Shown: one piece after another, positions 1 through 64,000 of the stretch
How the letters are laid out: each line of letters begins with the position of its first letter
Numbering within the stretch: position 1 is the first letter of the stretch
Assembly: GCA_015178975.1 (NCBI GenBank)
Contig: WHVD01000001.1
Location: 2,480,001-2,544,000 of the forward strand
Reading direction: 5' to 3'
DNA from: Hysterangium stoloniferum
Taxonomy: Eukaryota; Basidiomycota; Agaricomycetes; Hysterangiales; Hysterangiaceae
Length of the DNA: 64,000 nucleotides
Made by a program: the position numbers and the translations under genes
Notes under the pieces: generated by a model
The model's database searches: none
Seen by the model: only the letters and a program-made list of their open reading frames with translations
What the model was told of the DNA's origin: nothing

Positions 1-179
1 ATAAAATCGATTGGAAAAAGTAGTCTATGATTGAAATTTACTTTTCGGGAATTTGCGGTGCTACTATCCACGCTGGCGCACTCGCTCGTTGTCACATTTG
101 TCTCGCCAATCATGTATGATATAGCTATTTTGTATTTGAGTCCTACTAAATTACACGGTGTGCATTATGCATAAAAGAA
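1..179 (-). repeat. Block X, left part, split by a copia insertion
   Basis: This stretch matches 22441-22620 almost base for base, and the match resumes after the copia element at about 5085. It is the distal end of repeat block X, interrupted by the retrotransposon. In the other copy this point lies just upstream of an N gene, so the sequence left of the window is probably an N copy on the minus strand (inference). No coding frame is supported here. Confidence 0.75.
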
Positions 180-462
180 TATTAGGTATAACGAGTATTG
201 CAGAAGTAAGCGCGCGTATGAAAAAGGTGAGACAAAAATGTCTCGAAAAGACGCAACGTGTCATATGTTCAATCTCCTCTCGAATGTACTCTTATATACG
301 TGTAGTATAACTAGGGAATCTCTCAGCGAACGTTTATTCGCTGAGAGTAAGTGATATGTGTATTGCCTCATCACGAAACAAAACTTATCTATGTACTTAA
401 ACGTCTTTAGGTATTGTATAATATAGTGAACGTTTATTCGCTGAGATACTTAAACGTCTTTA
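180..462 (+). repeat. 5' LTR of the copia element
   Basis: This 283-bp LTR matches 4795-5084. It holds a strong hairpin at 320-347, a TATA-like stretch (GTATAATATAG) near 415-427, a second partial copy of the hairpin sequence directly downstream of it, and a short word (CTTAAACGTCTTTA) repeated on both sides of that TATA stretch. The TATA stretch is the likely promoter of the element (inference). Confidence 0.9.
320..347 (+). other. LTR hairpin, 11-bp stem, 6-nt loop
   Basis: The left arm CTCTCAGCGAA pairs perfectly with TTCGCTGAGAG across the loop CGTTTA. The 3' LTR carries the same hairpin at 4935-4962 with one C-G pair replaced by T-A, so pairing is kept. It lies upstream of the TATA-like stretch. 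A role in RNA structure or transcription is inferred only. Confidence 0.8.
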
Positions 463-478
463 GGTTATGGTCCGGCTC
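463..478 (+). other. Primer binding site, half-tRNA-iMet type
   Basis: The sequence GGTTATGGTCCGGCTC begins directly after the LTR. It reads as the complement of an initiator tRNA anticodon arm (CAU followed by AACC). Known copia elements of insects and fungi prime from an internally cleaved initiator tRNA in this way. The host tRNA is not in the window, so the match is inferred from the conserved CAUAACC core. Confidence 0.65.
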
Positions 479-527
479 TTTATATTGATAGAAAACAATT
501 AACAAGCCATTCTAATTAATCGCTGAA

Positions 528-1400
528 ATGATTACCCTGGACAAAATTAAGAATTATGAAATAAGCACTGCGAGTGCTTACCAAGTTTTTCTGAAGTTAC
601 GCAAAGACAATTATTTTACTTGGAGTGCGAGTATGAAAACCATGCTGGAGTCTTTGAATCAATGGAAGGTTGTAACTGGAGAACTGGTGGATCCTATACA
701 CGTAGACACGAAGGTTCTGACGATGGAGGAACTTGAGATCAAAGAGGCCTGGGAACTTCTAAAGAAGAGGGCCTATAGCGAGATAATGCTCTGCGTTGAA
801 GAGAGCCCAGGGTGGCTATAATGGTGGATAGTAATCCAGTTAATGCATGGGAAACTTTGAAGATGACTTACGGAACACGATTGGCCAATAGTCGTGCGAC
901 ACTACTTTCCGAACTCGTTCGTACGTGTTACGATGGGACAGGAATTATTGAATATAAATCCCAAATGGACTCCATCAGACTTAAATTGTTGGAGGCTGGT
1001 CATGCCATCACGAATGCTGACTACCTCAGCCTATTCATGAGTATGCTGCCCAAAGATTTCAATATAATGTCAATGACAATCGATTATGACATTGATACTG
1101 TCGAAGAAGTAGTCAATAAACTGCGTCAAGTAGAGATTCAAAAATAAATACATCCAGGCTATGGTGAAGGTTCTGCATTTCGTGCCCAGAGGGGCAAAGG
1201 GTCCATGTTTCGCCCCCAGAGGGGAATCAGTACGCAGCAAGGAGCATTTCGTAATAGGGGTCGTGGTCGTGCTGCCATTCCACGAGGAACACAGATCAGG
1301 AGGAGTACTCCACAATCTAGTTGTTTCGAATGCGGGGATTTGTCGCATTGGGCAAGTAATTGTCCTAAGAGAAAGCAGCGATATGCTCAGCAATCTGAAC
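528..1400 (+). pseudogene. copia gag region (capsid-like and zinc knuckle), frameshifted
   Basis: The gag polyprotein packages element RNA in cytoplasmic particles. An ATG at 528 opens a frame of 97 codons that ends at 821 and continues in another frame from 812 to 1147, as expected after a single frameshift. The capsid-like part has copia features such as the W-ALL-rich helices. A CCHC zinc knuckle (C-X2-C-X4-H-X4-C, starting CFECGD) lies at 1322-1363, inside a third frame starting at 1205. The region between 1147 and 1205 is a tandem near-repeat rich in CCCAGAGGGG. Gag is therefore interrupted at least twice and cannot be made as one protein. Confidence 0.85.
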
Positions 1401-1499
1401 ATTGGAAGAACCAAAATAAAAGTAACAACTCATCTGGAAATATGCCATCTCCCTCAGTTGCAAGTAGGGGAATGTTTACCACCATCGAATCCACATTTT

Positions 1500-4400
1500 T
1501 CTTGAGCAAGGAAAGTGTGCCACATAAATATTTCTTTGATTCTGCAGCATCAGGACATTATGTGCCGAGTATGTATGACTTACACGATTTTATGGCATAT
1601 AAAAATCCAAAGAAAATCCAAACGGTGAATGGCACTTATATTTATGCCAGAGGTATTGGAACATTGCATTTCAAGGTTACGGAACATGGTCTGGAGTTTA
1701 TAGGTGAAATTCCCAATGTCGAATGGACTCCTGAAGTTAAAGTGTGACTCCTTAATCCCACGCAGTTTTTCAAAGATGGATATCACATTATGTTGAGCAA
1801 AACAGGTTCTACAATAGTCGATTCATCAGGATGTACACTCATTGAGGCGAATGAGAGAGGTAATGTATACCCTTTCCAGCTGGATATGATTTCCGTGTCA
1901 CCACCAGTATGTGAATATACAAATTTATCAGACAATGAATTACAAAATAGGTTGGAAGACGTACCTATGATATTTTCCGTGAATTCGGCATGCGATATTA
2001 TGAAATGGCATCAGCATTTGGGGTATTTGAGCACGAATGCTATTCGGAATCTTTGCGTGACATTTTGTAACCGGAATGGAAATCGAAGAAATTGAAGGCT
2101 TCAAAGCTGACTGCATTGCATGTATTGAAGGTAAACACTGCAGAAATCCATTCAAAACCGGACATACCAGAGCGACAAAGTTGGGAGAATTACTCCATAT
2201 GGATCTTGCCGGACCTATGGAAACGATAAGTTTCGACAAAAAGCATTATTTTATTATTGTTGTTGATGACTTCTCCCATGCTGTATGGGTTGAAACATTA
2301 GCAAGCAAGCTGGAAGCAGTGCGCAAAATAAAGGAATATATAACTCAACTGGAGACATTATTCAATATGAGGGTCCAGGGAGTTATGACGGATAATGGAA
2401 CCGAGCTAATAAATTTGGAATTTAGAAGCTATCTGTTATCAAAAGTATAGCTTTATTTACCTCGGTGCCATATACACCGCAGCAAAATGGTGTTGCAGAA
2501 AGAGGTATACGCACCATTACGGAAGGGGCAAGAACAATGTTATATGTGACGAAAATAGCTGAAGGTGCATGAAACTTACTATACGCATCAAAACTCCCCA
2601 AATTCTTGTGGTCTATCGCAGTCAAGATGATGGCATATTTGAGGAATCGTAGTCCATCATGTGCAAACAATGGACATACGCCTATCGAAAGGATAACTGG
2701 TGAAAAGCCGGATTTAGCACATTTGCGGATATTCGGAAGTCCAGTTAGCGTGGCAGTTCCTAAGCAAAGACGCCAGAAGTGGGACTCATGTTCGAAGATG
2801 GGTTATGTGGTTGGGTATGAACCGTATTCATCTGGATATTTAGTGTGGTTCCCTGGAACGAGAAGAATCGAAAAGGTACGAGATGCCATATTCCATGAAG
2901 ATGCGATGACGTTACCATCGCCAGTGCCTTATGGAGACAAAGGTCAATTCAGGAATATAAATAGTGTACCTCCAATCCAACCCGAGAAAGAGCCTCAGCC
3001 TAGAATTATGATCTGTATCCCACCTTGTCCTCGACCTATTGAAGAAAAAGAGGAGACTATGATGAGGGAAGAGTCTCAATTAGTGTCAAACGTACCTGAC
3101 TATCCTCGTGGAATAACAAGGTCTGGTAAAGTGTGGGAAGGAATTCACAGTTTATTGTCAGTTGAAGAAAAAGAATTACAAGATTCTAACATACCGGTTG
3201 TTTTCTCGACTTTGGGCAATCTGACGATTGAGGAGGCATTGAATATGCTGGGAGATGAAGGAGTAGCTTGGGAAGAAGCTAGGCAAGCGGAGTGGAAGAA
3301 TATGGTAGAACATAATGTATTCAGCGCACCTGAAGAACCACCGCCAGGAACACGTGTTTTAAAAACTGGAACGGTGTGTTGTGGATCGTACAAGAATGGT
3401 GAACTAATAAAGAGGAAAGTACGAATCGTCATAAAGGGATTTAGTCAAATTCCTGGATTACATTTTAACGAAACATACACACCAGTCATGAAGTGGGAAA
3501 TGTTCTGAATTTTACTGGCACTGGGAGCAATAACAAATTCAGCTATACGTCAATTCGATGTCAAATTGGCATACTTACATGGGACAATGAAAGAAAAGGT
3601 TTGGGTTCAACAACTGGAGGGATTTGAAGAACCCGGAAAGGAGAATTTAGCATTACTGCTATTGAAGGCTCTATATGGAACCAAACAGGGAGGCAATGAG
3701 TGGAGAAAAACGCTATATGATTTTATGGTTAAAGAACTCACCTGGTTCTGTTCTGATTTTGACAGCGCTACATTCTTCAAAATATGGGATGACGGAAGTT
3801 GGGGCATAGTTGCATTTTGGGTGGATGACGCAACTGCTGTAGGTGATGAAAAATGGCTCCTAAATCTTGAAAAGGCATTTCACAAACAATTTGGAATTTC
3901 AAGCGAAGGTGAGGCCCATTGGATATTGGGAATGAGTATCCATCGAGATGCTAAATTGAAATCAGTATTCATATCGCAGAAGGAATATATCGAGAATATA
4001 GCAAAGAAGTTCAATGTACAAAATTCCAAGCCAATTCGAACTCCCATATCACTTGGAATCAATTTTGCCTCTATTATTCGTCCAGATACTGAAGAAGAAC
4101 GAAATGAAGTTGAAAAATTGCCCTATTGCAAACTTATCGGAAGTTTGATATTCACAGCTACAGTATTGCGTCCCGATATCGCATATTCTGTTAACAAACT
4201 ATCTCAATATTCATCAAATCCTGCGAGAACACATTGGGACTTAGCTAAGCGCATCCTGCAATATTTATATACGACTCACGATTTCGAGCTTCGATTGGGA
4301 GGACAAGCACTTTGTCTGCATGGATATTCGGATGCCGATTTTGCAGGCGATCAAGAGGATAGACGTTCAACAGGTGGATATGCAATTTTTTTAGGTTCAG

Positions 4401-4770
4401 GAACGGATCTTGGTCTTCGAGGAAGCAGTCAACAGTCACCCTTTCATCCACAGAAGTGGAGTATATTACGCTTTCGGAAGCGGCTCGCGAAATTATGTGG
4501 ATGCATCATTTCCTCAAAGAACTTAATATAATATATGAAGAACCGACGGCAATCTTTGAAGATAATCAAGGTACTATCGCATTCACTCAAAACCAACGCG
4601 CTTTAAGAAGGATGAAACACATTGAAGTGAAATACCACTTCATTTGTCATTTGATTGAAAACAGCACTATCCAACTTATTTATCGATCGACTAAACAAAT
4701 GACTGCGGATATATTGATGAAACCACTCTCCTCACCCATTCACTACCATCACATAGGACGTTTAGGACTT
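1500..4770 (+). pseudogene. copia pol region: protease, integrase, reverse transcriptase, RNase H, broken
   Basis: A protease core reading DSAASGH lies near 1540. The GAG-pre-integrase motif (WHQHLGYLS) follows at about 2004, then the integrase core with its Asp residues in HMDLAGP (about 2200) and MTDNGTE (about 2390) and the Glu in GVAERG (about 2493). The reverse transcriptase runs from about 3180 to 4100, with ALYGTKQ at about 3670 and the catalytic box in the form WVDDA near 3820. RNase H follows with YSDADFAGD near 4325 and DNQGTI near 4560, and a typical C-terminal ADILMKPLS near 4710. Stops or shifts near 1747, 2095, 2450, 3508 and 4450 split it into at least six frames. Order, spacing and motifs leave no doubt about the superfamily. 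Confidence 0.93.
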
Positions 4771-4785
4771 ACTTCTTCAAAACTT

Positions 4786-4794
4786 GAGGAGGAG
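4786..4794 (+). other. Polypurine tract
   Basis: GAGGAGGAG lies directly before the 3' LTR, the normal place of the plus-strand primer of LTR retrotransposons. The second copia element carries the same tract at 52370-52378. Confidence 0.75.
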
Positions 4795-5084
4795 TATTAG
4801 GTATAACGAGTATTGCAGAAGTAAGCACGTGTATGAAAAAGGTGAGACAAAAATGTCTCGAAAAGACGCAATGCGTCATATGTTCAATCTCCTCTCGAAT
4901 GTACTCTTATATACATGTAGTATAGCTAGGGAATCTCTCAGTGAACGTTTATTCACTGAGAGTAAGTGATATGTGTATTGCCTCATCACGAAACAAAACT
5001 TGTCTATGTATATAGTACTTAAACATCTTTAGGTATTGTATAATATAGTGAACGTTTATTTGCTGAGATACTTAAACGTCTTTA
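4795..5084 (+). repeat. 3' LTR of the copia element
   Basis: This 290-bp copy of the LTR at 180-462 differs by scattered substitutions and a small insertion (an extra TATATAG before the first repeated word). Its hairpin at 4935-4962 has a compensated base pair relative to the 5' LTR. The divergence shows the insertion is not recent. Confidence 0.9.
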
Positions 5085-6800
5085 AAAAATGTGTAAAATA
5101 TATCAGTGCCCCAAAATGCGCCAAGTGCACCATTATGGGGTGGCCAGGAACGATGGGACGCGAGCTCGTTGTCGCTGACGGCGAGCGCGTGGTATGGCAC
5201 GGGAGGACGGAGGACGTTGCCGAAGGCAGCGCCGCGATGACGGGTTGGTGATGTGGCCGGGAAGTGACACCCGGCCTCGAGACTGGAGCAAGGTATTAGT
5301 GAAAAGTAAGTAGCACTTTGTTATCTCTATTGTATTGGTTTCGTGACCTGGAGTGTCCCATTCTCGCAGAATTAGCGGTAGAAGAGGCCTCACCACACCT
5401 GTATAAAGTCATTCTACTATGTTGGGTCAGTTTCTCTCATTAATACAAGATCAACGTCTTTCATTAAGTTATTAACTTAAAAGGTTTACGCCGTTTATTG
5501 ATGGAACAACAAGTTGCTTATAGTACTAACAATCATATTAGCACTAGCGGTACTTGCAAGTTTGCTCGTGATGGGCCCGGGCCTTCATATGCCATACGGT
5601 GAATTCTGGAATTCCATGAAAAAAATATCTCCAACTTGTTGTTAATATGCGATACACCAAGGTTTTCGCTTGGAATGCTGCCGTTGCTGATCTACGAAAC
5701 AATTCTTTGCTTCCCCATCTTATGGAAGGCCATTTAGAATTACAGAAATGGATGGGTCTTCATTTTTATCAGGAATGGTACGTGACAGGCAAGCACGGTG
5801 CCCAAAGTCTCCTTGAAACCATGGGCTTAAAAACAGCACCTGTCTAGCCACATTTACTTCATTGGGTATATCCGTCACATTTCTTATTTTGTACACTTTT
5901 TAACTCTGTTTTTCTAGTATCTTCACCATTCTCTGTCTTGACTTCACCCTCTACTGCGCCCCTGCGACATGTTCATCAAATCGTAAGTTAAACTACTTTT
6001 GCTTACTCATGCTCGAGGCGAGAATATGTATTTAGACGATCATTGAATTGTTGAAATCTTCTCATGACACAACTGTTACGCCTATAACCTTTTACCATCG
6101 ACAGGCTACCGGCTCATCAAAGGGAAGTGAAAATCACCACCGTAACTCCGGCCCTGGATGAGTTCTACAGATTCCACACTGTAATCAGGGAGCAGATCGG
6201 GCAGTAGATTTGCCACACACACTAGATTCGGTACTGATCCTCAGTGACGTAGCGGATGAGAGGTATTTAATTCTTCCTGGGTGCTCCTTGCTTCTTCCCA
6301 GTCGTTCATCTCGAAGTGGTGGCCTTATTTCCCCCATACGAATCCGTAGCTGACCAATTTCAATGATTGCCGCTGCAATGAAATTCACCAGACCAATATA
6401 AGATTAAATAATCAAAGATTCATGTGTTTTGGCAAGTATTTAGCGAAGATGTGTATAATCTCTTCCACGAATATTTGAAATAAATTCGGATAAGATATAT
6501 TAACTTTGTTGTTTTCCATGATTTGGCCTATTCACCAATATGTCCCGTTGGGGATGCAAAAGTCCTGCCACACTCCCTCACACCACAGCGTGCGCGGGGC
6601 ACATGACGCAGGACCAAAAGTGCCTCGAACAATGCTAACCAACAACAAACAAAGGAAACACAGCGACGCGTCCCAGCAACTTAGCATTTGATGAGGAAGC
6701 GGTGTTTCGGCAAAGTGTTCGCATGGGGGAAATACGGCCACCTCATTCCGAACGGCTGAGCTCATATAGAGTCAAACCGTTCTTAACACTCTAGATTGTG
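5085..6800 (-). repeat. Block X, first copy (right part)
   Basis: This block aligns with 22640-24740 with numerous substitutions and indels. Shared landmarks are the segment near 5130-5400 (matching 22650-22930), a short hydrophobic frame near 5500-5600, and a minus-strand frame at 6185-6388 with a counterpart at 23697-23933. The start codon of the plus-strand frame seen in the second copy is GTA here. No intact gene is supported in this copy. Confidence 0.7.
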
Positions 6801-6939
6801 AGACTGTGATGTTTATTGGTTCATGGCGAATCGAGATGCATGATTCCTACCTTCTCTTTTTACTATCTTGTATAAATATATATTATGAATCATCTTTATG
6901 TTTGAGCTGATTCTGGGTATTTATTAACTAGCTATTCTC

Positions 6940-7735
6940 ACTCGGAATTTCGGAATGTACCCTTGACTGCTTCAAATTGTTGGAATAGATGATATAAGAC
7001 ACAGGAGTGACCAAACTCAGACTCAGACTCAAACTCGAATGACCGGTGGTAGATTGCCAACACACAGATAGCGCTACGGTAAGTACATGTGGGTACATAT
7101 GGGTCCAAACCACACACAACGAACACGAATAGTGGGTGGGAACGGAGCAAGAAGAAACGGGACCGAAACTTAACCTTTGTGCAATGGGGAGGCAGGTTCA
7201 GAGCCCTGATTACGGAAAACTTCGAAAAGTACATTGTCTTGTGTATTGTAGCCCAAGAACGGAGTAATGCTAGGTCCCTGAACATGAACGATTGGACTAC
7301 TGGGACTATTTAATCTGATGTGTTGCATTCTTCCCACAGGTCTTGAAAATGAGGTAGCGTGGAAACTATGTCAAAGTGTGATATGTTGCAAATAGTTTCT
7401 GAAATTCAAACCAGCCAAAACAGAACTCGTACCTCTTTGTGTCTCAAATCCCAAGTTGGTCTCCCGCCTCGTACATTTTGGCCAAAACCGGCTTGCCGTC
7501 ACTTTCAGTCTTCGCATCACAAAGTTTAACACACCACAGCAAGGTGACCTGATGATTTCTTGCCTTTTCATACTATAAATCATTGTGGTTCGCGACCGAT
7601 GAGGTGTGCAAGTTCTTCGGTCGATCAAATGCTGTCTCATTACGATAAGCTCACGGGCATGATCTTTGAGATGACAGAACTGGCGTACGCGTTCACTAAT
7701 ATCGTTTCTCCCTCTGCCCGTGACGGACGACAATG
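6940..7735 (-). pseudogene. Nf: truncated, chimeric N-gene fragment (copy 1)
   Basis: Read on the minus strand this is the middle of the N gene: part of exon 4 (with the VIMRQHLIDRR-like segment), the short exon 5 and the start of exon 6, ending in FRN. The kinase-like core then breaks off and a different tail follows, unlike any N copy. The same breakpoint and tail occur at 24854-25117 and 55483-55677, so the chimera formed once and was then multiplied. Frames are disrupted by small indels. It lies between block M and block X, as in the other two copies. Confidence 0.7.
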
Positions 7736-7759
7736 AATCAAGTACCGTGACGTGCTAAG

Positions 7760-8160
7760 GGGGATTAGCCATTGATCGTCTTGCTGCAGTTAGCAATAAT
7801 GCTGCATCCACCTTCCTCTTTATCCCATGTAGTCCCACATAATATTAAATCATACATTGTAGTTACATAGGCTGTGTTGCCTTTACTTACCATCCCTGTG
7901 GACATCCCAAATTCTCCCTCGCCTGGACAATGTAATTCATCAACATCATCATAGAATCATTACACTGTGTTGAATCCTTGGAACGAGCTCCGCATGCAAA
8001 ATGTCATGGACTCTGAGGGTAACCATATATCTCTTGCGCACCGCTGCTACTCAAAGGAACCCTCATCATTCTAGACATTTATTACCAATCTTGACAGTTA
8101 GTTGCAGGTTAGAAAATAATATCCCATCGATCCTTCTCATCGTGAGACGTTCATTATTAT
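7760..8160 (-). repeat. Block M (copy 1)
   Basis: This non-coding segment is shared with 25540-25960, 39480-39720, 47640-48040 and 54760-55000. It lies between the protease block and Nf in each. It joins U1 abruptly at about 8160, so U2 and the T tail found in other units were deleted here. I see no conserved reading frame. Confidence 0.6.
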
Positions 8161-8825
8161 GTTTACAGAGCTGTTTCCGAGATTGCGGAGTCCCGTCTGT
8201 CTTGCAGGGCAGACAGGGTCGAAAGAATTACACGAGTATGACGGACTTCAGGATGATTCGACTTGTCAAGACATGACCTCGTTCCTTGTCCATGACAAGC
8301 CCAATAACTCACTGTCGGCATACACTCATAATTGTCCTTCTCCGTGTCCTCGACAGTAGCAAGGTTCTTAAGCGGCGGTCCGCGACTGTTCTATCACCAA
8401 CGCCACCAACTCAATCATCAAAACTTCCCAGCTCATACTCAGCTGCTCACAGAAGAAGAAAAAACACGCTACTCACTCGTTTCGGGTTCGGTTCCAGCAT
8501 GCTCTTCACATACCCGGATACCCAAGCATCCCACAATGCAGCTGCACATGCACCCGCGTCACATCCCCCCCCCACACACTCTCTTTCCAAGCACGGGAGG
8601 CACACGTCGATGCCTTGAAGTAGACCCTATTAGATCTCGTGGTTGGGACGTAAGCATAATAAGTGAAATCTCATTTCCATTGGAAGAAAGGAGGACATAT
8701 TTGTTTGTCAAAGCATTGTAGTGTTTCTTCTCTCTGAAAATATTTTGAAAGACGAGGGCTGGGAAGGTGAGAAAGTCTAGGAGGAAGAATGAGCGCAAGA
8801 CGCAGGACTCCCACACATGTTACGC
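8160..8825 (-). pseudogene. U1: Ubp14/USP5-type ubiquitin protease, N-terminal half (copy 1)
   Basis: Enzymes of this family recycle free polyubiquitin chains. On the minus strand the segment GIDVCLPCL (about 8610) matches the N-terminal variant UBP zinc finger of Ubp14/USP5. About 430 bp further the catalytic-Cys box begins (LxNLGNSCY-like, at the 8160 end) and is cut off by the join to block M. Frames change several times and none runs through. The first about 180 bp (from 8820) are conserved in every copy but their frame is uncertain. It follows the 3' end of an N gene in the same direction. Confidence 0.65.
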
Positions 8826-8979
8826 GATGTCACACAGTTACGGCGAAGAACTACTTTTTTGTAGTTATTTTTGAAAATTAACATTCACGTATTCTTACAT
8901 CTTTTGTTCACAATTTAATCATGGGAAGAGCTCCAGAGCTCCAGTAAATAATAGGCTTTTATATCACAGAATGATATAG

Positions 8980-11720
8980 CTAGACTTGACGGGAAAATGT
9001 TCGATGGGGTGTGATCATGTCCGAGTTTAATCTTCCTCCCATATGCACCTAGGTAGCTGAAAATAATATACACACCTTATTCAAGATTAATACTATTACA
9101 TAAGGACAACATCGACCCTCACGAGTCTGGCTCAAATACCGTGTCCGGCCACACGAGGTCATTAATCCAACTGGGCTCCGCATCATAAGAAGCGCGCAAC
9201 TGCACATCCAGGACAGGTCCCCCCGAGGGGCCAAAAATATAACGTGGAGAAGTAGGTTCAAACAGGAATATGGTACGCGGTTCCACATCTCCGGAGTGAC
9301 TAAATTACTCTGTCAGGCTCTCACATTGATGAAGGGGGAAGTGAAGTGAGACAAACACGTTCTGAGGCATTTCCACGACTACTCTTGTCCAAAAGTGGAT
9401 TACTGTTGTCAAAAAGGGGTCAATATCATTCCCAAAAGACTTCTGTCCTTACTGATCATCAACTCATGTGGAGGGATACCCTTGAGCCCATTTTCCTCTA
9501 TGTAAAGCGGTGCGTATGCTCTCCATGCTTTCTGCACTTCAGACGACGGGCGGAAATCTCCGACATTGACAATGGGCCGGCAGAACTCTTTGATGGTGGC
9601 CTCGCCAATATCATAGGTATATCTACGCGGCAGAAAACTGAACAACGATCAGGTCAGTGTGCTAGCTCGAAAAATACCTTCTCATTGGTTTTCCACCTCG
9701 TATCGTTACGCTCTCACCTTCGTCTAAATATCTAGACCTATGGTTGCCGAGGCGAACAAAAGCCTTGACTAAGGGCTCTATGCCGAGAGTGTCAGAGAAC
9801 CACTCATGTAGATTCCCACACACTACAAAATCGCCTGTAACTTTATCCCGATAGCCCACGTCCCACAAAGCGATCGATCCCAGATCTCCATCCTCGATGT
9901 CGCCCGTGATTGGTTCCAGAAACCCGAAGTCCAGTAGTTGATTGGCCAATTGATGAATGGTGCGCGAGCTTCGAAGTTGTTGATCCATTGAAGCAGTGCC
10001 GAGATACCATGAATCCACGTTGTACATGAATAAGTCTACGATGGAGTCGGGTGATGATGGATTGATCCTAGGGTGACCGGTATTAATACCGGGATGATAT
10101 CTCCCATAGGACCCTGGGACACCGCTGTGCAGTGTCCCGGTAAACACAAGCTTCAGATGATGGCGATTGGCAGGACAGTCTGTGACAGTCACAATTGAAT
10201 CACCGGGGTTTAAAAACTGAATTAACAAAGTTATAATTGACGTCTGAAGTCAGTCGAATTAACGCACAAGCGAGTGAATTTCAATTTCGTTGTTTGAACA
10301 GAATTCAACTAATTCCTAATGTCACATGGTCACATAAGCATTTGCGGGAGAGAAGGTATCCAAGTACGTCACATTGTAAGAATCTCTCTAAAATACATCG
10401 CGTTAGATTGTAAATATCGCGAGTAATTTCATTCACCATGTCGTATAGTGTCAAAATGGTTTCTTTCACATCGGATGATCTAGTGCGTTCGAGCCATTTG
10501 CATGCGTCCTCAGGTTCAGGGCCCGGATTACGGAAAACTTGAAAAAGTACATTGTGTTGTGCGTTGCTGTAGCCCAAGAACTCAGCAATGCTAGGGTCCC
10601 TGAACATGAATGCGATTGGACTACTTGGTTATTTAATCTGATGTGTTTCATTCTTACCATACGTCTTGATAGGAAGTGAGGTCCCGTTCAAACTATATCA
10701 AAAGTGTGATATGTTGCAAATAGTTTCGGAAACCCAAACCAGCCAAAACAAAACTCGCACCTCTTTGTGTCTCAAATTCCACGTGGGTCTCCCGCCTTCG
10801 TACATTTTGACCAATACCGACTTACCGTCACTTTCAGTCTTCGCTTCACAAAGTTTGACATTCCACCGCAAGGCGACCCGATGGTTTCCTGCCTTTTCAT
10901 CGTCATTATCATTATGGTGCGCGATCGATATGGTGCGCAACACTTGGAAATTCCTTCTATGAACCAAACACTATATCATTACTTTAAGCCCACGGACTTG
11001 ATCTTTGAGATGACAGAACGGACGTACGTGTTCACCAATAGGGTTTCTTCCTCTGTCCGTGACCGACGAAAACGAATCAAGGATAATATCGTCCCTTCTG
11101 GTATCATCGACGGCTACGAGTTGAGCGACGGCTAATGAGGTACCCAGCGAAAAATACATCTAAGAGCCAATATGTATCACGACCGACTCTAAGGGTCACT
11201 TTCAGTACGCACCATTGCCTCTTTCTCAGCTTCTTCCATTCGCCTTTCAAGTTTGGCGATAGACTTGTCGCGTTGTCGCATCCAAGACACGACGTGTGCT
11301 TTAAGACCTTTTCTTGGTGTGTATGACCGTGCAAGCGCAAGAACATCCTCGAGTGCACTGAAAACAATCGATTTATTTGTCAGGTACGGTTACACAGCGA
11401 GTCTCAAGTTCTCACTTCTGATAATCGTCCAATATGGTTTTGAAATTGTCCGGGATATTCTCCCACTTCCCCCTCAGCTGATCGTGGAAAGCGACGAGGC
11501 GACGTCCAGTGGTCTGGACAAGGCTATTCAATCTCTCGTTTTGCTCCCCGCTTGCCTAGTGATTGTGAATCATGATCCACATCAGCTTAAACTGGTGTTA
11601 ATGCAGACGACCTACCTTTATAGCGTTCATAATCTCCAAAACAAGGGTCGCTGCACTCTTTAAGCCAGGCAATGGAACGGCATCGCCAGCGACTTTGACA
11701 ACAATGGATGCAATGTCCAT
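8980..11720 (-). pseudogene. N gene copy A: helical domain plus kinase-like protein, one in-frame stop
   Basis: The exon plan equals that of the open copy at 41658-44373. Exons are 11616-11720, 11416-11555, 11213-11357, 10761-11159, 10658-10692, 10368-10599, 9678-10216, 9453-9637, 9357-9381, 9123-9299 and from 9056 downward, nearly all of the same length as in the open copy. Exon 4 is interrupted by TAG at 10971-10973, where the open copy has CAG. An extra C near 9009 shifts the last codons. The N-terminal helical segment (MDIASIV..., with AVPLPGLK) and the kinase-like core (VLVKMYEG, FLGYS) are well preserved. I found no other lesion, so this copy has probably been silent for only a short time, or the stop is bypassed; the first is more likely. 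Confidence 0.75.
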
Positions 11721-12060
11721 CAGCGATGGTCGATGATCTTGGTAGATGGTGAGAGATAGTTGCTCTTTGGCACGTCGAGGCGCTGTATTTGTTATTGGCT
11801 GTGCCTTGGGATGGTGCGCCGGATTGCTAGGGGAAATGCAGTGTTGATCCCACCAACGACACTCATATTCAATGGCCGTCTTCACGGTGTGAACTTTTTC
11901 CGTAGTGGAACTGCTGGAATACAATGGATTAGATTGATCATTCGTCATTAAAAGACGAGACGCACGATCTTATCAATACGTTTATCGAGTAGCATGACAA
12001 ATACCGTGATGTGCTACTGACATATGGCGTTGTAGCGATAAGTCACTTATGGCTTTGGAT
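11721..12060 (-). other. 5' flank of N copy A
   Basis: This upstream region is conserved with 44374-44720, 34606-34940 and 22066-22420. It contains an open frame that runs in-frame into the presumed start only in copy A (from 11948); copy D has an in-frame TAA nine codons before its ATG. It is therefore treated as promoter and leader. A CT-rich leader is not obvious. Confidence 0.5.
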
Positions 12061-12660
12061 GAAGAATAAAGATGGATGAGATGGAACTTGTGATATTTTT
12101 AACTCTTTCAGTACTGGATATGACTTCCGCTCAATTTTCGCTGTTAAATCTCCCAATGCTGGAGGTATCAGTCAACTATATTACTCTTACATATTTGCAA
12201 TGGTGCACTCTGGTTGAGTTCCCGTGTCCAATACAGACTTCTCGGGAGGCGGGCGGTGACCTGGATAATGTTGGTTGTTAATGGTGACATGATCTGTCTT
12301 TTCTTTACCACTCAATGTGGTTGGTTCTTGCCAAGGACATTATGGGAGAATTGCAGCAGACGGGGCTAATGGCGAGGCAGCGGCTACCCGAGCTGCCCAC
12401 GGCAACACCGTTGGAATGGACACGATGGAATTGCAGTAGATGGGGCTGGTTGAGCGAGATGTAGAACAAGTGTGGGTTTAACTTATGGTCAGTTTGTATT
12501 ATTTGGACTGCTTTTTGAAATAATAATGATTTTGATTCACGGTGGTCCCGTGAAGGCGGTGTAGTGGGCGGACGCGCGGCGAACAGCGAATCATAAGGGC
12601 AGGTGACGGAACAGGATGAACAAATCTGACAGTATTTTTTTAAATATGGCAATCGCTGGG
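12060..12660 (+). repeat. Block Y (copy 1), degenerate
   Basis: This matches 34950-35620 and 44730-45260. In those copies a plus-strand frame runs through the segment LPELPTATQLDLTMDTM. Here a deletion and several changes break it (ACACCGTTGGAATGG in place of the longer form). No function is recognised. Confidence 0.55.
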
Positions 12661-13685
12661 CCACCTTAATATTCTGGCTGAGACACTGGCGAGGGGTCTA
12701 TCTGAGAGGGTATAGCGAACGACACCATGAATTTTCCGCCTACATGCACGGGGCGTAAAGACAAGCAGCCGGAAGGGCATTAGGGATCATCACAGTCGTG
12801 GATGCAGGAATATGGCCATAAATCTTGTCGCGCAGGTATAGACATATGCTGTGTCCCACATGATTTACTTGCCACATTTCCTGCCCGAAACACGGACAAA
12901 ATCGTTCCCAGGTTTCTGAGTGCTCTATTACCCTGACTTTAGGCTGTCACAGATGATGGGTCGCGGTATATACTGTGTACATTATAATATTACATGCAAT
13001 GTTAAACACCTATATCTGGAGCTACATAACATTAGGCTGCAATGAACTGAAGCCCAAAAAAAATCTCATCATGTCGATAATTTTGAAATTACATGACTTG
13101 TCACGGAACAACGATTGGCTGCAGGGAAGTGAAAAACACGCCATATTTGAGTCATTACGAAATTAGATGCTGTATGGCCTGCAGAGGTCGCAAAATCGCC
13201 TGAATATGTCTCGCTTCACATGCCATAATAACCTAGAGGCGACGTGGCGGCTAGGATTTTTATTCAACATGGGGTTTCAAATTTGACAAAATACGCTGCA
13301 CTACATCGTCAGATTATACTATTAAATGGGGAAGCGTGTGAAGGGGAGCGGGGAAGGTGGGAGCGACATAACAGGCAGGTTCTGTGGAAGGAAAAACACG
13401 TTGAAGGAATGTTCATATCAAGGGAAGAGAGGTTAAAAGAATATTCGGTAAATGATGCTTGTTCATACGATCTGAAAATAAGCTGGAATCAGCTACATTC
13501 TTCGGGTAGTAAACTTTTTGACCTACCAGTGAAACCGTGAGGCGACAGTTGCTCTCGGCAAACAGAGCAATCACGTCTACCGGGGTAGCCCTACTCGAAT
13601 GAGGCGTCGCGGAGGCCAGGGAGGCAGGGGAGGCAGGGGCAGGTGCCAGTCTGGCGCGACTCTAAGCCGACTTATCTCGCAGATG
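12661..13685. other. Single-copy stretch without a supported gene
   Basis: It begins with a short remnant shared with 35560-35625. A 98-codon open frame at 13244-13540 has no recognisable feature. A small G-rich tandem tract (GGAGGCAGG type) lies at about 13610-13640. Nothing else is evident. Confidence 0.4.
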
Positions 13686-16600
13686 CTTTGAAACATGGAC
13701 TTCGTGTTCAATGGTCAAACCCGAAAGTACAACATATATATTCATTATCTCCCGGCGTAGTTGCGACAGTTCCGACTTTACCGTAATCGTATACCATCAT
13801 TCGTTGTGACTACTAGCTAAATAGTGTTGAAGATGACGGTGTCACCATCTGAAAATACTAATCAACGATTGATATATCGTCTAATAATAAATATGCAAAT
13901 GTCTGGGGTGAATGTGGAAATCACACACTCTGATCATTATCGAGGTACTGCTATCCATGCTACATGTGTTGAAAACGGTTCACTGCCAGCAGTATGGTGG
14001 GTTATTTGAGAGGATTCCTGTAAAATGTGAGAGAACCGAAAAGCGCGGGCATCCGAGATGCCACCGTGCGCAAGGGGAAGAGAACACCAAGCTGAAACAG
14101 CGCGCTGATTGATATCGAGGTGACATCTGAGTATATAATAACATCACCAACAATTTGAAAAATAAATCTATGGCAGGTAGATAGGCTGTATGGATTGCAA
14201 TTACATGGAATCTGTGATGCTTGAAGTGCACGTTACGTATAGGGGTACAGTCAATGCAGCATCGCCCCACACACCGGTCAGGAAAGCTATCACTCTTCGT
14301 CCGCAGCGATCACTGTTCGTCGGGGTTTGCCAGGAGATATGAACTAGCAGGAATATAGGCACACATTTTGCATGTCCTCCCCGCTTTCGTATATCGTAGG
14401 TATTGAGTTGGAAAAGATATCTTCAAGCGGGGTACAGTGTCGAGTGAGTTCTCAGGCCTGGTCCAAGAGTGGACATGAAGGTGATCTGCTCGTAATATTG
14501 TCGAATTGCGAAGCCCTCTTTCGATCTAGATCCCGAGAATACGCAGAGTTTTGCATATGCCATTTATACTAAAACCGAACGTGCTTAGTTACAGCTACAT
14601 ATGAATCTACACTTGATCACTTTCTCAGACATCCATCCTCACACGGCTACCCAACCACAATATTCTAGAGGTAGATGGGAAGTGTGGGGTTAACCCAGTC
14701 CACATAGGACCCTAAGAACAGCATTGGATGACCATCCATGAATCCAACTAAGAGTGAAAACACAATGATAATGCTCACCGCTACGAACGAGGTCTCGTCA
14801 ATCAGGATCTGCATTGGCATCTCAACTAGTTGATCACAGATATTCTCATGCCATGATGAATTAATACCTGCAAGGGTTCAATAAAATGTGGAGTGGCTAT
14901 GTGACCAATCTGCTTCTGCTTCTTAGCACGCTCTAATAAAACGTTCAAGGACAAGATGCCCACTCCTGACTTTAGGCACATAGTTCTGCGGTGAGGGCGG
15001 TATAAAAGCTATTGATCACTATAGGCAAAGAGTCCCGGACGAACCAAGAACGAGGTTTGAAGCCGCGGTATTATGAACTAAATCAGATGGCCAAGCCATC
15101 CCAAACATACTCGCACGTAATACACGGACTAATGAATATCCAGTTCGTTAAGCGTGTCATGGGTGCCGATTGAGACAAGTATTAAAAGCGCTTGTATATT
15201 TTGGGAGTCTTGCGCTGCTAGTCAGACTTCGAGGATCAGCGTTGATGGATATATGACAGATATCGGAGATGATCAAAGAAGGAAAGTTCAGTTATTGTCT
15301 AGCGTACAACCTTCTTCACAAGCACATACATATCCTGCCTCCTTGACTTCTTCATAATTACTTTGACCACCACAACTGATGGGCCCCCCGATATCGTCTG
15401 TATCGATTCGTCAGTTGGCATATCGCCGGCGAGTCCGGGTACTTCGGGCATAACAAAAAATTTGAAGTTCATTGGTTAGCACGTCAGAACGCCAACTGAA
15501 TGAGCTGCATTGCGTACATGGAAGTTCCGGCCTACCTTGGCTGCACGGAAGATGCGCTCCACAATTGCTACAATGATTGTATTTTTTGAAAGACTCGAGT
15601 CCTGGGTATTGGAGATGCTGTCCAGAGTATATGTTTCAGAGGCATAATAGAAGATCCACAACATGCAAGAATTGAGGCTTCTAACTATACCCAGTGTCGA
15701 AACAAGCTTTAAAAGATGCGCGTGGTACACATCCCAATATTGATGTAGTTATTGGCCTCCCTAATGGGTTGGACAGTGCTCAACGGCGTTTATGCTATAC
15801 TCATCGCAGAACTATGTGCCTAAAATCAAGAGTGGGCATCTTGTCCCTGAGATTTTCCTAGAGCGCGCTAGGACGCAGCTTAACCACGTAGTTACCCCAC
15901 ATTTTATTTCCCCAGCCATTAATCATGGGATGAGCAGATCTGTGATCAACCAGTTGAGATGCTGGAGTTCATTATTGACGAGACCTCGTTCGTGGCGGTG
16001 AGAATTATCATTGTGTTTTCACTCTTAGTTGGATTTGTGGATGGTCATTCAATGCTGTCCTTATGGTCTGTGTGGACTGGGTTAGCCTCACACTGCCCAT
16101 CTATCTCTGGTAGAAAATTGTAGCTGGGTAGCCATGTGAGGGTGGATGTCTGGAAAACTGATCAAGTGTAGATTCGAATGTGGCTATAGCTAATTATGTC
16201 ACTAAAACCTCTGTGCGGTTGTAGGATTTTGTACGCACTTCCTGTTCGGTGTTAGTATAAGTAGCAGATGCATAAACCTGCGTATTCTCCGATCTAGATC
16301 AAAAGAGGGCTGCGCAATTCGACGATATTATGAGCAGATCACCTTTATGTCCACTCTTGGACTAGGCCTGGGAACTCACTTGACACTGTACCCCGCTTGA
16401 AGATTTTTTCCCAATTCAATATACATAGAACATGTATGCTCGTATTCCCGCCAGTTCATCTGTCTCCTAACAAACACCCTTGATCGCGGGGTGATAATTT
16501 GCCTGAACCGACTTGTGAGGCGATGCTGAATTAGCTGTCCCTGTATACGTAGCGTGCACTTCAAGCATCACAACTAAATGTAATTGCAATCCATATAGCT

Positions 16601-17098
16601 GATCTACTTGTCATAGATTTTTTTCAATCGTTGGTGGCGTTATTAAATACACAGATGGCACCTCGATATCAATCAAACCGTTGTTCAAGCTTAGTCTTCT
16701 CTTCTATTTGTGCACGGTGGTATCTCAGATATCCGTACTTTTCAGTTCTCTCACTTTTTACCGGATCCCCAAGTTCTCTCAATTAACCACCTACCACTGG
16801 CAGTGCACCATTCAACCCAGATAGCATGGATGGCAGGAGCTCGATAGTGACCAGAGTGTGTGAGTTCTACATTCACCTTCCAGACACCTTCATATTGTTG
16901 GACGGTATATTAATCGTTCATTATTATTTGTCAGATGGTGACACCTTCATCGCTAACAGTACTTGGCTGGTAGTAGCAACAGTGGTGGTATACGACTATG
17001 GTAAAGCCAGTACTGTCGCAACCACGCCAGGAGATAATAAATATATATTGTGAACCCTCAGGTTTGACCATTGAACACGAAGTACGTGTTTCAAAGCA
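13686..17098. mobile_element. Foldback element with two long inverted arms
   Basis: The segment 13686-15035 matches the reverse complement of about 15770-17098 along its whole length with roughly one difference in five. Examples are TTCGTGTTCAATGGTCAAAC at the left outer edge against its complement near 17065-17090, and the TAGATGGG...GTGTGGGGTTAACCCAGTCC region near 14670-14710 against 16070-16110. The unpaired centre is about 735 bp. Inverted ends of this length suggest a foldback-type DNA transposon or an old inverted duplication. I saw no clear target duplication, and the arms hold no transposase I can recognise. Confidence 0.7.
15290..15730 (-). pseudogene. Possible gene fragment in the foldback centre
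   Basis: On the minus strand two coding-like stretches are joined by a plausible intron. The first (about 15730-15535) ends in VERIFRAAK before a GTAGGC donor. The second (about 15430-15300) reads FVMPEVPGLAGDMPTDESI and closes with a basic tail (VLVKKVVR) and a stop. A CTAAC branch-point-like sequence lies between them. No family is recognised. It is the only protein-like piece inside the inverted arms. Confidence 0.3.
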
Positions 17099-17489
17099 AC
17101 GCCAATGGTCTATAGGAAAATGCCTTTATCTTTTCGTGAGATATATTTCTGAGTTATATTGGGTCATGATGATCATGATTTCCATCGCTTAGATTCGTTA
17201 TCTAGGAATATTCAAGGTCATTGTAGACATTTCTGGTGAGCACTTCGATTCATTCTAACCCTTACCATCTCAAGCCGCTGTTGTAGTACATTTTAGTGCA
17301 AATGTTACCAACACGGTGTGTCAGGTTCCGATGTCTTCATCCGTGTTCAATATCTCATATCCTACAGTTGTAAGAGTTTAAATTAATCCCATACCTGTAC
17401 CGTAATGATGACGCGGCTATGTCAAACACCAGCTGAGTTGACACTATGAAAGACTCACGTCTTCGGTAGAACCCCTACCTCGCACCGCG
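17099..17489. other. Spacer between foldback element and U1
   Basis: About 390 bp of single-copy sequence without a supported gene or repeat. The protease block resumes near 17490. Confidence 0.4.
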
Positions 17490-18750
17490 GGTACGAATAC
17501 TCAACCGCAGGTTACCCATCCTGTCCCGTAGGCACTCACGCAGCTTCCCCCGCACATACAATGCCTCTCTAAGGCCGGGATCGGATACCCACGCTCAAAT
17601 CATCATGCTCGTCCACACGATAGCGCAAACCTCCTTGCACTACATGCACCGTTACTCTTCCTCCACCTCAAAGCAGAATATGGCAGTAGGCTCCGGCTCC
17701 GGGACGTGTGTTTAGCGTGTTGATGCAGGACTTTAAGAATATATCTGCGAAGAACTCTTGCGCGTCTTTCTGTTTCGTCATCGAGAATTTTTCGTGGACT
17801 CTTCCGGTGAGGGATTTGAACATGGTGGGTTTGATGGGTTCTTGGAGTACGGGCAGTGGCGTCGAGCCACGGCCTCACCAGAACTTCGACGAGGGTAGGG
17901 ACACCGGCGGTGTGAGACTCGAAATGGCTGCGAGGGTGGGATAACCAGCCTGAACGGATTCGGTCCGCGATTATACGCATCTGGAAGTGAAACCAGGATA
18001 TGGGGAGCTCTTCGGTGCAGGAACAGGGGCGGGTGATAAAGGATCAGGAATGGCATGTGCGGAAGGCTGGAAGTGTGAATATCGATGCTGATGCCATGTA
18101 GCAGCTGTTTCCGAGATTGCGGAGTCCCGTCAGTCTTGCAGGGGAGACAGGCTCGAAAACATTACACGAGTATGACGGACCTCAGGATTATTCGACTCGT
18201 CAAGAAATGACCTCGTTCCTTGTCCATGACAAACCCAATATCTCACTGTCGGCATACACTCATAATTGTCCTTCTCCGTGTCCTCGACAGTAGCAAGGTT
18301 CGTAAGCGGCGGTCCGCTACTGTTCTATCACCAACACCACCAACTCAATCATCAAAACTTCCCAGCTCATACTCAGCTGCTCACAGAAGTTAAAAAAAGC
18401 ACCCTACTCACTCGTTTCGGGTCGGTTCCAGCATGCTCTTCACATACACGGATACCCAAGCATCCCACAATGCAGCTGCACATGCATCCGGTCACATCCT
18501 CCCCCACACACTCTCTATCCAAGCATGGGAGGCACACGTCGATGCCTTCAAGTAGATCCTATTAGATCGCGTGGTTGGGGTGTACGCATAATAAGGGAAA
18601 TCTCATTTCCATTGGAAGAACGGAGGACATACTTCTTTGTCAAAGCATTGTGGTGTTTCTTCTCTCTGAAATGAGTCTGAAAGACGCGGACTGGGAATGC
18701 GAGAAAGTCTGGGAGGAAGAATGAGCGCAAGACGCAGGACTCCAGCACAT
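17490..18750 (-). pseudogene. U1: Ubp14/USP5-type ubiquitin protease (copy 2)
   Basis: Reading down the minus strand: the N-terminal zinc finger piece (about 18550), the catalytic-Cys box (LTGLRNLGNSCYMA, about 18125-18095), a segment reading DFQM...ADRIRSGWLSHPRSHF (about 17985-17930), the box corresponding to QQDAEEFF (about 17775-17750, with QKDAQEFF-like changes), and RYRVDEHDDLSVGI (about 17610-17570), which matches the KVRYRVDEQD segment after the second box in the family. Stops and frame changes between the boxes rule out a working enzyme unless several introns are assumed. The His box was not found. The block follows N copy B, with a solo LTR between. Confidence 0.7.
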
Positions 18751-18814
18751 GTTACGCGATGTCACACTTTTTTGTAATTATTTTTAAAAATTAACATTCA
18801 CATATTCTTACATC

Positions 18815-19231
18815 TGTTAGTAATCAAGTCTTCGCGTAAAATGTAACCGAAATATGGATCCGATGACGAATATATGTGCATATATGCGCATATATTGAGG
18901 TGCCGCTAAGGGGGAAGTAACTCCTAATCTCCTTAATGATGCAATGGACTAGAAACTTCGAGTATCTAAATTTCCCCTATTTAGTCCCCTAATAACTCTC
19001 CTAAAACAATTAGAAAGTAGATAAAAAGTCGCAATATTTCGCCATATACCTCATTGAAGTTTACTCACTCACTGAGGTATATGCACAATCATGTATTATT
19101 CATTCTATTACTTATTAAATATCTTGTAGCTTCGCAAACAGGTACTATAATATATAGTGAAGTTTACTCACTCACTCACTGAGGTTCGCAAACAGACTCA
19201 ATCCTTTCGAAATCTTGTCTACGACTTAACA
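18815..19231 (+). mobile_element. Solo LTR, family 2 (417 bp), target duplication ACATC
   Basis: The LTR starts TGTTAG, ends TTAACA and is flanked by ACATC at 18810-18814 and 19232-19236. A second copy of the family lies at 63166-63587. It carries an imperfect hairpin at 19045-19081 and a TATA-like ACTATAATATATAG near 19145, followed by a partial copy of the hairpin. The word CTTCGCAAACAG occurs on both sides of that TATA stretch. No internal region is present, so it arose by LTR-LTR recombination. It sits in the spacer between N copy B and U1. Confidence 0.9.
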
Positions 19232-19335
19232 ACATCTTCTATTCACAATTGAATCATGGGCAGTACAGAGCTCCAGTAAATAAACAGCCTTTATATCTCA
19301 GAATGATATAGCTAGATGTGACGGGAAAATGTTCG

Positions 19336-22065
19336 CTAGGTTTGATCGTGTCCGAGTTTAATCCTCCTCCCATATGCACTTAGGTAGCTGAAAATACCAT
19401 ACAATCCTTATTCAAGACGTTAATACTATTAAATAAGGACAACATCGACACTCACGGGTCTCGCTCAAGTACCGTGTCCGGCCACACAGGGTCATTAATC
19501 CAACTGGGCTCCGCATCATAAGAAGCGCCCAACTGCACATCTAAGACAGGTCCCCCCGAGGGGCCAGAAATATAACGTGGAGAAGTAGGTTCAAACAGGA
19601 ATATGGTACGTGGTTCCACCTCTCCGGAGTGACTAGATTACTCTGTCAGGCTCTGACATGGATGAAGGGGGAAGTGAAGCAAACAAATTCTGAGGCATTT
19701 CCACAACTACTCTTGTCTCCAAGTATATTACTATTGTCACAATGGGTTCAATATCATTTCCAAAAAACGTCTGTGCTTACTGATCATCAACTCGTGTGGA
19801 AGGACACCCTTGATCCCATTTTCCTCTATGTAAAGCGGTGCATATGCTCTCCATGCTTTCTGCACTTCAAAGGACGGGAAGAAGTCTCCCATATCGACAC
19901 TGGGCCGGCAGAAATCTTCGATGCTGCCTTCGCCAATATCATAGGTATATCTACGCGGCGGAAAACTGAACAATGATCGGGTCTGCTAGCTCGAAAAATA
20001 CCTTTTCATTGGTTTTCCACCTTGTATTGTTACATTCTCACCCTCGTCTAAATATCCAGACCGATGGTTGCCGCAGCGAACCCAAACCTCGACTGACGGT
20101 TCTATACCGAGGGTTTCAGAGAACCACTCATGTAGATTCCCACACACTACAAAATCGCCTGTAACTTTATCCCGATAGCCCACGTCCCACAAAGCGATGG
20201 ACCCCAGATCTCCATCCTCGATAACGTCCGTGATTACTTGCAGAAACCCGAAGTCCAGTAGTTGATTGGACAATTGATGGATGGTGTGCGAGCTTCGAAG
20301 TTGTTCATCCATCAAAGCAGTGCCGAGACACCATGTTTCCACTTTGGACATGAATAAGTCTACGATGCAGTCGGGTGATGATGGATTGAGCGTAGAGTAA
20401 GCGGGATAAACACCGGGATACCAGATCTCGTAGTCCCCTGACGGGTCACGGATCAGTGTTCCGGTAAACACAAGCTTCAGATGACGGCGATTGGTAGGAC
20501 AGTCTGTGACAGTGACAATTGAATCACCGGGAAATGCCAACTGAATAACAAGGTTATAATTAACGCGTCTGATGTCAGGCGAATTAACGAACAAGCGAGT
20601 GAATTCCAATTTCGTTGTTTGCACAGAAATCCCGTAATTCCTAATGTCACATGGTCACATCAGCATTTGCGGGAGAGAAGGTATCCAAGTACGTCACATT
20701 GTAAGAATCCCTCTAAAATATATCACGTTAGCTTGTAAATATCGCGAGTAATTTCATTCACCATCTCCCATAGTCCCAAAATGGTTTCTCTCGGACCGGA
20801 TAATGTAGTGCGTTCGAGCCAATTGTATGCGTCCTCAGGGTCAGGGCCCGGATTACGGAAAACTTGGAAAAGTACATTGTCTTGTGCGTTGCTGTAGCCC
20901 AAGAACTCAGCAACGCTAGGATCCCTGAACATGAATGTGATTGGACTACTTGGGTTATTTTAATCTGATGTGTGACATTCTTACCACACGTCTTGATAGG
21001 AAGTAAGGTCGCGTTGGAACTATACCCAAAGTGTGATATATTGCAAATACTTTCTGAAATCCAAACCAGCCAAAAGAGAACTCGTACCTCTTTGTATCTC
21101 AAATCCCATGTGGGTCTCCCGCCTTCGTACATTTTAACCAATACCGACTTACCGTCACTTTCAGCCTTCGCTTCACAAAGTTTGACACTCCACCGCAAGG
21201 CGACCTGATGATTTCCTGGCTTTTCATCATTATAATGATTATAGTTCGCGATCGATATGGTCCGTAACACTTGGAAATTCCTTCTATGAACCAAACACTA
21301 GATCATTACTATAAGCCCACGGGCATGATCTTTGAAATGACAAAACGAGCGTACGTGTTCACTAATATCGTTTCTTCCTCTGACCGTAATTGATGAAAAC
21401 GAATCAAGGATGCCGCGTAATTGACGTATGATATCGTCCATTCTGGTATCATCGACGGCTACGAGTTGAGCGACGGCTAATGAAGTATCCAGCAAAATGC
21501 ACATCTAAGAGCCAATATATAACGAACGACTCTGAGTGTCACTTTCAGCACGTACCATTGCCTCTTTCTCCGCTTCTTCCAATTGCCTTTGCAGTCTGGT
21601 GATAGACCTATCTCGTTGTCGCATCCAAGACACGACGTGTGCTTTAAGACCTTTTCTTGGTGTGTATGACCTTGCAAGCGCAAGAACATCCTCAAGTGCA
21701 CTGAAAACAATCGATTTATTAGTCAAGTACGGTTACCCAGTGAGTCTCAAGTTCTAACTTCTGATACTCGTCCAATATAGTTTTGAAATTGTCCGGGATA
21801 TTCTCCCACTTCCCCCTCAGCTGATCGTGGAAAGCGACGAGGCGACGTCCAGTGGTCTGGACAAGGCTATTCAATCTCTCGTTTTGCTCCCCGCTTGCCT
21901 AGTGATTGTGAACCATGATCCACATCAGCTCTTAAACTGGTGCTGATGCAGACGACCTACCTTTATAACGTTCATAATCTCCAAAACGAGGGTCGCTGCA
22001 CTCTTTAAGCCAGGCAATGGAACGGCATCGCCAGCGACTTTGACAACAATGGCTGCAATGTCCAT
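19336..22065 (-). pseudogene. N gene copy B, one in-frame stop in exon 4
   Basis: This copy keeps the full exon plan: exon 1 is 21961-22065, exon 4 is 21088-21504, and the last exon ends at TAG 19336-19338. Exon 4 is 417 bp here, 18 bp longer than in copies A and D; the extra bases encode RQLRGI after MDDI, probably the older form. A TAG at 21298-21300 lies at the same codon as the stop in copy A. The downstream kinase-like part (VLVKMYEGGRPTWDLRY, FLGYSNAQDNVLFQVF) and the C-terminal exons read well. No second lesion was noticed. Confidence 0.72.
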
Positions 22066-22429
22066 GAGCGATGGTCGATGATCTTAGTAGATGGTGAGAG
22101 ATAGTTGCTCTTTGGCACGTCGAGGCGCTGTATTTGTTATTGGCTGTGCTCTGGGATGGTGCGCCGGATTGGTAGGAGAAATGCAGTGTTGATCCAACCA
22201 ACGACACACTCATATTCAAAGGTCGTAATCACGGTGTGGACTTTGTCCGGAGTGGAACTGCTGGAATATAATGGATTAGATAGCTCATTCGTCATTAAAA
22301 GAAAGGCCGCACGATCTTTTCAATGGTTTGTCGAGTAAAATGATAGTACAGTGATGTGTTAACTGACATATAGCGTTGTAGCGATAGGTCAGTTGTGCCT
22401 TGGGTAATAAAAAATAAAGATGTATGAGA

Positions 22430-24830
22430 TGGGGTTGTAACAAAATCGATTGGAAAAAGTAGTCTATGATTGAGATTTGCGTTTCGGGAATTTGCGGTGC
22501 TGCTATCCAAGCTGGCGCACTCGTCGTCACATTTGTCTCACCAATCATGTATGATATAGCTATTTTGTATTCCAATTCTGCTAAATTACACGGTGTGCAT
22601 TATGCAAAGAAAAATGCCTAAAATATATCAGTGCCGCAAAATGGGCCAAGTGCGCCCTTCGGGGGTGGCCAGGAACGCTGGAACGCGAGCTCGTCGTCCC
22701 TGACGAGGAGCGCGTTAGAATGGCACCGGAGGACGTTGCCGAAGGTAGCGCCGCGATGGCGGGTTGGTGATGTGGCCAGGAAGTGACAGCCGGCCTCGAG
22801 ACTGGAGCAGGGTATCAGTGAAAAGTAAGTAACATTTTGTTATCTCTGTTGTATTGGTTTCCTTACCTGGAACGTCCCATTCTCGCAGAGTTAGCGATGG
22901 AAGAGGCCTCACTACACACTGCATCAAGTCATTCTAGTATGTCGAGTCAGTTTCTCTCACAAATACAAGATCAATGTCATTTATTTATTACTGTAAGTTA
23001 CACCAACTTTAAAAGGTTTACGCCGCTTATAGTCCTAGCAATGGTATTAGCACTAGCGGTACTTACAAGTTTGCTCGTGATGGGCCTTTATATGCCATTC
23101 TGTGAGTTCTTATATTTCCAACTTGTTGTTAATATGGGAAAGGGTCAGGACCGCCTTTCGGACTCACCGGTTGCTTCTCTGTCGATGGAATGCCACCAAA
23201 GCTTGGGTTTGGAGTGCTGCCGTTGCTGATCTACGAAAACAATTCTTTTCTTCCTCATGTTATGGAAGGCAATTCAGAATCCCGGAGATGGATATGGGTC
23301 TCTATTTTTATGAGGAATGTGAGCATGGTGTCCAAGTCTCCTTGAAAGCATGGGCTTAAAAATCAGCGCTCTAGTCTCATTTACTTCATTGGGTATGTCT
23401 GTCACTTTTCGGGATCGCGTTTCTCATTTTATACACTTTTTAACCATGTTTGTCCAGGATCTTCCGACTTCACCCTCTACTGCCCCAGGGGGGCGTGTTC
23501 ATCATAAGCGCAAGTTAAACCACTTTTTCTTATTGATGCTCGAGGCGAGAATATGTATTTCCACGAGAATATATTAATTAATATATATAATGTGTAATGG
23601 GATACCGACTCCTAGTGAATGCCATGGAATGGGCTGAAGTGTCGAAATCTTCTCAGGGCTCAATTGTTACCTATAGCCTTGTATCCCATCGACAGGCTAC
23701 CAGCTCATCATAGGGGAGTACAGTAACTCCGCCCCTGGATGAGTTCTACAGATTCCACACTGTAATCGGAGAGCAGATCGGGGAGTTACCACACTAGATT
23801 TGGTACTGATTCTAAGTGACGTCACGGTAGCGGATGAGGTATTGAATTCTTCCTGAGTGCTCCTTGCTTCTTCCCAGTCGTTCATCTCATTCCAAAGTAG
23901 CCTTATTTTCCATATAAATGCATAGCCGACCAATTTCGGTGATTGCCGCTACAATGAAATTCACCGGACTGCCGAACAGAATATAAGATGAAATAATCAA
24001 GGTTGTGTTTTGGAAAGTATCTAGCAAAGAGGGTGTAAAATCTCTTGCACTAATATTTGAAATAAAGTTGAAAATTTCAGATAAAATATATTAACTTTGT
24101 TGTTTTGGATGATCTGGGCTATTCAACAATATGTCCCGTTAGAGATGCAAAAGTCCTTCTGCCGCACTCAACAACATTGCAAAGTTTGAACGGCAAATAT
24201 CTTATTTGAGTAAACTGCAAGCCGGGGAATCACAGTATGAGACTCTCTATCTAGGTACTAAGTAACTTAGATAATATAAGCGGGTGATATAGCTGGGCTT
24301 CTAGTTGAGGTTTCCACCCCTCAACTGGACTAACTAAATACTGTGATACATGGTCTGTGTACTGGTCTTTAGGACTATCTGCTCAGGAACTATCTGATAA
24401 TAACTATCACATGATGTGAACCAGTTGAATCTATACAGACACAAAACGAGATATGAGGTCATAGCTAATTGTATATGCTCATATTCTAACATATCTTTTG
24501 TGCACCCCTCACACTACAGTGTGCGTGAGACACATGATGCGGGATCCAAAGTGCCTCGAACAATGCTAGCCAACAACAAACATACCAAACACAGCGACAC
24601 GTCCCGGCAACTTAGCATTTGATGAGGAAGCGATGTTTCGGCAAAGCCATCGTATGGGCAATTACGGCCGACTCATTCCGAACGTCTGAGCTCAGATAGA
24701 GTTGAACCATTCTCAACAGATACTATTCTATATTGTGAGATTGTGATGTTTATTGGTTCATGGCGAATCGAGACGCATGATTTCTCTTTTTACTATCTTG
24801 TATAAATATATATTACGAACCATCGTTATG
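22430..24830 (-). repeat. Block X, second copy
   Basis: This block lies directly 5' of N copy B and matches 1-179 plus 5085-6800. It shows the site where the copia element inserted in the first copy (near 22617). A segment at about 24150-24500 has no counterpart in the first copy and looks like a separate insertion or unique piece. Minus-strand frames at 23697-23933 and 6185-6388 correspond to each other but are interrupted. Confidence 0.7.
22897..23229 (+). CDS. Small predicted single-pass membrane protein in block X
   Basis: An ATG at 22897 opens a frame of 110 codons. About 30 polar residues (Ser-rich) are followed by a hydrophobic segment (PLIVLAMVLALAVLTSLLV, about residues 47-65) fit for one membrane span. 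Possible intron borders (GTAAGTTACACC...AAAAG and CTGTGAGTTC...GGGAAAG) would change the second half, after which a frame reading WNATKAWVWSAAVADL continues to about 23350. The first copy of the block has lost the start. No family is recognised and expression is unproven. Confidence 0.3.
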   Translation: MEEASLHTASSHSSMSSQFLSQIQDQCHLFITVSYTNFKRFTPLIVLAMVLALAVLTSLLVMGLYMPFCEFLYFQLVVNMGKGQDRLSDSPVASLSMECHQSLGLECCRC

Positions 24831-24853
24831 TCTGAGTTCATTCTGGGTATTTT

Positions 24854-25540
24854 TTAACTCGCTATTCCCACTCGGGAGGATTGAATGTGCCCTGTGCCTG
24901 CTTCGAAGAGTGGGTGGGAACGGAGCAAGACGAAACGGGTCCGTAACTTAATCTTCGATGAAGAGGCAGGTTCAAGGTCCGGATTACGGAAAACTTGGAA
25001 AAGTACATTTTCTTGTGTGTTACTGTATCCCAAGAACGCAGAAATGCTAGGGTCCCTGAACATGAATGTGATTGGACTACTTGGACTATTTAATCTGATG
25101 TGTTGCATTCTTACCACACGTCTTGATAGGAAATGAGGTAGCGTGGAAACTATATCAAAGGTGTGATATGTTCCAAATAGTTTCTGAAATTCAAACCAGC
25201 CAAACCAGAACTCGTACCTCTTTGTGTCTCAAATCCCAAGTGGCTCTCCCGCCTCGTACATTTTGACCAAAACCGGGTTGCCGTCACTTTCAGTCTTCGC
25301 TTCACAAATTTTAACACTCCACCGCACGGTGACCTGATGATTTCCTGCCTTTTCATAATAATAATCATTGTGGTTCGCGACCGATAAGGTGTGTAACAGG
25401 GCAAGTTCTTCAGTCGATCAAATACTGTCTCATTAGGATAAGCTCACGGGCATGATCTTTGAGATGACAGAACGGGCGTACACGTTCACTAATATCGTTT
25501 CTGCCTCTGCCCGTGACGGAAGACAACGAATCAAGTACCA
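24854..25540 (-). pseudogene. Nf: truncated, chimeric N-gene fragment (copy 2)
   Basis: The fragment starts within exon 4 (GRGRN-like) and runs through exon 5 into exon 6, then switches after FRNPDLEP to a foreign tail reading SSKIKLRTRFVLLRSHPLF. The switch point and tail equal those at 6940-7285 and 55483-55677. Exon 4 contains indels that break its frame relative to the full copies. Confidence 0.7.
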
Positions 25541-26200
25541 TGACGTGCTAAGGGGGGATTGGCCATTGATCGTCTTTCTGCAGTTAGCAATAACGCTGCA
25601 TCCACCTTCTTCCTCTTTATCGCATGTAGTCCCACATAATGTTAAATCTTACATTACAGTTACATAGGCTGTGTTGCCTTTACTTACACTCCCTGTGGAC
25701 ACCCCAAATTCTCCCTCGCCTGAACAATGTAATTCATCAACATCATCATAGAATCATTACACTGTTGAATCTTGAAAGAGCTCCGCATGCAAAATGTCAT
25801 GGACTCTGAGGGTAACCATATGTCTGTTGCGTGCCGCTGCTACTCAAAGAAACCCTCATCATTCTAGGCATTTATTACCAATATTGACAGTTAGTTGCAG
25901 GTTAGAATATAATATCCCTTCGATCTTTCTCTGATCCGAATCCTGCATGTTGCAGTGGCGCTTTATCGTGAGACGTTCATTATTATGTTCACAGCAAACA
26001 TATATGTATTGCATGTATGCGTGTATGCGTGCAGTTACTCATTATATAACGTACATCCCACATCCTCCATCATAGCTATCTACTCCACAGAGGGTTCAGG
26101 CCACTATCACTTGCCGGCGCAACTTTCGACTGCACCGAAGGATTCTTGTTGTCTGTGAGACAAAAGCAAGACGGGCAAACGACGGTGTCTAATATCATCA
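25541..26200 (-). repeat. Blocks M and T (copy 2)
   Basis: This non-coding sequence is shared with 39480-39900, 47516-48050 and 54620-55000. Landmarks are an alternating GCATG/TGCGTG-rich stretch near 26005-26040 and the word GATAGCTATCTACTCCACAGAGGG. It lies 3' of U2. It may be the untranslated end of the protease gene (inference). Confidence 0.55.
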
Positions 26201-26660
26201 ATGACACACCCGGAACTTCCACATGTCCAATCAACCGCAACAACCGTCTTCCCCGTAGCAAATAATGCCTTCTGACAATGAGCGGTAGGGAATGGCTGCG
26301 AAAGGGGCAGTATTGAAGATTGGGGGGGGAGGGGGCTTTCGTACGGGAGAGGCTGGAGTGAAGCCAGGCAATACAGGACCTGAGGAGCTGTTGGGTACAG
26401 GTACAGGCCTGGGTGAGAAAGGATAGGGGATAGTATATGTGGAAGGCTGGCAGTGTGGATGTTGATTGGAGGGTGTATGCCATGTCGCCACGATTTCCCA
26501 GATCCCTGAGAAATGTCCGTCCTTGAGAGAAGACAAGTTCGAACCCATTGGACAAGTATGAGGTAGGTATCTGAGGATGACTCGAATGTTCAAGGAATGG
26601 CCTCCCTCCTTGTCCATGACACGCGTTGAAGGGAGAATAGCCACCGCTGACCAAGTTTTG
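26200..26660 (-). pseudogene. U2: diverged second copy of the protease Cys-box segment
   Basis: On the minus strand this aligns with the U1 segment around the catalytic Cys: a MDKEGGHS-like start, then NLGNRGDMAYTLQS where U1 has NLGNSCYMAST, then LPAFHIYYPLSFLTQAC. The catalytic Cys is Gly here. After TQACTCTQQ it departs from U1 and runs into a Pro-rich stretch. Long open frames in other registers (up to 192 codons) are alternative frames of the same sequence. Confidence 0.6.
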
Positions 26661-26699
26661 TAGGCACCCACCTCACGTGCAAAAAATGCGTCGCATGTA

Positions 26700-28120
26700 C
26701 AAGAAAGATGTCAGGGAAAGTCGCAATACGTGCACGTCTGGAAACACATCCACAACCTGGTCGGTATCAGCCTATAGTACTGAGGCGACACTGTGAAAGA
26801 CTCACGTCTGCGGTGGAACCCCTGCCTCGCACCACGGACATGAATACTCAACCGCAGGTTTACCCATCCTGTCTCATACGCACACACGCAGATTCCTCCG
26901 CGCATACAACACCTCTCTAAAGCCCGGGGTCTGATACCCACGTTAAATCATCATGCTCATCCACAAGCTAGCACGCACACCCTTTCACTACATACACAGT
27001 GACTCTTGTTCCACCTGAAAGCAGAAGATGACAGTAGGCTCCAGCTCCGGGACGGGTGTTTAGCGTGTTGACGCAGGACTTTAAGAATATATATGCGAAG
27101 AACTCTTGCGCGTCTTGCTGTTTCGTCATCGAAAATTCCTCGTGGACTCTGCCGATGAGGGAATTGACATGGTGGGTTTGATGTGTCTTGGAATACGGGC
27201 AGTGGCGTCGAGGATGGAGGAGGTGATCATCGTCGATGGCATTGGTTCGGCGGCCTCACCAGAACTTCGACGAGGGTAGGGACACCGGCGGTGTGAGACG
27301 GGATATGGCTGAGAGGGTGCGATAACCAGCTTGAGCGGATTCAGTCCGCGATCTTGCGCATCTGAAAGTCAAAACAGGATATGGGGAGCTCTTCGGCGCA
27401 GGAACAGGCACGGGTGAGAAAGGATAAGGGATGGCATGTGCGGAAGGCTGGAAGTGTGAATAATGTCATGTAGGAGCTGCTTCCGAGATCGCGGACTCCC
27501 GTCAGTCTTGCAGGGGAGACAGGCTCGAAAACATTACACGAGTATGACGGACCTCAGGATAATTCGACTTGTCAAGAAATGACCTCGTTCCTTGTCCATG
27601 ATAAGCCCAATATCTCACTGTCGGCATACACTCATAATTGTCCTTCTCCGTGTCCTCGACAGTAGCAAGGTTCTTGAGCAGCGGCCCGCTACTGTTCTAT
27701 CACCAACGCCACCAAATCAATCATCAAAACTTGCCTGCCCATACTCAGCTGCTCACAGAAGAAAAAAAAACACCCTACTCACTCGTTTCGGGTTCGATCC
27801 CAGCATGCTCTTCACATACAGGGATACCCAAGCATCCCACAATGCAGCTGCACATGCATCCGCGTCACATCGCCCCCCCACACTGTCTATCGAAGCACGG
27901 GAGGCACACGTCGATGCCTTCAAGTAGATCCTATTAGATCGCGTGGTTGGGCGTAAGCATAATAAGTGAAATCTCATCTCCATTGGAAGAACAGGGGACA
28001 TACTTCTTTGTCAAAGCATTGTGGTGTTTCTTCTCTCTGAAAATATCCTGAAAGACGAGGACTGGGAATGCGAGAAAGTCTGGGAGGAAGAATGAGCGCA
28101 AGACGCAGGACTCTAGCACA
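26700..28120 (-). pseudogene. U1: Ubp14/USP5-type ubiquitin protease (copy 3)
   Basis: This copy contains the N-terminal zinc finger piece (about 27925), the Cys box (about 27500), the ADRIRSGW-like piece (about 27350), the QQDA box (about 27125-27100) and the later CxxC piece (about 26860-26830). The order is as in the family, but the frame is broken many times. The Cys box region has lost the ATGGCATCAACATC stretch (near 27465). It lies between an N 3' remnant and U2. Confidence 0.65.
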
Positions 28121-28229
28121 TGTTACGCGATGTCACACAGTTACGGCGAAGAACTACTTTTTTTGTAATTATTTTTGAAAATTAACATTCACATATTCTT
28201 ACCTCTTTTGTTCACAATTTAATTATGGG

Positions 28230-28371
28230 CAGAGCTCCAGAGTCCCAGTAAATAAAGGGCTTTTATATCACAGAATGATATAGCTAGACTTGACGGGAAA
28301 ATGTTCGATGGGTGTGATCGTGTCCGAGTTTAATCCTCCTCCCATAGGCACCTTGGTAGCTGAAAATAACA
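28230..28371 (-). pseudogene. 3' end of a further N copy, cut by LINE insertions
   Basis: The sequence equals the last exon and 3' flank of the N genes (acceptor, then the YLGAYGR-like codons and the CTAGACTTGACGGG stop region). It stops at GCTGAAAATAACA, where the LINE material begins. It shows that U1 copy 3 was also preceded by an N gene. Confidence 0.65.
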
Positions 28372-29119
28372 CGTGACAGTCTCTTTTTTTTTTGTTATAT
28401 TTGTATCCCGCTTCAAGCAACAATGGCTAACTGTGGCTAGGGGGTGGAAAGGCCCCCAGAGAAACTATGCTACGGTGGTAAGAAGTTCCGAGTGAGCTTC
28501 GTGGCTACGATGGATTTTAGAGGGCTCGAGTCAGGGTGGGGACGGTGAAAGTCGGCGTACGGAGTCAGATGTAGCTAGAAAGAGAAAAAGAAAAAGAAGA
28601 CCAAGAAAGGGATATGTACATCGGCCATGACGTTCAGGGACGATCTGTTGTGGAGGGATTGTGGGGGAGGTGTGGGGCGAGCGGGGGAGTCGGCGTCGCG
28701 ACGGAGCCAGGTGGCTCTAAGGAGGTTCGTAAGGGCGTGGTGCAAAGGCAGAGGTTTGGCAGATAAATTTTGCAACTGCTCTGAGCCCAGACTTTGTACC
28801 CAGCAGAAAGGCCAGGTCAAGACCGCGTGAGACCTTTCGTAGGGGCCCACGCCAGTCTTCGTAAAGGGGGCAACTCGTTAAGATGTGGTCGCGCGTTTGG
28901 AGGGGTGCATACCCACAGGGGCATGCAGTGGGAAGATTGGGGAGGAAGTGGTTGTAGTATTCCCCAAAGAAGCCGTGTCCAAAGATTGCCTGAATGAGGC
29001 GAGTGTGCTGTGCACGGGAACCAGTGAAGCTTTAGTGGATGGCAGCGAGTTTGAGCGAGGGCGGTTTGAGCGAGGGCGGTTTGGTGAGGACGAGAGCGGA
29101 CGTGACAGTCTCTTTTTTT
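28372..29119 (-). mobile_element. 5'-truncated LINE-type retrotransposon
   Basis: The direct repeat CGTGACAGTCTC at 28372-28383 and 29101-29112 is a 12-bp target duplication. On the minus strand the insert ends in a 10-nt poly(A) (T run at 28384-28393). Its 5' end is truncated inside the C-terminal coding part. These are hallmarks of target-primed reverse transcription. The right-hand repeat is followed by another T run and a tail (AAATACATTTATATACCGC) resembling the tail of this element, so it probably inserted at the end of an older relative. Confidence 0.8.
28717..29100 (-). pseudogene. LINE RNase H C-terminal region, partial
   Basis: The minus-strand frame runs from the truncation at 29100 to TAG at 28717-28719. 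It contains HTRLIQAIFGHGFFGEYYNH followed by a CPCG...TRDHIL...CP zinc-binding pattern (Cys-X-Cys...His...Cys). This pattern is typical of the end of reverse transcriptase/RNase H proteins of fungal LINE-like elements. Near the 5' end a 15-bp unit (GCCCTCGCTCAAACC) is repeated twice. The reverse transcriptase itself is absent. Confidence 0.7.
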
Positions 29120-29365
29120 AAATACATTTATATACCGCCTCGCATAACTAAGATACATAGCAGTTCCATATCATTGTATAGAGCACAGCTACTATAGTAT
29201 CTACGGGAGAATGAAGAGGAAGCAGGCCGGATGCGTCGGAGCGAGTGGTGGTTGGCAGGATGGTCGAATAAACAGAGGTGATTTCGCTGAACTTGCCCAG
29301 TAAACAGTTACATGACATTTGGGCCGAAGCCCCAGGAAGAACCTGAGATCCTGCTAACAGGTGTC

Positions 29366-30361
29366 TGTTACATTTGATGATGAAACACACCTTTTTATAG
29401 GGGGAGTCCACCAATTATTGCAACTTTCATATGAAGATGCTAATTGTGGACCATGCATTTGGAGGTTAATGTGTGTGGAAACCACTATACACCTCCCAGA
29501 GCACCAAACCTATATTGTCAGGAGGTGCTACACTAACTGACACAAGATATTGAGACACAAGTACTTTCATTACAAGCTTATTAAACCCTTGTAGATTGTG
29601 TATTGCAATAGAGTCAACTCATACTATTTTTAATAGTGTCGATGACGGCTGCAGGCACACTGAAGTCTTTCATTGCTAGTGCATAAGTGAATGCTGGAGT
29701 CAGGGGTGGGTAGGAAGAAAAGACTGTTGCCAGGCTGTGGTCATGGTTTAGGAGGTGCCAGTGACAGTCCGCAGGTGACACTGGTGTGTGACTGAAGACT
29801 GCCGACTTTGACAGAGCAGTGAATTCAGAGGCTCTCCAAGCCTGTTCACTGTCATCTGCCTCTTTGTCCTTTTACCACAAACATGGGGGACCCAACCCCA
29901 GAGGCAGGTGGTGGTCACAGAACAAGAGAGACTTGTCACATAATAGTCTACTCGGGTTTATTGTAGCAATGTGATTTCTTGACTAACCCTTGCCATATCA
30001 AATGGCTTGAACTTTGTAAAATACCAGAGTTCTCAAGGTAAATTTCATTGCATTGAAATCAGTTCTCAAAGCTCATCAGAATCATAAGAAAATATTAAGA
30101 ATAGTTTGAGTTGGCTTATTGTAATACACAATCTACAAGTGGGTAATAGACTTGTAATAATAGTACTTGTTTGTCAATCAATGTGTCAGTTAGTGAATCA
30201 CCTTCTCACATGATAGGTAGGATGCTAGTTTAGGTGTACACTGGTTCTGGCATGCATTAACCTCAGAAAAACTGGTCCACAATCAGCATCCTCATATGAA
30301 AAAGTGAGGAAATGGGTGAACCGCCCCTAGGAAAAGGGTGGTTTCATCACCAATTCCAACA
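29366..30361. mobile_element. Inverted pair of LTR-like arms of about 270 bp
   Basis: The arm 29366-29636 starts TGTTACATTTGATGATG. The arm 30091-30361, read on the minus strand, starts TGTTGGAATTGGTGATG. The two align along their length, for example through CATATGA(A/G)GATGCT(A/G)ATTGTGGACCA and CTTGTAGATTGTGTATT(G/A)CAATA. About 450 bp separate them. The starts look like copia LTRs, so this may be two LTRs in opposite orientation; it could also be one element with long inverted ends. No clear target duplication was found. The region is poor in CpG. Confidence 0.6.
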
Positions 30362-32504
30362 GGAAAGATCAATATAATGTCCATTTGACCTGTGTCTCAT
30401 AGGAAGCAAATGTAGACCGTTATTACCAGAAACCTATACTACTTATATACACCCTGAGACCAATAGCCACGTGGCAACAAAGGGTTATGCTAAAATCAAC
30501 GAACAATGAATGGCACGGCACATTCCCTGTGTAAAACCTTGTGCATACTCGCACAGCCCTATATTCTATCACATTGAGCTACGTAAGTGTCTAACCGAGC
30601 TGTCCCTGATCGTGGCGGGTCCACCACGGTTTGTATTACTTGACCTATTCCCACTGGAGCTGTTCCGCTATGTCAAGATTCACCGTGTTATGCGTTAGAT
30701 TTCAGGCATAATCCAAGCTCGCCCTGTGTGCTTTTGGATGTCATTTTCCCATTGTCTCTTTGTTTGCCATTTTTATTGTTTGCACTTCTCCCATTCTACT
30801 CCCCGCTTCAAAGTTTTATTGTCATAGTGTATAAATCCATAGCTGCATGGATAAAGGTTCCATGCACCATTGCGAGGGAGCCCGGCTCTGATCATGGTCA
30901 ACGCAACGTCGTGGAATCAACTCTCTGGCTGACTGCACCATGAAGGCTCAGCCATCCCTTTGGTACGAGTACTCCTGCTACACACCAATGTCTACCCTCA
31001 ACGAAGAGACGTTGAGGACTCACGGCATGGCAACGGCTGAGACCCTTCTTGAAAGAACTGAGGAGCCACTGTTGGCTTCCCCCGGTGTATCGAGTTCAGA
31101 ACAAAAGAAGTATATCATTATGACGGGAATGAGAGAGATATTGGGGGAGAAGCTTCGAGAACCATGGACCTGTAGCAAACCAGTACACGAGTTATGTGAC
31201 CGGGCCACGATGACGACCAGCACGTACCACTGTCTCAAGATGACGTGAAAATCAGGTCGAGGGATGGTTCACGAAATGAAGTATCGTCATCGTGTACACT
31301 GTGGATAGACTCTATGTTTCAGTCCCAAGAAGAAGAGACAAAATACCACCGCCCACCGACCATTCATTGCTAAGCTTATGACATCTTTGGGTTATATGGT
31401 CCCCCGGCATCGATCAGTCAAGATAGAAGTAATACGTCAACTCCAATCACGTCGTTACTGTATACTCCTCACCGTCTTTTCGTGCCTTGCATCCACCAAG
31501 GTCCAAGGTTTCGAAATATTGTTGGAGCTATATTGAAGATTATAGTACGACATAAACATAGTCATAGAATAACTGAGGCTTCATATTGATTATGAGACAT
31601 CATAATCACTGGGGAATGATGCCTATTTGATGTAAGTTTTCTTAGAAGAGAGCAGGCTCTCTTCTCCGAATTATACGATAGTAGTAACCCTGCGATGACA
31701 CCCTCTCTCCAGGTGCGCGATGGCTAGGATAGCCTTCATCACGCATTGATGATAAAGGTGCAGCGTACTTACCTTCATCAGTGCGAATTTTAGCCTCCCA
31801 AAATCAGAGTGGCATGATCACCCATAGATTCTGCCTATTTGCGGATGACAGCTGTATGTGTTGTACCTGAACCAATTATCGCCCTCCCTCACACCATTGA
31901 ACTGTATTTAATGTCATATCAGTTTCAACCGTATCTTTGGTGACGTTCCTCTGAATGCTATGAAACGTTGGTATAGTTGCACTTTGAGGAATTGTTGTTG
32001 ACGGGAAAGCGGCGCTGCAGGATTGTGTCAAGTTTTAAAAGGGCGAGATGAAAGGCTGCTGTCTAATGCAGCCTTACATTGGCATCGGTCCAGACATTGA
32101 TAGGACCGAACTGTATTCCTCGAGAACGGCGAGTACGATACACGATGATGACGGTAAGTAAAACGATATGAAAAAACTACTATGCGCGTCTGTGATAACG
32201 TAATCAGTATGTCGTAAGCCACCAGGCTTACACGAGAACTAGTCTAAGGCGCGACACTGTAAAAGCCCTCCTTGTATTGAAAATAATCTACCTGGAAAAT
32301 GATGGATCATGTCGATTGAACACTAGCTTGAAGATAAGATACGCCTGACCCAGTGAGATTTTATTTAACATGAGTACGTTCATGATTCAGAGGTAGTCTA
32401 ACCACGGGTAATCGCCGCGAATGTATTCAACACATGTATGGGCACAAGGTGCAGGGCTCCCAGCGATGGGAAAAAGTGATTATATGATTTGTCGATAGTG
32501 ACAT
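30362..32504. other. Single-copy stretch, weak gene candidate only
   Basis: The longest frame is 102 codons at 30940-31248 (plus), starting MKAQPSLWYEY. A T-rich, CT-rich stretch at 30730-30830 upstream could be a promoter-like region or part of a hydrophobic frame. No domain is recognised and there is no second copy in the window for comparison. The rest holds nothing I can support. Confidence 0.3.
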
Positions 32505-34605
32505 GGGGCTGAAAGAAATCGTCGATACTGGCTTCGCCAATATCATAGGTATATCTACGCGGCAGAAAACTGAGCAACGATCGGGTCAGTGTGCTAGCTC
32601 CAAAAATACCTTCTCATTGGTTTTCCACCTCGTATTGTTACACTCTCACCATCGTCTAAATCTCTAGAACTATACTTTTCGAGGTAAACATGAACCTCCA
32701 CTGAGGGCTCTATACCCAGGGTTTCAGAGAACCACTCATGTAGATTCACACATACTACAAAACGGCCTGTAACTTTATCCCGATAGCCCACGTCCCACAA
32801 AGCGATGGACCTCAGATCTCCATCCTCATGAGAAAGTCGAAGTCCAGTAGTTGATTGGCCAATTGATGAATAGTGTGCGAGCTTCGAAGTTGTTCATCCA
32901 TTAAAGCAGTGCCGAGACACCATGAATCATAAGTCTACGATAGAGTCTGCTGATGAAGGATTGAACCTAGAGTCACCGGGGTAAATAACGGGATACCATT
33001 TCGTGTAGTACCATGCTGGGCCACGGCTGACCAGTGTTCCGGTGTACACAAGCTTCAGATGATGGCTATTGGGAGGTCAGTCAGTGACAGTGAAAATTAA
33101 ATCACCGGGATTGAAAAACTGAATAAACAAAGTTATGATTGACATCTGATGTCAGTCGAATTAACGAACCAGCGGGTCAATCAAAATTTCGTTGTTTAAA
33201 CAGAAATCAACTAATTCCTAATGTCACATTGTCACATCGGCATTTACGGGAGAGAAGGTATCCAAGTACGTCACATTGTAGGAATCCCGCTAAAATATAT
33301 CGCGTTAGATTGTAAATACCGCGATTAATTTTATTCACCATGTCCCATAGTCCCAAAATGGTTTCTCTGCCTCCAGCTGATCTAGTGCGTTCGAGCCATT
33401 TGCATGCGTCCTCAGGTTCAATGCCCGGATTACGGAAAACTTGGAAAAGTACATTGTCTTGCGTGTTACTGTAGCCCAAGAACGCAGCAATGCTAGGGTT
33501 CCTGAACATAAATGTGATTGGACTACTTGGGTTATTTAATCTGATGTGTTGGATCCTTACCACACGTCTTGATAGGAAGTGAGGTCGCTTTGGAACTAAA
33601 TCGAAAGTTTGATATGTTGCAAATAATTTCTGAAATCCAAACCAGCAAACGGGGCTCGTACCTTTTTGTGTCTCACATCCAAAGTGGGTCTCCCGCCTTC
33701 GTACATTTTGGCCAATACCGGCTTACCGTCACTTTCAGTCTTCGCTTCACAAAGTGTGATACTCCACCGCAAGGTGACCCCATTATTTCCTGCCTTTTCA
33801 TAGTCATAATCATTGTGGTTCGCGACCGATAGGGTGCGTAACAGTTGCGAGTCCCTTCGATCGATCAAATACTGCCTCATTATGATAAACCCACGGAGAT
33901 GATCTTTGAGATGACAGAACGGGCGTACGCGTTCACTAATATCATTTTTTCCTCTGCCCGTGACTGACGAAAACGAATCGAGGATGATATCGTCCATTCT
34001 GGTATCATCGACGGCTAGTGACGTATCCAGCAGAATGCACATCTAAGAGCCAATATGTATAACAAACGACTCTGAATGTCACTTTCAGCACGCACCATTG
34101 CCTCTTCCTCCCCTTCTTCCAATCGCCTTTCCAGTTTGCTGATAGACTTATCTCGTTGTCGCATCCAAGACACGACGTGTGCTTTAAGACCTTTTCTTGG
34201 TGTGTATGACCTTGCAAGCGCAAGAACATCCTCAAGTGCACTGAAAAAAATCGATTTATTCATCAAGTACGATTACTCAGTGAGTCCCGCGTTCTCACTT
34301 CTGATAATTGTCCAATATAGTTTTGAAATTGTCCGGGATATTCTCCCACTTCCCCCTCAGCGGATCATGGAAAGCGACGAGGCGACGTCCAGTGGTCTGG
34401 ACAAGGTTATTCAATTTCTCGTTTTGCTCCTCGCTTGCCTAGTTATTGTGAATCATGATCCACATCAGCTCTTAAACTGGTGATGATGCAGACGACCTAC
34501 CTTTATAACGTTCATAATCTCCAAAACCAGGGTCGCTGCACTCTTTAAGCCGGGCAATGGAACGGCATCGCCAGTGACTTTGACAACAATGGCTGCAATG
34601 TCCAT
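32505..34605 (-). pseudogene. N gene copy C, 3'-truncated
   Basis: Exons 1-6 are present: exon 1 is 34501-34605 and exon 4 starts MCILLDTSLAVDDTR, with six residues (AQLVAV) lost. Exon 4 is open, without the stop of copies A and B. Exon 7 carries a TGA near 33075 (after TVTD) and further damage, including deletions near 32825 and 32930. The copy ends inside exon 8 at about 32505, so the C-terminal exons and the following U1 are missing. The intact first half suggests truncation was the primary event. Confidence 0.7.
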
Positions 34606-34949
34606 GAGCGATGGTCGATGATCTTAGTAGATGGTGAGAGATAGCTGCTCTTTGGCACATCGAGGCGCTGTATTTGTTTTTGGCTGTGCCTTGGGATGGT
34701 GCGCCGGATTGGTAGGGGAAATGCAGTGTTGATCCCACCAACGACACACTCATATTCAAAACCCTAGTCACGCTGTGGACTATGTCAATAGTGGAACTGC
34801 TGGAATACAATGGATTAGATCGATCATTCGTCATTAAAAGAAGAGACGCACGATCTTATCAATAGTTCATCGAGTAGAATTAAAAGTATCATGATGTGCT
34901 AGCTGACATATGGCGTTGTAGCGATAAGTCACTTGTGCCTTTGGTAATG

Positions 34950-35620
34950 AAGAATAAAGATGGATGAGATGAAACTTGTGATATTTTTTTTTAACTCTTT
35001 CAGTAATGGATATGACTTCAGCTCAAGTTTCGCTGTTTAGTCTCCCGGTGCTGGGGGTATCAGTTAATTATATTACTCTTACGTATTTGCAGTGGTGCGC
35101 TCTGGTTGAGCTCCCATGTCCAATACAGACTTCTCGGGAGGCGGGCGGCGACCTGGACAGTTTTGGTTGTTAATGGTGACACGGTCTGTCTTTACCACCC
35201 AAAGTGGTTGGTTCTTGCCAAGGACATGATGGGAGGATTGCAGACGGGGCTAATGGCGAGGCAGCGGCTACCCGAGCTGCCCACGGCAACACAGTTGGAC
35301 CTCACCATGGACACGATGGAATTGCAGTGGATGAGGCTGGTTGAGCGAGATATAGAACAGGTATGGGTTTTACTTATGGGCAGTTTGTTTTATTTGGACT
35401 GCTTTTTAAAATTATAATAATTTGATTCACGGTGGTCACGTGAAGACGGTATAGTGGACGAACAGCGAATTATAAGGGCACGTGGCGGAACCGGATGAAC
35501 AAATCAGACAGCATTTTTTTAAATATAGCTATCGCTGGGCCACCTTAATACACTGGCTGAGACACTGGCGAGGGGTCTACCTGAGAGGGTATAGTGAACG
35601 ACACCATGAATTTTCCGCCT
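34950..35620 (+). repeat. Block Y (copy 2)
   Basis: The block lies 5' of N copy C, transcribed away from it if the plus-strand frame is real. A frame at 35106-35417 of 104 codons includes DMMGGLQTGLMARQRLPEL and ends shortly after a possible donor (ACAG|GTATGGGT). A possible upstream exon begins with a signal-like hydrophobic start and is joined by a 36-nt putative intron (GTATCAG...TTTGCAG). The copy at 44730-45260 keeps the same frame. Product unknown. Confidence 0.4.
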
Positions 35621-35639
35621 ACATGCAGATTTTGATTGG

Positions 35640-36117
35640 GAAGTGATTCTTCAACACACATGTGGAGGAGCACCAAAGGAGGGTTGTAAGGCTCACAGGC
35701 ACAGGCGAGGGGGAAGAGACAAGGAATAGACTGCTTAAAAAACAGTTAACAGTGGGGCAATTGAACATAATTGTTAAAGAGGGGGTGGATCTCTTGAGGC
35801 ATGTTCGCTTTGTTAGAGTATGATATTACAGCTCTTACATAGTCTATGATGTTCCCTATATTTTTCTGATATTTGTAGTATTTCTCCCAGCACTGTAGGT
35901 GCAGTATTGAGTGAGTTACCTAGTAAGGTAACTGATGTGTAGGTGCTTAGGTAAGCACCCTGTAGTATACTCCGCTGTGGGTGTGGGAAAGTCTCCTTAG
36001 TGTTTACTTTCCTCACACTCACAGGTATGTAGTTATTTCACAGTTGAATACATTTAGTGTTTACTTTCCTCACACTCACAGGGTGTTTGTCAAGAGTTAT
36101 TCAACTGTTTCAACACG
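35640..36117. repeat. Insertion between blocks Y and Z
   Basis: The segment is absent from the otherwise parallel copy near 45282, so it is an insertion (or was lost there). Read on the minus strand it starts TGTTGAAACAGTTGAA, like an LTR, but no matching target duplication is seen. A 28-bp unit (GTTTACTTTCCTCACACTC core) occurs twice, at 35998-36025 and 36055-36082. Confidence 0.4.
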
Positions 36118-36890
36118 CTTCTGGTAAACGCGATCCATTTCATGCTAAAATCATTTTAAAGAAGGCCGTCTTACCCACCTAAGATCCGATATCCGGGGAA
36201 ATGGCTTCTCATAAATATGTATACCGCCTTTATTTCCGGGCTTGGCACTAGCGAAGAAGCGAAGATCAGCAGAGTCATAATAGTGATGGCGCATGTAATC
36301 AACCTCAGCTAAAATGGTTCCCCGCAACTTCCTGGTGACTGCTATGCTGTCGCCTCGATATTCCTATCACACCTTGACGAATACCTTTAAGCACCCTTAG
36401 ACAATCGACCGTTCCGTTGGGGAATAAACTCTTCAAATTAATAAAGGATTATAAGGCTCTATCACTTGAGGGTAAATCCATACTGATAATGTTTGCATGG
36501 GGAGCTGTGCTAGTATGGAGAGAAATTAGAGGCACGGTTTGGTAAAAGTATCGGAAGAAACCGAATATCATTATCAGCCGTGTCGGCCTGAATAGGTGCC
36601 AGCTTGCCCGATCCCCGCTGCCTAAGTCCTGAGCCAGTCGACTGATCGTATCTGAGGCATCCAGGCATCACTGACGGCTTTGCATAGAAGACCACAGCAA
36701 GGGTCACACAGCCTGCCACCAGGGTCACGCAGCATGGGCAAATCTTCTTGCGCGTCGCCTTCGATAAGGTATGTTGACGAGTTCGAGGCCATGCCCAAAG
36801 GCTAAGCCTTGCCAAACACTGCACCATGACGACTGAACAAGAAATTCCCAACAGTCCCATCGCAGTTACAACACCTGCTCATAGTTGACA
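36118..36890 (-). repeat. Block Z (copy 1) with a coding-like minus-strand segment
   Basis: This matches 45284-46050 at about 97 percent. On the minus strand a protein-like piece at about 36325-36170 reads LAEVDYMRHHYYDSADLRFF and ends in EKPFPRISDLR before a GTGGGT donor. Upstream, FPNGTVDCLRVLK (about 36420-36385) could be joined by a 43-nt intron. A second minus-strand frame at 36510-36860 (116 codons, one hydrophobic segment) is open in both copies but has no recognisable motif. No family is assigned. Confidence 0.35.
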
Positions 36891-36928
36891 AAGTCCCAGA
36901 AGCTCTTTCGTTTATCAACTGTGTCTTG

Positions 36929-37157
36929 TTAAAACCCACGCAAGGTTCGAGAGAAGGAGACTAGGAAAGAGATGCAACAGATGCAACAAGACGAGAGGGT
37001 ATGTGCATGCCATTTACTTTGAATATTTACGGGATGCATCACAGTTGCGGCAACTGTCTTTGAAGGGACAGGTTTGGGTTTGGGTTTGGGTTTGAGTTTG
37101 GGGAGGTTGGGAGGTTGGGAGAGTAGGAGGATGTTGTCCAAGATGGAGCCTATTCAT
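36929..37157 (-). CDS. Possible short two-exon gene, unknown function
   Basis: A pyrimidine-rich leader (about 37165-37225 on the minus strand) precedes an ATG at 37157, as in many basidiomycete promoters. Exon 1 would be 37031-37157 and reads MNRLHLGQHPP, a Gln-Thr repeat from a (GGGTTT)n tract at 37074-37104, and then CPFKDSCRNCDAS. An intron from GTAAAT to CCTAG leads to a short second exon ending at TAA 36929-36931. The Cys pattern is suggestive but too short to classify. The frame could also be chance. Confidence 0.2.
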
Positions 37158-37191
37158 AATGCGACGAGCGTAACAAGAGAGAGGACATTGA

Positions 37192-39196
37192 ATGTGGATG
37201 GGAAGGAAATGAAATAAAAGTGGAAGAGGCCGAGCTTGATTTGGGAGCTCCCAAGTTGGTGCGTCAGGTCGATGGATGTTTAGTCTTCATGGTTTGGCTT
37301 TGATTGGGTTGGCCAATGCTTCACTTCTTCTCCTTGAGGACAAAGAAAGACAGCACAACTGACAAAATTGGACGGAGCTAGAATAGAAGAGGAGCAGCGG
37401 ACGCCCAAGGCTCAGCCGCTGGGCAGCGGGGCTGTAGGGAAACGACTGAGGTTTCATTTCATAGCATCGCATACATATATACGCGTGTGGGTGAAAAATG
37501 AGCTCGTACGATGAAAGGGAAAATATAAGCGGGTGGTCTAGTCCGATATACGATCTGGCAGTGTTCCCGCGTTTGGGGTATGAGCATTGCCGGTTTTTGT
37601 CACAACAACATTGTTCCTGTCGTCTCAATTATTCGGTTATCAGAAGACTAGTTCAGAACCCAAAATCAGCCCATTTATTGTTTCATGACGCCTCGAGGGT
37701 AATACGGGGGCTACTGTCGTTAAATTCACAATATCCAGAACCTGAAATTGCGTGCACAGCCGTGCGACCGAATAGCCCAAACCCTGCTCTCCACGACTTC
37801 CTGGACTTTTCTGCGATGCATGGAGAGGAGAGTTGGACGACGACCTTGGGTATTTTGATGCACGACGTACATTCGCTCCTCTGTCTGCTTGCGACTGTAT
37901 TTGTCGGGGCGAGAGAATGGTGACAAGTGACGAGTCCGCATCCATTTCGGAGTCGCTTAAAATTGAACTGTACAAACGTTCCTACAGAAACAGCGCCCGT
38001 CGCTACCCGCCTACCTTTCCCTTTCGCATTCTCGTACACACTTGCCTATCTCATCTCGATATCGATGGATCACGCTGGTAAAACCTCTTAAGGCCGTGTC
38101 TTTGACCACCTTGTTATGAATAATCCAAGCAATTAATATGCAAAGCGCATATACCCAACAAATCTGTGGATGGATTGAAGCTTCCAAATAATAATCGAGC
38201 ACATTTTTGACTAGGAATATAAATTTTTAATGTATCAGTTAATATATCTCCCAACGAAGGGCTTCCGCCGGGACCCCCCCCCCACCATCGCATGCAACGT
38301 CCGCCAATCTTTAGCCCCACCTGATGTCGTGTCACAGGGTTCATGTATACCAAGTCAATGCACTACCGATTGTTTGAATTGCAAGCCTGCGCGTATTCCG
38401 TCAATCAATTACCAAAATAGGTTGTATGAACATGTATTTCCATTTATGCTCGTTTCGTCATTTGCTCCAATTATCTCATATACACGGCATGACATATATC
38501 TCGGAGCTGTATTGTATATATATACCTCAGACGTTGTATCTCAATATATCTAACGAATTTTGAGCATTACTTTGTTTATTCGAACTTCGCGTGTACTTTT
38601 CGTATCTAAACTATACCGGTGCCATAGACCCCACGACTACGCCAGTCAAGAAGGAAGGAAGGTAGGTAGTCAACAAATTTACTCGGCCTCCCAGATATAA
38701 ACACCAATACATGTTTCTCGTCATTATACTTGAGCCATGTATTTCGGCTGTTTCAGCCCTCTTGGCGATCCTCCACCATTTGATGGGTGCTCAAGCCTCG
38801 TGTGATTGTAACCAGTGTGACCACTGGTCATGGAGAAAGAAGCCAAGCTAAAAGTAGAGGCGATGTTTCCATATTAAAACCACAATTCAAAAAGCAGGGG
38901 TAAATACAGAATTTGATCCCCGAGACGTCCGAAAATCGGCTGAAATACCATACACGAGTCACATACCACAGCCCACGGCCTCCCATGACCGACACTGTGC
39001 ATTAGCGACTTGCCTATCATGGGTCATCCCTGTCAAATTAAGCACCAATAAGAAGCATCCTTTCAACGCTTAAAACAGGCGATACCGATGCTTCGTTTCT
39101 CAACCGTCTGGTCTTTCTGTGTCGCGACGGAAGGCCTATCATGTAACAAGTTCACACGAGTCGTTAAGTTACCGGCGAGAGTTTTTCATAACGCAG
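37192..39196. other. Single-copy region with overlapping uncertain frames
   Basis: Open frames of 111-141 codons overlap on both strands at 37498-38081. The minus-strand one at 37640-37975 (SILSDSEMDADSSLVTIL...) has the more protein-like composition and could be an exon of a larger gene reaching 38200. The plus-strand one at 37498-37923 has none. Nothing is supported between about 38600 and 39196 except short AT-rich tracts. Confidence 0.25.
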
Positions 39197-39252
39197 TGAC
39201 GTCATAATGACCGGGCGCTCCCCCGCGTCGCTAGAGTGCTGTTATGACGTCA
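39197..39252. promoter_or_regulatory. Two TGACGTCA sites in an inverted repeat
   Basis: TGACGTCATAA at 39197-39207 and TTATGACGTCA at 39242-39252 form an 11-bp inverted repeat. Each half contains the full palindrome TGACGTCA, the classical bZIP (CRE) site. No gene start is evident nearby, so the role is unknown. Confidence 0.35.
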
Positions 39253-39404
39253 TGGTGAGGCTCAGCTTCATTCCTTGAAGTCATGAGCGTCGGTTGTTTG
39301 ATTGCCCAGATTTTGACATTAATATTTTCAGACCAGGAGGGTGACAACCAATTACAATTAAATGAATCTGGAGGTATTAAAGAGGCTCGCCGAATGGGTC
39401 CATT

Positions 39405-39900
39405 GCGACGTGGGGCCGGCAGAAATCTTCGATGCTGGCTTCGCCGATACCATAGGTATATCTACATGGCATCACAAATTCTACCGGTCCTCCACAATTT
39501 TACAACATCATAGAATCATTACAGTGCGTGAATATTTGAAAAGAGCTCCGCCCGCAGAATGGCATGGAATCTGAGGGTAACCATATGTCTGTTCGCGCCG
39601 CTCCTACTCACAGAAACCTTCGTACCCCCATAATGTTGAGAATTTGATTACTTTACCTCTGTCTGTCTTGAAACTTTGCAGGTTAGAAAATAATATCCCA
39701 TCGATCCGTTTCTCATCCGAATCTTGCATGTTGCATAGTAGTGCTTGATCGTGAGATGTTCCATATTATGTTCACAACGAACACATATATTATATGTATG
39801 CGTGTATGCGTGCAGTTACTAATTATATAACGTACATCCCACATCCTCCATCATAGCTATCTACTCCACAGAGGGTTCAGGCCCACTGTCACTTGCCGGC
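39405..39900 (-). repeat. N exon-8 scrap joined to blocks M and T (copy 3)
   Basis: About 60 bp at 39405-39465 match exon 8 of N (RRYTYxIGEASIEDFCRP on the minus strand). They are joined to M and T sequence running to 39900. The usual Nf piece is missing. Confidence 0.55.
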
Positions 39901-40430
39901 GCAACTTTCGACCGCACGGAAGGTTCATCGATACCTGTAAGGTCAAACGAAAGACGGGCGAACGACGGTGTCCAATATCATCAATGACACACCCGGAACT
40001 TCTACATGTCCAATCAACCACAACAACCGCCTTCCCGGTAGCAAATAATGCCTTCTGACAACGACCGGTAGGGAATGGCTGCGAAAGGGGCAGTATTGAG
40101 AGGGGGCTTTTGTACGGGAGAGGCCGGAGTTAAGCCAGGCAACGCAAGGAGCGAGGATCTGTTGGGTGTAGGTACAGGCCTGGGTGAGAAAGGATAAGGG
40201 ATAGTATATGCGGAAGGCTGGAAGTGTGCATATTGACTGGAGGGTGGATGCCATGTCGCCACTGGTTCCCAGATTCCTGAGTCCTGTCAGTCCTTGAGAG
40301 ACGACAGGCTCAAATCCATGAGGCGAGTATGACGTACTTGAGGATGACTCGATTCTTCAAGGGCCTCCTTGTCCATGACACGCGTTGAAGAGAGAATAAC
40401 CACCGCTGACGACGTTTTGTAGGCACCCAC
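39900..40430 (-). pseudogene. U2: diverged Cys-box segment (copy 2)
   Basis: The minus strand reads MASTLQSICTLPAFRIYYPL and continues to ALPGLTPASPVQKPP in another frame. The Cys box is disturbed. It follows U1 directly, as in the other units. Confidence 0.55.
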
Positions 40431-40762
40431 CTCACGTGCAGAAGATTCGTTGCATGTACAGCAAAGATGTCAGGGAAAGTCGCAACACGTGCACGTCTGG
40501 AAACACATCCACGGCCTGGTCGGTATCAGTCTATAGTACTGAGACGACACTATGAAAGACTCACGTCTGCGATGGAACCCCTACCTCGCACCCCGGGCAC
40601 AATACTGAACCGCAGGTTACCCATCCTGTCCCCTACGTACTCACGCAGCTTCCCCCGTGCATACAATACCTCTCTAAAGCCGGATCGGATACCCACGCTC
40701 AAATCATGATGCTCGTCCACACGATAGCGCAAACCTCCTTGCACTATATACACAGTGACTCT

Positions 40763-40988
40763 TGTTGGAAGGTGAAGAAAACACCGTTCTGCTTTTCCCG
40801 ATCAGGGGGCAATATGACCTGAGACATAAAGGTTCTTCCGCCCTTTGTTCTCGGGCATATCACCCCGACTCCCCCAGCGCCTACATAATCGAGAAAACGT
40901 ATATAAATGAGGCAAATACTGTATCGTTACTAGTAGTCTGTTTTACTTATCCATGACTCCCTAATAATATGGGTTTTGAGTTTTAACA
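40763..40988 (+). mobile_element. Solo LTR, family 3 (226 bp), target duplication ACTCT
   Basis: The LTR starts TGTTGGAAGGTGAAG, ends TTTTAACA and is flanked by ACTCT at 40758-40762 and 40989-40993. It matches the 3' LTR of the copia element at 52379-52595. The insertion split the CACTGTGACTCTTGTTCCACC stretch of the protease block. Confidence 0.92.
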
Positions 40989-41082
40989 ACTCTGGCTCCA
41001 CCTCAAAGCAGAAGATGACAGTAGGCTCCGGCTCCGGGACGTGTGTTTAGCGTGTTGACGCAGGACTTTAAGAATACATATG

Positions 41083-41331
41083 CTTTCAGAGAACCACCCA
41101 TGTAGATTCCCACACACTACAAAATCTCCTGTAACTTTATCCCGATAGCCCACGTCCCACAGAGCGAGGGACCCCAGATTTCCATCCTCGATAGAGCCCT
41201 TGATTGGTTCCAGAAACCCGAAGTCCAGTAGTTGATTGGCCAGTTGATGAATGGTGTGCGAGCTTCGAAGTTGTTCATCCATTAAAGCCGTGCCGAGACA
41301 CCATGAACGCACTTCGGGTATGAATAAGTCT
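41083..41331 (-). pseudogene. N exon-7 fragment inside a U1 copy
   Basis: The fragment runs in the same direction as U1. It contains LLDFGFLEPI, ALWDVGYRDKVTGDFVVCGN and then FSES before returning to U1 sequence. The frame is open over the whole fragment and into the flanking U1 sequence (a 176-codon frame at 40983-41513). Confidence 0.65.
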
Positions 41332-41657
41332 AAGCATAATACGTGAAATCTGATTTCCATTGGAAGAACGGAGGACATACTTCTTTGTCCAAGCATTGTG
41401 ATGTTTCTTCTCTCTGAAATGAATCTGAAAGACGAAGACTGGGAATGCGAGAAAGTCTGGGAGGAAGAACGAGCGCAAGACGCAGGACTCCAGCACATGT
41501 TACGCGATGTCACACTTTTTTGTAATTATTTGTGAAAATTAACATTCACGTATTCATCTTCTATTCATAATTGAATCATGGGCAGTACAGGGCTCCAGTA
41601 AATAAAGAGCTTTTATATCTCAGAATGATATAGCTAGACGTGACGGGAAAATGTTCG

Positions 41658-44373
41658 CTAGGTTTGATCGTGTCCGAGTTTAATCCTCCTCCCATATGCA
41701 CCTAGGTAGCTGAAAATACCATACAATCCTTATTCAAAACGTTAATAGTATTAAATAAGGACAACATCGACGCTTACGGGTCTCGCTCAAATACCGTGTC
41801 CGGCCACACAAGGTCATTTATCCAACTGGATTCCGCATCATAAGAAGCACGCAACTGCACATCTAGGACAGGTCCCCCCGAGGGGCCAGGAATATAACGT
41901 GGAGAAGTAGGCTCAAACAAAAATATGGTACGTGGTTCCACATCTCCGGAGTGACTAGAGTACTCTTTCAGGCTCTGACATTGCTGAGGGGGAAGTGAAA
42001 CAAACAAATTCTGAGGCATTTCCACAACTACTGTTGTCATAAAGTAGTTTACTGTTGTCACAAAGTGGTCAATATCATTCCCAAAAGATATCTGTGCTTA
42101 CTGATCATCAACTCGTGTGGAAGGACACCTTTGATCCCATTTTCCTCTATGTAAAGCTGTGCGTATGCTCCCCATGATTTCTGCACTTCAGACGACGGGC
42201 CAAAGTCTCCAAAATTGACGACGGGCCGGCAGAAATCTTCGATGCTGCCTTCGCCAATATCATAGGTATATCTACGCGGGAGAAAACTGAGCAACGATCG
42301 GGTCAGTGTGCTAGCTCGAAAAATACCTTTTCATTGGTTTTCCACCTCGTATTGTTACACTCTCACGCTCGTCTAAATATCTAAACTCTCCCGCGTGGAG
42401 GTGAACCCAAACCCTGACTAACGGTTCTATACCGAGGGTTTCAGAGAACCACCCGTGTAGATTCCCACACACTACAAAATCGCCTGTAACTTTATCCCGA
42501 TAGCCCACGTCCCACAAAGCGAGGGACCCCAGATCTCCATCCTCGATAACGTCCGTGATTGGTTGCAGAAACCCGAAGTCCAGTAGTTGATTGGCCAATT
42601 GATGAATGGTGTGCGAGCTTCGAAGTTGTTGATCCATTAAAGCCGTGCCGAGATACCATGAATGCACTTCAGACATGAATAAGTTTACGGTAGAGTCTAA
42701 TGATGATGGATTGGTGCCAAAGTGACCGGTATAAACACAGGGATACCATCTCCCACAGTGCCCTAGAGCACGGCTGACCAGTGTTCCGGTACACACAAGC
42801 TTCAGATGATGTCGATTGGCAGGACAGTCTGTGACAGTTACAATTGAATAACCGGGAAATGCAAACTGAGTAGACAAAGTTATAATTGACATCGGATGTC
42901 AGTCGAATTAACGAACAAGGTCATCAATTGCAATGTCGTTGTTTGAACTGAAATCAACTAATTCCTAATGTCACATTGTCACATCAGCATTTGCGGGAGA
43001 GAAGGTATCCAAGTACGTCACATTGTAAGAATCCCTCTAAAATATATCGCGTTAGTTTGTAAATATCGCGCATAATTTCATTCACCATGTCCCAGAGTCC
43101 CAAAATGGTTTCTCTCACATCGGATGATCTAGTGCGTTCGAGCCATTTGCCTGCGTCCTCTGGTTCAGTGCCTGGATTACGGAAAACTTGGAAAAGTACA
43201 TTGTCTTGTGCGTCACTGTAGCCCAAGAACGGAGCAATGCTAGGGTTCCTGAACATGAATGTGATTGAACTACTTGGATTATTTGCTCTGATTTGTTGCA
43301 TTCTTACCATACGTCTTGATAGGAAGTGAGGTCGCTTTGGAACTATATCAAAAGTGTGATATGTTGCAAATAGTTTCTGAAACCCAAAGCAGCCAAAACG
43401 GCACTCGTACCTGTTTGCGTCTCAAATCCCACGTGGGTCTCACCCCTTCGTACTTTTTGACCAATACCGACTTACCGTCACTTTCAATCTTCGCTTCACA
43501 AAGGGTGACACTCCACCGCAAGGTGAGCCCATGATTTCCTGCCTTTTCATAGTCATAATCATTGTGGTTCGCGACCGATAAGGTGCGTAACAGTTGCAAG
43601 TCCCTTCGATCGATCAAATACTGCCTCATTATGATAAACCCACGGACATGATCTTTGAGATCACAGAACGGGCGTACGCGTTCACTAATATCATTTCTTC
43701 CTCTGCCCGTGGCCGACGAAAACGAATCAAGGATGATATCGTCCATTCTGGTATCATCGACGGCTACGAGTTGAGCGACGGCTAGTGACGTATCCAGCAA
43801 AATGCACATCTAAGAGCCAATATGTAACGAACGACTCTTGAGTGTCACTTTCAGTACGCACCATGGCCTCTTTCTCCGCTTCTTCCAATCGCCTTTCCAG
43901 TTTGACGATAGACTTGTCGCGTTGTCGCATCCAAGACACGTGTGATTTAAGACCTTGACTTGGTTTGTATGACCTTGCAAGCGCAAGAACATCCTCAAGT
44001 GCACTGAAAAAAAAACAATTTATTCGTCAGGTACGGTTACTCAGTGAGTTTCAAGTTCCCACTTCTGATAATCGTCCAATATAGTTTTAAAATCGTCCGG
44101 GATATTCTCCCACTTCCCCCTTAACTGATCGTGGAAAGCGACGAGGCGACGTCCAGTGGTCTGGACAAGGTTATTCAATTCATCGTTTTGCTCCCCGCTT
44201 GCCTGGTGATTGTGAATCATGCATGATCCACATCAGCTCTTAAACTGGTGTTGATGCAGACGACCTACCTTTATAACGTTCATAATCTCCAAAACCAGGG
44301 TCGCTGCACTCTTTAAGCCAGGCAATGGAACGGCATCGCCAGCGACTTTGACAACAATGGCTGCAATGTCCAT
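41658..44373 (-). CDS. N gene copy D: intact 11-exon helical-domain plus pseudokinase-like protein
   Basis: Exons (minus): 44269-44373, 44063-44202, 43862-44003, 43411-43809, 43308-43342, 43017-43248, 42327-42865, 42102-42286, 42006-42030, 41778-41954, 41658-41709. All borders are GT-AG and all phases close, giving 2031 nt or 676 residues. An in-frame TAA lies upstream of the ATG. Residues 1-230 are helical, with AVPLPGLK and a coiled coil (KLERRLEEAEKEA), like the N-terminal domains of fungal MLKL/HeLo-type and NLR proteins. Residues about 235-351 resemble a kinase N-lobe: VLVKKYEG holds the beta-3 Lys (about 247), followed by DLTSYQDVW and FLGYS. No HRD or DFG motif was found, so a pseudokinase is likely. 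Residues 352-676 are unrecognised but conserved among copies. A membrane-acting cell-death role is inferred from architecture only. All neighbouring copies are damaged. Confidence 0.75.
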
Positions 44374-44729
44374 GAGCGATGGTCGATGATCTTAGTAGAT
44401 TGTGAGAGATAGTTGCTCTTTGGCACGTCGAGGCGCTGTATTTGTTATTGGCTGTGCCTTGGGATGGTGCGCCGGATTGGTAGGGGAAATGCAGTGTTGA
44501 TTTCACCAACGACACACTCATATTCAAAACCCTAGTCACGGTGTGGACTATGTCAATAGTGGAACTGCTGGAATACAATGGATTAGATCGATCATTCGTC
44601 ATTAAAAGAAGAGACGCACGATCTTATCAATAGTTCATCGAGTAGAATTAAAAGTATCATGATGTGCTAGCTGACATATGGCGTTGTAGCGATAAGTCAC
44701 TTGTGCCTTTGGTAATGAAGAATAAAGAT

Positions 44730-45260
44730 GGATGAGATGAAACTTGTGATATTTTTTTTAACTCTTTCAGTAATGAATATGACTTCAGCTCAAGTTTCGC
44801 TGTTGAGTCTCCCGGTGCTGGGGGTATCAGTTAATTATATTACTCTTACACATTTGCAGTGGTGCGCTCTGGTTGAGTTCCCGTGTCCAATACAGACTTC
44901 TCGGGAGGCGGGCGACCTGGACAGTTTTGGTTGTAAATGGTGACACGGTCTGTCCTTACCGCCCAATGTGGTTGGTTCTTGCCCAGGACATGATGGGAGA
45001 ATTGCAGACGGGGCTAATGGCGAGGCAGCGGCTACCCGAGCTGCCCACGGCAACACAGTTGGACCTCACCATGGACACGATGGAATTGCAGTGGATGAGG
45101 CTGGTTGAGCGAGATGTAGAACAGGTGTGGGTTTTACTTATGGGCAGTTTGTTTTATTTGGACTGCTTTTTAAAATTATGATAATTTGGATTCACGGTGG
45201 TCACGTGAAGACGGTATAGTGGACGAACAGCGAATTATAAGGGCACGTGGCGGAACCGGA
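44730..45260 (+). repeat. Block Y (copy 3)
   Basis: Near-identical to 34960-35490. The first frame (44728-44943) begins with a signal-peptide-like stretch (KLVIFFLTLSVMNMTSAQ). A second frame (44873-45181) carries the LPELPTATQLDLTMDTM segment shared with copy 2. They would need one or two short introns to join. It lies head-to-head with N copy D, about 360 bp from its start. Function unknown. Confidence 0.4.
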
Positions 45261-45283
45261 TGAACAAATCAGACAGTATTTTC

Positions 45284-46050
45284 GCTTCTGGTAAACGCGA
45301 TCCATTTCATGCTAAAATCATTTTCAAGAAGGCCGTCTTCCCGCCTAAGATCCGATATCCAGGGAAATGGCTTCTCATAACTATGTATACCACCTTTATT
45401 TCCGGGCTTGGCACTAGCGAAGAAGCGAAGATCGGCAGAGTCATAGTAGTGATGGCGCATGTAATCGACCTCAGCTAAAATGGTTCCCCGCAACTTCCTG
45501 GTGACTGCTATGCTGTCGCCTCGATATTCCTATCACACCTTGACGAATACCTTTTAAGCACCCTTAGACAATCGACCGTTCCGTTGAGGAATAAACTCTT
45601 CAAATTAATAAAGGATTATAAGGCTCTATCACTTGAGGGTAAATCCATACTGATAATGTTTGCATGGGGAGCCGTGCTAGTATGGAGAGAAATTGGAGGC
45701 ACGGTTTGGTAAAAGTATCGGAAGAAACCGAATATCATTATCAGCCGTGTCGGCCTGAATAGGTGCCAGCTTGCCCGATCCCCGCTGCCTAAGTCCTGAG
45801 CCAGTCGACAGATCGTATCTGAGGCATCCAGGCATCACTGACGGCTTTGCATAGAAGACCACAGCAAGGGTCACACAGCCTTCCACCAGGGTCACGCAGC
45901 ATGGGCAAATCTTCTTGCGCGGCGCCTTCGATAAGGTATGTTGACGATTTCGAGGCCATGCCCAAAGTCTAAGCCTTGCCAAACACTGCACCATGACGAC
46001 TGAACAAGAAATTCCCAACAGTCCCGTCGCAGTGACAGCACCTGCTCAGA
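45284..46050 (-). repeat. Block Z (copy 2)
   Basis: This is the counterpart of 36118-36890. The minus-strand frame at 45269-45493 reads RGTILAEVDYMRHHYYDSAD and continues past the donor seen in the other copy, because GTGGGT is changed to GCGGGA here. At 46050 it joins plus-strand U1 sequence. Confidence 0.35.
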
Positions 46051-46052
46051 GG

Positions 46053-46925
46053 TCTGTCATACTCGTGTAATGTTTTCGACTCAGTCTCCCCTGCAAGACT
46101 GACGGGACTCCGTAATCTCGGAGCCAGCTGCTACATGGCATCAACATCAAGATTCACACTTCCAGCCTTCCGCACATACAATCCCTCATCCTTTCTCACC
46201 CGCGCCTGTTCCTACACCGAAGAGCTTCCGATATCCTGTTTTGACTTTCAGATGCGCAAGATAGCGGACCGAATCCGTTCAGGCTGGTTATCTCACCCAC
46301 GCAGTCATTTCCCGTCTCACACCGCCGGTGTCCCTACCCTCGTCGAAGTGCTGGTGAGGCCGTGGAACCAATGCCATCGACGGTGATCCCCTCGTTCATC
46401 CCAGATGCCACTTCCCGTATTCTGGGCCACCATGTTCAAATCCCTCATCGGAAGAGTCCACGAGGAAATATCGATGACGAAACAGCAAGACGTGCAAGAG
46501 CTCTTCGCATATATATTCTTAAAGTCCTGCGTCAGCAAGTTAAAAACACGTCCCGGAGCCGGAGCCTACTGTCATCCTCTTCTTTGATGTGGAAAAAGAG
46601 TTACTGTGTATGTATTGCAAGGGTGTGTCCGCTAGCTTGTGGACGAGGATAATAATTTGAGCGTGGGTATCCGATCCCGGCTTTAAAGAGGTCTTGTATG
46701 CGCGGGGAAGCTGCGTGTGTGCGTAGGGAACAGGATGGGTAAACCTGCGGTTGAGTATTGGTGCCCGTGGTGCGAGGCAGGGGTTCCACCGCAGACGTGA
46801 ACTTTCATAGTGTCGTCTCAGTACTATAGACTGATACCGACCAGGTCGTGGATGTGTTTCCAGACGTGCACGTGTTGCGGCTTTCGCTGACATCTTTGTT
46901 GTACATGCGACGAATGTACTGCACG
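46053..46925 (+). pseudogene. U1: ubiquitin protease copy 5, from the Cys box onward
   Basis: It starts 5' of the catalytic box, which reads LGASCYMAST (Asn of the usual NSC changed to Ala, Cys kept). A frame at 46135-46386 continues TLPAFRTYNP, ISCFDFQMRKIADRIRSGW and GVPTLVEVLVRPW. The QQDA box is QQDVQELF (about 46480-46505). Further on come FFDVEKELLCMYCKGV (about 46583-46630) and EYWCPWCEAGVPP (about 46755-46795), corresponding to the zinc-binding CxxC region of the family. A stop after HRR and frame changes break it. This copy best displays the domain order. Confidence 0.7.
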
Positions 46926-46939
46926 TGAGGTGGGTGCCT

Positions 46940-47515
46940 ACACAATGTGATCAGTGGTGGTTATTCTCCCTTCAACACGTGTCATAGACAAGGAGGGAGG
47001 CCAGTCCTCGAAGAGTCGAGTCATCCCAAGGTACATCATACTCGCCCAATGGGTTCGAGCATATCTTCTCTCAAGGACTGACAGGACTCAGGGATCTAGG
47101 AAACAGTTGCGACATAGCATCCACCCTCCAATCAATATGCACACTTCCAGCCTTCCACATATACTATCCCCTATACTTTCTCACCCAGGTCTATACGGGC
47201 ACCCAACAGCTCCTGTATTGCGTGGCTTAACTCCGGCCTCTCCCGTACAAAAGCCCCCTCCCTCCCCATCTTCAATGTTTCCCCGCTCGCAGCCATTCCC
47301 TCCCGGTCGTTGTCAGAAGGCATTATTGCTACCGGGAAGGTGGTTGTTGTGGTTGATTAGCCATGTGGAAGTTCCGGGTGTGTCATTGATGATATTAGAC
47401 ACCGTCGTTCGCCCGTCTTTCTTTTTGTCATTACAGGCAGCAATAATCCTTTGGTGCACTCGAAAGTTGCGCCGGCAAGTGATAGTGGGCCTGAACCCTC
47501 TTTGGAGTAGATAGC
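46940..47515 (+). pseudogene. U2: diverged Cys-box segment (copy 3)
   Basis: It reads LGNSCDIASTLQS in one frame, so the catalytic Cys is kept here, then AFHIYYPLYFLTQ. A 186-codon open frame at 46954-47514 runs in a different register and is Pro/Ser-rich. I regard it as fortuitous. Confidence 0.55.
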
Positions 47516-48170
47516 TATGATGGAGGATGTGGGATGTACGTAATATAATGAGTAACTGCACGCATACACGCATACATGCAATACATATATGTTTGCTGTG
47601 AACATAATAATGAACGTCTCACGATAAGGCACCACTGCAACATGCAGGATTCGGATCAGAGAAGGATCGATGGGATATTATTTTCTAACCTGCAACTAAC
47701 TGTCAAGATTGGTAATAAATGTCTAAAATGATATGGGGGTACGAGGGTTTCTTTGAGTAGCAGCGGCGCGGAACAGATATATGGTTAACCCCAGAGTCCA
47801 TTTTGCATGCGGAGCTCTTTCCAAAGATTCAACACAGTGTAACGATTCTATGATGATGTTGATGAATTATATTTTCCAGGCGAGGGAGAATTTGGAATGT
47901 CCACAGGGAGTGTAAGTAAAGCCAACACAGCCTATGAAACTACAATATATTATTTAATATTATGTGGGACTACATGCGATAAAGAGGAAGAAGGTGGATG
48001 CAACGTTATTGCTAACTGTAGAAAGACGATCAATGGCTAATCCCCCTTAGCACGTCATGGGCAGAGGCAGAAACGATATTAGTGAACACATACGCCCGTT
48101 CTGTTATCTCAAAGGTCATGCCCGTGAGCGTATCGTAATGAGACAGTATTTGATCGACCGAAGAACTTGC
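47516..48170 (+). repeat. Blocks T and M, with a short N exon-4 piece
   Basis: Same order as elsewhere: GATAGCTATGATGGAGGATG, the GCATACACGCATACATGC tract, then M, then from about 48055 a piece of N exon 4 (GRGRNDISEHIRPFC). It stops near 48170 in about 90 bp of unmatched sequence. Confidence 0.6.
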
Positions 48171-48261
48171 ACCCTACGCTGCGTTCCAGCTTACCCAAGG
48201 TAGCTTACGTAATGCTAATATTTCAACACGAAGTGCGTTCAAGGTGTCTCCGCACGGCTTT

Positions 48262-49271
48262 AATGGAAGAACAACTTCGAAGCTCGCACACCATTCGTCA
48301 ATAGGCCAATCACCTACTGGACTTCGACTTTCTACCCCCAACCGCGGGTGACATCGAGGATGGAGATCTGGCGTCCATCGCTTTGTGGGACGTGGGCTAT
48401 CGGGATAAAGTTACAGGCGATTTTGTAGTGTGTGGGAATCTACATGAGTGGTTCTCTGAAACCCTCGGTATAAAACCCTTAGTCGGGGTTCGTGTTAACC
48501 TCGGCAACTATAGGTCTGGATCTTTAGACAAGGGTGAGAGTGTAACAATACGAAGTGGAAAACGAATGAAAAGGTATTTTTTCGAGCTAGCACACTGACC
48601 CGATCGTTGCTCAGTTTTCTGCCGCGTAGATATACCTATGATATTGGCGAAGCCACCATTGAAGAGTTCTGCCGGCCCATGGTCAATGTCGGAGATGTCC
48701 ACCCGTCGTCTAAAGTGCAGAAAGCATGGAGAGCATACGCACCGCTTTACATAGAGGAGAATGGGATCAAGGGTATCCCTCCACATGAATTGATGATCAG
48801 TAAGTACAAAAGTCTTTTGGAAATGATATTGAACCCATCGTGACAATAGTAATATACTTGGAGACAAGAGTAGTTGTGGAAATGCCTCAGAATTTGTTAG
48901 TTTCACTTCCCCCTTCATCAATGTCCGAGCCTGACAGAGTAATCTAGTCACTCCGGAGAAGTGGAACCGCGTACCATATTCCTGTTTGAGCCTACTTCTC
49001 CACGTTATATTTCTGGCCCCTCGGGGGGTCCTGTCCTAAATGTGCAGTTGCGCGCTTCTTATGATGCGGAGCCCAGTTGGATAAATGACCTTGTATGGCC
49101 GGACACGGTATTTGAGCCAGACCGGTGAGCGTCGACGTTGTCCTTATTTAATAGCATTAACGTCTTGAACAAGGTGGATACGTTATTTTCAGCTACCTAG
49201 GTGCATATGGGAGGAGGAGGATTAAACTCGGACACGATCACACCCATCGAACATTTTCCCGTCAAGTCTAG
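48262..49271 (+). pseudogene. N gene copy F, C-terminal exons only
   Basis: It begins within exon 7 (MEEQLRSSHTIR-like) and continues LWDVGYRDKVTGDFVVCGN. It then follows the standard plan through exon 8 (RRYTYDIGEATIEEFCRP), exons 9a/9b and the last exon, ending at TAG 49269-49271 with one extra Arg codon. A small change near 48310 breaks the start of exon 7. There is no 5' half. U1 follows at 49434. Confidence 0.7.
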
Positions 49272-49433
49272 CTATATCATTCTGTGATATAAAAACCCTA
49301 TGTTTACTGGAGCTCTGGAGTTCTGCCCATAATTCAATTGTGAACAGAAGATGTAAGATACGTGAATGTTAATTTTCAAAATAATTACAAAAAAAGTAGT
49401 TCTTCGCCGTAACTGTGTGACATCGCGTAACGT

Positions 49434-49780
49434 GTGCTAGAGTCCTGCGTCTTGCGCTCATTCTTCCTCCCAGACTTTCTCGCATTCCCAGTCCTCATCT
49501 TTCAGAATATTTTCAGAGAGAAGAAACACCACAATGTTTTGAAAAAGAAGTATGTCCTCTGTTCTTCCAATGGAAGAGAGATTCCACTTATTATGCTTAC
49601 ACCCCAACCACGCGATCTAATAGGATCTACTTGAAGGCATCGACGTGTGCCTCCCGTGCTTGGATAGAGAGTGTTTAGAGGGCGATGTGACGCGGATGCA
49701 TGTGCAGCTGCAGTGTGGGAGGCTTGGGTATCCGTGTATGTGAAGAGCATGCTGGAACCTAACCAACGAGTGAGTAGGGT
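49434..49780 (+). pseudogene. U1: ubiquitin protease copy 6, N-terminal piece
   Basis: It contains the conserved U1 start and the zinc-finger piece (IDVCLPCLD, about 49640-49665) and ends at GAGTAGGGTGT. The same piece appears again on the other side of the copia element (52596-52890), so the region was duplicated as well as interrupted. Confidence 0.65.
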
Positions 49781-49887
49781 GTTGACACTTTCCCCACTTT
49801 GCAGGCTTGGGAGCTGGCCTGTGAAGTTGAAATTGGCATCGTGTGGGCACTTACAGGACAGATAGTGGGTAGTTGAGGAGTGCCCAA

Positions 49888-52330
49888 ATGTGGGATTGGC
49901 TGTTGTCACGAGGATCCTCTCAAGAATTTACTGCACCCTACACCTCTGCTCATATAGGGAGAGTCAAACGTATACATCATACACTAATGGGAAAGGCACA
50001 GAGCATGCATATTTATGCAGGCCTGCCCCCCCAATTTTGGGATGAATTTTATTGCACATCTGCATACTTACATGTCCGAACCACATCTAAGACCTTGTAG
50101 GGAAAAACCCCTTGGGAGATATGGAATGGGCGACCACCAAATCTCACCCATCTGCAGGAAATTGGGTGTCATGCATTTGTCCTAATCCTCAACAAACACA
50201 ATCCTAAAATATACCAATGCTCTGTGGAATGTGTACTACTGGGCTATGACTCCAAGTCCAAAAGCTCCCGTTGCTATAACTGTAGGTCACAGCAGATATT
50301 ACTCTCCTTTCATGTTAGGTTCATTGAGAGTCATGCAGGGAGTTCGACCTCCAACCATCAATGAATCCACCACTCCCTCATTGGTGCTACCTTCTCCATC
50401 CATTCCTGTGTTACCACAAATACCACACCTTGAGCCTTCAGATGACATCATCCCAACAGGTGAAATAATACCCCCAGACGACCTGAATACTGGCAATATG
50501 GAGGCTGTCATTCCTCCAGCCATACCAGTGCCAGACCCAGTTCACCAGTCCACACAGCTGCTGCAGCGGCCCATGGATCATCTCTCACATTTGACAAAGG
50601 CCATCCAGCAGTCCCTAGACAGTGCAGTTTGTGTCCGGTCACAGTGGGAACAGCATCTCCAAGACATACAACAACTCCATCAGCTAACTGACCCTGCTCC
50701 TGGCCCACCTGCCCCTACCACACCAACCACAACTTCCCCTCCTTCCCATCAGGACAATATATTGGCAGCCATCTCCGATCTGAACAGTGCCCCTCCCTTG
50801 GATGATTTTGAACCTGATCCACAAACTTGGGAGGAGGCCCAGTCTTCTACTCATGGATCAGATTGGCATAAAAGTTTCCAAGATGAACTGGATTCTCTTA
50901 AGTCCATGGGGGTCTACATTCTAGTCCGACGATCAAAAGTCCCAACTGGCCAGAAAATTCACCGTGGAAAGCCCATCTTCCATGTCAAATGGGATGCCAA
51001 TGGTGCTGTTTACCGGCAGAAAACCTGCCTTGTATTTCGGGACTTTCAACAAGTTTATGGACATGATTACAGAAAAACTACATCCTCTACAGCCCGCATG
51101 GAGTCTTGGTGTATACTGCTCCATATTGCATCTCATCTAGGTTGGGACACACAGCAAATCGACATTAAAACCACTTTCCTGTACGGACATCTCCCTGAGG
51201 AGGAGGGTAAAGAAGACTGGGTGTGGAAATTAGTGTGGGGACTTTATGGGATGAAACAAGCTGGCTGCATATGGAACTGCACCATGCATGACCACATGCT
51301 GTCTTGGGGTTTCCACCAGTTACCTTGCAAACCCTGCATCTACTACTGAATAGACAACTCAGGCATCGTTATCACTGCCATCCATGTGGATGATTTTCTA
51401 TCTATAGCATCAACCAAGACAGCCAACGAGTCCTTCAAAGTGCAATTGAAACAAGCTTGGACTATCTCTGATATGGGTGAAGTACAATTTATTGTGGGTA
51501 TTGCTGTGTAATGGGATTGACATCTACATGAGGTTCGGCCTTCCCAAAAGGCCCTCATTGACCAAATAATCACCCAATTTGGGCAGAGTAATGCTAGCCC
51601 TCTCTCTGTGCCCATGGCCCCGGGCCTCAAATTGTGCAGTGTGGATCACACACTCTCTCCAGATGAAAAATTATCACTCACTAAATTCCCCTATCATTCT
51701 CTTGTCAGATCCCTTCTTTACCTGGCCATCTCAACACACCCAGACATCTCCTATGCTATTCAACAACTCTCCCAATTCCTCAACTGCTATTCCTTCATAC
51801 ATTGGAATGCTGCTGTTCGTGTCATCCAATATCTCAAAGGTACCCAAGACCTGTAACTCCACCTTGGTGGCCCCAATCCCCTTGCTCTTTTTGGGTACAG
51901 TGATTCTGACTGGGCAAATTGCCCCGATGCGCATCACAGTGTGGGGGGGTTCGCATTTTCTTTAGGTTCAGGTGTATTGTCTTGGTCTGGCAGAAAACAA
52001 AAAACAATGGCTGCATCTTCATGTGAGGCAGAATATATAGCCGCCTCTCAGCAGCAAAGGAAAATGCATGGCTACGAACATTACTAGAAGGCGTCAATAT
52101 ATCCATGAATGGTCCCACTACAATCCACTTGACAATAATGCAGCCATATGCCTCTCAGAAGATCCACTACTACACGATTGAGTCAAACATATCAATATCA
52201 AGTACCATTTCCTTTGGGAACGTACTGGATCAAACGAGTTGGCACTGAAATATATTCATACGAAAGAGAATGTAGTCGACATATTCACGAAGGCACTGGA
52301 AGGCCCACAATTCATATGACTGCAAAAAAA
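49888..52330 (+). pseudogene. copia pol remnant (integrase end, reverse transcriptase, RNase H)
   Basis: The frame starts in the integrase C-terminal part (GLPPQFWDEFYCTSAYL). A Pro/Thr-rich linker follows (about 50330-50760). The reverse transcriptase begins near 50800 (TWEEAQSS) and includes QIDIKTTFLYGHLPE, WGLYGMKQAG and the catalytic box IHVDDFL (about 51383-51403). RNase H contains GYSDSDWANCPDAHHSVGG and SWSGRKQKTMAASSCEAEY (about 51890-52040). Stops at about 50098, 51349, 51510 and 51856 and a frameshift near 52050 inactivate it. Confidence 0.9.
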
Positions 52331-52378
52331 GCTTGGTCTATATTAGGGCAGCAGTGGAAAAGCATCGGTGAGGAGGAG

Positions 52379-52595
52379 TGTTGGAAGGTGAAGAAAGCAC
52401 CGTTGCTATTTCTACCGATCAAGGGGGGTAATATGACCCGAGAGTTTTTTTCCGTCACTTATTCTCGGGCATATCTCCCCGACTCCCCCGGCGCCTGTGT
52501 AGTCCAGAAAATGTATATAAACGATGCTATTACTGTATAGTAGAGTACGATCATATTCTAGACATCTACTACGCTATAAGATTTCCTTTTTAACA
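52379..52595 (+). repeat. 3' LTR of the second copia element
   Basis: 217 bp, TGTTGGAAGGTGAAG...TTTTTAACA. It matches 40763-40988 with substitutions and small indels. A TATA-like sequence (TGTATATAAACG) lies near 52510. Confidence 0.88.
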
Positions 52596-54030
52596 CCCAG
52601 CCCTCGTCTTTCAAAATATTTTCAGAGAGAAGAAACACTACAATGCTTTGACAAAGAAGTATGTCCTCCTTTCTTCCAATGGAAATGAGATTTCACTTAT
52701 TATGCTTACGCCCTAACCACGCGATCTAATATGATCTACTTGAAGGCATCGACGTGTGCCTCCCGTGCTTGGATAGAGAGAGTGTGGGTGTGACCCGGAT
52801 GCATATGCATCTGCATTATGGGATGCTTGGGTATCCGTGTATGTGAAGAGCATGCTGAAACCGAACCCGAAACTAGCGAGTAGGGTGTATTTTTCCCTCT
52901 GTGAGCAGCTGAGTATGAGCAGGGAAGTTTTGATGATTGATTTGGTGGCGTTGGTGATAGAACAGTAGCGGACCGCTGCTCAAGAACCTTGCTACTGTCG
53001 AGGACACGGAGAAGGACAATTATGAGTGTATGCCGACAGTGAGATATTGGGCTTCTCATGGACAAGGAACGAGGTCATTTCTTGAGGACTCGATTCATCC
53101 TGAAGTCCGTCAAACTGGTGTAATGTTTTCGAGCCTGTCTCCCCTGCAAGACTGACAGGACTCCGCAATCTCGGAAACAGCTGCTGCATGGCGCTGCTAC
53201 ATGGCATCAACATCAATATTATGCTACATGGCATTAACATCAAGATTCACACTTCCAGCCTTCCGCACATACCATCCCTTATTCTTTCTCACCCATGCCT
53301 GTTCCTGCACCGAAAAGCTCCCCATATCCTGTTTTGACTTTCCGATGCGCAAGATAGCGGACTGAATCTCCTCAGGCTGGTTATCGCACCCTCGCGGCCA
53401 TTTCCCCTCTCACACCGCCGGTGTCGCTACCACCGCTGAAGTGCTGGTGAACTCATGGAACCAATGCTATCGACGATGGTCACCTCGACCATCCTCGACG
53501 CCACTGCCCATATTCCAAGAACCCATCAAACCCACCATGTTCAATTCCCTCATCGGAAGAGTCCACGAAGAATTCTCGATGACGAAACAGCAAGATGAAG
53601 AGTTCTTCGCATATATATTCTTAAAGCCCTGCAGCACCAAGCTAAAAACATGTCCCGAAGCCGGAGCCTACTGTCATCTTCTGCGTTCAGGTGGGACAAG
53701 AGTCACTGCGTATGTAGTGCAAGGGTGTGTGTCCTAGCTTGTGGATGAGCATGATGATTTGAGCGTGGGTATCCGACCCCGGCTTTAGAGAGGTGTTGCA
53801 TACGCGGGGGAGGCTGCGTGTGTGCGTAGGACAGGATGGGTAAACCTCTGGTTGAGTATTCGTGTCCGTGGTGCGAGGCAGGGGTTCCACCGCAGACATG
53901 AGTCTTTCATAGTGTCGCCTCAGTACTATAGGCTGATACCGACTAGGTCGTGGATGTGTTTCCAGACGTGCACGTGTTGCGGCTTTCCCTGACATCTTTG
54001 TTGTACATGCGACGAATTTTCTGCACGTGA
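52596..54030 (+). pseudogene. U1: ubiquitin protease copy 7
   Basis: All boxes are present in order: the zinc-finger piece (about 52750), the Cys box LRNLGNSCCM (about 53160-53190, Tyr changed to Cys), DFQM-like and RSGW-like pieces with stops, then a continuous frame at 53441-53737 through QEPIKPTMFNSLIGRVHEEF and QQDEEFF (Ala of QQDAEEFF lost). The CxxC piece (about 53860) and FPDVHVLRL (about 53960) follow. A short unit (TGCTACATGGCATCAACATC) is partly triplicated after the Cys box at 53185-53250. Confidence 0.7.
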
Positions 54031-54039
54031 GGGGGTGCC

Positions 54040-54620
54040 TACAAAACGTGGTCAGCGGTGGTTATTCTCTCTTCAACGCGTGTCATGGACGAGGAGGGAG
54101 GCCCTTCCTTGAAGAATCGAGTCATCCTCAGGTACGTCATACTCGCCCCATGGATTCGAGCCTGTCTTCTCGCAAAGACTGACAGGACTCAGGAATCTGG
54201 GAAACAGTGGTGACATGGCATCCACCCTCCAGTCAATATGCACACTTCCAGCCTTCCGCATATACTATCCCCTATCCTTTCTCACCCAAGCCTGTACCTG
54301 CACCCAACAGCTCCTCTCGCCTTCCATTGCCTGGCTTAACTCCGGCCTCTCCCGTACAAAAGCCCCCTCCCTCCCAATCTCCGATGCCGCCCCGTTCGCA
54401 GCCATTCCCTACCGGTTGTCGTCAGAAGGCATTATTTTCTACCGGGAAGGCTGTTGTTGTGGTTGATTGGACATGTAGAAGTTCCGGGTGTGTCATTGAT
54501 GATATTAGACACAGTCGTTCGCCGGTCTTTCTTTTGTCATTACAGGCAGCAACAATCCTTCGGTGCAGTCGAAAGTTGCGCCGGCAAGTGATAGTGGGCC
54601 TGAACCATCTGTGGAGTAGA
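54040..54620 (+). pseudogene. U2: diverged Cys-box segment (copy 4)
   Basis: The catalytic position reads NSGDMASTLQS, Cys replaced by Gly, followed by ICTLPAFRIYYPLSFLTQAC in the frame at 54215-54466. A 138-codon overlapping frame at 54207-54623 is in another register. Similarity to U1 runs from MDEEGGPF-like to TQACTCTQQ. Confidence 0.6.
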
Positions 54621-55680
54621 TAGCTATGATGGAGGATGTGGGATGTACGTTATATAATGAGTGAATGCACGCATGCACGCATACATGCAATACATATATG
54701 TTTGCTGTGAACATAATAATGAACGTCTCATGATAAAGCCCCACTGCAACATGCAGGATTCGGATCAGAGAAATATCGATGGGATATTGCATGCGGAGCT
54801 CTTTCCAAAGATTCAACACATTGTAATGATTCTATTTTGATGTTGATGAATTACATTGTCCAGGCAAGGGAGAATTTGGGATGTCCACAGGAAGTGTAAT
54901 TACAAGGCAACACAGCCTATGTAACTACATGCGATAAAGAGGAAGAAGGTGGATGCAGCGTTATTGCTGCGGCAAGATGATCAATGGCTAATCCCCTTTA
55001 GCACGTCATGGTACTTGATTCGTTGTCTGTCACGGGCAGAGGGAGAGGCAGAAATGATATTAGTAAACGCGTACGCCCGTGAGGTTATGGTAATGAGACA
55101 GTATTTGATCGACCGAAGAACTTGCAACTATTACACGCCTGATCGGTCGCGAACCACAATGATTAATATTATGAAAAGGCAGGAAATCATCAGGTCACCT
55201 TGCGGTGGAGTGTTAAATTTTGTGAAGCGAAGACTGAAAGTGACGGCAAGCCGGTGTTGGTCACAATGTACGAGGTGGGAGACCCACTTGAGATTTGAGA
55301 CACAAAGACGAACGAGTTCTATTTTGGCTGGTTTGAATTTCAGAAACTATTTGGAACATATCACACTTTTGATATAGTTTCCACGCTACGTCATTTCCTA
55401 TCAAGACGTGTGGTTAGAATGCAACATATCAGATTAAATAGTCCAAGTAGTCCAATAACATTCATGTTCAGGGACCCTAGCATTGCTGCGTTCTTGGGAT
55501 ACAGTAACACACAAGACAATGTACTTTTCCAAGTTTTCCGTAATCCGGACTCTGAACCTGCCTCCTCATAGCACGAAAATTAAGTTATGGACCCGTTTCG
55601 TCTTTCTCCGTTCCCACCCACTCTTCGAAGCAGTCAGAGGGTACATTCAAACCTCCCAAGTGGGAATAGCGAGTTAAAAA
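54621..55680 (+). pseudogene. Blocks T/M followed by Nf (copy 3)
   Basis: T and M (54621-55000) are shortened by a deletion near 54787. Nf starts at about 55007 with N exon 4 and includes the MRQYLIDRR segment. It passes through exon 5 (SYQDVW-like) and into exon 6 (FLGYSNTQDNVLFQVFRN), then switches to the foreign tail (KIKLWTRFVFLRSHPLF). The frame of exon 4 is broken near 55130-55150. Confidence 0.65.
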
Positions 55681-56129
55681 ATACCCAGAATGAACTCAAA
55701 CATAAAGATGATTCGTAATATATGTATACATGATAGTAAGAACGGAAGATAGGAGTCATGCTTCTCGCTTTACCATGAACCAATAAACATGACAGTCTCA
55801 CAATATAGAGTAGTATCTGTTGAGAACAGTTCAACTCTATATAAGCTCAGACATTTGAATCAGGTGGCCGTATTTTCCCCATATGAAGGCTTTCCGGAAA
55901 CACCGCTTCCTGATCAAATGCTAAGTTGCCGGGACGTGTCGCTGTGTTTGGCTTGTTTGTTGTTGGTTGGCATTGTTCGAGGCACTTTTGGTACGAACCT
56001 TTGATTATTTAATCTTATATCAATCAGTCCAGCAGTCCGGTGAATTTCATTGTAGCGGCAATCACTGAAATTTGGTCGGCAATGCATTCGTATGGGGGAA
56101 ATAAGGCCACCCTTGGGAATGAGATGAGT
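55681..56129 (+). repeat. Block X, partial (copy 3)
   Basis: This is the reverse orientation of parts of 6290-6940 and 23850-24850. Pieces matching the distal and proximal parts are joined near 56010, so most of the block is deleted. It runs into U1 copy 8. Confidence 0.55.
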
Positions 56130-57240
56130 GAGTAGCGTGTTTTTTTTTTCTTCTGTGAGCAGCTGACTATGAGCTGGGAAGATTTCATGATTGAGGTGGT
56201 CGTTGGTGATAGAACAGTAGCGGACCGCCGCTTAAGAACCTTGCTACTGTCGAGGACACGGAGAAGGACAATTATGAGTGTATGCCGACAGTAAGATATT
56301 GGGCTTGTCATGGACACGGAACGAGGTCATTTCTTGAACAGTTGAATCATCCTGAAGTCCGTCAAATTCGTGTAATGTTTTCGAGCCTGTCTCCCCTGCA
56401 AGACTGACGGGACTTCGCAATCTCGGAAACAGCTGCTACATGGCATCAACATCGATATTCACACTTCCAACCTTCCGCACATACCATCCTTTATCCTTTC
56501 TCACCCATGCCTGTTCCTGCATCGAAGAGTTCCCCATATCCTGTTTTGACTTTCAGATGCGCATGATAGCGGACTGAATCCGCTCAGGCTGGTTATCGCA
56601 CCCTCGCGGCCATTTACCGTCTCACACCTCCGGTGTCCCTACCACCGCCGAAGTGCTGGTGCGCCCATGGACCCAATGCCATCGACGGTGATCACCTCGT
56701 CCATCCTCGATACCACTACCCCTATTCCAAGAACCCATCAAACCCACCATGTTCAATTCCCTCATCGGAAGAGTCCACGAAGAATTCTCGATGACGAAAC
56801 AGCAAGATGCTGAAGAGTTCTTCTCATATATATTCTTAAAGCCCTGTGGTAACAAGCTAAAAACACGTCCCGAAGCCGGAGCCTACTGTCATCTTCTGCT
56901 TTCAGGTGGAACAAGAGTCACTGTGTATGTAGTGCAAGGTGTGCGTGTTAGCTTGTGGATGAGCACGATGTTTTGAGCGTGGGACCCCGGCTTTAGAGAG
57001 GTGTTGTATGCGCAGGGGAAGCTGCGTGTGTGCGTAGGGGACAGGATGGGTAAACCTTTGGTTGAGTATTCGTGTCCGTGGTGCGAGGCGGTTCCACCGC
57101 AGACCTGAGTCTTTCATGGTGTCGTCTCAGTACTATGGGCTGATCCCGACCAGGTCGTGGATGTGTTTCCAGACGTGCACGTGTTGCGGCTTTCTGTCAC
57201 ATCTTTGTTGTACATGGGACGAATTTTCTGCACTGGTACC
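56130..57240 (+). pseudogene. U1: ubiquitin protease copy 8, best-preserved boxes
   Basis: The Cys box is complete: LTGLRNLGNSCYMAS starting at 56404, with the Cys codon at 56434-56436. The frame runs on through LPTFRTYHPLSFLTHACSC and CFDFQMRMIAD to a TGA where other copies have CGA. The second box QQDAEEFF is intact at about 56803-56826, in the frame at 56749-56976, preceded by PTMFNSLIGRVHEEF. The CxxC and FPDVHVLRL pieces follow near 57080 and 57165. The N-terminal zinc finger is missing. Confidence 0.72.
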
Positions 57241-57244
57241 TACA

Positions 57245-57778
57245 AAACGTGGTCAGCAGTGGTTATTCTCCCTCCATCTCTTGCCCTATTCATCCATGTC
57301 ACTCTATCCCAGATCAATGGTTACACCTCGAGAGCTTTTCACTGCTTCTTTTGTACCGTGTACAAGGTACGTACTAATAAATGTAGCAGTAGCACCTGGG
57401 AAGCTTGGATTATTGCGTTGGTGGCGTTGGTGGCGTTGGTGGCATTGGCGTTGGTGGCATTGGTGATAGACAGTAGCAGCCCGCTGGTTGATTAGCTGCT
57501 GTTAAGGAGAAAGAGAAGGAGAAGGGAGTTCACAGTATGCCGACAGTGAGGTATTGCGCGTGTCATGGACAAAGATGGAGCCCATTCCTTGAAGAGCCGA
57601 GTCATCCTCAGGTATGTCACACTCGTCCAATGTGTTCCATCCTGTCTACTCTCCAGGATTGACAGGACTCAAGAATCTGGGAAACAGTTGCGAAATAGCA
57701 TCCACCTCCAATCAATATTCACACTTCCAGTTCACACTTCCAGCCTCCCACATATACTATCCCTATCCTTTCTCACCC
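57245..57778 (+). pseudogene. U2: diverged Cys-box segment (copy 5), truncated
   Basis: It reads LTGLKNLGNSCEIASTSNQY, with the Cys kept. A stretch at 57300-57540 resembles the U1 5' part and includes a minisatellite. It is cut after TTTCTCACCCAG by the A+T-rich element. Confidence 0.6.
57415..57464 (+). repeat. 9-bp minisatellite (GTTGGTGGC type)
   Basis: About five to six units of GTTGGTGGC/GTTGGTGGCA type occur. Other copies of the block have a single GGTGGCGTTGGTGATAG at this place, so this is a local expansion. Confidence 0.7.
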
Positions 57779-58799
57779 AGCCCTGCTTGGGCCATGGGAA
57801 AGTGCCACCACACCTCAAAATGCCCTCAAATACGCATTTAACTAGCATAAAATAAATATAGTTTTGTATATATTCTTCATAATATATCATATGTCTACTG
57901 GGGCTCTGCTAATTTACTTTAAGACTGGGTTTTAATGTTTAAAATTGTGAATTAGCCACTTTTTTAAGAGTATATATCATTTAAAATGGTATTTTGAGTA
58001 TTAACATTCAAAATATAGCTATGTTTTAGTTTGAAGCCAAAATGTATATTCGCGGCAATTGTCCACTTTTCACGGCACCCCTCACAGCAGTGTGCGGCAC
58101 CTACACAGTGAGATTCAATGTCGGAGTTTGAAAAACTTCTGAGCCTCGACAGTCAATATTTGCAAGTCCTGACCCAAAGCACACTATATCATTCAGTGAC
58201 ACTCTGATCAGCTTTTCTACTATCCACTGTTATTGAGCATTGTTTCTTTACAGTTATTCTACACTTCTGTAAGAGTTTGGGAATCTCTTACTTTGGAAAG
58301 GTTTACTATCCTTCCTCTTAGATAGTTGTCTCTTTCTCTTATTTTTTATAGCTTGCTCTTTGATTAGATTAGGAGTACCTGGCTGATAGATTAAGACAGT
58401 GATAAGTTACCTCTTTCACTTATACAGTGTGAGTGGCTTCCACTCTAGACTCTAAGGTGTAGGTTTAGTGTTTATCTGTTTTGGTCACTCCCACAGCAAC
58501 AGATTATATTATACCAGTCAGGGAAATATATACAATACACTGTTTACTGGACTTCCTGAAATTTACAGTATTCAGTTATTCCTCTTACATATTTCTCTAA
58601 TGGTATATCATCATAACATTTTTTTGAACTGATTCACATGTATTATTTATATAGTTTCTGTTCCATCATTTTCACAAACAATTTGGATTTCATTCTAGGC
58701 CTGATATTGTCAATACCAAAGACAATAAACCAAAAATATCTATTCCTGGAAAAGGTATGCCAAGTTTCCCTTAGTGATGTCTTTATTTTACAAATTATA

Positions 58800-60660
58800 T
58801 ACATACTGTATGTAGTTGTTGGACTGTACTATCATGGACCTAATCCACTTAGGATGTTACCTGGTTATGACCATAATGGTAATGCTATCTACGAGCATGA
58901 TGGTTTACAACATTCAGGATTCTCAGTAAAAATACAAAAAGGTACCATATCACAATACCTTGAAGAGAAGATTCAGACAGTTTCAGGCATATCTTCATAT
59001 ACCAGTGCTGTTATATATGTGTTGCAAGGTGGAATTAAAGCTCAGGAAGAGTTTCAGAAAATAGAAAAAAAAATCTTGGCTAATCACCATATTCTTTTAA
59101 ACTACAATTCTTCAGCAACACTGCCTCAAGCCACTCTAAATGCTACTATCTTTTCTCTATTTCCATTAGAGAAACACTTTTGGCTTACAAACCCCAGTAG
59201 ACTTGATATTCAAGATTATATTTGTATATCACCACTAGACATTCCTCATGTGACTCCAAAGCAAATTCAAATCACTCCAAATGCATCTAGTACACTCAAA
59301 AGACAAAATGGCAATCAATCTCATATATCAATCCAATCTGATGAGGATGATGAGGTATCCTATCCCCAACAGAAGTATTCTCAAAGATACCTTCAAAGAG
59401 TAGAGTCTGATAGTGAAGGCCAGGTGGTAGACCTGGTTTGGGTTCCCTTGCCCAAAATGGGAAGTATTACTATCCTGTGCGGCTAATTTGACTTGATCAT
59501 GATTCTGATCCCAAAAGATGGCATGTAAAATGGTGGTGACACAATCACTATCATAATCTATCTTCAACAGAGTCATGGATTCCAGAATATGATGTTATTG
59601 ACTCCTTGTGGAGGGACCAGAAGTACAGACAGAAAATTAGAGTAAGCTATTTGAAGGTATTTGTAGTTATTAACGTAACTGAAGTTTGACTTTATAGTTG
59701 GGAAAATGGGATTTGGTGTGCTCATTATCACAGGAGGATGACAAGATCTTGGATTACCTTCAATATCCCTCATCTCCAATATTTGATGCTCTTCTGAAAC
59801 CTCATATTCCATTACTTAACAAGCTGGTGAAGACACCAAAACAAGTTAGATGGGAATAATGTCCTGCCTTGGATTACCTGTACACTGGGAAGGCTATTTC
59901 AGAGTTGAAGACTGAATCCACTTACCTTAAAAACCATCTTATATTATTTTCTGGAAATCGCTCCTCCATACCAATTGCCATGACACATTATTGGTTGCAT
60001 ATGAACTTAGACTCTGGTACAAGGAACAAGGATAAATGGATCCAAAGAGTACCTGCAGCCCATGCAATGACTCTTCTTATCCTCAAACAGTCCCACACCC
60101 AATTATCCCCTGATGGCCCACCTTTTGAGGATCTTCCTAAACATACACAACTCTTTCAAGACCTACTGGAGCACTCATGGCATATACAGCATAGCCAGGG
60201 ACCACCTTTCCCTGCTATAGGTGTTGACAAAGAGGTCATTGGATTACTTGAACATGAAATGTTTGAGACTTCAAAAGCAACAGGGCCTGCCAGCTTTCAC
60301 AATGGGGATTGGATGCAGGTAATCATCAGAATAGATGGAGTCCATATCCTTTTGTTCCCTACTCTTGGAATGAATGTGATATTCCTGAACCAGAGGAGAC
60401 TGAATATCAGGTATTTTACTATCAATTTCAAAATCTGATATAGATTACTACTCATACTTTGATATGTATAGCATGGGCCAGAATTTAGTGAAGGCAGTGA
60501 ACCAGACACTCAAGAATCCCATATTTTCCCTCTAAATAGACCAAAATCCCGACCAGCTATGAAGTGCAAAGCAGAGGAAGTGTGTGAGGAAGCTTTGTTT
60601 GAGAAGCAATCTGAAAGAATACTCAGAAAACAACCCAGGTTGAATTATAAAGAGACTTGA
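58800..60660 (+). pseudogene. Multi-exon gene of unknown family inside the A+T-rich insert
   Basis: Exon-like frames: 58638-59430 (LPGYDHNGNAIYEHDGLQH, GGIKAQEEFQKIEKKIL, then an acidic linker DEDDEV), about 59455-59640 (YYPVRLI...WHVKWW...ESWIPEYDVIDSLW), about 59700-60320 (DLVCSLSQEDDKILDYLQYP, WIQRVPAAHAMTLLILKQS, VDKEVIGLLEHEMFE) and about 60320-60660 (PYPFVPYSWNECD, then GPEFSEGSEPDTQ and a basic end). Putative introns lie at about 59640-59700, 60318-60325 and 60405-60475. Two in-frame TGA codons (about 59489 and 59537) stand where CGA would fit, and TAA occurs at about 59857. The PVRLI...KWW part recalls small chromatin-reader folds, but I cannot name a family. Confidence 0.5.
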
Positions 60661-60795
60661 AGGTATAAAATATTTTAATGCAAATAAACAGAGTTTCTGT
60701 ATATATAATTTGCATTTTAAGAGGATTTCACATGTAGTATTTGACATTTTTTGGAGCCTCTGTCATCCATAAGTAAAGTTGTTATTCAGTGCCAA
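60320..60795 (+). repeat. Direct repeat, unit 1 (unit 2 at 61180-61635)
   Basis: The last exons and 3' flank of the gene reappear at 61180-61635 in the same order, for example CCTTACTCTTGGAATGAATG against CCTTACTCTTGGAATAAATG, and GAACCAGACAC.CAAGAATC. Unit 2 has lost parts of the exons. It is an old tandem duplication within the insert. Confidence 0.75.
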
Positions 60796-61497
60796 AATAG
60801 AAAGGGAATGGTAGTTTTTCTGTAGAGAAGTAAGTTTAAATGCAATATGATGTAACACCATATTCAGATTGGATTGCAAATACTGTTTCTACATGTATGT
60901 GTATATAGACAGAGGAGTTATTTTAATATGTAAGAGGTTATCCAAATATCAAACCAAGTTCACATACAGTTCTGATTGAGGTCACAATGACAGTTGAATC
61001 TGAATCATATCACATTCATCATAAATGAATGGCTTATTTCCAAGGTTACTAACCCTTCCTTCACGTTGACAACCAATATAGACCAATTATGATATTGATC
61101 ATAGTTAATATAGTCATTGGTAAACCCCTAAGCTGCGTCCTCATTGTTATCACCAGTGCATCTACAGTGACATGAGATTGGAAATAGTGGAGCCCATATT
61201 CTTTCATTCCTTACTCTTGGAATAAATGTGATATTCTGAACCAGAAGAGACTGAATATTAGGTATTTCACTATCAATTTCAAAATCTGATACTTATACTT
61301 TCATGTATGTAATATGGGTTTAGTGAATGCAGTGAACCAGACACCCAAGAATCTCACATTTGCCTCTAAATAGACCAAAATTTTGATTAGCTCAGAAGAA
61401 CAAAGCAGAGTGAATGCTATGTTTCAGAGGCAGCCTAAAAGAATACTCAGAAAATAACCCAGGGTGAATTATGAAGAGACATAGAGGTATGGTAAAT

Positions 61498-61515
61498 CCT
61501 AACCCTAAACCCTAA
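61498..61515 (+). repeat. Short telomere-like tract
   Basis: CCTAACCCTAAACCCTAA is three near-perfect units of CCCTAA, the complement of the TTAGGG telomere repeat usual in basidiomycetes. It lies inside the second unit of the direct repeat, where unit 1 has no such tract. Confidence 0.55.
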
Positions 61516-61635
61516 TAACAAAGTTTTTTGTCGATAATATTCACTTTTAAGAGCATATAACATGATATCAAGCATTTCACACAGTATTTGACGTTTTTTA
61601 GAGCCTCTCATCCACAAGTACAGTTGTTTCAGTGT

Positions 61636-61713
61636 CGCAGCAGTTACCTTCCTAATTAGGAAGTGCCGCGCAGGTCGCGGCAGTCGGCCTAATTAGGAAG
61701 GACAACTGCCGCG
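61636..61713. repeat. 78-bp imperfect palindrome
   Basis: The arms 61636-61670 and 61676-61713 are inverted copies with a 5-nt centre (CAGGT). Each arm contains the smaller palindrome CCTAATTAGG. The inner part GGAAGTGCCGCGCAGG nearly equals the right end of the insert (GGAAAGTGCCGCGCAGG on the minus strand at about 62027-62043). Confidence 0.75.
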
Positions 61714-62052
61714 TCATGCAAGTTTTTCGTGTAAACCTAGAACCCATGTCATTTAGAAGTTATATTTTATTATTTAAGACTTTAATAAGTATATTTGAGA
61801 ATTAATACCACTCAAGGAAGGGCTAAAACCAAGTATGTGCCAATTAAAGTGGTGCACAAGGTATATTTCAGCAGGAAAATGTACACTAGATGTAACAGTG
61901 CTCATGTTTTGATGATATAATGTCAAATATAATTTCATTTTGGTAATTTTCAATAAAAAATTGACGAAGTATCTACTGATTTAGAAAAAAGAAACATGTC
62001 GCGGCACTTGCGCGGCAGCGCGACACCCTGCGCGGCACTTTCCTGTAGCCCT

Positions 62053-63110
62053 CAGGAACCCTAGCGTTGCTGAGTTCTTGGGCTACAGTAACGCACAAGA
62101 CAATGTACTTTTCCAAGTTTTCCGTAATCCGGGCCCTGAACCTGAGGACGCATGCAATTGGCTCGAACGCACTAGATCATCCGATGTGAAAGAAACCATC
62201 TTGGGACTGTGGGACATGGTGAATGAAATTACTCGCGATATTTACAAGCTAACATATATTTTAGAGGGATTCTTACAATGTGACGTACTTGGATACCTTC
62301 TCTCCCGCAAATGCTGATGTGACAATGTGACATTAGGAATTATCTGAATTCTGTTCAAATAACGACTTTGCAACTTACTCCCTTGTTCGTTGATTCGACT
62401 GACATCGAGGTGGAAAACCAATGAGAAGGTATTTTTCGAGCTAGCACACTGACCCAATCGTTGCTCAGTTTTCTGCCGCGTAGATATACCTATGATACTG
62501 GCGAAGTCAGTATCGAAGATTTCTGCGGGCCTCATGTCGATATCGAATATTTCTGCTGGCCCTAGTGTGAAGTGCAGAGAGCATGGAGAGCATATGCACC
62601 ACTTTACATAGAGAAAAATGGGATCAAGGGTGTCTCTCCACACAAGTTGATGATCAGTAAGCACAGAAGTCTTTTGGAAATGATATTGAACCCCTTGTGG
62701 CAACAGTAAACGAATGGGAGATACAAGTAGTTGTGGAAATCCCTCAAAACCTGTTTGTTTCACTTCCCCCTTCATCAATGTAAGAGTCTGACAGAGTAAT
62801 TTAGTCACTCCGGAGATGTGGAACCGCATACCATATTCCTGTTTGAACATACGTCTCCCCGTTATATTTCTGACCCCTCGGGGGGGACCTGTGGATGTGC
62901 AATTGCGCGCTTCTTATGATGCGGAGCCCAGTTGGATAAATGACCCTGTGTGGCCGGACACGGTATTTGAGCCAGACCCGTGAGTGTCGATGTTGTCTTT
63001 ATTTGATAGTATTAACGTCTTGAATAAGGCGGCTACGTTATTTCCAGCTACCTAGGTGCATATGGGAGGAGGATTAAACTCGGACACGACCACACCCATC
63101 GAACATTGTT
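62053..63110 (+). pseudogene. N gene copy G, internally deleted
   Basis: Exon 6 starts at the insert border (NPSVAEFLGYSNAQDNVLFQ) and reads to the donor. Almost all of exon 7 is missing: only GGKPMR-like codons remain near 62410. Exon 8 follows (RRYTYDTGEVSIEDFCGP, with a small duplication of the IEYFCWP-like piece), then 9a/9b and the last exon to about 63110. A frame change near 62560 and a 2-nt loss near 63108 add to the damage. Confidence 0.68.
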
Positions 63111-63165
63111 GTCAAGTCTAGCTATATCATTCTGTGATATAAAAGCCCTTATTTACTGGAGCTCT

Positions 63166-63587
63166 TGTTAGTAATCAAGTCTTCGCATAAACCGAAATCG
63201 GAATCAAACTTACAATGATGAATGTATGCGCATATACTGTAGTGCCGTCAAGGGGGGAATAACTCCTAATCACGAATTTTTCCTTAATGATGCAATGGAC
63301 TAGAAACTTCGAGTATCTAAATTTCCCCTATTTACTCCCCTAATATCTCTTCTAAAAATAATTAGAAAGTAGATAAAAAGTCGCCATATTTCGCCATATA
63401 CCTCAGTGAAGTTTACTCACTCACTCACTGAGGTATATGCGCAATCATTCATTATTAATCTATTACTTATTAAAATATCTTATAGCTTCGCAAATAGGTA
63501 CTATAATATATAGTAAAGTTTACTCACTCACTCACTGAGCTTCGCAAATAGACTCTACCCTTCCGAATTATTGTCTCCTATTCAACA
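63166..63587 (+). mobile_element. Solo LTR, family 2 (422 bp), target duplication GCTCT
   Basis: Starts TGTTAGTAATCAAG, ends TTCAACA and is flanked by GCTCT at 63161-63165 and 63588-63592. It is the relative of 18815-19231 but inserted independently: it has a different target and the opposite orientation relative to the host unit. It carries a perfect 13-bp-stem hairpin at 63397-63437 (arm TATACCTCAGTGA). Confidence 0.92.
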
Positions 63588-63711
63588 GCTCTGTAGGTCT
63601 GCCCATAATTCAATTGTGAACAGAAGATGTAAGAATACGTGAATGTTCATTTTCAAAGATAATTACAAAAAAAGTAGTTTTTCGCCGTAACTTTGTGACG
63701 TCGCGTTACAT

Positions 63712-64000
63712 GTGCTGGAGTCCTACGTCTTGCCCTCGTTCTTCCTCCCAGACTTTCTCGCATTCCCAGTCCTCGTCTTTCAGAATCTTTTCAGAAAGAA
63801 GCAACAGCACAATACTTTGACAAAGGAGTATGTACTCCTTTCTTCCAATCGAAATCAGATTTCACTTATTATGCTTACGTGCTTGCTATCCGATCTAATA
63901 GGATCTACCTCAAGGCATCGATGTAATCTTCCTGTACTTTCATGGAGAGTGTATAGGTAATGATGTGACGCGGATGCATGTACAGCTGCATTATGGGATG
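63712..64000 (+). pseudogene. U1: ubiquitin protease copy 9, N-terminal piece cut by the window end
   Basis: The conserved U1 start (LPSFFLPDFLAFPVLVFQN in one frame) and the zinc-finger region near 63915 are present, with more differences than in other copies. It follows N copy G after the solo LTR. Its 3' part lies beyond the window. Confidence 0.6.

Follow-up and report, generated by a model that had tools for sequence, protein, structure and literature searches.

The 64,000-nucleotide stretch of DNA analysed here (the window) falls inside an array of about 1 Mb, in which a repeat unit has been multiplied largely head to tail. The unit consists of a gene, N, then a pseudogene fragment derived from Ubp14 (U1, or U in the wider surveys), then a fragment of N (N'). 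N is a multi-exon gene that selection has kept open and that has a conserved helical front, and two short segments of its C-terminal part show an excess of amino-acid change. We lean, without strong conviction, towards reading N as a putative recognition, possibly cell-death, gene family, with U1 as its passenger and the array shaped by birth and death.

The genome holds more than 100 copies or pieces of N, and transposable elements interrupt the array. A spacer behind N' has a counterpart that lies behind a second N' fragment and directly before N copy B, which indicates that units follow one another head to tail. Strong CpG decay of the array is ruled out by the CpG observed/expected values, which are 0.75 for array tiles, 0.81 for the window and 0.87 around the Ubp14 gene of contig C312, and 0.98 and 0.88 in the majority sequences of N and U, respectively. 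The features of the window are as follows.

5085-6976, minus strand: spacer behind N' (counterpart at 22610-24907)
7193-7742, minus strand: third piece of the unit, an N' fragment that lies behind U1 and covers the region of N exons 4-5
8169-8988, minus strand: Ubp14-derived segment behind N copy A, comprising upstream DNA and the 5' part and ending within the first Cys box; C312 homology starts at ~8988
8980-11760, minus strand: N copy A and its 3' flank, disrupted by the exon 4 TAG, a second stop and a frameshift
17433-18395, minus strand: Ubp14 pseudogene fragment (U1) that follows N copy B
19312-22105, minus strand: N copy B and its 3' flank, disrupted by a frameshift and two stops
24967-25535, minus strand: further N' fragment
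26059-27767, minus strand: U1 with both Cys-box copies and broken frames
28284-28369, minus strand: surviving N 3'-flank fragment preceding a U1
32493-34644, minus strand: N copy C, 3'-truncated
39840-41083, minus strand: remnants of U1 on the 3' side of N copy D
41086-41332: N exon 7 piece between the copy D U1 remnants and the U1 5' end (~41494)
42058-44373, minus strand: complete N copy D, modelled as a 653-aa gene free of stops and frameshifts
44269-44373, 44063-44202, 43862-44003, 43411-43809, 43017-43376, 42917-42964, 42327-42865 and 42058-42286 (stop included), minus strand: exons of copy D
43862-44373, minus strand: copy D exons 1-3, constrained helical (perhaps MLKL/HeLo-like) N-terminal region
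42327-42865, minus strand: copy D exon 7 (the analysed block e6), with two hypervariable segments
46049-47531, plus strand: U1 copy
48238-49271, plus strand: N 3' part, inverted copy
52890-54640, plus strand: U1 copy used as genome query; PF00443 at E=0.00042, below the family cut-off
55077-55560, plus strand: further N' fragment
56144-57276, plus strand: U1 copy, partial
62052-63121, plus strand: N pieces

All seven introns of copy D are of the form GT...AG, and its 653-residue model replaces the 676-residue product given in an earlier note on this DNA, which we could not reproduce. Intron 4 is unusually short (34 bp), and 11 of 30 N copies lack an AG at its acceptor. The first ~31 codons of the following exon have a dN/dS of 1.09 and hold 9 of that exon's 15 stops, so this segment may be intron; we treat intron 4 and these codons as doubtful. 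Dropping the codons strengthens the signal of constraint, the dN/dS of exon 5 falling from 0.55 to 0.42. Four of the 30 chosen copies (D, L037, L045 and L047, the last judged without its first exon, which lies outside the stretch compared) are free of stops and frameshifts. Their splice sites include a GC donor in L037, the lack of an AG at the doubtful exon-5 acceptor in L045 and two non-GT donors in L047; copy D is the only lesion-free copy that is canonical throughout. The other 26 copies carry a stop or a frameshift, and 15 of the 30 have the same TAG in exon 4. We rejected the possibility that the TAG copies encode a functional short form, as all 15 have further lesions and as dN/dS just downstream of the TAG differs little between TAG copies (0.54) and TAG-free copies (0.47).

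These common lesions, the transposable elements and the dead U1 are what would be expected if the whole array were an inert segmental duplication, with N and U1 both junk and N looking intact only through recency or homogenising conversion. We regard this as unlikely, given how lesions are distributed. Across the 30 copies, N exons have 0.63 frameshift indels per kb and N introns 5.42, about ninefold more, at an equal level of substitution (6.6% and 6.7%, respectively). Compared with random placement of the same substitutions, which predicts 128.0 stops, we counted 24 besides the shared TAG and 39 with it, a deficit of 5-fold or 3-fold. dN/dS is 0.39 in the helical part, exons 1-3 (bootstrap 0.28-0.54), 0.47 in exon 4, 0.55 in exon 5, 1.05 in block e6 and 0.71 in e7; these values come from copies of one species, and the pairwise estimates pool non-independent comparisons. 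Thus the front half of N is constrained (0.39-0.47), and the excess of change is confined to two segments. The contrasts in frameshifts, stops and dN/dS mean that recent duplication alone is insufficient, and they overturn the view of N as a plain pseudogene.

Both hypervariable segments of e6 (codons 28-49 and 141-160) were picked after a sliding scan; their pooled dN/dS is 1.79. We counted 219 non-synonymous against 18 synonymous changes in codons 146-160 (p=1.1e-10; 4.6e-9 corrected for 43 windows) and 138 against 13 in codons 35-49 (p=8.6e-6; 3.7e-4 after the same correction), p-values that are nominal because gene exchange inflates parsimony counts. For e6 taken whole, the excess of amino-acid change is not significant (p=0.10). 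Nearly every copy has its own variant: there are 29 distinct variants of codons 146-160 in 30 copies and 27 of codons 28-49 in 27 in-frame copies, compared with 17 in 29 copies for the constrained codons 68-87. Residues 147, 149, 151 and 153 hardly vary, with 27-29 of 30 copies alike, whereas residues 148, 150, 152 and 154 each have five to eight residue types. This alternation suggests one face of a beta-strand, probably at the surface. Localised diversifying selection, a mark of the non-self recognition class, is therefore present in N, at positions whose exposure the alternation suggests.

High copy number and two segments under diversifying selection would also suit a family of selfish killers. 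Each N copy would then be a poison/antidote or meiotic-drive gene that spreads by killing nuclei or spores without it, and the hypervariable part would set specificity between copies. Fungal drivers are known to be multicopy and fast-evolving. However, no antidote partner was seen in the unit, and U1 and N' are broken fragments; we consider this explanation unlikely as well.

For the conserved front, the earlier note had proposed a helical, MLKL-like domain. A Pfam scan matched PF22215 (MLKL_N) to residues 27-130 of copy L037, with E=0.0037 and a score of 17.2 bits that falls short of the curated cut-off of 27 bits. N pieces from L045 and C17 stayed unmatched, and the sole match in the genome above the cut-off lies on C104. 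The MLKL-like assignment of N is thus a weak one. The degenerate kinase proposed in the same note is not supported: Pfam and PDB-sequence searches gave no kinase similarity, hhalign comparison with a small profile built from three of this genome's kinases gave Prob <=0.4, and shuffled Smith-Waterman comparisons with kinases were non-significant in eight of nine pairs, with one at 0.03. Fold prediction of a single N exon reached a mean pLDDT of 32.9. Beyond the helical part, N matches nothing in Pfam, and no NACHT or NB-ARC domain was found at E<=5 in seven N sequences (four near full length, three partial). At one N locus on C98 (L025), an alpha/beta-hydrolase-like domain replaces the helical part (PF12697, E=5.1e-4, below cut-off), and on C2 hydrolase matches precede an N motif by ~1.35 kb; effector exchange is possible at both loci.

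Several known systems resemble N in part. Basidiomycete NLRs have four-helix effector domains of the BaMLKL/MLKL_NTD/HeLo-like kind, and the Goodbye/HeLo/MLKL_NTD superfamily is reported to be the most frequent in Basidiomycota (PMC9815663). N likewise has an N-terminal helical region, with the weak PF22215 match in one copy, but differs from those proteins in that we found no NACHT or NB-ARC and in that the MLKL_N match is sub-threshold. HELL proteins with a kinase or pseudokinase have an MLKL-like architecture (PMC12881547), a plan like that proposed for N, with a helical front and a kinase-like middle; for N, in contrast, a kinase relation is unsupported, and the passages on HELL proteins mention neither a hypervariable C-terminal part nor an array. 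The hnwd genes of Podospora, as described in part of PMC2873952, are non-self recognition genes that, like N, are multicopy and diversify rapidly, but there the WD repeats vary, whereas in N it is two short segments of a region unmatched in Pfam. The two-gene gasdermin/protease clusters of fungi, as outlined in PMC10197012, likewise place a putative cell-death gene beside protease-like sequence, but the protease part beside N is a Ubp14 pseudogene fragment.

Under the reading that we favour, N would be an intracellular recognition protein. Its conserved helical N-terminus would act as an effector, perhaps disrupting membranes as HeLo/MLKL four-helix domains do, and the hypervariable loop and beta-strand face would bind variable ligands, which might be a non-self partner, a parasite or a rival copy. 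Duplication and exchange would yield new specificities while most copies decay, and U1 would be a passenger tied to N by a founding fusion. A further proposal, which we hold to be unlikely, is that the array generates diversity for intracellular receptors of a new class. These would combine a conserved helical death effector with a non-repeat domain, and exchange among about a hundred cassettes, most of them silent, would rebuild the loop and beta-strand face of that domain, so that each strain has a recognition repertoire of its own. Most N copies might instead be conversion donors for a few expressed N, as in antigenic-variation arrays. Such an archive would fit the few intact copies, the many broken ones with nearly all-different variable segments and the finding that copies further apart on C1 are no more diverged than close ones (Spearman -0.02, p=0.83, 18 copies), on which we rejected the idea that neighbouring copies are more alike. 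Birth and death alone accounts for these data, however, and no expression site was identified; we consider an archive distinctly improbable.

The association of N with U1 is tight. As the earlier note had claimed, a same-strand U1 5' end comes after every N 3' end in the window (6/6). We placed these N 3' ends at 8980, 19312, 28284, 41634, 49271 and 63121; the first and fifth are identical to those given before, and the others are shifted from 19336, 28230, 41658 and 63110. The distances to the U1 5' end are, in coordinate order, 169, 566, 167, 140, 165 and 593 bp. The N 3' end so defined sits ~400 bp beyond the N stop codon (in copy D, the stop is at 42058 and the flank runs to ~41634) and close to the start of Ubp14-like DNA (~8988 in copy A). 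Across 264 kb (the window and C1:1785001-1985000), we detected 22 N 3' loci and, leaving out one whose 3' end is missing, found a same-strand U1 5' end 30-593 bp past the N 3' end in 21/21. Conversely, 20 of 41 U 5' matches in the 264 kb have no preceding N 3' end; 13 of these consist only of a ~85-base stretch that is repeated within U. Genome-wide, we surveyed one conserved 30-mer per element; that of N occurs at 122 sites and that of U at 106, with none for either backwards-sequence control. Among 100 listed N motifs, at least 70 are followed on their own strand by a listed U motif no more than 4 kb away, and 45 of these 70 pairs, among the sites listed, are spaced 1.78-1.86 kb. Control positions for the same 100 sites gave 5 (same strand, upstream), 2 (opposite strand, downstream) and 1 (opposite strand, upstream). 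The figure of 70 is a lower bound because the comparison covered 100 sites per element and because copies A and D of the window, which have lost the U 30-mer, scored as unlinked although a U 5' end is present. Joint amplification of N and U1 as one block, also proposed earlier, is thus borne out by same-strand linkage far above control positions.

We examined four diverged N loci, two on C98 and one each on C17 and C224. At both C98 loci and at C17, homology crosses the N/Ubp14 junction (unit position 3773), at C17 by only ~150 bp; at C224 it ends just short of the junction. Homology across the junction at diverged loci indicates that the fusion predates the array. There is no N within ~7 kb upstream of the C312 Ubp14, so the parent gene is unlinked to N. 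The same observation rules out that N was carried along from the Ubp14 locus.

U1 aligns to the C312 Ubp14, upstream DNA included, and is derived from it. The C312 gene has open exons and a zf-UBP domain (PF02148, E=1.7e-22), whereas U1 differs from Ubp14/USP5 in a missing zf-UBP segment, a broken frame and a doubled Cys box. The segment at C312 ~1867-2460 has no counterpart in the U majority sequence and no blastn match across the 264 kb; tblastx found two short pieces of it, 20 and 23 aa long (E=4.9e-4), both within a single U copy on C1. All 18 U copies compared are frame-broken, with 19-40 frame-breaking gaps, noisy in their placement, when compared with the catalytic exon of C312, and 14 of 18 share a -1 break near exon position 297 and 14 of 18 a +2 break near 455. 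In the majority sequence, GNSGDM stands at the second Cys box. U1 decays like non-coding DNA, with 5.43 frameshift indels per kb. The match of this value to that of N introns is partly chance; U is further from its majority sequence (10.5% versus 6.7%). Since many breaks are common to the U copies, U1 was probably dead before amplification. In the copies read, the missing zf-UBP segment and the frame breaks rule out U1 as an active partner of N and contradict the working polyubiquitin protease that had been placed beside N. Hence, despite the 21/21 linkage and the existence of fungal protease/pore-former two-gene clusters (gasdermin with S8/CHAT proteases, according to passages of PMC10197012), a cell-death module formed jointly by a pseudokinase and a Ubp14-type deubiquitinase is hardly credible in view of the common breaks, the GNSGDM box and the separate open Ubp14 on C312, and is refuted for the U1 copies read. 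From the suggested self/non-self locus, the protease partner falls away; what stands is N, whose conserved front and diversifying C-terminal segments are marks of a recognition gene.

A dead fragment of a housekeeping gene can thus mimic a conserved functional partner merely by sharing a duplication unit. Somatic recognition in basidiomycetes is described as poorly understood (PMC8229728, in part). Provided that this genome is a basidiomycete one, as its family content suggests, the N family, with more than 100 sites, a constrained front and two sharply localised hypervariable segments, is a testable candidate for recognition outside the NLR and WD-repeat classes.

The earlier note had proposed that two genes are amplified together as one module: N, which it took for a pseudokinase/helical-domain gene, and U1, which it took for a Ubp14-type deubiquitinase. 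The linkage is borne out: behind each of the six N 3' ends in the window, a U1 5' end of the same orientation lies 140-593 bp away. Across 264 kb (the window, which is positions 2480001-2544000 of contig WHVD01000001.1, hereafter C1, plus positions 1785001-1985000 of that contig), the same was observed for 21 of 21 N 3' ends, at 30-593 bp; one of the 22 N 3' loci lacks its 3' end and was dropped from the count. Conversely, 20 of 41 U 5' matches in the 264 kb have no preceding N 3' end, 13 of them being merely an ~85-base stretch that is repeated inside U. The order within the repeat unit is N, U1, N' (an N fragment from the region of exons 4-5), spacer. The spacer after N' of unit A recurs after N' at window positions 24967-25535, there immediately preceding N copy B; since one spacer type lies both behind N' and directly in front of an N copy, the units are arranged head-to-tail. 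Other features of the window are:

516-4800: Copia-type remains (RVT_2), with an SH3_retrovirus domain
50186-52154: Copia-type remains (RVT_2)
58000-62000: low GC (about 36%); its two open reading frames (289 and 192 aa) match no Pfam family at E<=0.01

We searched the genome (111,116,353 bases, 554 contigs). DNA searches with N and with U1 gave 47 matches each (40 scored among 309 and 203 first-look candidates, respectively), and U was within 2 kb of the N 3' end in 22 of 32 among the matches listed. A 30-mer conserved in N occurs at 122 sites when up to 3 mismatches are allowed, and one from U at 106; run backwards, neither sequence has any site in the genome. For 70 of 100 listed N sites, a listed U site follows on the same strand no more than 4 kb downstream, as compared with 5, 2 and 1 for the other three placements of U relative to N. 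Among the 100 sites listed of each kind, C1 holds 58 N and 63 U sites, all at 1.80-2.81 Mb, in long single-strand runs broken by inversions. The array spans C1:1793866-2812795, or about 1 Mb of the central part of this 4.44-Mb contig. The remaining listed sites are on C113, C140, C145, C198, C244, C278 and a few more contigs. Since array contigs such as C145 (108,554 bases), C140 (111,838), C198 (74,098), C244 (49,564), C278 (33,429) and C342 (20,436) are short, several may be unplaced array pieces, and identical scores on C145, C198 and C278 suggest some redundancy. With some sites perhaps redundant and others fragments, 122 is not a gene count; for the helical part alone, 150 of 241 matches were listed, and these represent at least 91 distinct loci.

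U1 had been described as a Ubp14-type deubiquitinase, of which the ancestry stands and the coding state does not. The Ubp14 gene of C312, with no N found within about 7 kb upstream, has open exons; one is catalytic, of 273 aa (PF00443, E=1.4e-25), and another encodes the zf-UBP domain (PF02148, E=1.7e-22). U1 aligns to this gene; around the start of the gene about 750 bp are 70% identical, and the similarity begins at the N junction, about window position 8988. U1 lacks C312 positions ~1867-2460, the place of the zf-UBP exon; this stretch had no blastn match in the 264 kb, and tblastx found two short pieces (E=4.9e-4), both within one U copy. The Cys box of U1 is also partly duplicated, the second copy having the majority sequence GNSGDM. 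All 18 U copies compared have frame-breaking gaps relative to the catalytic exon, 19-40 per copy, although gap placement is noisy. U copies differ from their majority sequence by 10.5% and have 7.38 short indels per kb, of which 5.43 are not multiples of three; the corresponding rate is 5.42 in N introns (6.7% difference) versus 0.63 in N exons (6.6%). From these comparisons we conclude that U1 evolves without coding constraint. Breaks common to many copies (-1 near 297 and +2 near 455, each in 14 of 18) suggest that U1 was broken before it multiplied.

In the N majority sequence, eight exons are separated mostly by GT-AG introns, and the stop codon is conserved. Copy D, in the window, is complete: 653 aa, no stops or frameshifts, and all introns GT...AG, two of them short (34 and 40 bp). 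We analysed 30 near-full-length array copies (10 of 16 aligned from the 264 kb and 20 from elsewhere in the genome, 19 of these at matches of the DNA search with N), excluding the reference row and the diverged copies on C17 and C98; restricting the set to near-full-length copies understates decay of the whole array. Four are free of stops and frameshifts (D, L037, L045 and L047, the last analysed without its first exon). Three of these four have irregular splice sites: a GC donor in L037, no AG at the doubtful exon-5 acceptor of L045, and two non-GT donors in L047; L033 and L035 are also lesion-free if the doubtful exon-5 start is intron. Codon 63 of exon 4 is TAG in 15 copies, including A and B of the window, and CAG in the other 15; all 15 TAG carriers have further lesions. 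Altogether 39 stops were observed, 15 of them the common exon 4 TAG, versus 128.0 predicted if the substitutions of each copy fell at random.

dN/dS of N by part (Nei-Gojobori; bootstrap over codons in brackets; e6 and e7 are exon blocks, e6 being exon 7 of the copy D model)
Exons 1-3: 0.39 (0.28-0.54)
Exon 4: 0.47
Exon 5: 0.55
e6: 1.05 (0.80-1.37)
e7: 0.71

Within e6, codons 28-49 and 141-160, chosen post hoc following a sliding scan, have a dN/dS of 1.79, and the remainder 0.77. Parsimony on a FastTree tree gave 17.8 synonymous versus 219.2 non-synonymous changes at codons 146-160 (p=1.1e-10; 4.6e-9 corrected for 43 windows) and 12.7 versus 138.3 at 35-49 (p=8.6e-6; 3.7e-4 corrected likewise); e6 as one block was not significant (p=0.10), and all these p-values are nominal because exchange between copies inflates the counts. 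Codons 146-160 have 29 distinct sequences in 30 copies and 28-49 have 27 in 27 in-frame copies, as compared with 17 in 29 for the constrained e6 codons 68-87 and 18 in 30 for exon-5 codons 50-68. Positions 147, 149, 151 and 153 are V, V, V and L in 27-29 of 30 copies, and 148, 150, 152 and 154 each have 5 to 8 residue types, an alternation that may reflect a strand with one face buried and the other variable. We conclude that N is maintained as a gene, with localised diversification, and that U1 is broken.

An MLKL-like architecture had also been proposed for N. Its helical part matches MLKL_N (PF22215) in copy L037 below the cut-off (E=0.0037; 17.2 bits, cut-off 27), with no match in L045 or the C17 N pieces. 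The one place in the genome found above that cut-off is C104:54410-54739 (L048; 30 bits). By eye, a VLVK-like strand and the stretches SIVTVTD...LKLVYTG and DSWCLG stand in what we take to be kinase order; Pfam, PDB sequences, hhalign and shuffled Smith-Waterman tests gave no support for a kinase or pseudokinase. The Goodbye/HeLo/MLKL_NTD superfamily is reported to be the commonest in Basidiomycota (PMC9815663), and HELL domains joined to kinase or pseudokinase domains have been described (PMC12881547).

Diverged N relatives occur at four loci, and unit homology crosses the N/Ubp14 junction (unit position 3773) at three of them:

C98, two loci: homology to 4050 and 4249
C17: homology to 3924
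C224: homology ends at 3754, with an inverted piece downstream

In one C98 locus (L025, C98:59001-65000), an alpha/beta-hydrolase-like domain at about 850-1830 (PF12697, E=5.1e-4, below cut-off) replaces the helical front before an N-like back half. Relatives of this domain are common across the genome (412 first-look candidates); on C2, hydrolase matches at 228843-229505 lie directly upstream of an N motif at 230856, making C2:228843-230885 a possible second hydrolase-N fusion. Because a hydrolase stands before N sequence in both putative fusions, front domains appear to have been exchanged on a common N back half.

N is most likely a recognition family, in which the variable surface would bind and the constant helical front would act; we infer the binding, its ligand and a role in cell death. 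Rival explanations are that the array is inert, that it is a silent-cassette archive or that the N copies are drive genes. Among the papers listed on fungal and basidiomycete MLKL, HeLo, pseudokinases, allorecognition, hypervariable arrays and Ubp14, no title or abstract opening described this array. We group the N array with the hypervariable recognition genes of fungi, any kinship to MLKL or to kinases being conjectural.
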